Positions 1 to 64,000 of a stretch of DNA of 64,000 nt are shown in pieces. Below the pieces are notes generated by a model. The model worked only from the letters and a program-made list of their open reading frames with translations. It did not search any database and was not told the origin of the DNA. Position 1 is the first letter of the stretch. Each line of letters opens with the position of its first letter. Both the position numbers and the translations under genes were made by a program. Where the stretch lies: contig NC_092674.1 of NCBI RefSeq assembly GCF_964355755.1, positions 24,578,001 to 24,642,000 of the forward strand, given 5' to 3'. The DNA is from Antedon mediterranea. Its lineage: Eukaryota > Echinodermata > Crinoidea > Comatulida > Antedonidae.

Positions 1-41
1 ATTCCTATAAATTGTAAAAATAAATACAAGTAATTGCTTAC

Positions 42-121
42 CTTAATTGTGTTATGTCTTGGGCGAGCGTCTGTAAGTAACTGAGATGAGGTTGGTTTTG
101 CTCGTCGCCTTATGATGTTTT
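42..121 (-). other. Possible first exon of a leftward gene
   Basis: On the minus strand a stretch downstream of a TATA-like box ends at a good splice donor: the exon would end ATTAAG at position 42, followed by GTAAGC. The upper boundary is set only by placing a start about 30 bases after the TATA-like box. No convincing coding frame is visible in this short piece, so it would be mostly 5' untranslated. The rest of the gene would lie left of the window. A chance combination of TATA and donor is possible. Confidence 0.3.
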
Positions 122-146
122 TGATAACTTGAGTAATTTTCTTGCG

Positions 147-154
147 CTTATATA
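147..154 (-). promoter_or_regulatory. TATA-like box, minus strand
   Basis: The minus strand reads TATATAAG here, about 30 bases upstream of the proposed exon that ends at 42. The surroundings (140-300) are less AT-rich than the neighbouring DNA and contain several CpGs, as expected of a promoter. The match is by eye only. Confidence 0.3.
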
Positions 155-204
155 CAGGATGCCGAGCAATAAGGCCAGCATTGTGATTTACGAGCCGCAT
201 ACGT

Positions 205-960
205 CATAAGTAGCTTCTTCCACGCCTCGTGTTCAGTCAGGCTCGGCCTGTAATTGGCTCTCTTCAGATCGTCTCAACAACACATAACTTCACAAACGCG
301 CGTAAAACAAGATGCGTGCTGGTGTTCTACGCAGGCACTGAGAGTACTACCCTGAATGCAAACATTACGGAATTTATCTTTATTTTAAGAGCACTCATTT
401 AAATCTAGATTACCATCGTGTATTAATAATATCTATTACCCAGAGTTAGAGTATTGTAAATATTTCACAATCAATAAACCAAATTTAACATGGTGTTCGT
501 GTTCTTACTTATCCGTGACTGTAAGTTTGTTTTGCCTCAATGACCTCGACGATGACACCTATCTGAACTACTGTACAAAAAATAATAAAATAATGATTTA
601 CTTAAAATTTAAATGATCGTTCTTTTATTAAGTGTGTTGGCGTTGATATGATAGTATGAAATTTCATTAAATCCAAGTTTGGCAGTTCTTTTAATGTGGG
701 TAATTAAGCCTGATTCAAATTCAATTCAGACATCCATTACTACCTAATCTACCTTATTGTAAATGTCTACGAACTTTTCTCTCTCTTGTTTTATTGTTCA
801 CAATACATCTGATTATCTCTGCAAATATTTAAGAATATTTGTGGGTAATTAATAACCTTAGGTAATAATATTCTTCGAAAAATGAAAACTCTTCATGAAC
901 GGTTTACATTTTAAGATCTGGTTATGAATTTGGTTGATGTTTCATGATTGATCAAATTAC
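205..960. other. No gene seen
   Basis: AT-rich sequence after the CpG-containing stretch. No open frame with recognisable content, no tRNA and no clear repeat found. Confidence 0.5.
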
Positions 961-964
961 GTGC

Positions 965-1185
965 GTGCGTTTACGCTTACTTACGTCCATGAGTTGCGTT
1001 CAAGTGAGAACCAATCTTAATGCGTGGTTCCCACTTGAGATCCAACGCAGGAACGTAGACGCAACGCAAGTTAATCTATCACAAGTGACAGTTTGGATAA
1101 CCCATCGCTTGTGATGGGTCAAGTTACTTACGTTGCGTTCAGTAGCCTACTTGTGTGGCGTCTTTAGTGGAATCTAAGCTTAAGG
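965..1185. repeat. Degenerate MITE-like repeat (GTTCCCACT / ACGCAACGCAAG family)
   Basis: This stretch shares TTCCCACT, GACGCAACGCAAG, ACAAGTGACAG and CCATCGCTTGTGAT with copies at 24435-24560 and 62983-63100. The better copies end in inverted GTTCCCACTA / TAGTGGGAAC, which suggests a short non-autonomous DNA transposon. Here the element is rearranged or doubled. Confidence 0.6.
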
Positions 1186-2174
1186 GACACTATGGTTAGC
1201 CCCGATACTGGTCTACTGTTTATCAAACATCTAATAAAAAAACCCATTTAGACTAATCAGATCATATTAAGTGTAGTCAGAAACCTGTCCGAACATAATA
1301 TATGCTTCCTCCTACCTACCTACCTACCTACATACATACCTTCAATACATATTTTTATTTCCACTGATGATAACCCTTCCAGCTGAACCTGCGGGCCAGC
1401 TGATACACATGGGTCCTGTTATGATAAACATCTATCATACTTAACTAAATTAAACTACAATACAGTATCCTATCATCAATTGAACTTCAAGAACAAAATA
1501 ATTATACGTTCCTAGAAAAAAACAATAAAAAATTTATCCATGATGAATTTCTAAATTTTTTTCTGCTTCTCTCCGCTCACTGCGGTTGCAAATCCTTATT
1601 ATTTTTGTATTTATGTTAACAATAGATAATTTCAATTCTCCTTTAATTTTTATAGCGCTGATCGTACATGAATTCAAACAATAGATTCGATTCTCAAAGA
1701 TGACGTTAACGTAAATTTATGGGTCTTTATCTCCATTTTATTCCGCCGTACGTTATGAAAATTCTGCGTTTGTTTTGAATTTGTATGTGTATACTTGTTT
1801 GCGGTATTAAATTTCATATCAATATTTGTATTACGAAATATAAAAAGTGTGTACTACTGAAACACAATTTCAATATATACTATTACAAAATATATTTTAA
1901 AGTCAATTTATTATATTCATATTCAAACAGTGCATCTCATTCAATATTCAAAATATATCGTAAAATTGATATTTATTGTTTCTGTTTATAATGAATTTAT
2001 TCAGGTCAGTAAAGTCTATAGAATCAACTAGAATATATTCATTATGTAATGAGGTTGTAGAGAGAATGTATTCTCTTCATACTTTATTAGCGTTTAACCA
2101 ATTTTTTTTGCGTTTTTATTGCGTAAAGTGTTGACGGTAACATGCATAAAGGAAGATGCTATAGATGCCGTTTA
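1186..2174. other. No gene seen; short TACC/TACA microsatellite
   Basis: AT-rich. A microsatellite of TACC and TACA units lies near 1312-1345. Short open frames here have low-complexity translations and no recognisable domain. Confidence 0.5.
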
Positions 2175-2519
2175 TTTAAAGATGTATTGTCCTCCTGAAA
2201 ATATAATTCTAACGTTTTTTTTTTTGTTGAATATGCCATTATAATGTCACCTAATAGTTATCCACTTTGACCAAAAATTTGATGTATTTACCTAAAAAAA
2301 CTGTAATTTAAAGCAAAAAATAGTCAAATTGGCTGCCAGCCAATTGGTTTTTGGTTGAATATGAAAAATAATATTAATTTTAAAAGTGAAACATTCATTT
2401 TTGGGATTTTCTTTCCTACGAAAGTGATCAATTTTATTAAAACTACAAAATAATCTATTTAAAGTCTGATTTAATCAATCTTTATTTTTCATGTTTTTGG
2501 GGGACAATACATCTTTAAA
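2175..2519. repeat. MITE, family TTTAAAGATGTATTG (full-length copy)
   Basis: About 345 bp with terminal inverted repeats of about 18 bases: TTTAAAGATGTATTGTCC at the left and GGACAATACATCTTTAAA at the right. The inside (GAATATGCCATT, TTCACTTTGACCAAAAATT, GGGATTTTCTTTCCTACG, ATGTTTTTGGGGGACAATAC) recurs near 25295-25551, 33320-33590, 40443-40708 and 62386-62520, with end fragments at 21895-21956 and 31200-31235. No coding capacity is seen, so it is non-autonomous. Confidence 0.75.
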
Positions 2520-3865
2520 TAATTATTATAATTAGGAAAGAAATGTTTATTAAAAATCGAAGACCACAACCTAAAAAAGATAAACACAATGTAATTAAAT
2601 TTAATATTTAAAAAAAAAATGATTTAAACTTACCTTAAAGGAATAACAAATTTAGTTTGGATTTATGAGTCAAAAAAGGTGTATTAATTTGAAATTTACA
2701 AACTTAAATATGTACAAAATATGTGGCTCATTTTGAAAACGCGGAGCCTACATTATTATTATACACGGTGGTTATACGGTGGTTCTACCGATGATATGGT
2801 TGGCTACCAATGTTGTTACTAACTCTGATATTCCCACTGTTTTCCCCTTCACTGTGCTGGAGGCTAAAACTAAACATTATGCGACCATTGAATTAAATTA
2901 TACATACATATTAAATTTTATAGCTAAGAAATGAAATTAATGCAATATAAACTTATAGAATTTCTTGTTAAAATAACTATGATAAAGAATACAATAATTA
3001 TAATAACAATAATTTAATTTTTTTTATTATTTGCAAAGATATTGATATTGTTTTAGGCTATTAGCGAATGCCATTGTTTTGTATGGTTTCTTGGTTTCTA
3101 TTATGTTTTTTTTTTCTGGTATTATTAAGTACCATAATTTTATCGCTGTTTATTTATCTTAGAATCTCAAATTGTACAAGATACTTTATTTCAGCTTCTG
3201 GCTGCCACTCTATGTTAATATTTATGCAAACAAAATATACCATGAATAATAATATTGTATACATACAATATTGATGTCCACGTTGTATGTCTATTATTAA
3301 ACGAAAACCATTCGCCGCAATGTGTCTTCATAAAGTTGTGTTTTTTATTAGTCATAAACCAGCCACTTCCTATTATTTTACGGTGAATAATGTAAGTGAA
3401 TAAATTCGTTTATGAGGACTTATATGCCTACAATACTGATAACAGAACGGTAGAATGAACCAAGGGTTCAACTATATCACTGGTCAAGCCAGCATATCGG
3501 TGTTATTAATAGCCAACGTTATTCAATAAGCCCATGATGATTTTATACTGGTATGTTATTTTCCTATAATTTGAGATATATAATAATGTAAAGATGCGTA
3601 GTAAAGACAGTGGTTGCATCGCGCTTTCTGCATTCATCAGTTTCAAAACACAGTGGACTAGTGGACTTCCATTTGCCCTAAATAAGGTCTCATGTGTCGA
3701 ATGTTGCCACAAAACAACGTATTTTTATATTGACCTATAGTGTTTTCGAAATTTCATGTATTTTTTTTTTGGTAGTTTTATTTTCGTAGTTATGCAAAGC
3801 AAAATGAATTTTCATTTTAAGTAGACCAATACAATATAATGAATCTTGAATTTTCATACTGTAGG
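2520..3865. other. No gene seen
   Basis: AT-rich sequence. Open frames up to 68 codons occur on both strands but show no domain, splice context or composition suggesting protein. No RNA gene recognised. Confidence 0.5.
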
Positions 3866-3869
3866 GGCC

Positions 3870-4030
3870 GAGTATGCACCATTACACCGGGTAACCCCAC
3901 TTTTTTAAAATCTGCACACATGTAGGCCTACACTGAACATCCGGGGTCTTATCCAAGAATTATACATTGTTCTACCACCAGAACGGTAGAGGAGAGTATT
4001 GAACATGTACCGATTTGCATCACTCGACTC
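3870..4030 (+). repeat. Old copy of the GGGTAACCCC repeat family
   Basis: Contains ACACCGGGTAACCCC, a short CTGCACAC segment, GTCTTATCCAAGAA, CTACCACCAGAACGG and GAACATGTACCGATT in the same order as better copies at 40775-41035 and 44060-44290. It appears to be a diverged interspersed repeat of unknown class. Confidence 0.5.
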
Positions 4031-4033
4031 AAC

Positions 4034-4122
4034 ATCACAGTTTGTAAAAAGAAAGACTTTCTATTTTACACCAAGTGTATACTGTAAACAAGAAAGTCTT
4101 TCAGTTATGTTTTATACTGTGA
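4034..4122 (+). other. Long imperfect hairpin, miRNA-precursor-like
   Basis: The arms contain an exact 12-base inverted repeat (GAAAGACTTTCT at 4051-4062, AGAAAGTCTTTC at 4091-4102). It is extended inward by TTTACA/TGTAAA and outward by TCACAG.../...CTGTGA with small bulges. The loop is about 12 bases and total length about 90, within the range of animal miRNA precursors. No known seed is claimed. A degenerate MITE tip is the main alternative. Confidence 0.4.
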
Positions 4123-4139
4123 CATTTTTAAACGTATAA

Positions 4140-4234
4140 TCTAAATCTTGGTTCTGACTAGGACGCAACGTAAGGTCGTATATATATATAGTATATCACC
4201 GGGCGGTTTAGAATTAATGTTCTTTGCCTCTTGT

Positions 4235-4268
<34 letters not shown>

Positions 4269-4445
4269 CTCAACGGCCTTTGCTACGATGGATATATAGT
4301 GCTATTTCTCAAATGGCCTTTGCTACTTTGCATTTTGACTTGTGACGTATATGTTTTCCTATTCAATTACATTGCTCATCGATAGGAGCAAACGGCCAAA
4401 AGCGTCTTGAGAATTTAAATTTTTAAATTACGATAACTTTTGTAA
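4140..4445 (-). repeat. Composite repeat around TA microsatellite (inverted copy of the 24.2-24.6 kb locus)
   Basis: GGTTCTGACTAGGACGCAACG is followed by a TATATA run, a short unique piece, a second AT run (about 4240-4265), then CAACGGCCTTTGCTACG and AAATGGCCTTTGCTAC. At 24250-24560 the same parts occur in the opposite orientation: CGTAGCAATCGGCC repeats, a TA run, then CGCAACGCAAG and GTGGGAACC. This points to one mobile unit carrying its own microsatellite. Confidence 0.55.
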
Positions 4446-5555
4446 AAATGATCGAAATTTGATCGGATAACAACATTTATAAAGACAATTTAATAGAGTT
4501 TACCCTATCATCAGCTTATATTTTCTTATCACGCACTTTTTGAAATATTGGTTTCTGAATCATGCCTACTTATCGGGTAGTAGTTTTGATAGGCCTGATT
4601 TGACAACAACCAACCTAAACCGTCTTGAACTTCTAATTTTTTTGTTACTTATCCGATTTGAAATTTCTTTGTTGTATACGATAGAAGATCATATAAAGAA
4701 CGTGTATACGAAATTTCATCGATTTATCTTAATTTTAAGTTACTTTAAAAAAATAATTCTATATTGAATTTTTTCGCGAAAAATTGGGATGTCATTTTGC
4801 TACGTACCAAAACTCAAATAGTCATTGCGTTTAACGTATTTACTCAATAAATGTAATTTTTGTACAATGTGTTCATATATATTGTTGGATTATGTGTGCC
4901 AAATTTGGATTTATAAAACTAAAAAAATTCCGAGATATTAAAAAAATATTGCTCATTTTGGCCGTTTGCTACGTATTTTCTTAATTTTTAAAATGCTTTT
5001 ACAACGTGGTTACTTTACGAAAACAAACTATTTTTAGGTATGTTAGTCTATGTTTAACATACTATCGATCTGCTATTTTGATTTTTTGAATTTAAGCGTG
5101 TTTATATTTTTAATAAAACCCGACTTTTTTTAGATTTTGTGGTCGCTAGAACTCAAATATAATTGTCTCGTTCACTCAAAGTTTATTATAAATGTAAAAT
5201 GACTTATTAAAATATCTTTATTATCATTAAATTGCAATTTACATAATGAAAAGCTTTATTTTCATTATTAGTCATCATTTAGTTAGCAAATGATTATTTT
5301 AAAAGTATATATCACAATTTTTCGGAATTTTGTTATCATTTTAAAATTGGAAAACGTTTCAAATTTAAGGACTTGTAGCAGGTCTTGTATTAAATTACGA
5401 TTTATTTTGTTTAACATTTTAGAAACAAAAATTCCTTTAATATGTGTAATCATTAAAACATTCTGCATCCACTAGACGTTGATTTTATTGATTTATATAG
5501 TTTTAAAACAATTAAATTGGCGATTAAATGTCACGAAATTTAAAAATCCTAAGCA
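4446..5555. other. No gene seen
   Basis: AT-rich. A further GGCCGTTTGCTACGTA fragment near 4965-4980 links it to the preceding repeat. Open frames of 61-75 codons look like chance. Confidence 0.5.
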
Positions 5556-5739
5556 TTTTCACTGGAACCACAGCATCCTAGGCCCAACAGCATCGACAGC
5601 CTACAGCAAACTATAGATAAACCAGGTATACCGTAAGTTTTTATTTATTTTTGTTGTAATATAGATTTTTAAATAGTTATAGTTCAATGTTATATATTTA
5701 ATGTTGTTATCTGACTCTCTGGCGGTAATCTATGAGAGG

Positions 5740-6300
5740 TAAATTAGGGGCCTAGGCCTTAGGTCTATGATGCACATAAAATGCCAAACCTTGTGTGCAG
5801 CCCGGGGGGCTGCTGCGCCCGGCCGCGGCCCAGGCGGCCTAATTAGGCTTACCGCTTAGGCCTCGGTCTACATTAGGCCTAGGCCCTAGTGTCTGTTTAC
5901 AGGTTTGTAAGTCCATAAACAGAGTAGGCCTAGACCTAACTTTTCTGGAATCTAGGCATAGGATAGGCACTGACTAGGCCTATGTCTAGAAATAAGCATG
6001 GCCTATTATTTACAGCTTTAGCCTGGAAGCCTACTAAGCCTACTAGGCCTAGCCTCTAGGCCTAGTAGGCCTAGCCTACTCCTACCTAGCCTGTCTTAGG
6101 CTAGGCTAGGCCTAGAGGTAGTACTCAGTGCTAGAAGCCTGCCTAGGCCTAGATGTAGCCTACATCCTAAAACTAGACTAGGCCTAGGCTAGAACCTCTA
6201 GTAAAGGCTTTGACAGTTTTCTAGGCCCTACCTACATTATGTATGTTAGGGCCTATCTGACTTCTAGCATAGGCCTAGCCTAGACATTTACAGAAGGTGT
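5740..6300. repeat. AGGCCT/TAGGCCTA cluster with a GC-rich spike
   Basis: Dozens of AGGCCTA, CCTAGGCC and TAGGCCTAG motifs occur within about 560 bases of otherwise AT-rich DNA. A GC-rich CpG-containing spike (CCCGGGGGGCTGCTG onward) lies near 5795-5845. A second cluster is at 23640-23930. The motif is self-complementary, so strand is undefined. Confidence 0.7.
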
Positions 6301-6429
6301 ACTGTAGGTTTCCCTTCTACATCATTAACAGCTAGCTTAGAACAATCCCTGCATTAAATCAAGCATCCATCCCAAATATTTTTAACATTCACGAATTAAA
6401 CATACTACTAGGCCTATTATGATTTACAA

Positions 6430-7270
6430 AGCAAATTAATTTTTAGTTTTAGTGTCCGGTTTGGAGTATTCAATCAACTACTCAATTTCTGATGACTCAA
6501 TAATCAACTTAACTTCAGGTATTTTAAGTCCCAAGCTTATTCAACTTATGTTTAATGTGACTAACAACATATGAAAATAACAATTACTCCTTAAAACTAT
6601 AAATAAACATTAATTCAATCCAAATAATGGTAGCAAAAGAGATGTTATGAAATAGTAACTATTAAATACTGTTGGTGTTGACTGTATTCAGTTTTTTTTT
6701 TCAGTGAAACACAATATGGTACAAATGGAGAAAAATATATCTAGAAGAGAGGAAAATAACAAGATGAAGGAGTAGGAAAAATATGGTATACTTATCTGTA
6801 TGGGGATTTTCATACACATTAATTCATGTTAAAACAAAATGACTATTAAACTATTTTAAGCCCAATTAAATACAACAAAGCACCCAAGTCAATGCCATGA
6901 AATGTAATTTAACAGGTGTCTTAAATTAATTCTAAAGCCAATACAAAGCAAATTCATTTACAATTAAAATGAAGTGAGAAAAGTGTAATGTAACAGTCAG
7001 AATTGTTAGAAATGTAATATAAATAAAATACAAATTAAAACTTTTATTTTAGACAACTTCTAATGTTTATTAAAATGTGCTTTTTCATTTTTCAGTTACT
7101 GCTGTGGTTTCAAACATCCTTCACTTCACATACAAGTTAATGGCTTATTAATAATTAAGGTAATCAGTAAACTCATTATAAATGTTTTGCTTTAATTTAC
7201 TAACAATGTTTCATTTATCTACTAACCATACATAAACACACTCACACACCAACATACACAAAACACCTTT
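6430..7270 (+). repeat. First copy of a duplicated segment (modules A1 and B1)
   Basis: 6430-6785 matches 8220-8640, and 6800-7270 matches 9425-9900, with long near-identical runs such as ATGCTTTTTCA, TTAATGGCTTATTAATAATT and CATAAACACACTCACACACC. The copies differ by small indels, so the duplications are not recent but remain easy to align by eye. Confidence 0.75.
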
Positions 7271-8219
7271 TAGAATAGCTTGTATTTAATGTAGGACAAA
7301 ATTAAACATAACAATGTAGTTGTAGGACAAAATTAAACACAACAAAAGTTTGATCTAGGCTTATTAGTTGTAGGACAAAATTCAACATCAATAAAGCTTA
7401 GTTAGTTGCTTAAAATTAAACGGAGGAATACAGTTCAGTTTAGTTTATATTTACTGTATATAAAAATTAAACGGAGCAATGTAGTTTAGTAGTTGGTTGT
7501 AGAACTAATTTAAACAGGAGAATGCAGTTCAGTTGAGTTTAGTTATTTACTGTATAGGGAAAAAAAATAACAGAAGAATGAAGTTTAGTTTTAGTTGGTT
7601 GTTGGACAAAAATGAACAGTTTGGTTAATTGTTGTATTACAAATGCAGACACAGCAATACAGTTCAGTTTAGTTATTTACTGTAGGAAAAAATAAACACA
7701 TAAACATTGCAGTTTATTTAGTTAATTGTAGGAAAAAATTGGTTTAGAAATCATTTATTGACACAACATTAAACTAGTTAGACATGTGTAGGGTTACAGT
7801 TATTATAGTACACAATTAAGAGTACATATTTAGACAATCTGAAAGTATAATTGGTTGAGAAATCATCTATTAAACAAACCAATAATACAGGACATTCAAG
7901 TAGTTAGACATGTGTAGTGGTACAGTTATTATAGAACACAATTAAGAGTACATATTTAGACAATCTGAAAGTATAATTGGTTGAGAAATCATCTATTAAA
8001 CAAACCAATAATACAGGACATTCAAGTAGTTAGACATGTGTAGGGGTACAGTTATTATAGGACATAATTAGGAGTTTGTTGTAGGACACAATTAAACACA
8101 GCAGTTTAGTTTAGTTAGAACAAGCCCCGCATTAAATCAGTAATCAAGCATCCATCGTAAATATTTTAAACATAATTTTGTAATACTATTTTCATGAATT
8201 AAAAATACTATATGACTTA

Positions 8220-8960
8220 TATTATAATGCAAATAAATTTTTAGTTTTAGTGTCCGGTTTGGAGTATTCAATCAACTAGCCTATTCAATTTCTGATGACT
8301 CAAAACTCAACTTAACTTCAGGTATTTTAAGTCCCACGCTTAATCAACGTTTTAATGTTACTAACAACATATGAAAATACAATTATTTTTAGGTCATAAA
8401 AATAACAATTACTCCTTAAAATTATAAATAAAGTAATAAATAATAATAATTCAATGCAAATAATGGTAGTAGTAGGCCTAGTGGTAACAAAAGAGATTTC
8501 TTAAAATAGTAACTATTGAATGCTGTTGGTGTTGACTGTATTCAGTTTTTTTTTCAGTGAAAAACATGATGGTACAAATGGAAAAAAGGTCTAGAAGAGA
8601 GGAAAATAACAAGATGAAGGAGCAGAAAATATATGGTTGAATATATGACTAAAATCATACCTTACATTAAAACAATCAATTAAATTAATATTTTATATTA
8701 CAATAAAGGATGAAATCAATGGTAGGACATGTAATGAGGCCAGTTAAACTAATAACATATAGTATTGAAATAGAGTAAATGTAAAATAAAGAGGTAATTT
8801 AGGTGGAAAAATGATAATTAAAAAAAATGCTAGTACTACAAGTAAAAATGTTTATTCACATATTTTTTTTATTAATTATATTTTCAGCCTCTGCTATGAT
8901 TAGTACCAAGTATTGTTGCTTTCAACAAGTCTTACTTCACAATTTGATGTCTTTTAAAGG
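8220..8960 (+). repeat. Second module pair (A2 and B2)
   Basis: The A part (to 8640) is a close copy of 6430-6785. The B part (exon-like 8888-8959) is much more diverged but keeps the TTTTCAG acceptor, a CACTTCAC-like core (CTTACTTCAC) and AAAG|GTAATT. Confidence 0.6.
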
Positions 8961-9239
8961 TAATTGGTCATCTCAATATTGCTTTACGCTTTAAACCATC
9001 AGATAATAGTAATAATTGTAGCAGTACAATTAGAAATTAAATTTACATTACATTTATCAAACAAAATGTCTAATGTGATTAATTGACAACACAATTACAA
9101 AAGACAGTAAAAAAGTAGTTAATTTGAAATGCCCAAATTCAATTTAGCTTTCCCTTCTCCATCAGCTGTTCTTGTTTGGGTACATTGTTTAAAATCACAA
9201 TATATGATACACAGAAATACAGTCTGTTTAGGTCATAAA

Positions 9240-9900
9240 AATTAATAATGCACTAAAAATGTTATTAGTTTTATTAGTACTGTATACTAATGACTGAATA
9301 TAATGGGTTTTTTTTAAACAGTGATAATGGATAAGAAAGAGGATAATCTAGAAGTGGAAGTGGAAACAAGATGAATAATACATTTAGGAAGAAAAAAAAG
9401 GAGATGGTTGAATATAACTAATAGTCTTATTTTCATACACATTAATTCATGTTAAAACAAGATGACCATTAAACAATTTTAAGCCCAATTAAATACAACA
9501 AAGCACCCAAGTCAATGACTAGAAATGTAATTTAACAGGTTTCTTAAATTAATTCTAAAGCCAATACAAAGCAAATACATTTACAATTAAAAATGAAGCG
9601 AGAAAAGTGTAATGTAACACATCTGAGAATTGTTAGTAAAGTATTACATTTCAAATCCAAAATTAAAACTTTTTTTTAAACAACTTCTAATGTTATTAAA
9701 ATGTGCTTTTTCAATTTTTTTTTCAGTTACTTATTTAGACATCCTCCACTTCACATACAAGTTAATGGCTTATTAATAATTAAGGTAATCAGTAAACTCA
9801 TTATAAATGTTTTGCTTTAATTTACTAACAATGTTTCATTTATCTACTAACCATACATAAACACACTAACACACCAACATACACAAAACACCTTTTAGAA
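9240..9900 (+). repeat. Third module pair (A3 and B3)
   Basis: A3 (9322-9406) is diverged, with purine-rich content and a GATG|GTTGAA end. B3 with flanks (9425-9900) is nearly identical to 6800-7270. The mosaic of old and young similarity suggests repeated duplication or gene conversion. Confidence 0.6.
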
Positions 9901-12900
9901 TAGCTTGTATTTAATGTAGAACAAATTAAATCTTCTTGTACTAGACTAAAGTTAAACACAGAAATGCAGTCAGTTTAGTTAATTACTGTAGGGAAAAATT
10001 AAAAACAGCAATACAGTTCAGTTAGTTGTTGTAGGACAAAATTAAACTAAGGAATACAGTTTAGTTTAGTTATTTACTGTAGGGAAAAATTAGAAGCAGC
10101 AATGTAGTTTAGTTGGTTGTAGAACATATTTAAACAGGGGAATACAGTTCAGTTTAGTTATTTTCTGTATAGGAAAACAATTAAAAACATCAATTCAGTT
10201 TAGTATAGTTTAGTTAATTGTACTGTAGGACAAATTTAAACACAGCAATGGAATTTAGTTGGTTGTGAAACAAAAGTGAACATATTTTAGTTTGGTTAAT
10301 TGTTGTAGGACAAATGTAGACACAACAATGTAGTTTAGTTTATTTGTTTGTAGAATCAAATTAAACACAGCAATTCAGTTTAGTTAAGTTGGTTGTAGAA
10401 CAAAATTAAACCGAGCAATTCAATTTATCTATTGAACAACCCAATAATACAGGACATTCAAGTAGTTAGACATGTGTAGGGGTACAGTTATTATATAACC
10501 TATTTAGGAGTACATATATTTGACAACTCTAAAATTATAATTGGTTGAGAAATCATCTATTGAACAACCCAATAGCCATTCAAGTAGTTAGACATGTTTA
10601 AGAGTACAGTTATTATAGAACACAATTAAGAGTAATTATTTAAAAAAAATCTGAAAGTATAATTGGTGGAGAAATCATCTATTGAACAACTCAATAATAC
10701 AGAACATTAAAGTAGTCAGACATGTGTAGGGGTACAGTTATTTTAGAACACAATTAAGAGTAAATATTTTAGACAAATCTAAAAGTCTAATTGATTGAGA
10801 AATTATCTATTGAACAACTCAACAATACAGGACATTAAAGTAGTCAGACATGTGTAGGGGTACAGTTATTATAGAACACAATTAAGAGTACATTGTAGTT
10901 TGATCTATTGGTTGTAGGATAAATTTAAACACAGCAATGCAGTTCAGTTTAGTTAGTTGTTTAGGTCAAAATAAAACAACAAATCTAACAGTGGAATTGG
11001 TTGAGAAATCATCTATTGAACAACTCAATAATACAGGACATTCAAGTAGTTAGACATGTCTGGGGGGACAGTTATTACAGAACACAATTAAGAGTAAATT
11101 GTAGTTTTTATCAATTGGTTGTAGAAGAAATTTAAACACAGCAATGCAGTTCAGGTTAGTTAGTTGTTTAGGGCAAAATTAAACACAGGATTGCAGTTCA
11201 GTTTAGTTGGTTGTAGGTGAAATTTAAACACAGCAATACAGTTCAGTTTAGTTAGTTGTTTAGGGCAAAATAAAACAGCAAATCTAACAGTGTAATTGGT
11301 TGAGAAATCATCTATTGGACAACACAATAAAACAGGACATTCAAGTAGTTAGACATGTGTAGGGGGACAGTTATTATAGAACACAATTAGGAGTACATAT
11401 TTTAGACAAATCTAAAAGTATAATTGATTGAAAAATTATCTATTGAACAACTCAACAATACATGACATTAAAGTAGTCAGACATGTGTAGGGGTACAGTT
11501 ATTATAGAGCACAATTAAGAGTACATATTTTAGACAAATCTAAAAGTCTAATTGATTGAGAAATTATCTATTGAACAACTCAACAATACAGGACATTAAA
11601 GTAGTCAGACAAGTGTAGGGGTACAGTTATTATAGAGCACAATTAAGAGTACATATTTTAGACAAATCTAACAGTACTATTTGTTTAAAAATCATCTATT
11701 GAACAACCCAATAATACAGGACATTCAAGTAGTTAGACATGTCTGGGGGTACAGTTATTATAGAACACAATTAAGAGTAAATTGTAGTTTTTATCAATTG
11801 GTTGTAGAAGAAATTTAAACACAGCAATGCAGTTTAGGTTAGTTAGTTGTTTATGGCAAAATTAAACACAGGAATCCAGTTCAGTTTAGTTAGTTGTAGA
11901 AGAAATTTAAACACAGCAATGCAGTTCAGTTTAGTTAGTTGTTTAGGGCAAAATTAAACACAGGATTGCAGTTCAGTTTAGTTGGAATTGTAGGTGAAAT
12001 ATAAACACAGCAATACAGTTCAGTTTAGTTAGTTGTTTAGGGCAAAATAAAACAACAAATCTAACAGTGTAATTGGTTGAGAAATCATCTATTGGACAAC
12101 ACAATAAAACAGGACATTCAAGTAGTTAGACATGTCTGGGGGGGACAGTTATTTTAGAACACAATTAAGAGTAAATTGTAGTTTTTATCAATTGGTTGTA
12201 GAAGAAATTTAAACACAGCAATACAGTTCGGTTTAGTTAGTTGTTTAGGGCAAAATAAACAGCAAATCTAACATTGTAATTGGTTGAGAAATCATCTATT
12301 GAACAACTCAATAATACAGAACATTCAGGTAGTTAGACATGTCTGGGGGGACAGTTATTATAGAACACAATTAGGAGTAAATTGTAGTTTTTATCAATTG
12401 GTTGTAGAAGAAATTTAAACACAGCAATGCAGTTCAGGTTAGTTAGTTGTTTAGGGCAAAATTAAACACAGGATTGCAGTTCAGTTTAGTTGGTTGTAGG
12501 TGAAATTTAAACACAGCAATACAGTTCAGTTTAGTTAGTTGTTTAGGGCAAAATAAAACATCAAATCTAACAGCGTAATTGGTTGAGAAATCATCTATTG
12601 GACAACACAATAATACAGGACATTCAAGTAGTTAGACATGTGTAGGGGGGCAGTTATTATAGAACACAATTAGGAGTACATATTTTAGACAAATCTAAAA
12701 GTCTAATTGATTGAGAAATTATCTATTGAACAACTCAACAATACAGGACATTAAAGTAGTCAGACAAGTGTAGGGGTACAGTTATTATAGAGCACAATTA
12801 AGAGTACATATTTTAGACAAATCTAACAGTACTATTTGTTGAAAAATCATCTATTGAACAACCCAATAATACAGGAAATTCAAGTAGTTAGACATGTGTA

Positions 12901-15900
12901 GGGGTACAGTTATTATAGAGCACAATTAAGAGTACATATTTTAGACAAATCTAACAGTACTATTGGTTGAGAAATCATCTATTGAACAACCCAATAATAC
13001 AGGACATTCAAGTAGTTAGACATGTGTAGGGGTACAGTTATTATAGAGCACAATTAAGAGTACATATTTTAGACAAATCTAACAGTACTATTTGTTGAAA
13101 AATCATCTATTGAACAACCCAATAATACAGGACATTCAAGTAGTTAGACATGTGTAGGGGTACAGTTATTATAGAGCACAATTAAGAGTACATATTTTAG
13201 ACAAATCTAACAGTACTATTTGTTGAAAAATCATCTATTGAACAACCCAATAATACAGGACATTCAAGTAGTTAGACATGTGTAGGGGTACAGTTATTAT
13301 AGAGCAAAATTAAGAGTACATATTTTAGACAAATCTAACAGTACTATTTGTTGAAAAATCATCTATTGAACAACCCAATAATACAGGACATTCAAGTAGT
13401 TAGACATGTGTAGGGGTACAGTTATTATAGAGCACAATTAAGAGTACATATTTTAGACAAATCTAACAGTACTATTGGTTGAGAAATCATCTATTGAACA
13501 ACCCAATAATACAGGACATTCAAGTAGTTAGACATGTGTAGGGGTACAGTTATTATAGAGCACAATTAAGAGTACATATTTTAGACAAATCTAACAGTAC
13601 TATTTGTTGAAAAATTATCTATTGAACAACTCAACAATACAGGACATTAAAGTAGTCAGACAAGTGTAGGGGTACAGTTATTATAGAGCACAATTAAGAG
13701 TACATATTTTAGACAAATCTAACAGTACTATTTGTTGAAAAATCATCTATTGAACAACTCAACAATACAGGACATTCAAGTAGTTAGACATGTGTAGGGG
13801 TACAGTTATTATAGAACACAATTAAGAGTACATTGTAGTTTGATCTATTGGTTGTAGGATTAATTTAAACACAGCAATGCAGTTCAGTTTAGTTAGTTGT
13901 TTAGGGCAAAATAAGACAACAAATCTAACAGTGTAATTGGTTGAGAAATCATCTATTGAACAACTCAATAATACAGGACATTCAAGTAGTTAGACATGTC
14001 TGGGGGGACAGTTATTATAGAACACAATTAAGAGTAAATTGTAGTTGTTATCAATTGGTTGTTGAAGAAATTTAAACACAGCAATGCAGTTCAGGTTAGT
14101 TAGTTGTTTAGGGCAAAATTAAACACAGGATTGCAGTTTAGTTTAGTTGGTTGTAGGTGAAATTTAAACACAGCAATACAGTTCAGTTTAGTTAGTTGTT
14201 TAGGGCAAAATAAAACAGCAAATCTAACAGTGTAATTGGTTGAGAAATCATCTATTGAACAACTCAATAATACAGAACATTCAGGTAGTTAGACATGTCT
14301 GGGGGGACAGTTATTATAGAACACAATTAAGAGTAAATTGTAGTTTTTATCAATTGGTTGTAGAAGAAATTTAAACACAGCAATGCAGTTCAGGTTAGTT
14401 AGTTGTTTAGGGCAAAATTAAACACAGGAATGCAGTTAATTTTAGTTGGTTGTATGAGAAATTTAAACACAGCAATGCAGTTCAGTTTAGTTAGTTGTTT
14501 AGGGCAAATTTAAACACAGCAATGCAGTTCAGTTTAGTTAGTTGCTTTAGGACAAAGTTAAACAAGGAATTCAGTTTAGTTAATTACTTACGACAAAATT
14601 AAACAGAGGAATGCAGTTCAATTTAGTTAGTTGTTTAGGGCAAAATAAAACACAGCACATCTAACAGTATAATTGGTTGAGAAATCATCTGTAGAACAAC
14701 TAAAAAATACAGGACAATCAAGTACTTAGATAGGTCTAGGGGTACAGTTATTATAGAACACAATTAAGAGTACATATTTTAGACAAATCTAAAAGTATAA
14801 TTGGTTGAAAAATCATCCATTAAACAACCCAATAATACAGGACATTCAAGTAGTTAGACATGTGTAGGGGTACAGTTATTATATAACCCATTTTGGAGTA
14901 CATATTTGACAACTCTAACAGTATAATTGGTTGAGAAATCATCTATTCAACAACCAAATGGACATTCAAGTAGACATGTGTAAGGATACAGTTATTATAG
15001 AACACAATTAAGAGTACATATTTTAGACAAATCTAACAGAATAATAATACAGGACATTCAAGTAGTTAGACATGTGTAGGGGTAATAGTTATTATAGAAC
15101 ACAATTAAGATTACATATTTTAGAAAAATCTAACAGTATAATTGGTTGAGACATTTTTGGTTGTAGGACACAATCATAGCAGTTCAGTTTAGTTTAGTTG
15201 GTTGTAGGACACAATTAAACAGAGCAATTCAGTTTAGTTTAGTTGGTTGTAGGACACAATTAAACAGAGCAATTCAGTTTAGTTTAGTTGGTTGTAGGAC
15301 ACAATTAAACCGAGCAATTCAGTTTAGTTTAGTTGGTTTTAGGACACAATTAAACAGAGCAATTCAGTTTAGTTTAGTTGGTTGTAGGACACAATTAAAC
15401 AGAGCAATTCAGTTTAGTTTAGTTGGTTTTAGGACACAATTAAACACAGCAGTTCAGCTCAGTTCAGTTTAGTTGTTTGTAGAACAAAATGAAACAGAGC
15501 AATTCAGTTTAGTTTAGTTAGTTGTAGGACATAATTAAACACAGCAATTCAGTTCAGTTTAGTTGTTTGTAGAACAAAATGAAACAGAGCAATTCAGTTT
15601 AGTTTAGTTGGTTGTAGGACACAATTAAACAGAGCATTTCAGTTTAGTTTAGTTGGTTGTAGGACACAATTAAACACAGCAATTCAGTTTAGTTTAGTTT
15701 AGTTGGTTGTAGGACACAATTAAACACAGCATTTCAGTTTAGTTTAGTTGGTTGTAGAACAAAATTAAACCGAGCAATTCAGTTTAGATTAGTTGGTTGT
15801 AGGACACAATTAAACACAGCAATTCATCTATTAGCCAAAACAATAATACAGAGCATTCAAATATTTAGACATATGTAGGGGTACAGTTATTGTAGACAAC

Positions 15901-18900
15901 AATTAAGATAATATATTTTAGACAAATTTAAAAGTATAATTGGTTGGTAAATTATCTAGTAGACAACAAAACAATACAGAACATTCAAATATTTAGACAT
16001 GTGTAGGGGTACAGTTATTATAGAACATCATTAAGGGTACATATTTTAGACAAATCTAAAAGTATAATTGGTTAAGAAATTGTATAGTAGACAACACAAT
16101 AATACAGAACATTCAAATATTTAGACTTGTGTAATTCAGTTTAGTTTAGTTGGTTGTAAGACACAATTAAACATAGCAATTCAGTTTAGTTTAGTTGGTT
16201 GTAAGACAAAATTAAATAGAGAAGTTTATTTAAGTTGGTTGTAGAACAAAATTAAACAGAGCAATTCAGTTTAGTTTAGTTGGTTGTTGGACAAAATTAA
16301 ACACAGCAGTTCAGGTTATAGGACACAATTAAGAGTAAATATTTGAGACAAATCTAACAGAATAATTGGTTGAGAAATCTATCTATCTAATCTATTAGAC
16401 AACACAATATTACAGCACATTCAAGTAGTTAAACATGTGTAGGGGTAGAGTTCTTATAGAACCCATTTGGGAGTACATATTTTAAACAAATCTAACAGTA
16501 TAATTGGTTGAGAAATCATCTATAGAACAATCCAATAATACAGGACATTCAGGTAGTTAGACATGTGTAGGGGTACAGTTATTATAGAACACAATTAAGA
16601 GTACATTGTAGTTTAATCTATTGGTTGTAGGATAAATTTAAACACAGCAATGCAGTTCAGTTTAGTTAGTTGTTTAGGGCAAAATTAAACACAGGAATGC
16701 AGTTAATTTTAGTTGGTTGTAGGAGAAATTTAAACAGAGCAATGCAGTTCAGTTTAGTTAGTTGTTAAGGGCAAAATTAAACATAGGAATGCAGTTCCGT
16801 TCAGTTGGTTGTATGAGAAATTTAAACACAGCAATGCAGTTCAGTTTAGTTAGTTGTTAAGGGCAAAATTAAACATAGGAATGCAGTTCAGTTTAGTTGG
16901 TTGTATGAGAAATTTAAACACAGCAATGCAGTTCAGTTTAGTTAGTTGTTAAGGGCAAAATTAAACACAGGAATGCAGTTCAGTTTAGTTGGTTGTATGA
17001 GAAATTTAAACACAGCAATGCAGTTCAGTTTAGTTAGTTGTTAAGGGCAAAATTAAACATAGGAATGCAGTTCAGTTTAGTTGGTTGTATGAGAAACTTA
17101 AACACAGCAATGCAGTTCAGTTTAGTTGGTTGTATGAGAAATTTAAACACAGCAATGCCGTTCAGTTTAGTTGGTTGTATGAGAAATTTAAACACAGCAA
17201 TGCAGTTCAGTTTAATTGGTTGTATGAGAAATTTAAACACAGCAATGCAGTTCAGTTTAGTTAGTTGCTTAAGGACAAAGTTAAGCAAGGAATTCAGTTT
17301 AGTTAATTACTTACGACAAAATTAAACAGAGGAATGCAGTTGAATATAGTTAGTTGTTTAGGGCAAAATAAAACACAGCACATCTAACAGTATAATTGGT
17401 TGAGAAATCATCTGTAGAACAACTAAAAAATACAGGACAATCAAGTACTTAGATAGGTCTAGGGGTACAGTTATTATAGAACACAATTAAGAGTACATAT
17501 TTTAGACAAATCTAAAAGTATAATTGGTTGAAAAATCATCCATTAAACAACCCAATAATACAGGACATTCAAGTAGTTAGACATGTGTAGGGGTACAGTT
17601 ATTATAGAACACAATTAAGAGTACATATTTTAGACAAATCTAACAGAATAATAATACAGGACATTCAAGTAGTTAGACATGTGTAGGGGTAATAGTTATT
17701 ATAGAACACAATTAGGATTACATATTTTAGAAAAATCTAACATTATAATTGGTTGAGACATTTTTGGTTGTAGGACGCAATCACAGCAGTTCAGTTTAGT
17801 TTAGTTGGTTGTAGGACACAATCACAGCAGTTTAGTTTAGTTGGTTGTAGAACAAAATTAAACAGAGCAATTCAGTTTAGTTTAGTTGGTTGTAGGACAA
17901 AATTAAACACAGTAGCTTAGTTTAGTTTAGTTGGTTTTAGGACACAATTAAACACAGCAGTTCAGTTTAGTTTAGAACAAAATAAACAGAGAAATTCAGT
18001 TTAGTTTAGTTGGTTGTAGGACAGAATTTAACAGAGCAATTCAGTTTATTTTATTTGGTTGTAGAACAACATTAAACACAGCAATTCTAATTTAGCTTAG
18101 TTGGCTGTAGGACACAATTAAACAGAGTAATTCAGTTTAGTTTAGTTGGTTGTAAGACACAATTAAATATAGCAATTCAGTTTAGTTTAGTTGGTTTTAG
18201 GACACAATTAAACATAGCAATTCAGTGTAGTTTAGTTGGTTTTAGGACACAATTAAACATAGCAATTCAGTTTAGTTTAGTTGGTTTTAGGACACAATTA
18301 AACAGAGTAATTCAGTTTAGTTTAGTTGGTTGTAAGACACAATTAAACATAGCAATTCAGTTTAGTTTAGTTGGTTGTAGGGCACAATTAAACAGAGCAA
18401 TTCAGTTTAGTTTAGTTGGTTGTAGGACACAATTAAACAGAGCAATTCAGTTTAGTTTAGTTGGTTTTAGGACACAATTAAACAGAGCAATTCAGTTTAG
18501 TTTAGTTGGTTGTAGGACACAATTAAACAGAGCGATTCAGTTTAGTTTAGTTGGTTTTAGGACACAATAAAACACAGCAGTTCAGCTCAGTTCAGTTTAG
18601 TTGTTTGTAGAACAAAATGAAACAGAGCAATTCAGTTTAGTTTAGTTGGTTGTAGGACACAATTAAACACAGCAATTCAGTTTAGTTTAGTTGGTTGTAG
18701 GACACAATTAAACAGAGCATTTCAGTTTAGTTTAGTTGGTTGTAGGACACAATTAAACATAGCAATTCAGTTTAGTTTAGTTGGTTGTAGGACACAATTA
18801 AACATAGCAATTCAGTTTAGTTTAGTTGGTTGTAGGACACAATTAAACAGAGCATTTCAGTTTAGTTTAGTTGGTTGTAGGACACAATTAAACATAGCAA

Positions 18901-21740
18901 TTCAGTTTAGTTTAGTTGGTTGTAGGACAAAATTAAACACAGCAATTCAGTTTAGTTTAGTTGGTTGTAGGACACAATTAAACAGAGCATTTCAGTTTAG
19001 TTTAGTTGGTTGTAGGACACAATTAAACACAGCAATTCAGTTTAGTTTAGTTTAGTTGGTTGTAGGACACAATTAAACATAGCAGTTCAGTTTAGTCTAG
19101 TTTGTTGTAGAACAATATTAAACATAGCAATTCAGTTTAGATTAGTTGGTTGTAGGACACAATTAAATACAGCAATTCATCTATTAGCCAAAACAATAAT
19201 ACAGAGCATTCAAATATTTAGACATATGTAGGGGTACAGTTATTGTAGACAACAATTAAGATAATATATTTTAGACAAATTTAAAAGTATAATTGGTTGG
19301 GAAATTATCTAGTAGACAACAACACAATACAGAACATTCAAATATTTAGACATGTGTAGGGGTACAGTTATTATAGAACATCATTAAGGGTACATATTTT
19401 AGACAAATCTAAAAGTATAATTGGTTAAGAAATTATCTAGTAGACAACACAATAATACAGAACATTCATATATTTAGACTTGTGCAATTCAGTTTAGTTT
19501 AGTTGGTTGTAAGACACAATTAAACATAGCAATTCAGTTTAGTTTAGTTGGTTGTAAGACAAAATTAAATAGAGAAGTTTATTTAAGTTGGTTGTAGAAC
19601 AAAATTAAACAGAGCAATTCAGTTTAGTTTAATTGGTTGTAGGACAAAATTAAACACAGCAGTTCAGGTTATAGGACACAATTAAGAGTAAATATTTGAG
19701 ACAAATCTAACAGAATAATTGGTTGAGAAATCTATCTATCTAATCTATTAGACAACACAATATTACAGCACATTCAAGTAGTTAAACATGTGTAGGGGTA
19801 GAGTTCTTATAGAACCCATTTGGGAGTACATATTTTAAACATATTTAACAGAATAATTGGTTAAGAAATTATCTATTAGACAACACAATAATACAGAGCA
19901 TTCAAGTAGTTAGACATGTGTAGGGGTACAGTTATTATAGAACACAATTAAGAGTACATTGTAGTTTGATCTATTGGTTGTAGGATAAATTTAAACACAG
20001 CAATGCAGTTCAGTTTAGTTAGTTGCTTAAGGACAAAGTTAAACAAAGGAATTCAGTTTAGTTTTGTTAGTTCTTACAACAAAATTAAAGAGAGGAATGC
20101 AGTTTAATTTAGTTAGTTGTTTAGAGCAAAATAAAAAACAGCAAATCTAACACTATAATTGGTTAAGAACTTTTAGACAAAACAATTATACATGGTACAG
20201 TTATTATAGAACACAATTAGGAGTAAATATTTTAGACAAATCTGAAGTATAATTAGTTGAGAAATTCTATATGAACCAACCCAATAATACAGGACATTCA
20301 AGTTGTTAGACATGTGTAGGGTACAGTTATTATAGAGCACAATTAAGACTCGAGTACATATTTTAGACAAATCTAACAGTATAATTTGGTTGAGAAATCA
20401 TCTAATAGACAGCACAATAATACAGGAAATTCTATTAGTTCACATTTGTAGGGAGGGGTACAGATATTATAGAACACAATTAGGAGTACATATTTTAGAC
20501 AAATCTAACATTAAAACTGGTTGAGTAATCATCTATAGAACAACCCAACAATACAGGACATTCAAGTAGTTAGACATGTATAGGGGTACAGTTATTATAG
20601 CACACAATTAAGAGTACATATTTTAGACAAATCTGAAGTATAATTAGTTGATAAATCATCTATTGAACAACTCAACAATACAAGACATTCAAGTAGTTAG
20701 GTTACAGTTATTATAGAGCACAATTTAGAGTAAATATTTTAGACAAATTTAACAGTACAATTTGAGAAATAATCTATTGAACAACCCAATAATACACATT
20801 TCACATTTAACTAGTTACATGTGTGTAGGGGTACAGTTATTATAGCACACAATTTTAGACAAATAATTTGTTTAGAAATCATCCATTAGACAACACAACG
20901 ACACAGGACATTCAAGAAGTTAGACATCTGTGGGGATACAGTTATTATACAGCACGATTAAGAGTACAGCTGTATTTTAGACAAATCTAACAGAATAAAT
21001 TGTTTAGAAATCATCTGGTAAACAACACAACAGTACAGAACATTTAAGTAGTTAGACATCTGTAGGGGTACAGTTATTATAAAACATATATACTAGACAA
21101 ATCTACCAATACAACTGTTTGAAAAATCATTTATTAGACAATAAAACAATACAGGACACTTAACTAATTTCTTAGAAAAAAACAATTACCAATTTAATTA
21201 TACACCCAAATGCAAAAACCAAAAGTAACTATTGTTAAACAACTGTACTTTTAGTAGTATTATTGATACAATTTTAATGTTTGCAGTCAATTAAATGAAC
21301 ACTTAACATGCTTATTGTGAAACCTGGTTAAATCCTGCAATATTCTTCTACCCACAGTGTGTTGCTGTTTGGACTGTCATTGAAGGAGCATTTTCATAGA
21401 ATGAGCATACTGAAGTAGAAGTCTAAATTTATTCACCTATTCATTTGAAACTCATCAACATTATACAGCAGCAGCTCCATAGTGTTTGGTTGCATGAATG
21501 ATTGGCCAGGACTTGTATTCAATGACATTTTTTAACAAACGTTACATAGATGCTTACATAGGCCTTAATTCTTTAGCCTTTCCAGGTTAAACTATTAAAT
21601 GTGTTACCTTTTATAAGAAATAATTATTTTGAATTAATTTAAGCTCTTCCCTTACAGTTTGTTTTTTAGTATTTTGTAAGTTTTATTTTAATTTGTCATT
21701 AAATTAAATCAAAGATGAAATAAAGTTATAAAAGTTGTCT

Positions 21741-22516
21741 TCAATTCTGTGTGCACCTGCTTTTATCTAATACATACAGCTACAGATGAAGGCTGCAGTG
21801 GGGTTCTAGTCATTCCATTTATTACTATTCTCTCCTTATTTTGCTCACACTGGGCCACTATTTAAAAAGCTCATCATCCTAAAGTTAAATGACTTGCATT
21901 AATTTTATTAATCTTCAGTGTTCATGTTTTTGGAAGACAGTACATCTTTAGGTCAATGTGATTGGTTTTTTTAAACTGGTTATATATACTTGTTAAACCT
22001 TATTTCTGATTTACTTTAAACTGAAACCTTTTGTTTTGCTGAAAAGGGTCAAGTCATGACAAGTGCTTTTGCACTTCTGGACTTGATCCTGACTGCCATA
22101 ATTATGAGGTTTACTACATTAAACATGAATTTAAAATGAATTATGAGAACCCTAGCACATGATGATGTTTATGGATGGAGTTGTTGATTTTCTTGTCCAT
22201 AATTCTTGTAACATCCAAAGTTGTATAACACTGCATCAGTGTTGTCCACAGCGTAGGTCTATTAGTGTCTGTCAACATATGGTTTTTATTATATAAAATG
22301 TTATCAACTACATGTTATTAACATGCTCCAATGTTATTTTCTATTTATTTTCGACCAAAAACAAGTTAAAAAAACAATCTTGTATAGTCAATGTATTCAA
22401 TTATAATCTCTATTCATCTGTTTAAAAAGAAATATAACATCATGTTTGCATGTACTTGATAACATTTTGTCATACAAACTTACTTGGTGTAGATTACTGT
22501 AGAAGCTTACTAAACT
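21741..22516. other. No gene seen; MITE end fragment
   Basis: Near 21895-21956 the right end of the TTTAAAGATGTATTG family is visible (TTCATGTTTTTGGAAGACAG then TACATCTTTA). The rest is unremarkable AT-rich sequence. Confidence 0.5.
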
Positions 22517-23150
22517 TAAAGCCCCATTCCCTACGTTTTTTAGATCTAATTTAAGATCACAAACTATATTTAATGTAAAAATAATACTATATGGTCCTAT
22601 TGCGATAACTTTTTTCGTCTTTAAACGGTTAAAAATGTGAAAAATAAATCGATTTTAATAATTATAGCGGCCCGCTATAAATCCCAAAATGCATTGCGCG
22701 CGGATTGATATTGTTGTTTTTCACCTGTAATTCGCCCACTTTTCGATCGATCGTGAAGCCAAAACAAATGGAAGACTCCTAACTTTTCAGCGAAAATACT
22801 GGGTTTTCCCCAATTTGTATCAACGGAGTCTGGCAAAAATAGAAAGACAATTAATGCAGCAACTATACAACGTCAGACTAGGTATATAGCTAGCGTACGA
22901 TGTTCGTACGTTACCGATGTTTACCAGCTAGGCCTACAAAACTAAGCCTAGCTAGGCTAGGCCTGAGACCGTCCACGAGAGGTCGATCGCCGCGAGCTAC
23001 TTAGGTAGTGCATTGTTTCTCACTTTTTATCATAATTTACCATAAAACGTACATTTAAGACAAGGAATGACATGGTTTAATGTTTTTAAAGTGATATATA
23101 TGTATTATTTTCCAAAAAACGTCCAAAATTGCAGGGAAGGGGTCTTTAAT
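22517..23150. repeat. Non-autonomous DNA element, long form
   Basis: About 630 bp with inverted ends (AAAGCCCCATTCCCTACG at left, CAGGGAAGGGGTCTTTAA at right). Its right third (GAGCTACTTAGGTAGTGCATT, GTTTCTCACTTTTT, ACCATAAAACGTACATTTAAG) reappears inverted at 33988-34196. The middle is relatively CpG-rich (GCGCGCGGATT, GATCGATCG). No coding frame is seen. Confidence 0.65.
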
Positions 23151-23639
23151 CTAGGTACTTGGAAATAGTAACCCACCCCACACTCAGCTTTGTACGTCAC
23201 TAATTTATTGAGAAAAATACAAAACTACAGTAAAGTAAACACATTTGCTGATTTACCTTTATTAATTAGTTTTTATTAATGATTTTGACACCTTTTTTCA
23301 AGTTAAACACAGGCCTACTACTATCATTTGCTATTTATTACTGTATTTTGTATTCTCATCATCATCTTTTATTATTAGTATTTCTGGACAGCGTCAGCTA
23401 CATCATCTTCATTGATTCCAGACAAGACAAATGTTCTTCCACCAACATTATTAGTTGGTTATTATTCTCAACTAACTTTTAGGATGGGCTTTAAAACTTT
23501 CACATCTTTTTATATTAATATATTATAATATCACAACCTAAAAGAAATAAAATAATTATTTAACAATTTGCATAACACATTTAGAAATAAAATTAAACAC
23601 AGGTATTAGTTATTACTAAAAGGTACTGTAGTGTAAAAC
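23151..23639. other. No gene seen
   Basis: AT-rich. One open frame of 67 codons at 23279-23482 has a hydrophobic low-complexity translation and no start or splice context that supports it. Confidence 0.5.
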
Positions 23640-23930
23640 ACATACAGCATAAAAAAGCCTTGCTTAAGGCCTACCTACTAGGCTAGGCTAGGCCTAGTCC
23701 TGTATAGCCTACAGACAGGCCCTGCCTAGCTAGGGCCTACCTACATATGTGGGCTACAGGCCTAGTAGGTTAGGCCTAAGCCTAGGTCCTCTATTAAGCT
23801 AGGCCTAGTAGCCTACTACTACTAGGCCTATAGGCCTAGGCTAGGCTTGACTATATGATGAGCCCTATAGGCCTAGGCCGGGCCTAGTAGGGCCTAGCCT
23901 ACTAGGGCCTACCTAGACTATATAATCAAT
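23640..23930. repeat. Second AGGCCT cluster
   Basis: Dense TAGGCCTA and CTAGGCTAGGCC motifs as at 5740-6300. Confidence 0.7.
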
Positions 23931-24239
23931 TGATTTATTTGATTTGAAAAGACTTCGAGTCTAACAACAAAGCCCCGATATGGGTAAAAACCCTACCTGC
24001 CTAGGCTCCTAGCCTATGTTTGGTACAAAATACACAAAATTACGTACATTAATTATTTTTTATAAATAAATAAAGTTGTTGGAAAGCCTGAAATCCGTGG
24101 CAAATGGCAAATCATAATTTCATCGCACATCACATTTCCTTTCAATTTTTGAAGAATAAATAACGGAAGTGACGTCACATGGGCAATGAAAACTCCAACG
24201 TAGCAAACGTCCATAGCCAACGTAGCAAAATGACAGTAG

Positions 24240-24349
24240 CAAACGGCCAAAAAGTCTTGAATTCGTAGCAATCGGCCATTTGAGTTCTTCAGAACGTAGC
24301 AATCGGCCATTTGAGTTCTTCAGAACGTAGCAATCGGCCAACAAGATCT

Positions 24350-24350
<1 letters not shown>
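24240..24350. repeat. Short tandem CGTAGCAATCGGCC unit
   Basis: A unit of about 35 bases containing GAACGTAGCAATCGGCC and ATTTGAGTTCTTCA repeats two to three times, preceded by related AACGTAGCAAA pieces from about 24190. It abuts the TA microsatellite. Confidence 0.6.

Positions 24351-24434
<84 letters not shown>
24351..24434. repeat. TA dinucleotide microsatellite
   Basis: An uninterrupted alternating TA run of roughly 80 bases. It can form cruciform or slipped structures and is prone to assembly error. Confidence 0.95.
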
Positions 24435-24435
<1 letters not shown>

Positions 24436-24560
24436 GCAACGCAAGTGAGTGGACCAATGACAAGCGACAGTTGGAATAATCCATCGCTTATGATTGGTCA
24501 AATCCCTTGTGTTGCGGTACGTCCTTGGGTTGCGTCTCTATAGTGGGAACCACGAATAAA
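24435..24560 (+). repeat. MITE, GTTCCCACT / CGCAACGCAAG family
   Basis: Starts CGCAACGCAAGTGAGTGG, contains ACAAGCGACAG and CCATCGCTTATGATTGGTCA, and ends GCGTCTCTATAGTGGGAACC. It matches 62983-63100 closely. Confidence 0.6.
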
Positions 24561-25075
24561 TCCAACTTTATAGTCTGTTAATGCGCACGTTACAATCCTT
24601 TTTTGCTCGCACTGTGTCAAGCCTGCATGCGTGATATTAATGTTCATACTAGTAGCATAAAACTTGTTCTAAATATTTTAGTGTTGAAGTAACATTCTCT
24701 AAATAAAAAACAATCTACGTAATTCAGAAGTAGTTGTCATTATGAATAAATGCATAATTTTTATGTCTCATGCGTCCAATACGAAACGTAGATTATGTGA
24801 TATATTTGCTGTAAGAAAACTCAATTATGAAAAATCCACATCAATTACGACGACAGAAATAATTACCCCAACACCTTATCTATATTTACTGAGGCATTTA
24901 TGAGGGAAACAAATGAAGCAAATCGAAATGTTATGGTTGTATAGAAAAGAATCATGTACAGTATGGCCAATGATGTGTGTTGACACTCAAATACCGAGCG
25001 GAACAACAACATCACAACTGGTCCCCGGTTGCGCATTACTTAAATCGGAAAAGAAATTGAATATATTATATAAAA
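24561..25075. other. No gene seen
   Basis: No recognisable gene or repeat. A 63-codon frame at 24913-25104 overlaps the next repeat and looks like chance. Confidence 0.5.
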
Positions 25076-25265
25076 AATATATAAATCAAAAGGCAAATTA
25101 CTGAAAACAAATGACAATGATGTGGGTATCAGTGGCTGGATCTCAATAGAGATACAAAAAAAAGCGAAAAGCTAAATCAAAACGTTGGTAGTAATAAAGA
25201 AGTGAAACAACCAGAAAAAAGTTAGTAGAGCTTTTGGGCAAAACTAGCCCTTCATGCAGAGCAAG
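25076..25265 (+). repeat. Interspersed repeat shared with 41682-41845
   Basis: Shared runs include AAATGACAATG, TGTGGGTATCAGT, GCTGGATCTCAAT, GAGATACAAAAAAAA, GCTAAATCAAAACG and AAACTAGTCCTTCAT (here AAACTAGCCCTTCAT). Class unknown. Confidence 0.7.
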
Positions 25266-25294
25266 TCAGCATACTTGGTGGACAAAGTAGATAG

Positions 25295-25551
25295 TTCCAC
25301 CAAAAATTTGATCGATAAAAAAATATATTTACCTGAAAAAACTGTAATTAAGCAAAATAGTCAAATTGACAGCCAGACAATGGGTGTTTGATTGAATTTA
25401 ACCATTTATTTTGTCATTTTATAAGTGAAAACAATATTTTCCCGGGTTTTTTTTCCTATGGAAGTCATTGATTTTATTAAAACTACTCAATAACCTATTC
25501 AAAATCTGATTAAATGAATTTCATGTTTTTGGGGGACAATACATCTTTAAA
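25295..25551. repeat. MITE, TTTAAAGATGTATTG family, left end lost
   Basis: Internal segments and the right terminus (GGGGGACAATACATCTTTAA) match 2175-2519. The left inverted repeat is missing. Confidence 0.65.
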
Positions 25552-25940
25552 TAAATAAAAATAAATTTATTTTACATACACAAAAAGTGTGTGTCCAAGC
25601 ACAGCAAAAAGGTTGGTCGGTCAGTCGGTCCTATTTTATAAATTACAAATAGATACATAATAATGCTAGTTTGGCTAACAAAATTATTTCTGGGCAAAAA
25701 TCAAAAACAGAATTAGATCGAAATATAATTGCACTGATGCGTGCGATTTCTATATTTAAAAAATCTAAATAAATAAATAAATACAATTAGGAGAATCTGG
25801 CATATGCAACAACAATTTTCAAAGCCGGGTGAATGAATTGACAATGTCAGATAAGAATGGAATCCCTTTGTAATATCATAAGTTATAATATCGAATTCAA
25901 AGATATTTATTTATAACAGTTATAGGCCTTCTATGTTGTT
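25552..25940. other. No gene seen
   Basis: AT-rich. It may include the 3' untranslated region of the minus-strand BRICHOS-like gene, whose stop codon is at 25948-25950. Confidence 0.4.
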
Positions 25941-25947
25941 TACAGGT

Positions 25948-26103
25948 TCAAGAATGAGTTTGCTTGGTGCTGACGGTTGCCCACCAAATCGGGAGATCAA
26001 AACAAAGATTGTAGATCATTGGCTCTGACGTCACTGCAAAGTATTCTTGTGGAATTTGCTGATTGCCTACCAAGTGCAGTACCACGGGATTTTTATTTTT
26101 AAT
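25948..26103 (-). CDS. BRICHOS-like gene, last coding exon
   Basis: 52 codons including the stop. Acceptor TTCCCAG precedes ATTAAAAAT. Carries the second conserved Cys (YNLCFDLPIWW) and ends TKQTHS then TGA. Confidence 0.6.
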   Translation of the reverse strand: MKNKNPVVLHLVGNQQIPQEYFAVTSEPMIYNLCFDLPIWWATVSTKQTHS

Positions 26104-29100
26104 CTGGGAAAACAAAATAAATGTTATCGTAATATCAGTGTATAAATTGGAGTAAATTCAATAGAAAGTTGAATATGTTTGCTTAAAAATTAAAAAGTAA
26201 GATGAAATAGCCTCTTTGATTCATCAAGCCTCTATTTTAAAACATTCTTATCCCAAAGTAGGCCTACACCAAGTCACTATCCAGTGCTATCTACCAGTGC
26301 CCATTTAGGCTTAGTTTGTGTTGGTCTCTAGGCCTACCCACAATCAATAGCCAGTAATAACTGTCCCCACAAAACCAATTACTACCTGGTAAATATCTAA
26401 AACTAAGCAATACTATAACACTTCTAGTGCTAACATTAGTAACGTTTATTAAGTATTCCAGCGATTCAGGTGAAATATGTAGAGTTACCTTAGATATAAG
26501 TTGAATGGTATTGCTAGCTTTATTTACATAACACGTTCCATCATTTTTAACAACAATCAAATCCTGTGGAAAAAAAAATACAATTATGTAAAAATCTGAT
26601 ATAGTTTTGTGCATGGCTGAATACAATACGATGCAATAATTATGTATTCAACAAAAATATGAAATGATAGCAATTTAATAAATGAAACATACTTTGTCCC
26701 GAAAAATAAATTTCTAGACAAACCTTGGTTTTAGCAGATGGAGATGATTGAGAAAACAAAATGTATGCATCTAATATGTTTAACAATTAAAAAAAAAATC
26801 AGTGATTTCTTTTGTTAATACTTCAGTCTAAAAATTCCGTTTCACTTTACAATCTAAGAAGTCATTACTAATTTTGTTTAATATCTTTTTTTTTATCTGA
26901 ATAATATTATTATTTAATTAATTATATATAACATTTAGATTTTATCGTATTATATAACGTATATATATATACCTTTTTTAAACTAAATATTTGAATGATC
27001 GATTTTCTGACTTTTTGGGTTGTTAGTATCTTGGTCGATTTTGTCTTACAAAGAGACCCGAGTTCAATTCCCGACAACTCCCAGTCTACTCCGGTTTAAA
27101 TGGTTGAAAATACTAGGAAGGATAAAGGCGGCGTGGAAAGAAACTGAGGCTTAGTAAATGAGCTCATAACAGTTCATTACCTACGTTCAGAAATGAATAC
27201 ACCCTTCAGTAAATCAAATAAATACATGAATTTACTATGTTAATCTTATGAAAGTTAAAGAACATTTTAATTGTTATATCAACTTTTTTAAATGTTAGTG
27301 CAGTGGTCCCATTGATAAACATTATGTTATATAATCAGTTCATGTAGTTGTTGTGTAATTAAAATAACAGTAAGCTATTTGACCGGAGTTTCTTATTTTT
27401 CAATATTCTTTGTGCGTCGATTATTTTCTCTTTGCGTACATTAAGGAGTGGATGGATACTAGAAAATGAAACATCTTAACCGATGAAGCAGACAGGGCTG
27501 ATGAGCCGTACCTGTTGATGGCAACGACTGTACAGGTCATTAGGTTTGTGATTTTCTACCTTAAAATCAACATGTATTTGTTAGTACGTAACCAAAGTAA
27601 GAAAAATACACAGTGCATTTTGACACTTAAAGCTCCGCTCACACTGAGCCCTAATTCGGTCCGGTGGCTAGAAAAATATTCGGGATACGTTACTTTGTTT
27701 CGGTGACACACGAATGATTTGTACAATGAATGAGTATATGTGAACGGTTTATATTTTGAAACACTACTTGTAGCTCTGTCTACACAGTAAAACTAGTTTG
27801 ACAAAAATAGTGTGCCCAAATATGGTAGTGATGCTAAAAAATGGATGACATCATCATATCCATATATTATGGGCACATCATATTTTTTGGTCATATAATG
27901 TGTGATAGTGTAGACAGAGGTTAAAGTTATGTTAATTTGTGTGTATATTCGGTTCTATGTTGTACATTACGAAGTAAAATTCAAGTTGAGTAAAGCCTTG
28001 TCTACACTACACATAATGATGTCATATCACTACCATATTTGGGAATATCAATATCATATTTGGGCACATCACACTTTTTTTGTGAAACTAGTTTGATAGT
28101 GGAGACAGAGCTTTAGAAATATCAAATCATTAATCTATTTTTAAACTAAAAACCAAAATCAGTTTCTTTGTTTACTGATATTTATAATGTCAACATTTTA
28201 TTCTGACTTTAAATGCACCTTAGCAATTTCATTTAAAGACGTATTTGATAGGTAAAGATAATAAATTGGCCTTTTAGTGATCAAATAAACACATCAATTT
28301 AGCAATTATTGGACCAATTTATCCTACTAATAATGAAGATGTCTTAATCGTTGGACACAAACATATCAACTGCTGTACAAGCACTGGACAGTTGTCCACA
28401 CATTCATACTCGGCGATGGGTAATTTTAACGCTAATCATTAACGAAACTAATTACCTTGTTTCCGTCGACGATTATAGTTGATATTTCATTGTCCTCCTC
28501 CAGGGTTATGACGTGGATGTTTTGAGAGTTGTTAACATGTTCAGTCTCTGTTATAATACGACTGTGATGTTTGAATGTTATGCCATCCTAAATAGAACAT
28601 TAATGACATCTTTAGTTAAATAACAAATCATGAAAAATACATGTTTATCAACGAAATACATTTGTTATTGTATAACATTTTTGGAATTTAAAAAAGGCCA
28701 TTCAGTTATAATTATAATACTAATCTAGTAAAAATAATCTTATCTCGCTCAGTAGGCTAAATAAGTATTTCGTTGTAGGCCTATATGTAATATGTTTAGG
28801 CCTATTTGATAAATGAACTGAACAATATTCAGTCATCAATATCTTCAAATAATCCACGTATCAACTCATACTATTTAATCACCCGATTCTGCTACTGTCA
28901 ATAGGTATGTATCTGTATAACTATCACCAAGTGTATGCTGTCTGCATAAATGCTGTACTTTTTCTATAGTTATACAGATATCACCTAGGGACAGTAGCAG
29001 AATCGGTTGATTTAATTGGTATTTCAATAAAATGGATGTCATCATCACTATCATTATCATTATCATCACCATCCGACGTCATCTTCTGAGCATCGAATGC

Positions 29101-30858
29101 AAAATCATGTAAAACCTCCAGGGAGAGAGGGAGGGGATAATGCATACATAAGGGGGTAAATACATAGGCCTACATACATATCAATAAAAATAACAAAAGC
29201 AAAAAAACATTATTAATTTACTTTAAATTTCTATGTCAATGGTAATAACCTATGTTGATCTCATGGATCTGAGACAACAATTTGTATCAGTATGCACTGT
29301 ATACTCCACTCCCAAAGACTATAGTATAATAAGACTGAACGGAAATGTCACTTAAGAAGGATTGTGAATGAATTCGCTTATGGTTTGGCAATATATAAAA
29401 GCAAAACTAAAGACACAAATATTCGAAAAGAAAAATGTTGATATTCGTGTCCTTTGAACTTTCTCCGCCGTCATTCAATACATGTTTAGTATTCAAGACA
29501 TGAATGTTGATCGGACTTTAATACTAATTGCTGTTGCTAATTATTAGCTTATTTTTGTGCTTATATAACTTCAATTAAATCAAACAATGAGATTAGATAA
29601 ATACCTCAGAACGATCTTCACCAAACCGCTGGCTGCTGCTTACGTCACTGAGAAGTTTTATTTTTAGTACTGGTGCCGATAACGGAACACTCTGCAATAA
29701 TAGAAACAATTAAATTAATCTAAATTTAATGGTTTCCAGATTAATAAAAACATTAAACACTGTCAAACATTAATCAGATTATTGATTTATATTCAGAATC
29801 AATAAAAAGTACAATATTCTTAATACGAGCTTTATTACATCTCTTAATATTGAAGTATGGTTAAAAGAATTAGAACGTGGGTTAACAGAGACCAATATAA
29901 ATAATTTATTACCATTTTTTTTTTGGTATACAATAAAATTAAATCAAAGATGTTTCAATATAATGATTTATTAATCATCTTGCAACAATATTAATGTTAT
30001 TATGAAAGATAATGTTGATTTATATGTGATAAACATAAGTAATGAGAAATACTGTAATATCAAAGTATGTATTACTGTGTGAATTTGTTTGTGTTTTTCC
30101 TGAGAGACAATCTATATCCAAATTGATTTTGTTGTCTCAGTTTTTTGCAATATTAATAACAAAATAACTGAGTAAGATGTTTTGCGCTGCTCTGACGTAT
30201 TTTTACTTATACTAAATACATTGTGAAAAAATACGCTAGTAATTCTCTGGTGGGACTCGAACCCAGGACCGCCAGATCACTAGCCTGGCGTTCATACCTC
30301 TAGACCACAACTGAGGCCAGGTAAGCAGCGGGTACTGTACCGACAGGATTGTAATTGCTTGTAACTATGGAGTAGCTTTGCGTCAGGGTGTTGTTGAGTA
30401 ATTGGTCAGATGTTTTGCCTTACTCTATTTTTACTTTATTGAGAATACTTGCGAACAATAACTGAATTGTGAACAAGAAGAAAAACAACTTACTGACGTC
30501 ACATTGCAGCATATTGTAGTTAAAATAGTCAGGTAAACTAACAATGACGTTAAATCCTTTAAACAAACAATAATATAAAAAGATTGAAATTTATTTTTTG
30601 TCCAAAGTAAAGAATATTAAATCAAATTGTGGTAACGATATTATTTATAATAATCACTAGACATATTAGGCTTATGTACGTGTGAGTAATACCTAGGCCT
30701 ATGAGGAATATGTAGGCCTACCCGAATTTCACTCGCAACACACATTGTAACAATCAATTAAATCTCTTTTTTTTATTTGAACCCAGGCCTGCTTCCTTGT
30801 TTAATAAATGTATTGTGCCTACCTTACGACCCATTGTCACGTCCTTTTTATAAGTTCG
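25948..30858 (-). CDS. BRICHOS-like domain protein (spliced, minus strand)
   Basis: Exons in transcript order: possible first coding exon within 30823-30858 ending MGRK, then 29605-29691, 28456-28587, 26489-26563 and 25948-26103, ending in TGA. All joins are phase 0 and use GT-AG. The C-terminal part fits the BRICHOS pattern: an Asp (IIVDGNKD), about 15 residues, then a conserved Cys in GTCYVNK, and a second Cys near the end in NLCFDLP. In ITM2, chondromodulin and surfactant protein C this domain sits on the lumenal side of a membrane protein and acts as an intramolecular chaperone. No signal peptide or membrane segment is visible in these exons, so an N-terminal exon may be missing or misplaced. 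The C-terminus after the second Cys is short, about 16 residues. The domain call is by pattern recognition; subfamily is not determined. Confidence 0.55.
26489..26563 (-). CDS. BRICHOS-like gene, exon with first conserved Cys
   Basis: 25 codons (DLIVVKNDGTCYVNK onward) between a pyrimidine-rich acceptor ending CCACAG and donor AAG|GTAACT. Phase 0 at both ends. Confidence 0.65.
27015..27085 (+). repeat. Decayed tRNA-derived SINE head
   Basis: A weak box A (TTAGTATCTTGG) lies about 35 bases before a good box B (GAGTTCAATTCC). It sits in an intron of the minus-strand gene. Confidence 0.35.
27772..27923. repeat. Palindromic MITE (AGCTCTGTCTACAC family), copy 1
   Basis: Left arm AGCTCTGTCTACAC, TAGTTTGACAAAAA, AATATGGTAGTGAT; right arm GGGCACATCATATTTTTT and GATAGTGTAGACAGAG. 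The arms are nearly complementary over most of the element. Confidence 0.8.
27993..28115. repeat. Palindromic MITE, copy 2
   Basis: AAGCCTTGTCTACACTAC at left, and TAGTTTGATAGTGGAGACAG then AGCTTTA at right. Internally ACCATATTTGGG occurs twice. It lies only 70 bases from copy 1. Confidence 0.8.
28116..28455. other. Intron of the BRICHOS-like gene, nothing recognised
   Basis: AT-rich, no repeat or RNA gene recognised. Confidence 0.4.
28456..28587 (-). CDS. BRICHOS-like gene, exon before the first Cys
   Basis: 44 codons (DGITFKHHSR onward, ending IIVDGNK). Acceptor ATTTAG, donor AAG|GTAATT, phase 0 at both ends. Contains the Asp expected upstream of the first BRICHOS Cys, and one N-linked glycosylation sequon (NNS). 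Confidence 0.65.
28883..29006. repeat. Foldback element or hairpin
   Basis: CCGATTCTGCTACTGTC (28883-28899) pairs exactly with GACAGTAGCAGAATCGG (28990-29006). Nested inside, TATCTGTATAACTAT pairs with ATAGTTATACAGATA. The total is 124 bp with a loop of about 45 bases. It lies in an intron of the BRICHOS-like gene. Confidence 0.65.
29080..29600. other. Intron, nothing recognised
   Basis: No gene, RNA or clear repeat seen. A short GGGAGAGAGGGAGGG purine tract lies near 29120. Confidence 0.4.
29605..29691 (-). CDS. BRICHOS-like gene, upstream exon
   Basis: 29 codons (SVPLSAPVLKIKLL onward) between acceptor TTGCAG and donor GAG|GTATTT, phase 0 at both ends. This would be the linker between a membrane or signal segment and the BRICHOS domain. 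Confidence 0.55.
29700..30240. other. Intron, nothing recognised
   Basis: AT-rich. A membrane or signal exon of the BRICHOS-like gene could be hidden here but none stands out. Confidence 0.35.
30247..30326 (-). repeat. tRNA-like sequence, probably a SINE head
   Basis: On the minus strand a good box A (TGGTCTAGAGG), an anticodon-type stem-loop (CCAGG CTAGTGA TCTGG) and a perfect box B (GGTTCGAGTCC) are present. The flanking bases do not pair as an acceptor stem, so a working tRNA gene is unlikely. Confidence 0.55.
30327..30822. other. Intron, nothing recognised
   Basis: No gene feature seen apart from several AGGCCTA motifs near 30670-30720. Confidence 0.35.
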
Positions 30859-30999
30859 GGCTAAAAGAAAAATTGTTTGTGAATGAACGATGCAACCTAT
30901 AGGCTCCTGACGTTTATATCCGCTTCTTTTTTCTCTCTTTTTGTGGTTTTTTAACAATTTAGTGTGATTATATACCATTTTGCAGACGGGATTTTGCAC

Positions 31000-31921
31000 A
31001 ATGGTAATTCTATTTATAAAATTATCTCATACTGTAGATTCATTGTTAAAAACCTATTGTTGTACTATTTTAAGGGTTAGCGTAATATTTCTATTTAAAT
31101 CCTAACAATTGATTACAGTTTTAAAATTCTTTATTCAAAATAGTTGTTTACAGAAAAAGTCTTACGTGGTAAGATAATAAATCCATTTTTTTTTTTGGAA
31201 TTCTTAGTCAAAGGGACAATACATCTTTAATATTAAAACTATGATAAATTTTGATTTTGAAAAACAATTGTCTGATGTTTTACAAAATATTTAAATTCCT
31301 TTGGTATAGATCAATACATTTTAATTTAATTGATTATACCATGGATTAAAGAATTCTTTAATCCATGATTATACAAACATATTGAAAAATAATTGTTAAA
31401 TAGCGTCACCAACTATATTCAATTACATCATATGCGCGCGCGAAACCAAGAAAAATAAAATCTCTGTTCTGTAGCTCTGCTGTTCATGTTGTGTGAATGT
31501 TTTGATTTTACGATCAACAACTTTAAATAAAGTTAAATTCAAAAAGGTTGGGTAATAATGTACTTGTTAATAATGTACTTTGGTCTAATATACATTGTAA
31601 TTATGTGACTGCTATGATTATTTTTTGGGGATAAAGTAGGTTTAATAATGTTTATTTTGCCAAGTAGTTACCTAGGCCTAGGCCCAGTTGATATTCATTG
31701 CACTTCACTGTGACTTGGTTGTTGGTCGACTGACGGCAGTGGCAGGGGTCCACTCAACTGTACCTACTAGGCCTAGCCTACTACTTGGTAGTCAATGTCG
31801 TTTTGGTGTGTGTTAGGCTAAAATAATGTATAAAATGTTCTGTTATTAATATTAATTATTGAATTATATTGATTGAAATATTAAATAATTGTGTGATTTT
31901 GATTTATTTGTTTTTTAGGGG
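31000..31921. other. Region upstream of the TMEM86-family gene
   Basis: Contains a MITE end (GGGACAATACATCTTTAA, 31214-31231), a perfect 26-base palindrome (31341-31366), a short GCGCGCGCG run near 31434 and some AGGCCT motifs. The promoter and any 5' exon of the downstream gene should lie here, but I could not place them. A good acceptor (TTTTTTAG) sits just before the ATG. Confidence 0.4.
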
Positions 31922-32581
31922 ATGGATCATCGTATTAAAAAAGCTTTACCATATATTATCTACTGTTTATTATATATTGTGTACTATGAATATATGTATC
32001 CAGAAACATCATCCAGAAAAGTACCCTTTAAAGCCATTCCGTTGATTTATCTTTGCATCATTAACAATTTCAGTGCACTTAAACAAACGCGATACAATCG
32101 TGCCGTCTTTTTCGGGATTATTTTCACCTTGTCAGGTGATGGTTGTATGACGAAACCTGAAGAATACCTTGTCCATGCTCTATTTTCTTACACTCATGCT
32201 CATATTGCGTTCATCATAGGATTTGGCTTCACTCCAATAGCTCTAAACATCTGCACGATTGTCGTCCCACTTGGACTTGCAATGTATGCTTACATTAACC
32301 CGGGATTGGTCGGCGCGTTGATGTACCTAGTGGCGATATACATAGCCATTTTATGTTTAATGTTGTGGAGGAGTCTTGCTCGTGCTTACTATACCTCGCA
32401 CGCGGCGGAGCGTACACTAAGCGGGAAGATTCTAGGAGTAATTGGAGTTCTTTTTGTGATTTTATCTAATTTTAACCTAGCCGTTGATATTTTCTTGGAA
32501 GTCAAACCTAATCATATGGAAGTGTTTATTTCTGTTCCTCATTACCTTGGGCAGCTGATGCTCGTTTTATCTGCACTGTGA
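31922..32581 (+). CDS. TMEM86/YhhN-family membrane protein (lysoplasmalogenase-like)
   Basis: 219 codons in one exon, a usual length for the family. The protein is strongly hydrophobic with about eight membrane segments. Family landmarks are FTLSGDGCM (residues 68-76, with the conserved Asp at 73), THAHIAFIIGF (91-101) and a C-terminal PHYLGQLMLVLSAL. TMEM86 proteins hydrolyse the vinyl-ether bond of lysoplasmalogens, giving an aldehyde and a glycerophospho-base, in ER-type membranes. The late motif usually written SDxxLA reads SNFNLA here (residues 182-187), so a normally acidic position is Asn. A splice acceptor (TTTTTTAGGGG) directly precedes the ATG, implying an untranslated first exon upstream. 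The start is chosen as the first ATG after that acceptor. Family membership is well supported; activity is uncertain. Confidence 0.85.
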   Translation: MDHRIKKALPYIIYCLLYIVYYEYMYPETSSRKVPFKAIPLIYLCIINNFSALKQTRYNRAVFFGIIFTLSGDGCMTKPEEYLVHALFSYTHAHIAFIIGFGFTPIALNICTIVVPLGLAMYAYINPGLVGALMYLVAIYIAILCLMLWRSLARAYYTSHAAERTLSGKILGVIGVLFVILSNFNLAVDIFLEVKPNHMEVFISVPHYLGQLMLVLSAL

Positions 32582-33126
32582 AGAAGTGCACTATTACAGT
32601 ATATACAGTACTAATTACTCTACAGTTTTGCTATTCTTCGAAAATATTCCTGTACATTAAATTCTGCAATCATGTACTCTCAACTACCACAGTATGTACC
32701 TGTACCAGCTCTGTCATCTTTTACTTCGGCCTGAAATTTTCATTCATTTTCCTGATGGATTATTGTAAGGTACAGAATGTGCATTGAATTTTAACAGTAC
32801 TTTGTTGTGCAACCGTTTACCTGTCAACATCCTCATACATAAACTTTAGTTGCAAGTTCCTGAATTATGATACTTTTTTCAACAGTATGTTTATACTGTA
32901 ATAACTTTATTTTGCCATACTTAATGTGTGTATTTTTAATACAAGGTGCTTTTAATTTTTGTAACCTCTGACCGCATCTGTTCTACTTTTCCTTTTGTAC
33001 AATATAATATTAATACAGTAGTTTACATGGCTGGCTTATTTTTCTAGATTTTTAAACACAATTTATTAACAATATTTTTTTACATATTTATACCTTAGAT
33101 AACACATTAGCTTTTGAGAAAATAAA
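32582..33126 (+). other. Probable 3' untranslated region of the TMEM86-family gene
   Basis: Follows the stop codon and reaches an AATAAA at 33121-33126. It contains many ACAGTACT and TACAGTA motifs. The poly(A) choice is not certain. Confidence 0.4.
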
Positions 33127-33274
33127 GTAAGCCGTATGTACAACACTACTACTGTGGCTATGGATAAAATAAGCCAAGCTATAACTATTCCATAAGTAAG
33201 GTGGTTCTCTATTTTTAAACATGAAGGACACCTGTATTTCTATGCAAATAAAATTAATTAAAAATGTATTTCCC

Positions 33275-33299
33275 CCTGCCCCCCCCCCCCCCTCCCCCT
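33275..33299. repeat. Poly-C tract
   Basis: A run of mostly C of about 24 bases (CCCCCTGCCCC onward). Confidence 0.9.
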
Positions 33300-33319
33300 A
33301 AATAAATAATTAAATTTTA

Positions 33320-33590
33320 AAATGTTTTTCTTGAATATGCCTTTTTAATGTCACTATTAGTTATTCACAAAAATGTAATTTTAAAGCAAAAAAAATTGAC
33401 AAAAACAAGAAATTGACAAGTAGAAGTGAATGTGTTTTGGTTGAATTTAACAAATGTGTTCTTTCTATATTAATGAATACATTATTTGTTTTTTAACTTT
33501 ATTTAAACTGCAAAATGGCCTATTCAAAGTTTTTTTTAAATATTATTCTTATTTTTTCATGATTTTGGGGGAAAATACAATTTTGTTTTA
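33320..33590. repeat. MITE, TTTAAAGATGTATTG family, diverged
   Basis: GAATATGCCTTTTTAATGTC, TAGTTATTCAC and CATGATTTTGGGGGAAAATA correspond to internal and right-end segments of 2175-2519. Confidence 0.55.
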
Positions 33591-33987
33591 AAATAATTAT
33601 GCTACAGTACGACTACTTTGTATTTGTGATAATGAGTTTATATAATCATGAAGACTTTTTTCCTCCATAATGATTATTAACTACTATAGAGAGTATCTGT
33701 ATTATGAAGAACCATGTACAGTACATACATCAAATATATTTTTATAATACAGTACTGTTAGTGTTATATATTTTTATAATAGCCTTAGTAGTAATAAGAC
33801 GTAATACTGGTGCGTAAAAAAATGGCACCTAATTGGCCATATTCTGTGGTACAGTACTGTATCTCTACATATGAATGATGAGCTATGATTATACCAATAA
33901 AATCTGACGAAATTTTATCAATAATTTTACTAATATTTCAGACTGTACCTGGACTAAATATAAACAAGGACGATTGTCTGTACCTCA
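33591..33987. other. No gene seen
   Basis: AT-rich with several TACAGTACTG motifs. Nothing coding recognised. Confidence 0.45.
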
Positions 33988-34196
33988 TATTTTAAAGACA
34001 CCTTCCCTACAATTTGTGACATTTTGTAAGAATAATACATATATTACTTTAAAAACATTAAACCAGGTCATTTCCTGTCTTAAATGTACGTTTTATGGTA
34101 AATTATTTTAAAAAGTGAGAAACAATGCACTACCTAAGTAGCTTAATTTGTGACCTTAAATTAGATCTAAAAAACGTAGGGAAGGTGTCTTTAAGT
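33988..34196. repeat. Short deleted form of the 22.5-kb DNA element, inverted
   Basis: AAAGACACCTTCCCTAC at left and GTAGGGAAGGTGTCTTTAA at right. The inside CTTAAATGTACGTTTTATGG, GTGAGAAACAATGCACTACC and AGTAGCTTAATTTG matches 22517-23150 in the opposite orientation, with about 400 bases missing. Confidence 0.7.
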
Positions 34197-34850
34197 TAAT
34201 TAAAGGCCTCCCTATTATAGGCCCATATTTTGTGAGTGGAGAACCAGTAAAAAATGAAATTTTACTGGTCCTTTGTCTATTTAATAAAACCATAATGGAG
34301 ACCACTGTCTATAGGTTGTGGTGGGTATATTCAATATCAAATAAAAACCCACTGTATCTAAGTTACATTTCCTTTTATAAAGAACCTTTTATAGAAACTG
34401 TAACATTCCCATCATAAAATAGTGAAAACCTTGTTATGTTAACCATAAAATTTCCCTTTTGTGATTACGTACAAAATAAAAGAGATATCATAAAACAAAT
34501 GTAATATCCTACGTGAATACAATCAGAATGATGGCATGGATTATCTACCACGCTATGATTAAATCAAGTCTGAACAAAAAATGTGGATATACGTAACATT
34601 CCTTAATCTAAATGTTACATGAAGTGGAAAATATTTATACTGTAGGACATTTAAAAAAAGACTAAAAATAAAGTACTTTTTGATAAAATGTATTATACTG
34701 TTCTAGAAGAGTTAGATAAATTGTAGTTTATGGCAGTAACTGCAGTAATAAAATAATTGGATTTGATTCCTAATTTTAATTTAAACCAAAATCACCAATC
34801 TGCAAATCTACAAAATAAACTGTACAGTAGTTTTGTATACTAATCATAAT
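34197..34850. other. No gene seen
   Basis: AT-rich. A 61-codon frame at 34232-34417 has no recognisable content. Confidence 0.45.
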
Positions 34851-34851
34851 G

Positions 34852-35358
34852 ATATAATAATAATAATAATATTTATTCGGCAAAAGTTCATAAAGTACAT
34901 TTTACAATTCATCTTGCCAGGAGCAAGTAATAGGCATGAGCCCAAACAGAAAACTGCTCTTACTCCATCATTACTTATAAAATACAAAAATAACAAAACT
35001 AAGTAGCACAAATTAAGTCAAAATAAAACAAAACAAAGTTATAATGAGATACACCAATTGAAAATAAGCTGCATTGAATAAACAATATGAACAATTACAG
35101 TACAACTTAATATTTTGAGATCAAATGTTTGATGAGTTGGGCTTTAAAGTCTGAAATTGTAGCACATTGTTTAATTTCATTGGGAAGTTGCTCCCATAAT
35201 CTAGGGAAAATAACAAACGATGAATTTAAAAATTTATTCGTCTTTGCCTTCCAATGTATTAACCACCCTTCACACCTCTCACTTGATCTCACAAACTCAT
35301 TAAAGGATGATGGACAGAGGCCATGCATTATTTTAAAACCTAATGTGAGTCTATACAC
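34852..35358 (-). mobile_element. LINE 3' end (CR1/L2/Jockey-like), truncated
   Basis: On the minus strand 35358-35107 encodes 83 residues typical of the C-terminal end of a non-LTR retrotransposon polyprotein: LGFKIMHGLCPSSF, KTNKFLNSSFVIFPRLWEQL, PNEIKQ, then a stop. A 3' untranslated stretch follows and ends in an (ATT)n tail at 34852-34872. Everything upstream of this piece is missing, as usual for 5'-truncated LINEs. The related tail at 49385-49520 shares GGAGCAA and ATAGGCAT motifs. Confidence 0.75.
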
Positions 35359-35412
35359 TTTAAATATATCTTCAATACTTAAAATAGTTAGGGTCTATAT
35401 GAGTAATGTTTG

Positions 35413-35860
35413 AACTTGGTAATAAAACAAAAAAGAGTGTGATAATTATTTTGCTTTTTATTTTTAGGCATTTTACAAAGATATACTCTAGTTTTAGTTA
35501 AAATTATTATTGTAATAAAATATAACATTAACAACAAACTAAACATATTTGCTGTTTGTTCTTAATTTGTGTTAATTGGAAAACTGCACTTTTTTTTTCC
35601 AATTTTAGTATAATTGAAATTGCTTTAAATACACATTGAATACTGTGTATTTTAATTTATCCCAATTACACTTTCTTGGTATGACAGAACTCAGTTATTT
35701 TCTTTAAATATAATTTGAATTAAAATATAATTGTGATGGAAGTCCTAAAAATTAATTGGTAAATTATGTCATTTTTTAAGAAGAGCATATACGGTCACAA
35801 TGTGTGTTCCTGTTATTCAATACTGCTGTAAGTGGCTATTAAGATAAAAGACAGAATGTC
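35413..35860. other. No gene seen
   Basis: AT-rich sequence with no recognisable feature up to the minisatellite. Confidence 0.45.
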
Positions 35861-35861
35861 A

Positions 35862-36985
35862 CCAAATTGTGTCATGTGTGTTCTGTTGTCACCAAGAAAT
35901 ATGTGCTGTTGTCACCTAGATATCTGAATTGTTGTCACCACCAAGATACTGTATCTGTGCTATTGTCACCAAGATGTGTCTGCTGTTGTCACCAAGATAT
36001 ATGTACTGTTGTCACCAAGATGTGTGTGCTGTTGTCACCAAGATGTGTGTGCTGCTGTTACCAAGATGTGTGTGTGTGTGTTGTCACCAAGATGTCTCTG
36101 CTGTTGTCACCAAGATATGTGTGCTGCTGTCACCAAGAAATATGTGCTGTTGTCACCTAGATATCTCAATTGTTGTCACCACCAAGATACTGTATCTGTG
36201 CTATTGTCACCAAGATGTGTGTGCTGTTGTCACCAAGATATGTGTACTGTTGTCATCAAGATACAGTATGTCAACTCTTGTTACCAAGATGTGTCTACTG
36301 CTGTCACCAAGATGTGTGTGCTGCTCTGTTGTCACCAAGATATGTGTACTCTTGTCACCAAGATGTGTCTACTGCTGTCACCAAGATGTGTGTGCTGCTG
36401 TCACCAAGATGTGTGTGCTGTTGTCACCAAGATGTGTGTGCTGTTGTCACCAAGATGTGTGTGTTGTTGTCACCAAAATGTGTGTGTTGTTGTCACCAAG
36501 ATATGTGTGTTCTTGTCACCAAGATGTGTGTGTCCTTGTCACCAAGATGTGTGTGCTGTTGTCACCAAGATGTCTCTGCTTTTGTCACCAAGATATGTGT
36601 GCTGCTGTCACCAAGGTGTGTGTACTGTTGTAACCAAGATGTGTATGCTGTTGTCACTAAGATGTGTGTGCTTTTGTCACCAAAATATGTGTGCTGCTGT
36701 CACCAAGGTGTGTGTACTGTTGTAACCAAGATGTGTATGCTGTTGTCACTAAGATGTGTGTGCTTTTGTCACCAAGATATGTGTGCTGCTGTCACCAAGG
36801 TGTGTGTACTGTTGTAACCAATATGTGTGTGCTGTTGTCACCAAGATGTCTCTGCTTTTGTCACCAAGATGTCTCTGCTTTTGTCACCAAGATATGTGTG
36901 CTGCTGTCACCAAGGTGTGTGTACTGTTGTCACTAAGATGTGTGTGCTGTTGTCACTAAGATGTGTGTGCTGTTGTCACCAAGAA
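35862..36985 (+). repeat. 23-bp minisatellite, open in three frames
   Basis: About 48 copies of a 23-base unit (TGTTGTCACCAAGATGTGTG plus TGC), with variants ATATGTGTG, TGTCTCTGC and GTGTGTAC. Because 23 is not a multiple of three and no frame of the unit contains a stop, all three forward frames stay open for hundreds of bases (for example 35929-36633, 35976-36725 and 36170-36817). They read the same 23-residue cycle (VLLSPRCVCCCHQDVC followed by AVVTKMC). It lies about 600 bases before the receptor start codon and ends next to a strong donor. I regard the peptides as by-products. Confidence 0.9.
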
Positions 36986-37021
36986 TGTTTTCAAATTGAA
37001 GAAAGTCAGAATAATCAGCAG
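36986..37021 (+). other. Possible untranslated first exon of the receptor gene (3' part)
   Basis: Just after the minisatellite the sequence GAATAATCAGCAG meets GTAAGTATAA, a near-consensus donor at 37021/37022. The next acceptor downstream that suits is at 37564. If real, the transcription start lies in or before the minisatellite. The start of this exon is not determined. Confidence 0.35.
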
Positions 37022-37087
37022 GTAAGTATAATTTTTGTTATTAATATTGTTATTGTCAAGAGTAACATCATTACTACTGTACAACAA

Positions 37088-37240
37088 AAAAGTAATAGCA
37101 TTAGTTTAGTGGTTAACGTGCTTGCCTTCCAGTCACAAGGTCCAGGGTTCAATCCTGACCTAGTTCCAAATCCCCAACTGTTCAGACACACATTCTTTTA
37201 GCGTCGTACGCTAAAACGGTCTAACGCCATGGGTCTGAAC
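37088..37240 (+). repeat. tRNA-derived SINE
   Basis: Box A (TAGTTTAGTGG, 37102) and box B (GGGTTCAATCC, near 37145) are spaced as in a tRNA. Flanks do not form an acceptor stem. The tail contains an inverted TAGCGTCGTACGCTA. Confidence 0.55.
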
Positions 37241-37564
37241 AGGGCCTTAGTTTATAAGCACGATCGTTTATAAAATAGTTTATCCATCTTGTAAACGAGT
37301 TTGTGCTTGCTGTTGGATGCAATAAAATATTTTTTTATTTAAAAAATAATGTTTTAAAAAAATGGTGTTTAAATTAATATGTATTTGTTTATTTTTGTGT
37401 ACAATGTGATAGTGAGGAAGTGGTAATTTCCAATGGTTCAAAGTGTCTATTTGTGTTGTAGGTACTTGCAAAGATACCAAGTGTATTTAGCCTTATAATA
37501 AGTTAATGTGACCTGATATTTTGTATACTTTGATCTAATCTTTAATCAGTTTGTGTGCTACCAG
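37241..37564. other. Presumed 5' intron of the receptor gene
   Basis: No gene feature recognised. It ends with GTGTGCTACCAG, a plausible acceptor before the exon that carries the start codon. Confidence 0.35.
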
Positions 37565-37658
37565 GTTCTCCTGGCACAAACTTTGATAGTAGGTTTAAGT
37601 ATGGCGGGGCAACGACATATTGTTGCTGTTGCATTTTTCTTTCTAGTCCTACATCTTG
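37565..37658 (+). CDS. Receptor exon 1: 5'UTR end and signal peptide
   Basis: The exon begins after CTACCAG; ATG is at 37601 and the exon ends at 37658 before GTAAGT (phase 1). It encodes a classic signal peptide: MAGQRH, then the hydrophobic run IVAVAFFFLVLHL, with cleavage likely just after in exon 2 (VSG). The ATG is the only one that gives this leader. Confidence 0.85.
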
Positions 37659-40600
37659 GTAAGTATAGACTTTTATATTTGATTGGTTCATTTATTTATT
37701 GAAATGTCAATTAATTTTCCATCTTAGTTTTCTGCACTGTACCTAAAAATATATTGCACAAAAAATATGCTTTATTCCTAAAGATAAACACATAAAGTTT
37801 AAAATATAGAAATCTTTTTTGTTTTAGTTTCTGGCCTTGAGTGCCCGTCAGGATGGTATAAATGGAACAATGAGTGTTATTTCTTCAGTTTTTATGGTAT
37901 GAATTGGGAAGGAGCGAGGGGTAGCTGTCAATCAATGAATAGTGACTTGGTTACTATTGATGCTGCAGGAGAAAATGTAAGCCCAACTATTAAATATTAA
38001 TGCTTCTGGTAGGCCGACATTCCACTAGGAAAATTTGTTTGTGCGAATTGAAAGAGTCAGCCTGATGCATGCATATTCATGTTCCCATCTTCCAAATCCC
38101 TCTCTGCGATGAATTCTAGTTTCTTGAGTTTTGATTTGAGCAATCAAGTTTGCCTAGTGGAAAATCGACTTTACCCTTCTTTTTTGACTTCTCAAAAGCC
38201 CAATGTAAGCCATCAGCAACCCACTCCCCCAACCAACCTTTACCATTAGCACCCTTGAAGGTGAACATTTTAATTAATTATTTTATTATTTTACCAACAG
38301 GCGGAGCTAGCCGCACGAGTCGATAAGGGTCAAGTCTACTGGATTGGGTTAATAGACAAGGGAACTGGTAGCTTTGTGTGGAGTGATGGAACCGTTTATA
38401 ATCCAAGCACTGCGTAAGCATTTACTTACAATAAACTCTTTTCATATTGGACACCTTGTTAACATTTTATAGTAGGCCTACTAGGAAACATTTGAAACCT
38501 TTTGAAACAAATATGCTTTAAAGAATCTGTTTTTTTGTAATATTTTACCATACTTTGAAGAAGAAATTCATTACAATTTATTTATAACAATCAAGTTTAG
38601 CTGGCTTTGTAGCTACAATGCATGCTTGTTTACATTCCTAACCTAAATAAACAACAACAAATAAACGACCATATGATATCCAGTTTCCAAAGGATGAAAA
38701 ATGTATTCTTCCGTTAATATTTGATTTGATGTTGTTGATTAATCTTAGCCTAATTCATTTTTTAATAGTGGCTGATGTTCAACTTTATTTCTTTCAAAAT
38801 TGTACTTATTATTTATTCATTTTTTGTTAGGAATTGGGACTCTGGATATCCACGCCAATCATCCGCTGAAACATGTGTTGAATTAATTAATGGATACTGG
38901 AGAGATGAAAACTGTTATCGTGCCCAAAATTACATATGCGCTCGTCCTTTGAGTAAGTAAATAAATAATAAAAATAAAACAGACAAAGTTTTTGTTTCTG
39001 CCTCAAAATAACTGTTTTATTTTTATACATGATCCTGCCTATGCAGCACCTATTTCTTTCCTAAATAAAAAATAAATGTTTAATATTAGAAGGATTGATT
39101 ATTTGACGAGTTGTAGCCACATTAAATTGTTAGGTCAGTCAGGATTTCAACGAATGAAAATATTTCCCCTATTAATGATTGAGAGATTTAATGTACACGT
39201 ATTACCAGTTTGTGGTCCATGGGCTTTTGTATTATTGTATATTAGTTAAAGAGCTTTGTATCTGTAATGCTGTATAAGTACATTTGAATACGAAATAAAG
39301 AATAAATAAATAACTAAACTAAACACTAATTATTCAAACTCAATCACAGGCTTGCATTGAATCCTAGACCTTCCATCAACCATGCAATTGTACCATATTA
39401 AATATCATTATTGTTATAAATTTAAAAACTATTCAACTTCACTTTAATGTCAAATTTTATTTTATATCTTCATCTTATTCATAAACATCCCTTTACATTT
39501 TTATTATTATTGAAAATTATTTTTTTAAATTTTAGCAACATTGGAAAAATGTTCAATCGAAGATGGGTGGAAATCTGGTAGTGATAAATGCTACTTGTAT
39601 GTGTATGATGGACGGACTTGGGACGATGCAGAGGTAACAGTACCATCCAGAAATCGTCTTACTCTTAAGCTCTGTCTATACTATGAAACTATATGTGACA
39701 AAAAAATGTGATGTGCACATATATTGACAGGATGATGTCATATCACTACCATATTTAGGCACTCACACTTTTTTTTTGTCAAATTAGTTTGATAGTGTAG
39801 ACAGAGCTTTACACACACACAGTGTCTATGAAAATTATTCCACACATTTTTGTTTCATTGTATTTGTTTATATAAATTATTTTGAAGCTGTGTTGAGCAT
39901 GCCCAGTGTTTTTTCTTGCAAATATGGTGTTAAAAAATTTATTTCAAATGTAAGGAAAGAAATTCGAACCTCATTTTTAGTGTACCCCTGCACATGTGTA
40001 TGACCATGTCGTCAAACACAACATAGCGTAGATCTCTCAAAATTCTGAAAAATATTAAAACGGTTTAGAGTGAGTAGCCAATCACAGGTAGCTGAAACTA
40101 GTCAGTCAGATAATCGTATGCACATCGTATGGTATCAAAACATGTGACATGTACGCATCTGCCTAGACTGACATTATGAGCTCAATTATTATACGTAGGA
40201 AATGCCATATGTGCAAAATTTATCTTTTTTGCTAATAATATTAATTTGAATCATGGCCTACAAACCTAGTCTTGATACGATATTTACATTTTTTTAAAGG
40301 ATTACTGCGTAGGCCTGGATGGACACTTGGTATCAATAGATAGTGAAGATGAACACCAAATCATCAACCAAGTAGTTCTTTATAAGAACGCCTGGATTGG
40401 ACTCTCAGATAAGGTTAGTATTGTCCGCATCCCCACAAGAGCCTTAGATATATTGTCCCCTGAAAAAAATAATTTTTACAATATTTTTTGGCTGAATATG
40501 CCATTTCAATGTCACATAATGGTTATTCACTTTGACCAAAAATTGACTTGAAAAAAATGATTATTCCCCTGAAAAAACTTTAATATATAGCAATTCCAAT

Positions 40601-43600
40601 AGGCTTTTGGTTGAATTTAACCATTTATTTGTCATTTTATAAGTGAATACATTATTTTTTCAGGATTTTTTTCTACGGAAGTGATTAACTTTTTAAAACT
40701 ACAAAATGACGATATTGTATGATTATTATGTAAATGGAGAATAACTTGTCCCTTCGTGTCTGTTTGTCTGTCCACAACGATGGGAGAATGGAACAGTACA
40801 GGGTAACCCCCTACTCTTCCGAAAGATGTACTGGGTTCTTTAAAAGTGCACACAATCCAGATGAGTACACTGGACCTCCAGTTTTAAGTCCTTATCCGAG
40901 AAGACTTGTTTTACCACCAGAACTAAATGGTCGAGGAGTGTTTTGAACCTGTGCCGATTGTATAGCTATGGTTTGCAGCGCCCCTGCCTTAACTGCCCAG
41001 TGACTTGACATGTGCATAATGAAATTGAATCTTAATTGTCCCTGTAAAAATAACAAAGAAACCTGGTATGTTGCATGAGAGACAGGATTGTTGCCCATGT
41101 GACTCATTGTACCAAGCAGACTATCAATTGTTTGTATTTTTTCCAGGATTCTGATGGCGTGTATGAATGGATAACGGGAAATAATACCCTTTATTCAAAT
41201 GATACATGGAATGTTGGACAACCTGATTCAGCGGCGTATGTGGTTTTATTTATTTTTGAAAGTTTCTTATGCATTCTAGTAATGTATTTAAAAATGCTGC
41301 AATTGGGGTGGGGGAGAATGAAGCGGACACGGTAAAGTCCAATTGCCAAAACAATAAGCTAAAGCTACACTATCAAACTTTATGACATAAAAATGTGATG
41401 TGCCCATACATGGACATATTTCACAACCATATTTGGGCACATCACAACCATATTTGGGCACATCACACTTTTTTTGTCAAACTAGTTTGATAGTTTAGAC
41501 AGCTATAGTTTTACATACCGTATTGTATTATTTTGATTTGTAGAGGTAAATGTGTCGAGATTGTGAATTTGGCAGGTGGAAACTCGGGAAAATGGAGCAC
41601 AGCTATGTGTGATAGCAGACAACCATTTGTTTGTGAACGAGGTCAAAGTATGTAAATATTACTTTCTGCTTGTATATATATATAAATCCAAAGGCAAATA
41701 ACTGAAAAAAATGACAATGCTGTGGGTATCAGTAGCTGGATCTCAATGGAGATACAAAAAAAAAGCAAAAAGCTAAATCAAAACGATGAAGTAAAATAGC
41801 CAGAAAGGTTAGCAGAGCTTTCGAGCAAAACTAGTCCTTCATCAGTGCAAGTGTATTGTGTGCCTGTATATATATATATATATATATATTAGGACAGGGC
41901 CAAAATGAAGTGATTGAACTTGTGGGGTCATAAAGCCTAATGGACTGATTAACAACATGGGTTTTTTTTTAAAAAGATGCACTTTTATAAGTGCACATGA
42001 TCTGGGTGTGTACAACGTACCTCAAGTTTAACATCCTTTTCCAAGAAGACTCTACAACCAGAACTTTTGAATCTGTGCCACAAACTTCACAAAACACTTT
42101 TTTTGTTATTTTTGTGTCTTAATGTTGTGTGTGATTTAGCCTAATTTCACTACAACCATGTGTATGCGAATTTGGCTTAATGTTTACGTAACCAGCCTTT
42201 CAACTAACAATAGTTTCAGTTGACTAACAATAGAACAGCAACGGCAAAAACAAACAGGTGAATTTGAAAAGAAATAGGTTTTTTATAACTAATCGTATCA
42301 AAAAACCTGTATATTAAATCAAATTATGTCTTAAAGCTCAGGTACAGGCATGAATTTTAAATATAATATTTGGTTAATTGTACATAAATCAAATATTTGT
42401 AACAGAAATCGAGACGAAAAAACATGAATTTCCCTTAATATGGTCAAATACAAAATTTGGCAAAATTCTTCCATAAAAACCAGGAAGACTTTTTTTCAGT
42501 AGTTAGGTAGTTAACCTAATGTAATAACATTTCTGGTGACTCCCTAGACGGTGAAAAAAGATGGTGGATATACGGTGGATAATTTTTGCTATAGCATGAA
42601 AATAAAAATCTGAAGTTGAATAAAAATATCAGAAATGTAATATTCTAGTTATATTACCTATATTTAGTCATCTGATAATATTTTTTACCACACCATTTAT
42701 TTTTCATAGCTTTCTAAAATGCCTCTCTATTTACAAAATTTGTGTACAAAAGAATAGAGATTTTACTGTGTAATTGAACTATCCCCCCACTGATATGAAA
42801 GTGCTTACTTTCAACAAGCTCGTGTAACACAAATAAAATCCCAAAAAATTATGAAACATAGGGGAAAGGGGAAACTGTAGATCGATAATTATTGGAATGT
42901 ATGATCAATAGAAATTTTTTGCCCGCACCTGGCCTTTAAAATTACAAATCACAAATTATAACTCTTGTCTCTTGTACAAGAATGAAGTACCGTACTTCTT
43001 GAGAAAATGCAATTTCAAACAAACAGAAGATTGACTACATGTACCTCCTTGGTACATTAATAATTCATGTGATATAATATTATGGATAAGAGTCAACAAT
43101 AAATGTCTCCCAACCAGTCTTACATCTACAGTAGCCTTGTCCTTTAAAAAGCCTTATATCATTGTAGTTTACACATTTGTCTACACTTTTTATTTGTGGC
43201 CGCCCTGGTCTTGGTAATGACTGACAATCAAATCTATGATTTCACTTGTTTAGTTCCATGTTATCCTGGATGGAAAGGCTATGGTGGGAATTGTTATCAG
43301 TTCAATTCCAGGTCAGATACATGGATTGATGCTAAGACCGTGTGTGATGCACAGGGAACACTACTCCTAACAATTAAGAGGTAATATTATTCCGTGGGAA
43401 CTGTAATTTTATTTTTTTGATCTGTCTATCTGTTGCATGTGTGAACTTGGTACACTATTAAAAAAAGAATAGGGAATCATATCCTGGTTTAAAGGTTTTA
43501 AATTTGTATATATAAAAGTATAATCTCTATGCGCTGTGGATTACACTTTGTGTGTTGTTCATTGCCTCGTCCTTCAAATGGGATGTAAAGCCGTTGTTTC

Positions 43601-46600
43601 TGTGTGCATATAGTACACGTTAAAGAACTTGTTAAAGAACTTGGTAAAGAGTAGGATTGTCTTCCTATGTGCTGATCTGGTAGGCGCTGCACTCTTGCTG
43701 CCATGGGCCGGTAGAGCTCCCGATCCGAATTTCTTCAGCTGAGGATGAATTGTAATACATTTAACATTTTTAATGTATTTCATAGCCAAGCAGAGCAAGA
43801 TTTCTTGGTGTCTCAGTTTAGTTACCTAGAAGATATCAATGTTGAAAACATTTGGATTGGTATATCAGGTAAGTTAATCTACCAACAAGGGCTTGTTTAG
43901 AAGCAAAGTTTGTGAACATAACCATACTACTTTTATTTATTTATTCAACTTCTCACTAAGATGTACATTAGTGAAGGATGTGACCAACAGGTCGAAACAC
44001 CTCTAAAACGGTCCAGTCCAAATTGCACAGTGGCTGTGTGTGACAGTGGCTGTGTGTGTTGACTAGTACACCGAGGTAACCCCCTTTTCATCTCGAATAA
44101 AGTACTAGGTTCTTTAAAGTGCACCTGAGCTGGATATGTACACTGGACCTATGGTTTATAGTCCTAATATCTGAGAAGACTTGGAGCGAGAGAGCCTCAA
44201 ACTTTTTTGCCGCTGTTATGGCTACGTGATTATGGTTGCACTGTCCAAACTGCTCGGCCACTCACTCGCTCACTACATTACTACTTGAGGTCTAGTGCAT
44301 ATTTATAATAATGTAACGGATTCTTCACTTGTTGTAGGTTGTTCGTCTGTCGGTCAGGCCGTCAGAGTCGCTATACGGAACGAGGGAAATAAAACTACAT
44401 ACACACATAAATTGGAGTCTTTCATTTATTTCTTCAAACCTGTCAGGCAACCTTCCACCATAAATCAAGAAACAAATAAGTAGAGTAAACGGTCCCACCG
44501 GGTATCGGTAATTAATTAGGCCTGCCCCTTACTGGGCGTCTCGGAACACAGCCGAGCTCCACTATAATCCACAATTATAGAATTACTACAGGTCCTACCT
44601 TCCACCGTACCGATCTCCCAACTATCTTCTACTAACTTTAAAAACACGTCTACCCCACTTGAAACCCGAGCTAAAACTAACTACATTGGGCGAATCATGG
44701 CCATCACATGGCCGTTCCCCATCTATTTCCACCAGCCAATCGGCTTCCATACAGAAGTAGGCCCAGTCGATTATCAAAATGGGGTAGCACCACACCTAAT
44801 TCGTTACAATAATAAAAATAAATTGGGACTCATTGAGTGCATAATGTGTGCCTCTATTGGCTCCACATTACAAATAACAAGTTTTTAATAAAATAAACCA
44901 AAAATAAATGAAAAAATTGGAACTGGACCCAACAAGACACCAACTTAACAACTGTATGATATTTATTTAAAATGGAATTATTTTGTTTATACACAAATTA
45001 AAAAACATTTCCAGGGTTTACTAGTTAATTAAATTTATTTCAAATTTTCTATAAAAATGTAATAAAAAAAATATTACAATAAATTTCTCTCTAAAGCTCT
45101 GTCTACACTATCAAACTAGTTTGACAAAAAAGTGTGATATTCCCAAATATGGTAGTGATATGACATCATCCATATAAGATAAGATAAGATAATTACTTTT
45201 ATTGATCCTCAAAAAGGAAATTCATTGCTCGTCATAATAACAAAGAAAACACAATAAAAACAAATATAGCATAAAACCATTCATATAAAAACATCTAAAA
45301 AATTACAAGATAAAATTATCTTCTTGACTTCCTGTTGTACTGGATGATACCGGAGGGAATAAAGGATTTAGCAAATCGATTTGTTTTCACACTGAGGAGC
45401 CTCAATCTACCACTTGGATTAAGTTGGTCAATGATCACTTTGTGGAGAGGATGAGAGGCATCCTACTATATGGGAACATCACATTTTTTTTTCACATAAG
45501 ATAGTGTAGACAGAGCTTAAGCTATGAAGTTGTTGTAACTCTTTGATAGATACTGCAAAGGATGGTGAACGTGTGTGGGTTGATGGAACCAGTGACACAG
45601 GGTCTTCTTACATGAATTGGCCGAAACGACAATATCCTGAAAATACACCAAATACGATGGATTGTGGCTCCGTGTTTGTTTGTAAGGATTATTACTCTTA
45701 ATGTTGTAATTATCACCGTTAGATAGGTAGGGCTAATTCCAAATCAGTGACGTAATTCAGTGGCCCTCTGAGGCTGAAGGCCTTGAGCATTTTTAGCCTT
45801 TTTCGACATACTTGAATGCCTGTTTTTTCAATGCTCAGGGCCCCTGAGTTTATCCAGTAAGCCCTCACAGCCGTTACTCCACTGGTCCAAATGACACTTG
45901 ATGCATAATTAAGCAATCAAATTACAAGAATACAATCAGGTGTGTTATATAATGTAAAATAATTTAGCATGATATATGTACACTTCTTTACATAGTGTCC
46001 TCTATCGGCCAGTGGGACTATGGTGATTGCTTCAATTCTTATAGCTATGTATGCAAGGTAGCGGCAGGAAGTGCTGTGAAGCCGTACAATCCAGTAGATG
46101 GTACAGTATTTTTATTTCTTCAGATGCATAAGCTCCTCATTGGGGGGTGGACAACATCGCTGAATGCTAGACAGACTACATAGACAAACATATTTCAGTG
46201 ATTTGTTGTGTTCAAATTGCTTCCTTACCTTTTATATGTTTAATTTACTTTATAAAATCACAAAATTTAAATTTCTTCAAGTCAATTTAATTTCGAAATG
46301 TATTACATTGCTGCAATGAGTCTATATAATGTATTACATTGCTGCAATGAGTCTATAGAAGGTATTACATTGTTGCAATGAGTCTATAGAGTGTATTACA
46401 TTGCTGCAATGAGTCTATGTATTTACATGAATGCAGTCTATAGAACATTTTATTTTGTATTAATTTAATAATTAGTTATTGGAGGATGTGATGTTGGATG
46501 GGATTACTATGAGAACAATTGTTACAACATTGACTCTAATGACCGTACCTTTAACGAATCAAAGAGAGCATGCGAGGACATGAACTCCGTGTTGACGAGT

Positions 46601-49600
46601 ATTCTTAACGCAAATGAGGAATCATTTCTATCAGGTAATTTGATCCTATATCAGTCCTAAATAGATTTGTTGGTAGGCCTACTTCTTGTAAAATGCATAC
46701 ATTTGTTGCGGGCACATACCAGAGAGATACCATACTGCAGTCATTATCACCAAGCCGGCACATATTTTATGTCTCTAGGCACATGTGGCCAAGAATTACC
46801 AATAGTAAATTAATCACTGTCCTATCAGATAGGAAGTAATCTCCCCGACACAGGGGCTATTTTGTGAACCAGTTCATCGGGGAAACCCCTTACGGTTTCC
46901 GTGAAGATAAACAGGGCCCCTACCTTAATCACTCGGCCATTTGACATCTGCGATAGAGTTCACTTTAGGACACCCCTATTCATAGTAGACCAACGGAAAT
47001 TAATTCTTCTTTAAGGATTAATTGATAAATAAATGTATTTATATATAGATTTTAAAAACACACTTTTCCTTAAAACGAATGAGCGGCAATATATGTATAG
47101 TATGAGCTCATTTTATTTGACAACCCTATTAAGGGGACACTGATCAGTCAAGAAGGTGTCACCTTAATAGGGGTTCTACTGGATTAAAAACAGAATGGTT
47201 TGTTTTTTCTAAACCCTGACAAATATTAAAATACTAGACGCTTTAGACTTTGATTAGTCGAGTGTGTTGACCATTGCCTGATTTTAATTTTATTGATTTT
47301 CAGTACGGTTAAGTGCTGGGAGTTTCTACATCGGTCTTACTGACAAAGCAACAGAGGGAACTTTTGTGTGGATTGATGGAAGTCCTGTAAGTATACTAAT
47401 TAGCTATCTAAATGTGAACGTAAGAATGATAGATTTTAGCTAAATTCATTCATTCATTCAATCTTTTATTTCAGAAACTCTGGTCCATAGAAAGTAAATT
47501 ACATATAAATGAAATAAATAAAATAAACAAAATTACTACTACTCATCTCAGGATGGCATTCCATCTGGCGAGCATCTTCGACTTAACTAAGACATTGCTT
47601 ATAATTGTTGACATTAAAATATTTTAGCTTGCATTAAGTCTACACATCAGGCCATATATTGATATTCTTAACAATTCATAAAAAGAGGGAATTCTACATT
47701 CCGTAAACATGAGGCTGGCACTGCAATGTCGAGGCCTTTGCAACAACATTCTTAAACCATTATTGTAGCATACCTGGAGAGATCGCAAGGTACCTTGATT
47801 ATAGTTGCACCATAATGTAGCACAATACATATTACACAATATGTTCTAAATAAAACACATTTCACATTGATAGAACACATACTAAATGCATAAAATTGGA
47901 AATAATATATACTTTACAATGAAATAGTATGTTTACCTCAAAATGGAATGTTTACCATAAATGGAATAGTATGTTTACCATATGGAATAGTATGTTTATC
48001 ATAATTGGAATAGTATGTTTACCATAAATGAAATAGTATGTTTATCAAATGGAATAGTATGTTTACCATAAATGGAATAGTATATTTACCATAAATGAAA
48101 TAGTATATTTACCATAAATGAAATAGTATGTTTACCATAAATGAAATAGTATATTTACCATAAATGAAATAGTATGTTTACCATAAACGAAATAGTATGT
48201 TTATCAAATGGAATAGTATATTTACCATAAATGGAATAGTATGTTTACCATAAATGGAATAGTATTTTTACCATAAATGAAATAGTATGTTTACCATAAA
48301 TGAAATAGTATGTTTACCATAAAATGGAATAGTATGTTTACCATAATTGGAATAGTCTGTTTACCATATGGAATAGTATGTTTATCATAAATGGAATAGT
48401 ATGTTGACCATAAATAGAATAGTATTTTTACCATAAATAGAATAGTATTTTTACCATAAATAGATTAGTATGTTTAACATAAATAAAATAGTATGTTTAT
48501 CATATGGTAAACATAATATTCCATGGTATTGTTACTTTGCTATAAAATGGTATAGTCTTTTAATATGTTATGGTATAAGTCTACTATAAAATGGTATGAA
48601 TGAATGAACTTATTGTAATAATAATAATATATTATTAATTGTCAGGATTCAACTTAAAACCTCCCTATCAATTCTTGGATTAAAAAAAAAGAATAGGTAG
48701 GGTTTCACACACCTCATTTCAACCAAAATAACCACAGAGGCGCAGTATTGTTTTAATAGGGTATTAACACACCCCCCCAGATCCTGGATCCGCTAATATC
48801 AAAGGCAGGTTGCAAGTAATGTCATCCATCATTTTTCTTATTAAATGATTTTATTTTAAATTTAGGTACAATTTACTAATTGGAAAAAAGATGAACCAAA
48901 TGACGTGAACGGCGAGGATTGTGTTGAAATTAATGGCGACAGTGTACAGAAAGGAATGTGGAATGACATTCCTTGTACATATGAACGCGGCATGATCTGT
49001 AAAAAACAAGCAGTAAAAGTCACTTCGCATCCGCCCACAAATCCTCGTAAGAATTGTTATCCTAAAATTTCATAAAATGATAATAAATAATATTACAAAA
49101 AGTGACAAATAAATAATAAATTTAAAAATTGGATCAGAATAAAAATAGTTATTTGAAAAAATAAATGCATAATGAACAATTTTTTTAGACAGATTTAAAA
49201 CTAAAATCCATATAAAGAAAGAAATGAAATCTCTTTCATGAGATTGAAATTTCTAAAAGAGAAACAATTGTTTTTGAGTATCCCTGGCAAATAATCCTAC
49301 ATTTCCCACCATCAACCAAAACCAGCCTCCCCGTCGACCTCTAATAACATACCTTATAAACATTGTCTATTAATTTGGCAGGCACTTTTTTATAATTTTA
49401 ATTAATTTTTATTAATAGTAATTTATTTGTCATTAAGTACAATTTTTCCTGGAGCAACAATAGGCATACAGTAAGCCTGAAATTAACTGATCTTGCTCCA
49501 ACATTGTATTAAATAGCATACAATAGTATTACTATAATATAGTACTGTCAACTCGCCCAATACCGTACACATTTGGGCTGGCCTAGTATGTCTAGTTTTC

Positions 49601-52600
49601 CAGAACTTTTAGACCTCAAGAAAAGTCTGGTTTTGTGATTTTACTTTTTTAAGAGAGTCCGGTATTGGGGTAAATATAATTTAACCTTGTCCTCAGCTTC
49701 TATTGGCTGCTATGACGACGATGGAAGCCATTATCGAGGCAATGCACAAATAACAATATCTGGAAAATTGTGCGAAAGTTGGGATGGAAAACCGATAGAC
49801 TCAACATCATACCCAAATGCAGGTAAGCAAATTAAAATAGATTAAAAATTGAATGGCAAATATACTTTACATTAACAGTAAAGGCCAATTTCCACAGACG
49901 AGAAGTAAAGGTCAGCAGATAAGCATGCTAGTCCCACATGGAATCCATATCTTGAGCGAATTTCCGCTCAACCGCCGATATGCTCCGTGTTTTGTGTAAA
50001 TGATCATAAAAAATTACATAGATTCTATATGTTTGTTTTCCGCTTACTGTTACCGCTCGCATGTGTAACTGGACTTAAGTCTTTTAGTACACACAATATG
50101 ATTGTTAACACATTTCTATTGTCTTGTTGTATAAAAAATATTTGATGAAACATTATTCCCAAGGATTGGAAGAAAATTACTGCCGGAATCCAAATGGAGG
50201 TCCATTGCCGTGGTGTTGGATCACCAACAAAAATGGTAATGTAGCTGTAGAGACTTGTGCTATCCCAACATGCTCTGGTGCTACTGATTGTTACGAGGGC
50301 GATGGGATGACGTATCGCGGTACTGCATCAAAAACTGAGGATGGAAGCACTTGTTACAATTGGGATCATCTTGACCCTTCATCGCCATATTATCCGGATA
50401 ATAATCCGTATGCAGGTATGTATTCTGTAAAGCTCTGTCCACACTATCAAAGTTTATGTGACAAAAAAATGTGATGTGCCCATATGTAGACATGATGATG
50501 TCATATCACACCTTATTTCAGCATTTCACTACCAAACTTGGGCACATCACACTTTTTTTAAACTAGTTTGAGAGTTGAGACACATTTTATCAATGCTCTG
50601 GCAAATAATGAGTTCTGTTTAAAAATAATTTTTTTTCTCAGGATTGGACTCCAACTATTGTCGAAATCCAAGTGGTTCTCGTCGACCGTGGTGTTACACA
50701 GATGCTTTCTACAATTTTGGTTACTGTGATCTCCCTAAATGCAATAGTAAGTCTTAGTCTAAGTAATAGAAAACCATCAAAAACTATAATTGCTTGAGGA
50801 TGTTGTCAATTCATACTATTCCTTTTCTCTATAAACAATGCTGCCCATCTCCTCACAAACAATTCAAGAATGAAATCTGTAGGCCTAGAATTGTAGCTAA
50901 GTCTTGTTGATCTCTGTAATGCATTATTCTCCTAGTAGAGAGTGCTTTTTTTATTTGTATTTATTGAATAGTTAATCTAACAATATTACCTAATTGTCCT
51001 ATGCTAGAAACTGGATGCTACGAAGGAAATGGGCAGAATTATCGAGGTTCAGGCTCTATGACCGAGGATGGTGAGACATGCGCTATGTGGAAGGACGTTT
51101 CAGACCAGCCTGTAAACTCAGGCACCTTTCCAAATGCAGGTATTTAACAGTTCAGTAAATCTAAGCGGTCAAAATCATCGCTATAGCTGAGAACCAGAGC
51201 ACATTCACTGTACTTTAAAAACTTTTCTTCTCAACAGATTTACATGAAAACTATTGTCGAAATCCAACTGGAGAAGACGAGCCATGGTGTTATTATAAAA
51301 CTTCAGACCAGAAAACGGATAAAAAACCTTGTAATGTGCCACATTGCGATAGTAAGTATTGCAAAATTCTAGTGTAGTGTTTGTGTCTCATTTTATTAAA
51401 ATCACAAATGGCAGTGAGAAAAATTGAATTGCTTGTGATTGCCTGGGTGATCCTCTTTACAGATGGTTTAATATCAAAATCCTTTGCACTGAACAGTATT
51501 ATATTTGTTAATCAGGTGTAAACCATTGACTAGCGAAAGCTATTTGTTTATACCGTTTTGCCTTTGGTGAATAAAGAATTATGATATAATAACATTTTTT
51601 AAAGTGAGATTGTAGATAACACCAAACGCTAAGAAAAAGATGATTAAAACGTTTAAAGCTTAGTTTCACTGTACAGTACATATTTTGAATTGAGAAAAAG
51701 GAGAAAGATGTTGCTTGTTCTATATTTTTGTACCATATTGCTTCTCTTGCCATATTGAATTAATAAGTAATTTCATAATCTTTTAGCCACTTTTTATCAG
51801 AGAATTGTGTTGTTGTAGTGCTATCTGTCTTAGTGCAATTTTTCTGTGTACTTTTACTGTTTTATTTATATATATATGATATGCCTTTTTCATTTATTTA
51901 TTTGACCAACAAACCATAAGATAAAATATACAGAGATAGTATATTATTTGGTCACCCTCTTCTCAACAAAATTGTTCGTTGGTGATGCAAAGTTGTCTTA
52001 ATCCTATTATGTGTACATATTCATAGATGAAGCAGGTTGTTACGATGCACATGGACAGTCGTATAGAGGGAAAGCTCACACGACTGAAGAGGGCGCTAGC
52101 TGTGCTTATTGGGGGGAATTTTCGGAGCAGATGTTTCCAGGTAATTTCATCAAAGTACTGTAGTATAAAAACAGTGAATGTTTAAAATTTGAATTTCAGT
52201 ATTATAAAATAAATAAAAATTATTTTATATATTTATATGTTCAGCAGCATTTAGGATTTTTTAAATGGAAGGATGGTAACATATAATATTAATAGACTGT
52301 CAAAAAGGGCACAGCCATATAGATCTGTCCTGACAGTGTCATGATAGCTTTTTATTATATTAACTTAAACATTAAAAAAATTTTTCAAGTTTTAATATTT
52401 GATGTTGTAATTTGTACTTTTTATTTGTAAGCTGATGTAATCCATCTCCTTCTTTTGTTTTGTAATGGCCCCATGAGGGATGAATAAAGATATGTACTGG
52501 TGCGTTGATGTCAAAATAGGTTACCAGGTTTATGGGTTCAAGTCTTTGATAAAACATACATTACGTGTACAAGCCCCTTAGATAAATTTCCAGTTATACC

Positions 52601-55600
52601 CTGATGAGGAGAGCCTCACTCTGGTGTAATAACAGCTCTTAATCACCAATTCTGATGATTTATGACCCCTTAATCACTGATGTCCAGTGGTACTACTGTG
52701 GAAACTGTACTACTGTACTGTAAAGTGTATAGTTTCCCAATGAAGCAGCTTTTTGTTACAAGGACCCTGCTGTGTGTGTGTAAACAATTCATAACAGGAT
52801 ATCTCATTACAATTTTGACAGGTTAAATGATCTTGGTTCAAAAATGTAAGTTACTTTTACATGTCATGTATTTTTTTTTTTTAAACTAGATCCTTCACAA
52901 GAGTTTTCATCAATCAAAAACCGACAGTTGATTAATGCAGATACGGTCACGATTACAAATGTTGCATCTTGGACAGACTGCGCCTACTTGTGCCTCAATC
53001 AGACAAGTTTCTACTGTCGTTCATTCAACCAAAGGAATACAATGTGTCAGCTTAATAAGATTAATACAGATGATAAAACTCTGGAAAGGCAGCGAGGAGC
53101 TATCTACTATGAACGAAATTCAACATATGGTAATTCAATCAATCATTCCTTTTTTTATAGTGCCATTCCAACAACCATTGCTCATGGCGCTGTAGACGAA
53201 ACATTGAGGCCCGACAAAACGTCTTTACTCGTCGGTGCTGTCTGAGTTGAATCACAAAAAAAAATAGTTGTCTTGATTTAGGTCGTCGCGAGAACTTTAA
53301 ACATGTTTAATTTTCTTCCATATTTTTCGTACAACACTGTCAGAGCTGGCCTTTAGATGTTACACTTTTCAAGAACATGAAAAGGCTTCCCCTTTAATTT
53401 CTGCTATTTCAGGTACCCTTTGTCCACAACTGTGGCTGTGAGTGCGTGAACTAGTACAAAAAGTATCACCCCTTTATGTCAAAGTGCATACAACCTATTT
53501 TGTGTACACATTTTCTTATAATCTTATATTTAATCTGATTTGAATCATAACCTGAGTTTTAAAAGACATTTTTAACTGTTTTAAATCTATATTTAAAACT
53601 ATTTTTTAGATTTGGAGGCTAACTATTGCCGTAACCCTGGTCAAACTCTACCTAAACCTTGGTGTTACTACCATGCTCAGGACGGACATGTTCATTGGAA
53701 CTTCTGTGCTGTGGATATGTGTGATGGTAATTTTAAATCATTTACCTATTTCTCAGATTAAACACTACCCTTCTAGAGTATTTGCATATTTAATTTCATC
53801 TATTTTATATGCATCATTATTGTGTATAAACACGTATAAATATAATTTGTTTAATATAGATTGATTTGAGTTAAGATCATAGGACTGCTGATTCTTGAAG
53901 TTATAATAGTAATCTTGTTTACTTTAGCAGTCCCTGACCAATTCATCTTTATATTTTATTTACATATGGTTTGTTCGTCAAGTAAATAAATTACAAAAAT
54001 CGAAAGATATCGATAAGAAAAACTTTAATATTTTTGTAATGTCACAGATAAAATTGTATTTGTATATTATCAGTTTTTTCTTAAATTTTACCTGTGCAAT
54101 TAAGTTATTTAGTACTGTACTTTCAAGATATGGCCTTTCAAAAAACACCATTTTGATGTATAAATGATTTTAAAATAATTATTTATTATTATGCCATTCA
54201 TTCATTAAATTTTACATTATTAGTATTTCTTGAAAAAATAATATGATTTTTACACTGATTTCAGCTCGAGACGTTGGATGCTACGAAAGTTTAGGTGAAC
54301 ACTATAGAGGTCCTGCCCGTACCACATATGATGGCCAAACCTGCTTAGGCTGGGACAGTCCGTACGTTAATAACTATATTAGTGTTGATGACTATCCAAA
54401 TTCAGGTAATGTTTCATCATTCCTATACATCAATAATTGTTTTTTTCGTAAAAACCTAAAAGAAGTTTTAAGATCCATATGTCTTAAGCTCGGTCTACAC
54501 TCTCAAACTTTATGTGACAAAAAAAATTTGATGTGCCACTATGATGCTCTAAACACTCTTGTCTTACTATCAATAACTATCAAAGAGTTAACAAACAAAA
54601 GATTCTTTATACGATCTTCAATCGATGTCATATCACTACCATATTTGGGTACATCACATGTTTTTTTGTCAAACTGTAGTTTGTGTAGTGTAGACAGAGC
54701 TTTATGTTATCTTCGGAACTGAATGTGGTGAGCGATCCAGCTTTGACTCTCACCATTTGGCTTTTCTAAACTATCAAAGAGTTAACGAATTTTAAATATT
54801 TATTTTACGCACAGGCTTGGATGAGAATTTCTGTCGTAACCCCCGTCCAGAGCGATTCACCTCTCCTTGGTGCTTCCATCTTGACCGGGGTTATGTTGAG
54901 GCAAGGTACTGTGATGTCCCTCAATGTATTGATAGTAAGTTGTACTTATCTTATTTATTAGTATTTTGGCATAAATCTTTGTTGTGAAATTTTACAAAAA
55001 GTAGATAAAAAATAAGAGATGCAATAGAATATAAGATTTGTTCTTTTTTGTTGATCTAATAGATCAAAAGACTAAAAGTGGTACGTGTACAACAACATTT
55101 TGCAAATTTGCTTTGCTTTTAGGATCCAAATGAAATTATTTCAAGATTTGTTCATATACCTGCCTGAATTGTACAATTTGACCTTTGAATGATATTATTA
55201 TTCTGTAACTGAATTAAAAATTGGTATTTATTTCCAGGGAAGTGTGGGTCAGATTGGATATCAGATCCAAAGTCTAATTATTGTTTCAGAGTTTATTCTG
55301 ATTCTTCATCAACTTTTAACGATGCACGTGCTAAATGTAAAGAAGATGGCGGAGATCTTGCTAGTATTACGTCTTTAGATGAGTCAGCATTTATAACTGG
55401 TAAATACAATTTTTTTATTGTTTAGTTTGTTAGGTTGCCTTTACCTATCGGATCAAATTTATTAAATGTAATAAAGTTATTGGGGATTTGTTCAACAGAA
55501 AAGAGTAGAGTATCTAAACTCTGTCTATACTGTCACACTAGTTTGATAAAAAGTGTGATGTGCCCATAGCTTTATTTTCATTAATAGCTAATTTTAGAAA

Positions 55601-58600
55601 AAAACAAAGTTGATACTACCTACCAACTAATATTATACGTACAAACTATGCAGACAAGTTGAGTAACAACAGGGGCACTCTAAACCATAGCCATACAATT
55701 GGCACAGGTTCAAGGCACTCTTAGATCTGGTGGTAGAATAAGTCTCCAGTGTACACTTTCTTTTTTCACTGAAAGTGTAGGGATACTACTACTGGTCCAT
55801 TCTGAACTCTTGTAGGGATGATGAAAAGAAACTATTCAGAGAGACTTTATTCAATGCAACCCACATCACATATATATCATATTTTTCTGGCAGGTCTAGT
55901 TTTCAAGGAGCAGTCTCCATTGTTGTGGGTCGGTATGAATGACCTCTATGATGAAGGTGGCTGGGAATGGACCGATGGGTCACCAGTTGCATTTTTTAAC
56001 TTTGCATTAGGTAAGAGATTTTCTGCATATAGATGATATCTTTATTACATTTAAGTTTGTCATGTTTGGGCTTGTGCCGTCAAGTACAGGTTATATTGAG
56101 AAATTTGTTATTGAAAAAACTTCATAAAGCTGGACGTAAACTAAATGCTCTCAATGGTATTGTGCTTTTCTGCTTGCAAGAAAAACTTCCAAATGTACAA
56201 AAGGCAAAATTTAACTGTGCTGTTTAAACCAAATCTTAATAAATGGGGTTTTGTGTGTGATGCTGTTGATCACTTCCTGTACATGTTCCAATAGATTAAT
56301 CAGCTCATGTGAAGTGCTACACATGCCACTGTCACTCATAGCCAGTGGTCATAACTGGGCTCTCTGGGAGACAGTCACAGACTGAAGTTGTCACCCAGTA
56401 TAAATAATATAATAAATAAATAAAATGCAGAAGGCCAATAATCAATATATTCTTTCACTTTAGGTCAGCCAGATAATGCAGGCAGTGGTCAACACTGTGT
56501 GGTCATCTCGGCAGCAACTTCCTCTGTCGGACAATGGTATGATGAATCATGTGACTCGTCATTCGGACATGTTTGTAAAAAGCTAGGTAGGTTTGTTTAA
56601 AATTAAAATAATGTCAAAATTTGATTTCGGAATAAGCTATTTTGATTTAAATGCAAATAAATGCAGCTATCCAGTAATGATAGTGTTGAAATAAAACGCA
56701 GTTTTTTCTAGCTACTCTTTTGGGTCAATAGACAAGTCTCGCAAAGTGCGACAATTTCTAGTAAAGAATATACTTTATCTATTTTTCAGGGGATGTACAA
56801 ATATATACTACTCTATCACCAACACTTGGTAAGTTTGGTATATTTATTATGTTTTATTTATATGTCACATGTTCAATAATAACAGATTTATAAATAATTT
56901 GTTGATGTCATAGCACCTGGAAGCAGATGTAGTTCCGGATGGACAAGCTATGGAAATAGTTGCTACCGTGTGCAAATTGATCAGACGGACTGGGACCAAG
57001 CACGTTTGAACTGTAAGGAAGTGGAAGCTGATTTAGCATCTGTCCACAGCCAGTCTGAGATGATGCATATATTGTCATCTGTGAATGGAGGTAGGAATAT
57101 AGGATTTTTATAGTATAATGTATTGTTTAACTTCATGAACCTCCAGTTAAGATTAGGAGCTATGTGTGTGTATAAATTTATTTTAATCCTGTTTTGCTTT
57201 CAGCTCAGCACAGCCATTATTGGATAGCTGCTAATGATATTGACGTAGAAGGACAATTCATGTTTGCCGGTAAAAAGTCCAACAGCGAAGGTCAGTTAGT
57301 GTACAAAAACTGGGAAGAAGGTCAACCAAACAACTACGGAGCTGATGGAGAAGACTGTGCTTGTTTACCGTTAGTAGTACACTTTTCAAAAGCTGTTTTT
57401 ATTAGTGATAAATACTAGTTAAAGGTGCCTATCTCAAATGAACATTTTGATAAATGATATCTAACGAAATGTTTTTTTTTTCTTTTTGAAATTCCAGGTA
57501 TAACTTTAATTGGAAATGGAATGATAATAACTGTGCTGCCAAATTCCGTATTCTCTGTGAGGGAATTGGAACATCACCCTACCAACTAGGTATATACAGA
57601 GAATTATAAAATAAATTATATTCATTAAAATACAATTTGATATAATCTGTTAATATAAGTAAGATTGGTAAAATAAGTAAAATTGGCAGAAATATTTAGT
57701 TGGTTTTGTATATCATTCATTTTTTATTCGTTTAGGCAAGTTCACTGCATTCAAAGTTGAACGAACTTGGGCAGATGCTGAGCTGTATTGTCAGAGTCAA
57801 GGAGGCAGCCTGGCAACCATTACCAGCCAATCGGAGCAAGACTCGGCTGCTCAACTTCTCACTAATATATATGATCCCTATGGTATGTTACATTTGGTTG
57901 TGACATTGTATATCTGAAGGTTTATATAAAAGTTGATGGTTGGTATGTAAAGTAATGTCTATCACTCACCACATCCACCCACCGTGCCTCCTCCCTCTAT
58001 TTCCCTAAAAAAACAAAGTTTTTGGTGAATAATAATTTATAGAATGTTACTGCCTAAAAATGTCAAGTCGTACAGCAAGTAACTTGCCTACAAAATAGAT
58101 AATCTACATCATGCTAAATAAACTATAAGGAATTTGAGAGGCTAAGAAGTGGAGAAAAACAGTCGTGAGTCACAACCCTGGCCTGGCATTAGGTCTAGTA
58201 TTTAACCCTTGGAATTGGGAGGGAAGGTACAGCTTCACTACAATGGTTTGTGGAGATGATTTTTCTCTCTGGCTTCCCATAAAAGTCCACGAATATGAAG
58301 TGATACAGTATACTAATTGCTATAAATTGTTTTTCCATCAACAGAGGTTGATGTTTATTGGTTTGGATCAAACGATATTGCAAAGGAAGGAACCTGGGTA
58401 ATGGGTGGCTCGCCCGATAGTACAGACTTTCAGGTCTATACACACTGGTACGGAAATGAGCCTAACAATTACAAGTTTCCAGGCGAGGATTGCGTCATGT
58501 TAGTGTAAGTGTCTACATTTTAATTCATTCCATATCAATTTGAAAATTTTATTAAATGCATTATACAGATAAAAAAAAATGTAAAAAACTGTAAAAATGA

Positions 58601-61600
58601 AATCACATAAATAAGGTTTTTAATACATCTACTAAACTTGACATCATGGAACATCAGGAATCTTTTGAATGTCATGAAAATTGACTCGATAGTGCACTAT
58701 TAAAATCTCCCTGTTGCAGCTGGAGTTGGCGAACTAGGCCAAATCATTTGCAGTATTAATGAATAATGTATATAATTAGGCCTATTATATATTGTTTTTT
58801 ATCCATTTTTCTGTGTGTCATGTTTTAGATCTTCTGAAGAAAATAAGTTCAAATGGTACGATACTACATGCTCAAATGGCGAGGGTTATATTTGTGAGAA
58901 TATCCCAGGAACACCCAAGAACCCAAAAGGTACGAACAGAAATAAAGGAAAAGCTTTAATAATTTTATTTGAAATTATAATAATTATAACAATAATATTT
59001 TTTTTTTTTTTTTCAATAACTTTTATTTTCTCCTTTTATCAAAAACATTACACTCAACAGAACGAAACAAAAAAGAAAACCAAAGACGTTTGAGGACGTC
59101 ATATTATCTCAATCGTCATTCTCTTTTTTCATTATCTCTTTCAATGTTTGATATACCACAAATACCTCATCATAATCATTTCTTAAGTTAAACCAGGCTA
59201 TAATAACCCCTTGTCGATAATGATTACATTACAACTCTTATTCCTTAATTTAGTTTACAATACGTTTTTGATATGGACATTATACTTATTTCAATTTTTT
59301 GCAATATTATTCTCCACAGTTTCTGTAAAAAGTACCCATTACAACAATAATATGTATAACAGTAACAATTATAATAAATAATAATAACAGTAGTAATGAC
59401 AATAATAACTATAGTATGATAACAACAATTTTACATTTTTAAATGTTTTATATGTTATGTTTGTATGATGTAGTATGTTTAAGCGGATATTAGCCCTTGA
59501 TGGCATTTGCACCAATAAAGAAATTGAATTGATATTTTTTCTTATTTATAAAGTTTTATATTGCTATTCCTCAGCATATTTACTAAAGCGGGTACAATTT
59601 ATAAATTGAAATCTGCAAAAATACAATCAATTCTATTTGAAAAACAGCGTAGTCTTTTGGTGCACTGATTTAGGTAGGTGCTGCACTGCTCACTGCCGTG
59701 GATCATTTGAGTGCCTACTCCATGTTTTCTCAGTGTCCAGTTAAGCTTGACTAAGGACGATAATAAATACCTTTAACCAAGTAATTTATGCCAAAAAAGG
59801 AATCTAAATTACTAAAATCATCCATATGATATCATGTATTGATTTGCCATATTCTAAATAGGCATTGTATTTCACAATATAGCAAAGTTAATTGGTGGTA
59901 TATTTTGTGTTTTAGGATTAATGTATAGTGTACATATGGATCTTAAAACATGGGAAGATGCGGAAACCTTCTGTAGAGATAACGGAGGAAGACTGGCGTG
60001 GGTTTTAGACCAGGATGCCCAGGATTATATTGAATCACTTATATTATCCGCAGAGAATGGATGTTAGTATTTTTCTTATGATCTTGAATTTTATGGTAGC
60101 TTGTCACTGGTGATAGTGACTGGTCACTGGTGATGGTGGCTGGTCACTGGTGATGGTAGCTGGTCACTGGTGATGGTGGCTGGTCACTGGTGATGATGGC
60201 TGGTCACTGGTGATGGTAGCTGGTCACTGGTGATGGTGGCTGGTCACTCACAATTTACTCAAATCGAAAATGTCCTATTGTTGGTTGTAGTACCAATATT
60301 GCATAGCTAATTTTGTTATGTTATTGTTAAATGTGATGGTGACGTATGGGCATTTTATGAAACAGCATTGTGGAACATGAGAAAAGGACACTATAAATAG
60401 CAAAATACAAACAAAATACCATACCATATTTTCTCTCAAGATATCTTGAAGAGTCCTGGAGTATGGCTTGGTCTAAATGACCAGACTTCACAGATGAGCT
60501 TCCAATGGTCTGATGGCTCAGATGTGACATATACTAACTGGAACCACGATGAGCCTAACAATTGGGCTGGGGCATCAGAAGACTGTGTGTTTGCCTATAC
60601 ATCGGTAAGTCAACAATATCACTCATTTCTAAATTAATGTATGGTATTTCTATATCTTATACGTTCTTTGTAACCATTCTATGATCCATTCAGAGCCTTG
60701 CATCTGATGATTGAGGAGATATTTTATCTCTTCTATCTGTTGGGTAATAAACTGTTCAAGCTGTAACTTTCTGCGTCAGTGCCATGAGCACTTTTTTTTC
60801 TTCATATATGTTAAAGAAAATTACATAAATATATAAAATATGTTATGTAGACCATTAATTATCATTTTCCTATGTAAGCTCTTCATTTCAACTAGCAGTT
60901 GTTGCTTTTTGAGTCTTTTTATACCAATTAAATAAATAGAAAATAAAATACACAGCTTCTTTAAATGCTTCTCAATTTACCTAGACTGGTGTATTTGACA
61001 CTGGGCACAAGTATTATGCTGGAAAATGGAATGACCAAAACTGCGAAGACAGCTTTTTCGGTTATGTGTGTAAAAAGCCAAAAGAGGTTCTTCCAATAAC
61101 ACTGGTTCCACCTACATCTTCTGGTTGTCCATTTGTAAGTGGCTATGTGTTTTACGATTTTCTTATATTCAGATTTTGGGTTATCCTCTAAGCTCTGTAC
61201 ATAAACTAATAAATAAAAGGGATTCCAACCATGCAAACAAAATAATCCAAACCAAAGTCAGGGAATATGCCTTTCGTCGCTAACCAGGGATCGGTCTAAT
61301 TGAACCCTGGTCAGCACCAGTTTTGCCTCGGTCATCCCGGACTCGGGCGCCTCCTGCCTTACTTAAACTAGATCTAAAACAATCTAGGTGGCATGGGGAA
61401 AAAAAGAGGATTGCTTTATTTAACAAGTATGTCTTAAGAAGCCTCTTAAAATGAGCCTGCGTCTGTGCAATACCGTTATTGCCCTGAAATTGGTTTGTAC
61501 TAATTGTTGATGTTGACTTTCTAGGGGTGGAAAGGTTATGGTACATCGTGCTACTTCTTTGATTCTACAGCACAGAGCTGGGATGATGGTAGGAATAAGT

Positions 61601-63935
61601 GCCAACAGAACCTGCAAGCTAACATGGTTTCCATTTCAAATAGGTAGGTCGTACGTGTACTGTAGGCTTACTTTCTTCATCGCCATAAGATAATATAAAT
61701 TTATTTCGTCCACAAAAGAAGTGGAAATAATGGTGCTTGTCTCATACAAATATAAAACAGTAATGGAAACACAAATATCAAAACAATTCTATCCTAACGT
61801 TTCACAGTCACAATATTGCTTATAAAGAGACAGTGACTGTGTGTATACTAGTAAACTGGGGTAACCCCCTACTTTTCTCGAAAGATGTACTAGGTTCTTT
61901 AAAGTGCACATGATCATTGGACCTACTGTTTATAGTCCTTATGTCAGAAGACTACCAATGGGGTAAAGCTATACTATCAAACTTTATGTGACAAAAATGT
62001 GATGTGCCCAAATATGGTAGTGACATGATGTCATGTGTCCATATATTTTTTTCTCACATTAAGTTTGATAGTGTAGCTCTTACTCCATAGTTCAGAGCTC
62101 TAGTGAGCCTCGAACCCTTGCCAATATTATAGATTGTACACTTTTTGATTTCAAGCTTTCCTTGTCATAACAGTCAAATTGTCATTTTTATACTTGAATG
62201 AACACAGATTTGAACAGGCTTTCATAACAGACCAGTTATCCAGTTTACATTCGTGGTACTGGACAGGCTTCAATGACAAGAGTGCGTCCGGAACCTACAA
62301 GTGGGACGATGGAACACCTGTCACTTACACCAACTGGGATCAAGGACAACCAAACTGTACGTCTTGATTCCCATATCTGTAGTATATTAAAGATATATTG
62401 TCCCCCTGAAATTGTTTTGTTGATTATGTCATTTTAATGTTACATAATAGTTGTTCACTTTGACCAAAAATTAGATCGAAAAAAATAGTTTGGCTACCAG
62501 CCAAATTAACAATTTTGAAAATCTATAGCGATGCCTGGTAGATTGATCTAACACAGCTGTATCTACTTTACACATGTAAGAGTGTACCTTTCTAACTAAG
62601 TACAGTAAAGTTTTTGGTTCAGCGATTACATTACGTTAAGCGTTACTAGGTAAGATTTATCCTGGGAGATATCCATGAAAGAATATGTTACATTTGTGTT
62701 GAATGAAGAATGGGTATAACATATTCCACTGTGTGTTTCAGCTGCTGGTGATAGCAACTGTGTTGCTCTGGTAACTAGCAAGCCTGTAGGATTCTGGGAT
62801 GACATGTCATGTGAATCTAATATTGGCGTTATTTGTGAGAAGCCACGTGATGGCTACACAAAGCCACCAATGGTGACAACACAACCATCTGATGTGGACT
62901 GCCTGGTGGGATGGACAGGGTACGGTTCACATTGCTACCAGGTAAGCTTTATTCTGAGGAATATCGTTTGGGGCCTAAAGCTTTGTTCCCACTAGAGACG
63001 CAATGCAAGCGAGTTGACGAATGACAAGCGACAATTCGAATTATCCATCGCTTGTGATTGGTCAAATTGCTTAAGTTGCTTTCTAGTGGGAACCATGCTT
63101 GACAGATCAGCACCCCGGGAGACGATCCCTACTCTTTTCGAATACTGTACCAAGTTTTTTACAATGCACTATACATAGGACTCAACGGTTTATGTCCTAT
63201 CCAAAGGATGAGGCAATGAGTATACAGTATCTTGCCTAAGGATACAATCAGTATGGTACAGATAGGCTCGAACCCATGCCTATCACATGCTAGTTCAATA
63301 TTATCATTACACCATTACTGTCAGGTCTATACAGCACCCGACATCCAGAACGCAACAAGTTAATTTGTTTTTTCAGGCTGCAGTGATACCACAAGACATA
63401 AGGTTATCATGGGAAGAGGCGCTAGATGTTTGCAGAAATATGGGTTCAGAACTCGCTAGTTTCCACAGCAACCAGGAAGAAGAATGGGTAAAATCATCAG
63501 TTAAAACTGAATACAATATGCAAGTTGTTTTTTCTTTATTATTTATTAATATGTATCAGAATATAGATAATTAGCTTTAGACATTTCTTGAATATACAGT
63601 AGAATCACGCCGTTTGGGACACCCATTATTAAGAAGACACTTGTGAAAATAATGAGGAAAAATAGATGTTTTAACACTACGTATACTTTAGAGTACTAGT
63701 GGATTAAAGGGACATTTTTTGGGTGTCATGAAGGTTTCCCTTTAATAGAGGTTTGTGTGTTTTTGTGAAGTATTATTGGGTTAAAAAGTAAGGTGAATTA
63801 CTATTGAAGTAATTTGCATAAAACATAATTGGCAATATGGTTAGAAAGAGCAGTATCATCATTATCTTAATTATGGTTTTTTTTTCAGGACTGGAAACTT
63901 TTGGATTGGTTTGAATGATCGTGATGCTGAAGAGC
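37601..63935 (+). CDS. Giant CTLD-kringle-PAN receptor, mannose-receptor-like (partial, 43 coding exons)
   Basis: Forty-three coding exons join in frame for 5,581 nt, about 1,860 codons, and the gene continues past the right edge. Order by residue: signal peptide 1-19; CTLD1 20-147; CTLD2 148-282; CTLD3 283-431; CTLD4 432-572; kringle 1 573-651; kringle 2 652-733; kringle 3 734-815; kringle 4 first half 816-853; PAN-like 854-933; kringle 4 second half 934-972; kringle 5 973-1059; CTLD5 1060-1193; linker 1194-1206; CTLD6 1207-1351; CTLD7 1352-1487; CTLD8 1488-1641; CTLD9 about 1639-1766; CTLD10 from about 1783. Every exon pair has matching phase, a strong check on the model. Multi-CTLD proteins of this kind bind glycans at the cell surface. 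Here kringles replace the ricin-B and FNII head of vertebrate mannose receptors. A membrane anchor, if any, is outside the window. Gene-level identity is inferred. Confidence 0.85.
37828..38952 (+). CDS. CTLD1 (exons 2-4)
   Basis: Exons 37828-37976, 38301-38413 and 38831-38952. Fold landmarks are ECPSGWYKWNNECYFF at the start (long-form, with the extra N-terminal Cys pair), VYWIGLIDK, FVWSDG, ETCVELI, WRDENC and YICARP. No EPN or QPD tripeptide is present (SGYPRQS instead), so calcium-dependent sugar binding is unlikely in this domain. Confidence 0.85.
39536..41647 (+). CDS. CTLD2 (exons 5-8)
   Basis: Exons 39536-39633, 40300-40413, 41147-41235 and 41544-41647. Landmarks are CSIEDGWKSGSDKCYLY, TWDDAE, AWIGLSDK, YEWITG, a QPD tripeptide (galactose-type), KCVEIV and FVCERG. 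The usual WND is WST, so calcium site 2 may be weakened. Confidence 0.85.
39668..39811. repeat. Palindromic MITE, copy 3 (intron)
   Basis: AGCTCTGTCTATACTATGAA at left and TTTGATAGTGTAGACAGAGC at right; internal GATGATGTCATATCACTACC. Confidence 0.8.
40443..40708. repeat. MITE, TTTAAAGATGTATTG family, right end lost (intron)
   Basis: Starts TTAGATATATTGTCCCCTGA; internal GAATATGCCATTTCAATGTC and TTGGTTGAATTTAACCATTT match the family. The right inverted repeat is missing and another repeat follows. Confidence 0.65.
40775..41035 (+). repeat. GGGTAACCCC repeat family (intron)
   Basis: Good copy: GGGTAACCCCCTACTCTTCC, AGATGTACTGGGTTCTTTAA, AGTGCACACAATCCAGATGA, CCTTATCCGAGAAGACTTG, TTGAACCTGTGCCGATTG and GCCTTAACTGCCCAGTG. 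Related copies are at 44060-44290, 55665-55810 (inverted), 61840-62115 and 63105-63305, with partial copies at 41965-42075 and 3870-4030. Class unknown. Confidence 0.7.
41360..41507. repeat. Palindromic MITE, copy 4 (intron)
   Basis: AAAGCTACACTATCAAACTT at left and AACTAGTTTGATAGTTTAGA at right, with ATTTGGGCACATCACA twice inside. Confidence 0.8.
41682..41845 (+). repeat. Interspersed repeat shared with 25076-25265 (intron)
   Basis: AAAAATGACAATGCTGTGGG, TATCAGTAGCTGGATCTCAA and CTAGTCCTTCATCAGTGC. A TA run follows at about 41870-41890. Confidence 0.7.
41965..42080 (+). repeat. Partial GGGTAACCCC-family repeat (intron)
   Basis: AAGTGCACATGATCTGGGTG, TCCAAGAAGACTCTACAACC and TTGAATCTGTGCCA match the family in order; the left end is missing. 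Confidence 0.5.
42081..43253. other. Rest of intron 8, nothing recognised
   Basis: AT-rich intron sequence. No exon with CTLD features, RNA gene or clear repeat seen. The acceptor of exon 9 is TTGTTTAG at its end. Confidence 0.5.
43254..46100 (+). CDS. CTLD3 (exons 9-12)
   Basis: Exons 43254-43380, 43786-43868, 45550-45681 and 45996-46100. Landmarks are CYPGWKGYGGNCYQF, TWIDAKTVC, IWIGISD, VWVDGT, YMNWPK, MDCGSVF, GQWDYGDC and YVCK. The EPN/QPD position is replaced (QYPENTPN region), so sugar binding is doubtful. A Val/Lys/Pro linker follows (GSAVKPYNPVD). Confidence 0.8.
44060..44290 (+). repeat. GGGTAACCCC repeat family (intron)
   Basis: GAGGTAACCCCCTTTTCATC, AGTACTAGGTTCTTTAAAGT, ATATCTGAGAAGACTTGGAG and CTGCTCGGCCACTCACTCGC. 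Confidence 0.65.
44335..44900. other. Compositionally unusual intron block
   Basis: About 560 bases are richer in C and CpG than the neighbourhood (GTCTGTCGGTCAGGCCGTCA, CCCACCGGGTATCGG, CATGGCCATCACATGGCCG). An AATAAAA lies early in the block. It could be a decayed LTR or other retroelement piece, but no termini or coding frame could be fixed. Confidence 0.4.
45092..45520. repeat. Palindromic MITE, copy 5, split by a LINE tail
   Basis: Left arm CTAAAGCTCTGTCTACACTA to GACATCATCCATATA (45092-45176); right arm TATGGGAACATCACATTTTT to ATAGTGTAGACAGAGCTTAA (45469-45520). The insert between them is a LINE 3' end. Confidence 0.8.
45177..45470 (-). mobile_element. LINE 3' end nested in the palindromic MITE
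   Basis: Read on the minus strand the piece ends in a (TTATC)n tail (plus strand AGATAAGATAAGATAA at 45177-45192). Before it is the common LINE 3' motif, TTTTATTGATCCTC followed by AAAAAGGAAATTC on the plus strand. The upstream part (GTTGTACTGGATGATACCGG, GAGGAGCCTCAATC) matches C-terminal polyprotein and UTR sequence in style only. It is 5'-truncated and interrupts the MITE, so it is younger than the MITE. Confidence 0.6.
46300..46420 (+). repeat. 31-bp tandem repeat, four copies (intron)
   Basis: Units begin GTATTACATTGCTGCAATGA at 46300, 46331, 46362 and 46393, exactly 31 bases apart. Confidence 0.9.
46476..49046 (+). CDS. CTLD4 (exons 13-15), canonical mannose-type site
   Basis: Exons 46476-46634, 47304-47386 and 48866-49046. 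Landmarks are GCDVGWDYYENNCYNI, SKRACEDM, FYIGLTDK, FVWIDGSP, FTNWKKDEPND, EDCVEI, MWNDIPC and GMICKK. EPN and WND are both intact, so this domain has the complete calcium-2 signature for mannose, fucose or GlcNAc binding (family knowledge). A Thr/Pro linker (HPPTNP) leads to the kringles. Confidence 0.9.
46640..47300. other. Intron 13: unclassified repeat pieces
   Basis: 46780-46990 contains CCCGACACAGGGGC, ACGGTTTCCGTGAAGATAAA and CTTAATCACTCGGCCATTTG, which look like an interspersed repeat. 47120-47190 (CAACCCTATTAAGGGGACAC, GTGTCACCTTAATAGGGG) resembles 63600-63770 in motif order. Neither is classified. Confidence 0.4.
47445..47870 (-). mobile_element. LINE fragment, C-terminal reverse-transcriptase region (intron)
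   Basis: On the minus strand 47839-47624 encodes 71 residues of the type found near the end of CR1/L2/Jockey-like polyproteins: TLWCNYNQGTLRSLQVCYNN, GLRMLLQRPRHCSASLMF and PSFYELLRISIYGLMCRLN. The 3' end runs to an (AATG)n tail at 47445-47460. It is 5'-truncated and shows no recent features. Confidence 0.7.
47918..48515 (+). repeat. 23-bp minisatellite in intron 14
   Basis: About 25 units of GGAATAGTATGTTTACCATA plus AAT, with variants GAAATAG, TATATTTACC and TTTATC and units shortened by a few bases. The 23-base period is the same as in the unrelated array at 35.9-37.0 kb, probably by chance. Confidence 0.85.
49385..49520 (-). mobile_element. LINE 3' tail (same family as 34.9 kb), intron
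   Basis: AAGTACAATTTTTCCTGGAG, CAACAATAGGCATACAGTAA and CTGATCTTGCTCCAAC align with 34890-34980. Only the 3' untranslated end remains. Confidence 0.5.
49697..50265 (+). CDS. Kringle 1 (exon 16 and first part of exon 17)
   Basis: Exon 49697-49822 gives the first half (GCYDDDGSHYRGNAQIT, LCESWDG, SYPNA). The start of exon 50164-50415 gives the second half ([28 protein letters not shown]). All six kringle cysteines are present. The half boundary is phase 1. Confidence 0.85.
50266..50746 (+). CDS. Kringle 2 (rest of exon 17 and exon 18)
   Basis: The rest of exon 17 (to 50415) gives DCYEGDGMTYRGTASKTEDG, TCYNWDHLDP and NNPYA. Exon 50642-50746 gives LDSNYCRNPSGSRRPWCYT and YCDLPKC. Exon 17 fuses the end of kringle 1 to the start of kringle 2 without an intron, unlike the other kringles here. 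Confidence 0.85.
50428..50581. repeat. Palindromic MITE, copy 6 (intron)
   Basis: TAAAGCTCTGTCCACACTAT begins only 12 bases after the donor of exon 17, and AACTAGTTTGAGAGTTGAGA ends the element. The insertion has left the donor (GTATGT) intact. Confidence 0.8.
51008..51351 (+). CDS. Kringle 3 (exons 19-20)
   Basis: Exons 51008-51139 (GCYEGNGQNYRGSGSMTEDG, TCAMWKDV, TFPNA) and 51238-51351 (LHENYCRNPTGEDEPWCYY, PCNVPHC). All six cysteines are present and flanking phases are 1. Confidence 0.85.
52027..52140 (+). CDS. Kringle 4, first half (exon 21)
   Basis: GCYDAHGQSYRGKAHTTEEG, SCAYWGEF and EQMFP, ending in phase 1 before GTAATT. It lacks the few residues (NA) that end the corresponding exon of its siblings. 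The second half is not the next exon but the one after the PAN exon. Confidence 0.85.
52141..52889. other. Intron 21, nothing recognised
   Basis: AT-rich, with a poly-T tract before the acceptor of the PAN exon (TTTAAACTAG). No alternative second-half kringle exon is seen here. Confidence 0.5.
52890..53129 (+). CDS. PAN/apple-like domain exon inserted in kringle 4 (exon 22)
   Basis: One exon of 240 nt, phase 1 at both ends, about 80 residues. PAN/apple pattern: a start around SIKNRQLINADTVTITNV, then SWTDCAYLCLNQ, FYCRSFNQ, MCQLNK and AIYYERN. Cysteine spacing fits the four-Cys core of PAN_1 domains, which mediate protein or carbohydrate contacts. Because it is symmetric, skipping it would join the kringle halves in frame. 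Confidence 0.75.
53610..53726 (+). CDS. Kringle 4, second half (exon 23)
   Basis: DLEANYCRNPGQ, LPKPWCYYH, NFCAVDMC. Phase 1 at both ends, homologous to exons 18, 20 and 25. It completes the kringle begun in exon 21. Confidence 0.85.
53727..54264. other. Intron 23, nothing recognised
   Basis: AT-rich intron with no repeat or exon recognised. Confidence 0.45.
54265..54934 (+). CDS. Kringle 5 (exons 24-25)
   Basis: Exons 54265-54405 (GCYESLGEHYRGPARTTYDG, TCLGWDSP, DYPNS) and 54815-54934 (LDENFCRNPRPE, SPWCFHLD, YCDVPQC). Asn-Tyr-Cys is Asn-Phe-Cys, otherwise typical. Confidence 0.85.
54485..54704. repeat. Palindromic MITE, copy 7 (intron)
   Basis: TAAGCTCGGTCTACACTCTC at left and GTGTAGTGTAGACAGAGCTT at right; about 70 extra bases occupy the centre. 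Confidence 0.75.
55238..56586 (+). CDS. CTLD5 (exons 26-28), QPD type
   Basis: Exons 55238-55399, 55894-56010 and 56464-56586. Landmarks are KCGSDWI, NYCFRVY, DARAKCKEDGGDLASI, LWVGMNDL, WEWTDGSP, a QPD tripeptide (galactose-type), HCVVI, WYDESC and GHVCKK. Confidence 0.9.
55512..55563. repeat. Palindromic MITE, copy 8, one arm only
   Basis: TCTAAACTCTGTCTATACTG, TAGTTTGATAAAAAGTGTGA and TGTGCCCATA; the second arm is missing. Confidence 0.6.
55665..55810 (-). repeat. GGGTAACCCC repeat family, inverted copy (intron)
   Basis: ACCATAGCCATACAATTGGC, CAGGTTCAAGGCACTC and CTGGTGGTAGAATAAG match 40880-40970 in reverse complement. Confidence 0.6.
56011..56463. other. Intron 27, nothing recognised
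   Basis: No repeat or alternative exon recognised. Confidence 0.4.
56790..56828 (+). CDS. 39-nt linker microexon (exon 29)
   Basis: Thirteen codons (GDVQIYTTLSPTL) between CTLD5 and CTLD6. Acceptor TTTTTCAG, donor TTG|GTAAGT, phase 1 at both ends, so it can be skipped in frame. Ser/Thr content suggests a glycosylated spacer. Confidence 0.65.
56914..57589 (+). CDS. CTLD6 (exons 30-32), QPN/WND
   Basis: Exons 56914-57090, 57204-57369 and 57498-57589. Landmarks are CSSGWTSYGNSCYRV, DQARLNCKEVEADLASVHS, YWIAANDID, YKNWEEGQPNN, EDCACL, WKWNDNNC and ILCEG. QPN with an intact WND. The donor of exon 31 is GTTAGT. Confidence 0.9.
57736..58929 (+). CDS. CTLD7 (exons 33-35), EPN, short form
   Basis: Exons 57736-57882, 58345-58504 and 58829-58929. 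Starts GKFTAFKVERTWADAELYC without the N-terminal Cys pair of long-form CTLDs. Then SLATITSQSEQ, VYWFGSNDI, WYGNEPNN, EDCVML, KWYDTTC and YICENI. EPN is intact and WND is WYD. Confidence 0.9.
58930..59915. other. Intron 35, nothing recognised
   Basis: Poly-T and TAATAATAA-type low complexity (59330-59400). No exon or known repeat recognised. Confidence 0.45.
59916..61134 (+). CDS. CTLD8 (exons 36-38), EPN/WND, short form
   Basis: Exons 59916-60062, 60441-60604 and 60985-61134. Landmarks are GLMYSVHMDLKTWEDAETFC, LAWVLDQ, VWLGLNDQ, YTNWNHDEPNN, EDCVFAY, GKWNDQNC and YVCKKP. The full mannose-type signature is present. Exon 38 ends in a Pro/Thr linker and the first Cys of CTLD9 (GCPF). Confidence 0.9.
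60088..60248 (+). repeat. 20-bp minisatellite (intron)
   Basis: Seven to eight units of TGGTCACTGGTGATGGTGGC with small changes (TAGC, GATGATGGC). Confidence 0.9.
61525..62860 (+). CDS. CTLD9 (exons 39-40 and most of 41), QPN
   Basis: Exons 61525-61643, 62208-62356 and the first part of 62742-62941. Landmarks are GWKGYGTSCYFF, SWDDGRNKC, WYWTGFNDK, YKWDDGTP, YTNWDQGQPN, NCVALV, FWDDMSC and GVICEKP. QPN with WDD. The N-terminal Cys lies in the previous exon. Confidence 0.9.
61840..62115 (+). repeat. GGGTAACCCC repeat split by a palindromic MITE (intron)
   Basis: GGGGTAACCCCCTACTTTTC, AGTGCACATGATCATTGG and AGTCCTTATGTCAGAAGACT lie before the MITE; AGAGCTCTAGTGAGCCTCGA then ACCCTTGCC lies after it. 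The MITE (61965-62077) therefore inserted into an existing copy. Confidence 0.7.
61965..62077. repeat. Palindromic MITE, copy 9, nested
   Basis: AAGCTATACTATCAAACTTT at left and AAGTTTGATAGTGTAGCTCT at right, inside a GGGTAACCCC-family repeat. Confidence 0.8.
62386..62520. repeat. MITE, TTTAAAGATGTATTG family, left half (intron)
   Basis: TTAAAGATATATTGTCCCCC, GTTCACTTTGACCAAAAATT and GGCTACCAGCCAAATTAAC match the left half of 2175-2519. Confidence 0.65.
62861..63935 (+). CDS. CTLD10, partial (exons 41 end to 43), runs off the window
   Basis: The end of exon 41 (to 62941) holds a Pro/Thr linker (YTKPPMVTTQPSD) and CLVGWTGYGSHCYQ. Exon 42 begins at 63377 (AAVIPQDIRLSWEEALDVC, ELASFHSNQEEEW). 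Exon 43 is 63889-63935 (TGNFWIGLNDRDAEE). No GT donor in exon 42 gives the needed phase 2, but GCAAGT at 63520 does, making a GC-AG intron and a codon ATG at the junction. Exon 43 ends before GTAAGT in phase 1. Confidence 0.75.
62983..63100 (+). repeat. MITE, GTTCCCACT / CGCAACGCAAG family (intron)
   Basis: TTCCCACTAGAGACGCAATG at left and TTTCTAGTGGGAACCATG at right form inverted ends of about 10 bases. Inside, ACAAGCGACA and CCATCGCTTGTGATTGGTCA match 24435-24560. Confidence 0.7.
63105..63305 (+). repeat. GGGTAACCCC repeat family (intron)
   Basis: ACTCTTTTCGAATACTGTAC, TTTATGTCCTATCCAAAGGA and GATAGGCTCGAACCCATGCC follow the family order with a diverged start. Confidence 0.6.
63600..63775. 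repeat. Unclassified repeat in intron 42
   Basis: TAGAATCACGCCGTTTGGGA, CACCCATTATTAAG and GGTTTCCCTTTAATAGAGGT resemble motifs at 47120-47190 (CCTATTAAGGGGACAC, CCTTAATAGGGGTTC). Possibly a DNA transposon remnant. Confidence 0.4.
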
Positions 63936-64000
63936 GTAAGTTTTTTTCCTCTGTCTGTATTTTTAAATATATATCAAACAATAAATAACAGAGTAACCCA

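Follow-up and report, generated by a model that had tools for sequence, protein, structure and literature searches.

Does the 64,000-nucleotide stretch of the Antedon mediterranea genome considered here (the window; C5:24578001-24642000, within a 354 Mb assembly) encode a single very large receptor in which kringles and a PAN domain stand in the midst of a CTLD array, and, if so, how might they have come to be there? The answer favored, with a probability of about 0.85 as judged from genomic sequence, is that one gene encodes CTLD1-4, then five kringles, the fourth of which holds a nested PAN, then CTLD5-14, a transmembrane segment and a tail, and that it is a derived paralogue of 12-CTLD receptors encoded on contig C2.

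Read on the plus strand from a start at 37601, 56 exons form one in-frame ORF of 2,552 residues (7,659 nt, ATG to TAG, zero internal stops) that ends at C5:24662974, position 84974 in window numbering and so past the window's 3′ edge. Exons 1-43 were rebuilt within 37601-63935 from the sequence read for them (37201-64000), and exons 44-56 came from DNA downstream of the window. A first-pass annotation had all 43 exons of the window joining with consistent phase; this held for 42 of them, which join in frame via canonical GT-AG sites, but exon 43 (63889-63935) is in frame only with an exon 42 of 63377-63519 that uses a GC donor (AATACAATAT followed by GCAAGT), and apart from one such GC-AG intron the gene's splice sites are GT-AG throughout. 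Ending exon 42 at the GT donor at 63487 was rejected, as stops then arise in exon 43, and so was joining the last exon without the 36-nt stalk exon that precedes it (83829-83864), as a TAG then appears at the junction. Intron phases 0, 1 and 2 number 10, 37 and 8, and introns 15-30 are phase 1 without exception. The chance log-probability of such an open frame is about -168 at local base composition, and the alternative frames of the exons are open in just 14 of 112 cases. By hydropathy the sole strongly hydrophobic stretches are the N-terminal region and residues ~2496-2526 (19-residue windows starting at 2496-2508). Exon 1 (37601-37658), from its translation and hydropathy, supplies the start codon and signal peptide MAGQRHIVAVAFFFLVLHL, and the short cytoplasmic tail is KKQRRLLEYFRHSTPSDGFEDHIVGEINS. 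With signal peptide and transmembrane segment called by eye and hydropathy rather than by a dedicated predictor, the full-length product is read as a type I membrane protein with one C-terminal transmembrane segment. The DNA sequence is also compatible with alternative promoters or terminators, or with isoforms in which the blocks are apart.

The upstream neighbor is an ORF at 31919-32581 on the plus strand with a YhhN/TMEM86 match (PF07947, 90.9 bits), and a histone-fold TAF ORF (PF02969) lies downstream at about 91860 in window numbering. Repeats in the region include a large 45/128-bp repeat block at 7766-20854, a 23/46-bp minisatellite at 35874-36984 just upstream of the gene, and minisatellite arrays of 23 bp in intron 14 (47918-48504) and 20 bp in intron 36 (60093-60248). 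A dispersed repeat, with the sequences AAGCTCTGTCTACACTATCAAACT and AGTTTGATAGTGTAGACAGAGCTT, recurs in many introns (39640-39810, 41350-41510, 54480-54700 and others) and resembles a small mobile element whose ends are inverted.

Pfam, applied block by block to the joined protein, recovered CTLDs, kringles and PAN alike, with 4 + 3 + 3 + 4 = 14 Lectin_C, five Kringle and one PAN_1 matches, all above the curated cut-offs. The five kringles and PAN-like domain seen at first are thus confirmed, and the initial count of at least ten CTLDs rises to 14, of which 10 begin inside the window. The order is signal peptide, four CTLDs, five kringles with one PAN, ten CTLDs, transmembrane segment and short tail. 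Matches to UL45 and A33R were set aside as cross-matches of the CTLD fold. On joined exons CTLD1 corresponds to exons 2-4 (37828-38952), CTLD2 to exons 5-8 (39536-41647), CTLD3 to exons 9-12 (43254-46100) and CTLD4, with EPN and WND motifs, to exons 13-15 (46476-49046), all on the plus strand as is every feature of the gene given below. EPN, QPN or QPD plus a WND-like stretch is present in CTLD4-10 and CTLD12; CTLD13 and CTLD14 have the altered sugar/calcium motif forms QPV and EPT, CTLD2 has QPD but WSTAMC, and CTLD1, 3 and 11 are without one or both motifs. Because of these motifs calcium-dependent glycan binding is plausible for roughly half of the CTLDs, if not more. A large expansion of matches to the sialyltransferase family (GT29), with at least 150 exon matches on many contigs, was also seen.

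The kringle block follows CTLD4. Kringle 1 occupies exon 16 and the first part of exon 17 (49697-50415), a phase-1 intron splitting the domain, and on joined exons kringle 2 takes up the second part of exon 17 with exon 18 (50164-50746) and kringle 3 exons 19-20 (51008-51351); kringle 5 is in exons 24-25 (54265-54934; 63.7 bits). Kringle 4 is the peculiar one. Its N-terminal half is exon 21 (52027-52140), with cysteines 1-2, and its C-terminal half exon 23 (53610-53726), with cysteines 3-6, and between the two lies exon 22 (52890-53129), a 240-nt PAN exon of phase 1-1 with four cysteines (PF00024, 37.0 bits against a cut-off of 21.4), so that cysteines number two, four and four in exons 21, 22 and 23. 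Joined without the PAN, exons 21 and 23 give one complete six-cysteine kringle (profile 1-79, 57.4 bits). The location that had been given for the kringle block and PAN within the CTLD array was right, but the PAN interrupts kringle 4 instead of adjoining the kringles as a group. The other kringles of the gene have a phase-1 intron at the same place as the kringle 4 split, and plasminogen kringles are split there too. Kringle disulphides run 1-6, 2-4 and 3-5, and therefore neither half of kringle 4 can complete a kringle alone. The split may reflect a nested domain insertion in which a PAN entered at the kringle's own phase-1 intron. As exon 22 is of phase 1-1, the frame is kept whether it is included or skipped; transcripts that retain it would specify a kringle 4 interrupted by the nested PAN, and those without it an intact kringle 4. 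A main mature protein with the PAN folded in the kringle loop, forming a composite binding module that the 240-nt exon possibly makes splice-switchable, is tentatively proposed at somewhat short of even odds. AlphaFold modelled the PAN exon by itself at a mean pLDDT of 50.7, a value too low to base a fold search on. Searches of the open-access literature found neither a protein combining CTLD, PAN and kringle nor a PAN within a kringle.

Exon 22 may instead be a mostly skipped cassette, in which case all five kringles would be intact in the usual protein and the version with a PAN would be a minor isoform or a relic. The frame-neutral length and phase of the exon, and the full six-cysteine kringle formed in its absence, are what such a cassette would show, but with good splice sites, an unbroken reading frame and the four cysteines of its PAN it looks maintained; this reading, itself compatible with the single-gene explanation, is a real possibility though not the expected one. 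A different origin for the split, and for that only, would be loss: two kringles flanked a PAN, and one lost the exon for its C-terminal half and the other that for its N-terminal half. The present order would be identical, and the kringle halves do sit on separate exons; against it, a kringle remnant sought in introns 21 and 22 was not recognizable there (best E 2.9), though decay could hide one, and loss is the unlikely route to the split.

Insight into how the block as a whole arose comes from a search with the CTLD14-transmembrane region, which yielded two related loci on C2, at 10.896-10.916 Mb (C2a) and 5.706-5.731 Mb (C2b). Mapped by domain exons, not as full gene models, each has twelve CTLDs in an array, a PAN that separates CTLD5 from CTLD6, and a transmembrane end, and no kringles. 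The stretch C2 5.703-5.741 Mb carries a tandem of two or more genes and includes, besides the 12-CTLD array, the end of another gene. No description of a family of 12-CTLD, PAN and transmembrane receptors with an FxNxxY-like tail motif was found in the papers searched. A colinear exon chain links the C5 gene to these loci, exons 2-15 matching CTLD1-4, exons 26-28 CTLD5, and exons 39-56 CTLD7-12 plus the transmembrane segment, and the CTLD4/CTLD5 intron reads as phase 1 at both C2 loci. For exons 16-25 there is no C2 counterpart above noise at their place, save that exon 22 has its best match in the PAN after CTLD5. Downstream of the block CTLD5 (exons 26-28; 55238-56586) aligns to CTLD5 of the C2 loci, and exon 29 (56790-56828) encodes a 13-residue linker where the C2 paralogues have their PAN. 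C2a CTLD6 pairs with exon 30 plus exons 36-38: exon 30, resembling its first exon, begins CTLD6 (exons 30-32; 56914-57589), and CTLD8 (exons 36-38; 59916-61134), a short form with four cysteines, corresponds to the remainder. Exons 31-35, that is the rest of CTLD6 and all of CTLD7 (exons 33-35; 57736-58929), also a short form with four cysteines, are without a match in the C2a chain; the C2b chain offers weak matches to exons 32, 34 and 35 within its CTLD6. The chain continues through CTLD9 (exons 39-41; 61525-62941) to CTLD10, which starts in exons 41-43 (62742-63935) and continues in exon 44 (64225-64398).

Because the C2 paralogues align exon by exon yet are without kringles, the block is placed in the CTLD4/5 intron, and an all-phase-1 kringle/PAN exon block would have been shuffled into that phase-1 intron of an existing mannose-receptor-like gene, with the CTLD6 region enlarged by two extra CTLDs. 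Gain of the kringles by exon shuffling is the simplest account of the sequence comparison; their loss from the C2 type instead is less economical. The unusual placement remarked on at first is supported inside this genome. The receptors of C2 share with the C5 gene their exon-by-exon colinear CTLDs, phase-1 CTLD4/5 intron, transmembrane segment and short tail, but have no kringles, two fewer CTLDs, their PAN at another place and an FxNxxY-like tail motif that they keep. Candidate sources of the block abound: split kringles with a PAN at C6:1.09 Mb, among ORFs that were named by eye as LDLa-, SRCR- and trypsin-like; split kringles at C7:14.15 Mb; and a run of at least nine PAN and at least seven kringle exons, with near-identical duplicated stretches, at C1:2.06 Mb (C1:2057001-2077000). 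The C2a PAN is 46-69% identical to minus-strand PANs of the C1 run. The PAN of exon 22 scores 92 against both the PAN of C2a and that of the C6 kringle gene, and is no closer to one than to the other.

Could the gene be simply a canonical mannose receptor orthologue? Its 14 Lectin_C domains exceed the eight expected at least of an MRC array, its topology is type I from hydropathy and inspection of the ORF end, and the best PDB matches of its CTLD blocks are PLA2R, FcRY, LY75, MRC1 and MRC2. Pfam found no ricin-B-type N-terminal CysR, however, CTLD1 coming directly after the signal peptide, and no fn2 (FnII) in the protein; a genome search for FnII was also empty, which is a weak negative. MRC1 has FxNxxY in its tail, and the GFDNALY and GIDNQLY of the C2 paralogues resemble it, but at the matching place the C5 gene has GFEDHIV, so that tail comparison reveals no FxNxxY-type endocytosis motif. 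Because these three defining features (CysR, FnII and FxNxxY) fail, the gene is not classed as a canonical member, and orthology of that kind is improbable. Given the tail difference, internalization is probably unlike that of the C2 receptors. What is shared with MRC1, MRC2, PLA2R1, LY75 and FcRY is the type I membrane anchoring, long CTLD array and short tail; the differences, besides the features lacking, are 14 CTLDs instead of 8-10 and the inserted five kringles and PAN.

That the exon chain strings together two or three neighboring genes has nothing positive in its favor and is highly improbable, as between the blocks there is no start, signal peptide, transmembrane segment or stop, the blocks all meet at phase-1 splice junctions, and on C2 CTLD1-4 and CTLD5-12 are in one colinear array with a transmembrane end. 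The first-pass view that the mosaic is very probably one gene accords with the full-length ORF, the symmetric phase-1 block and the colinear C2 loci.

At the cell surface the receptor may function in recognition or adhesion by binding glycans in a calcium-dependent way, its kringle/PAN block serving in the membrane-distal part as a protein-binding or spacing module. The pairing of glycan recognition with protein binding suggested earlier fares well for the first partner, given the sugar/calcium motifs in many CTLDs, and less well for the second if lysine-type binding was meant. None of the five kringles has, between RNP and PWC, the plasminogen-type DxD lysine-site motif; the sequences there are NGGPL, SGSRR, TGEDE, GQTLPK and RPERFTS, that of kringle 3 being acidic yet not DxD. 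This makes binding via exposed lysine unlikely; protein contacts of the HGF or Kremen type, or a role as spacer, are likelier. The kringles of HGF, too, are for the most part without DxD.

The gene can be regarded as real, and as a derived form of a receptor kind already known. Its interest lies in phase-1 exon shuffling being caught beside near relatives, with kringle-free colinear genes and possible split-kringle/PAN sources in one genome, and so in a mannose-receptor-like gene seen gaining a plasminogen-type module; in addition, the PAN in a kringle is a domain-in-domain insertion that splicing could toggle. Should its expression be confirmed, the gene would widen the range known for multi-lectin receptors of invertebrates.

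The pairing of CTLD and kringle has precedent. A probable second mosaic of CTLD and kringle, with FA58C and of different build, lies at C8:12127001-12177000, where ORFs for CTLD, F5/8-type C, a weak fn3 and kringles of one exon each are in line on the minus strand. A flatworm paper has kringles and CTLDs on separate proteins. In the Manila clam MR set, whose proteins have 1-14 CLECT each, FA58C and kringle domains are reported besides CLECT, and PAN does not figure in the domain list (PMC12321717). The other relevant comparison is with plasminogen and HGF, the best PDB matches for the kringle block, and with the kringle-PAN mosaics at C6:1.09 Mb and C1:2.06 Mb. As in these, kringles and PAN are in one protein (here five kringles of six cysteines each and one PAN), and the C6 and C7 kringles are encoded in two halves just as those of the crinoid receptor gene are. 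Unlike plasminogen and HGF, the receptor is without DxD and has no trypsin-like or pseudo-protease C-terminal domain recognized by Pfam; instead its PAN is nested in a kringle and its kringles are part of a membrane-anchored CTLD array.
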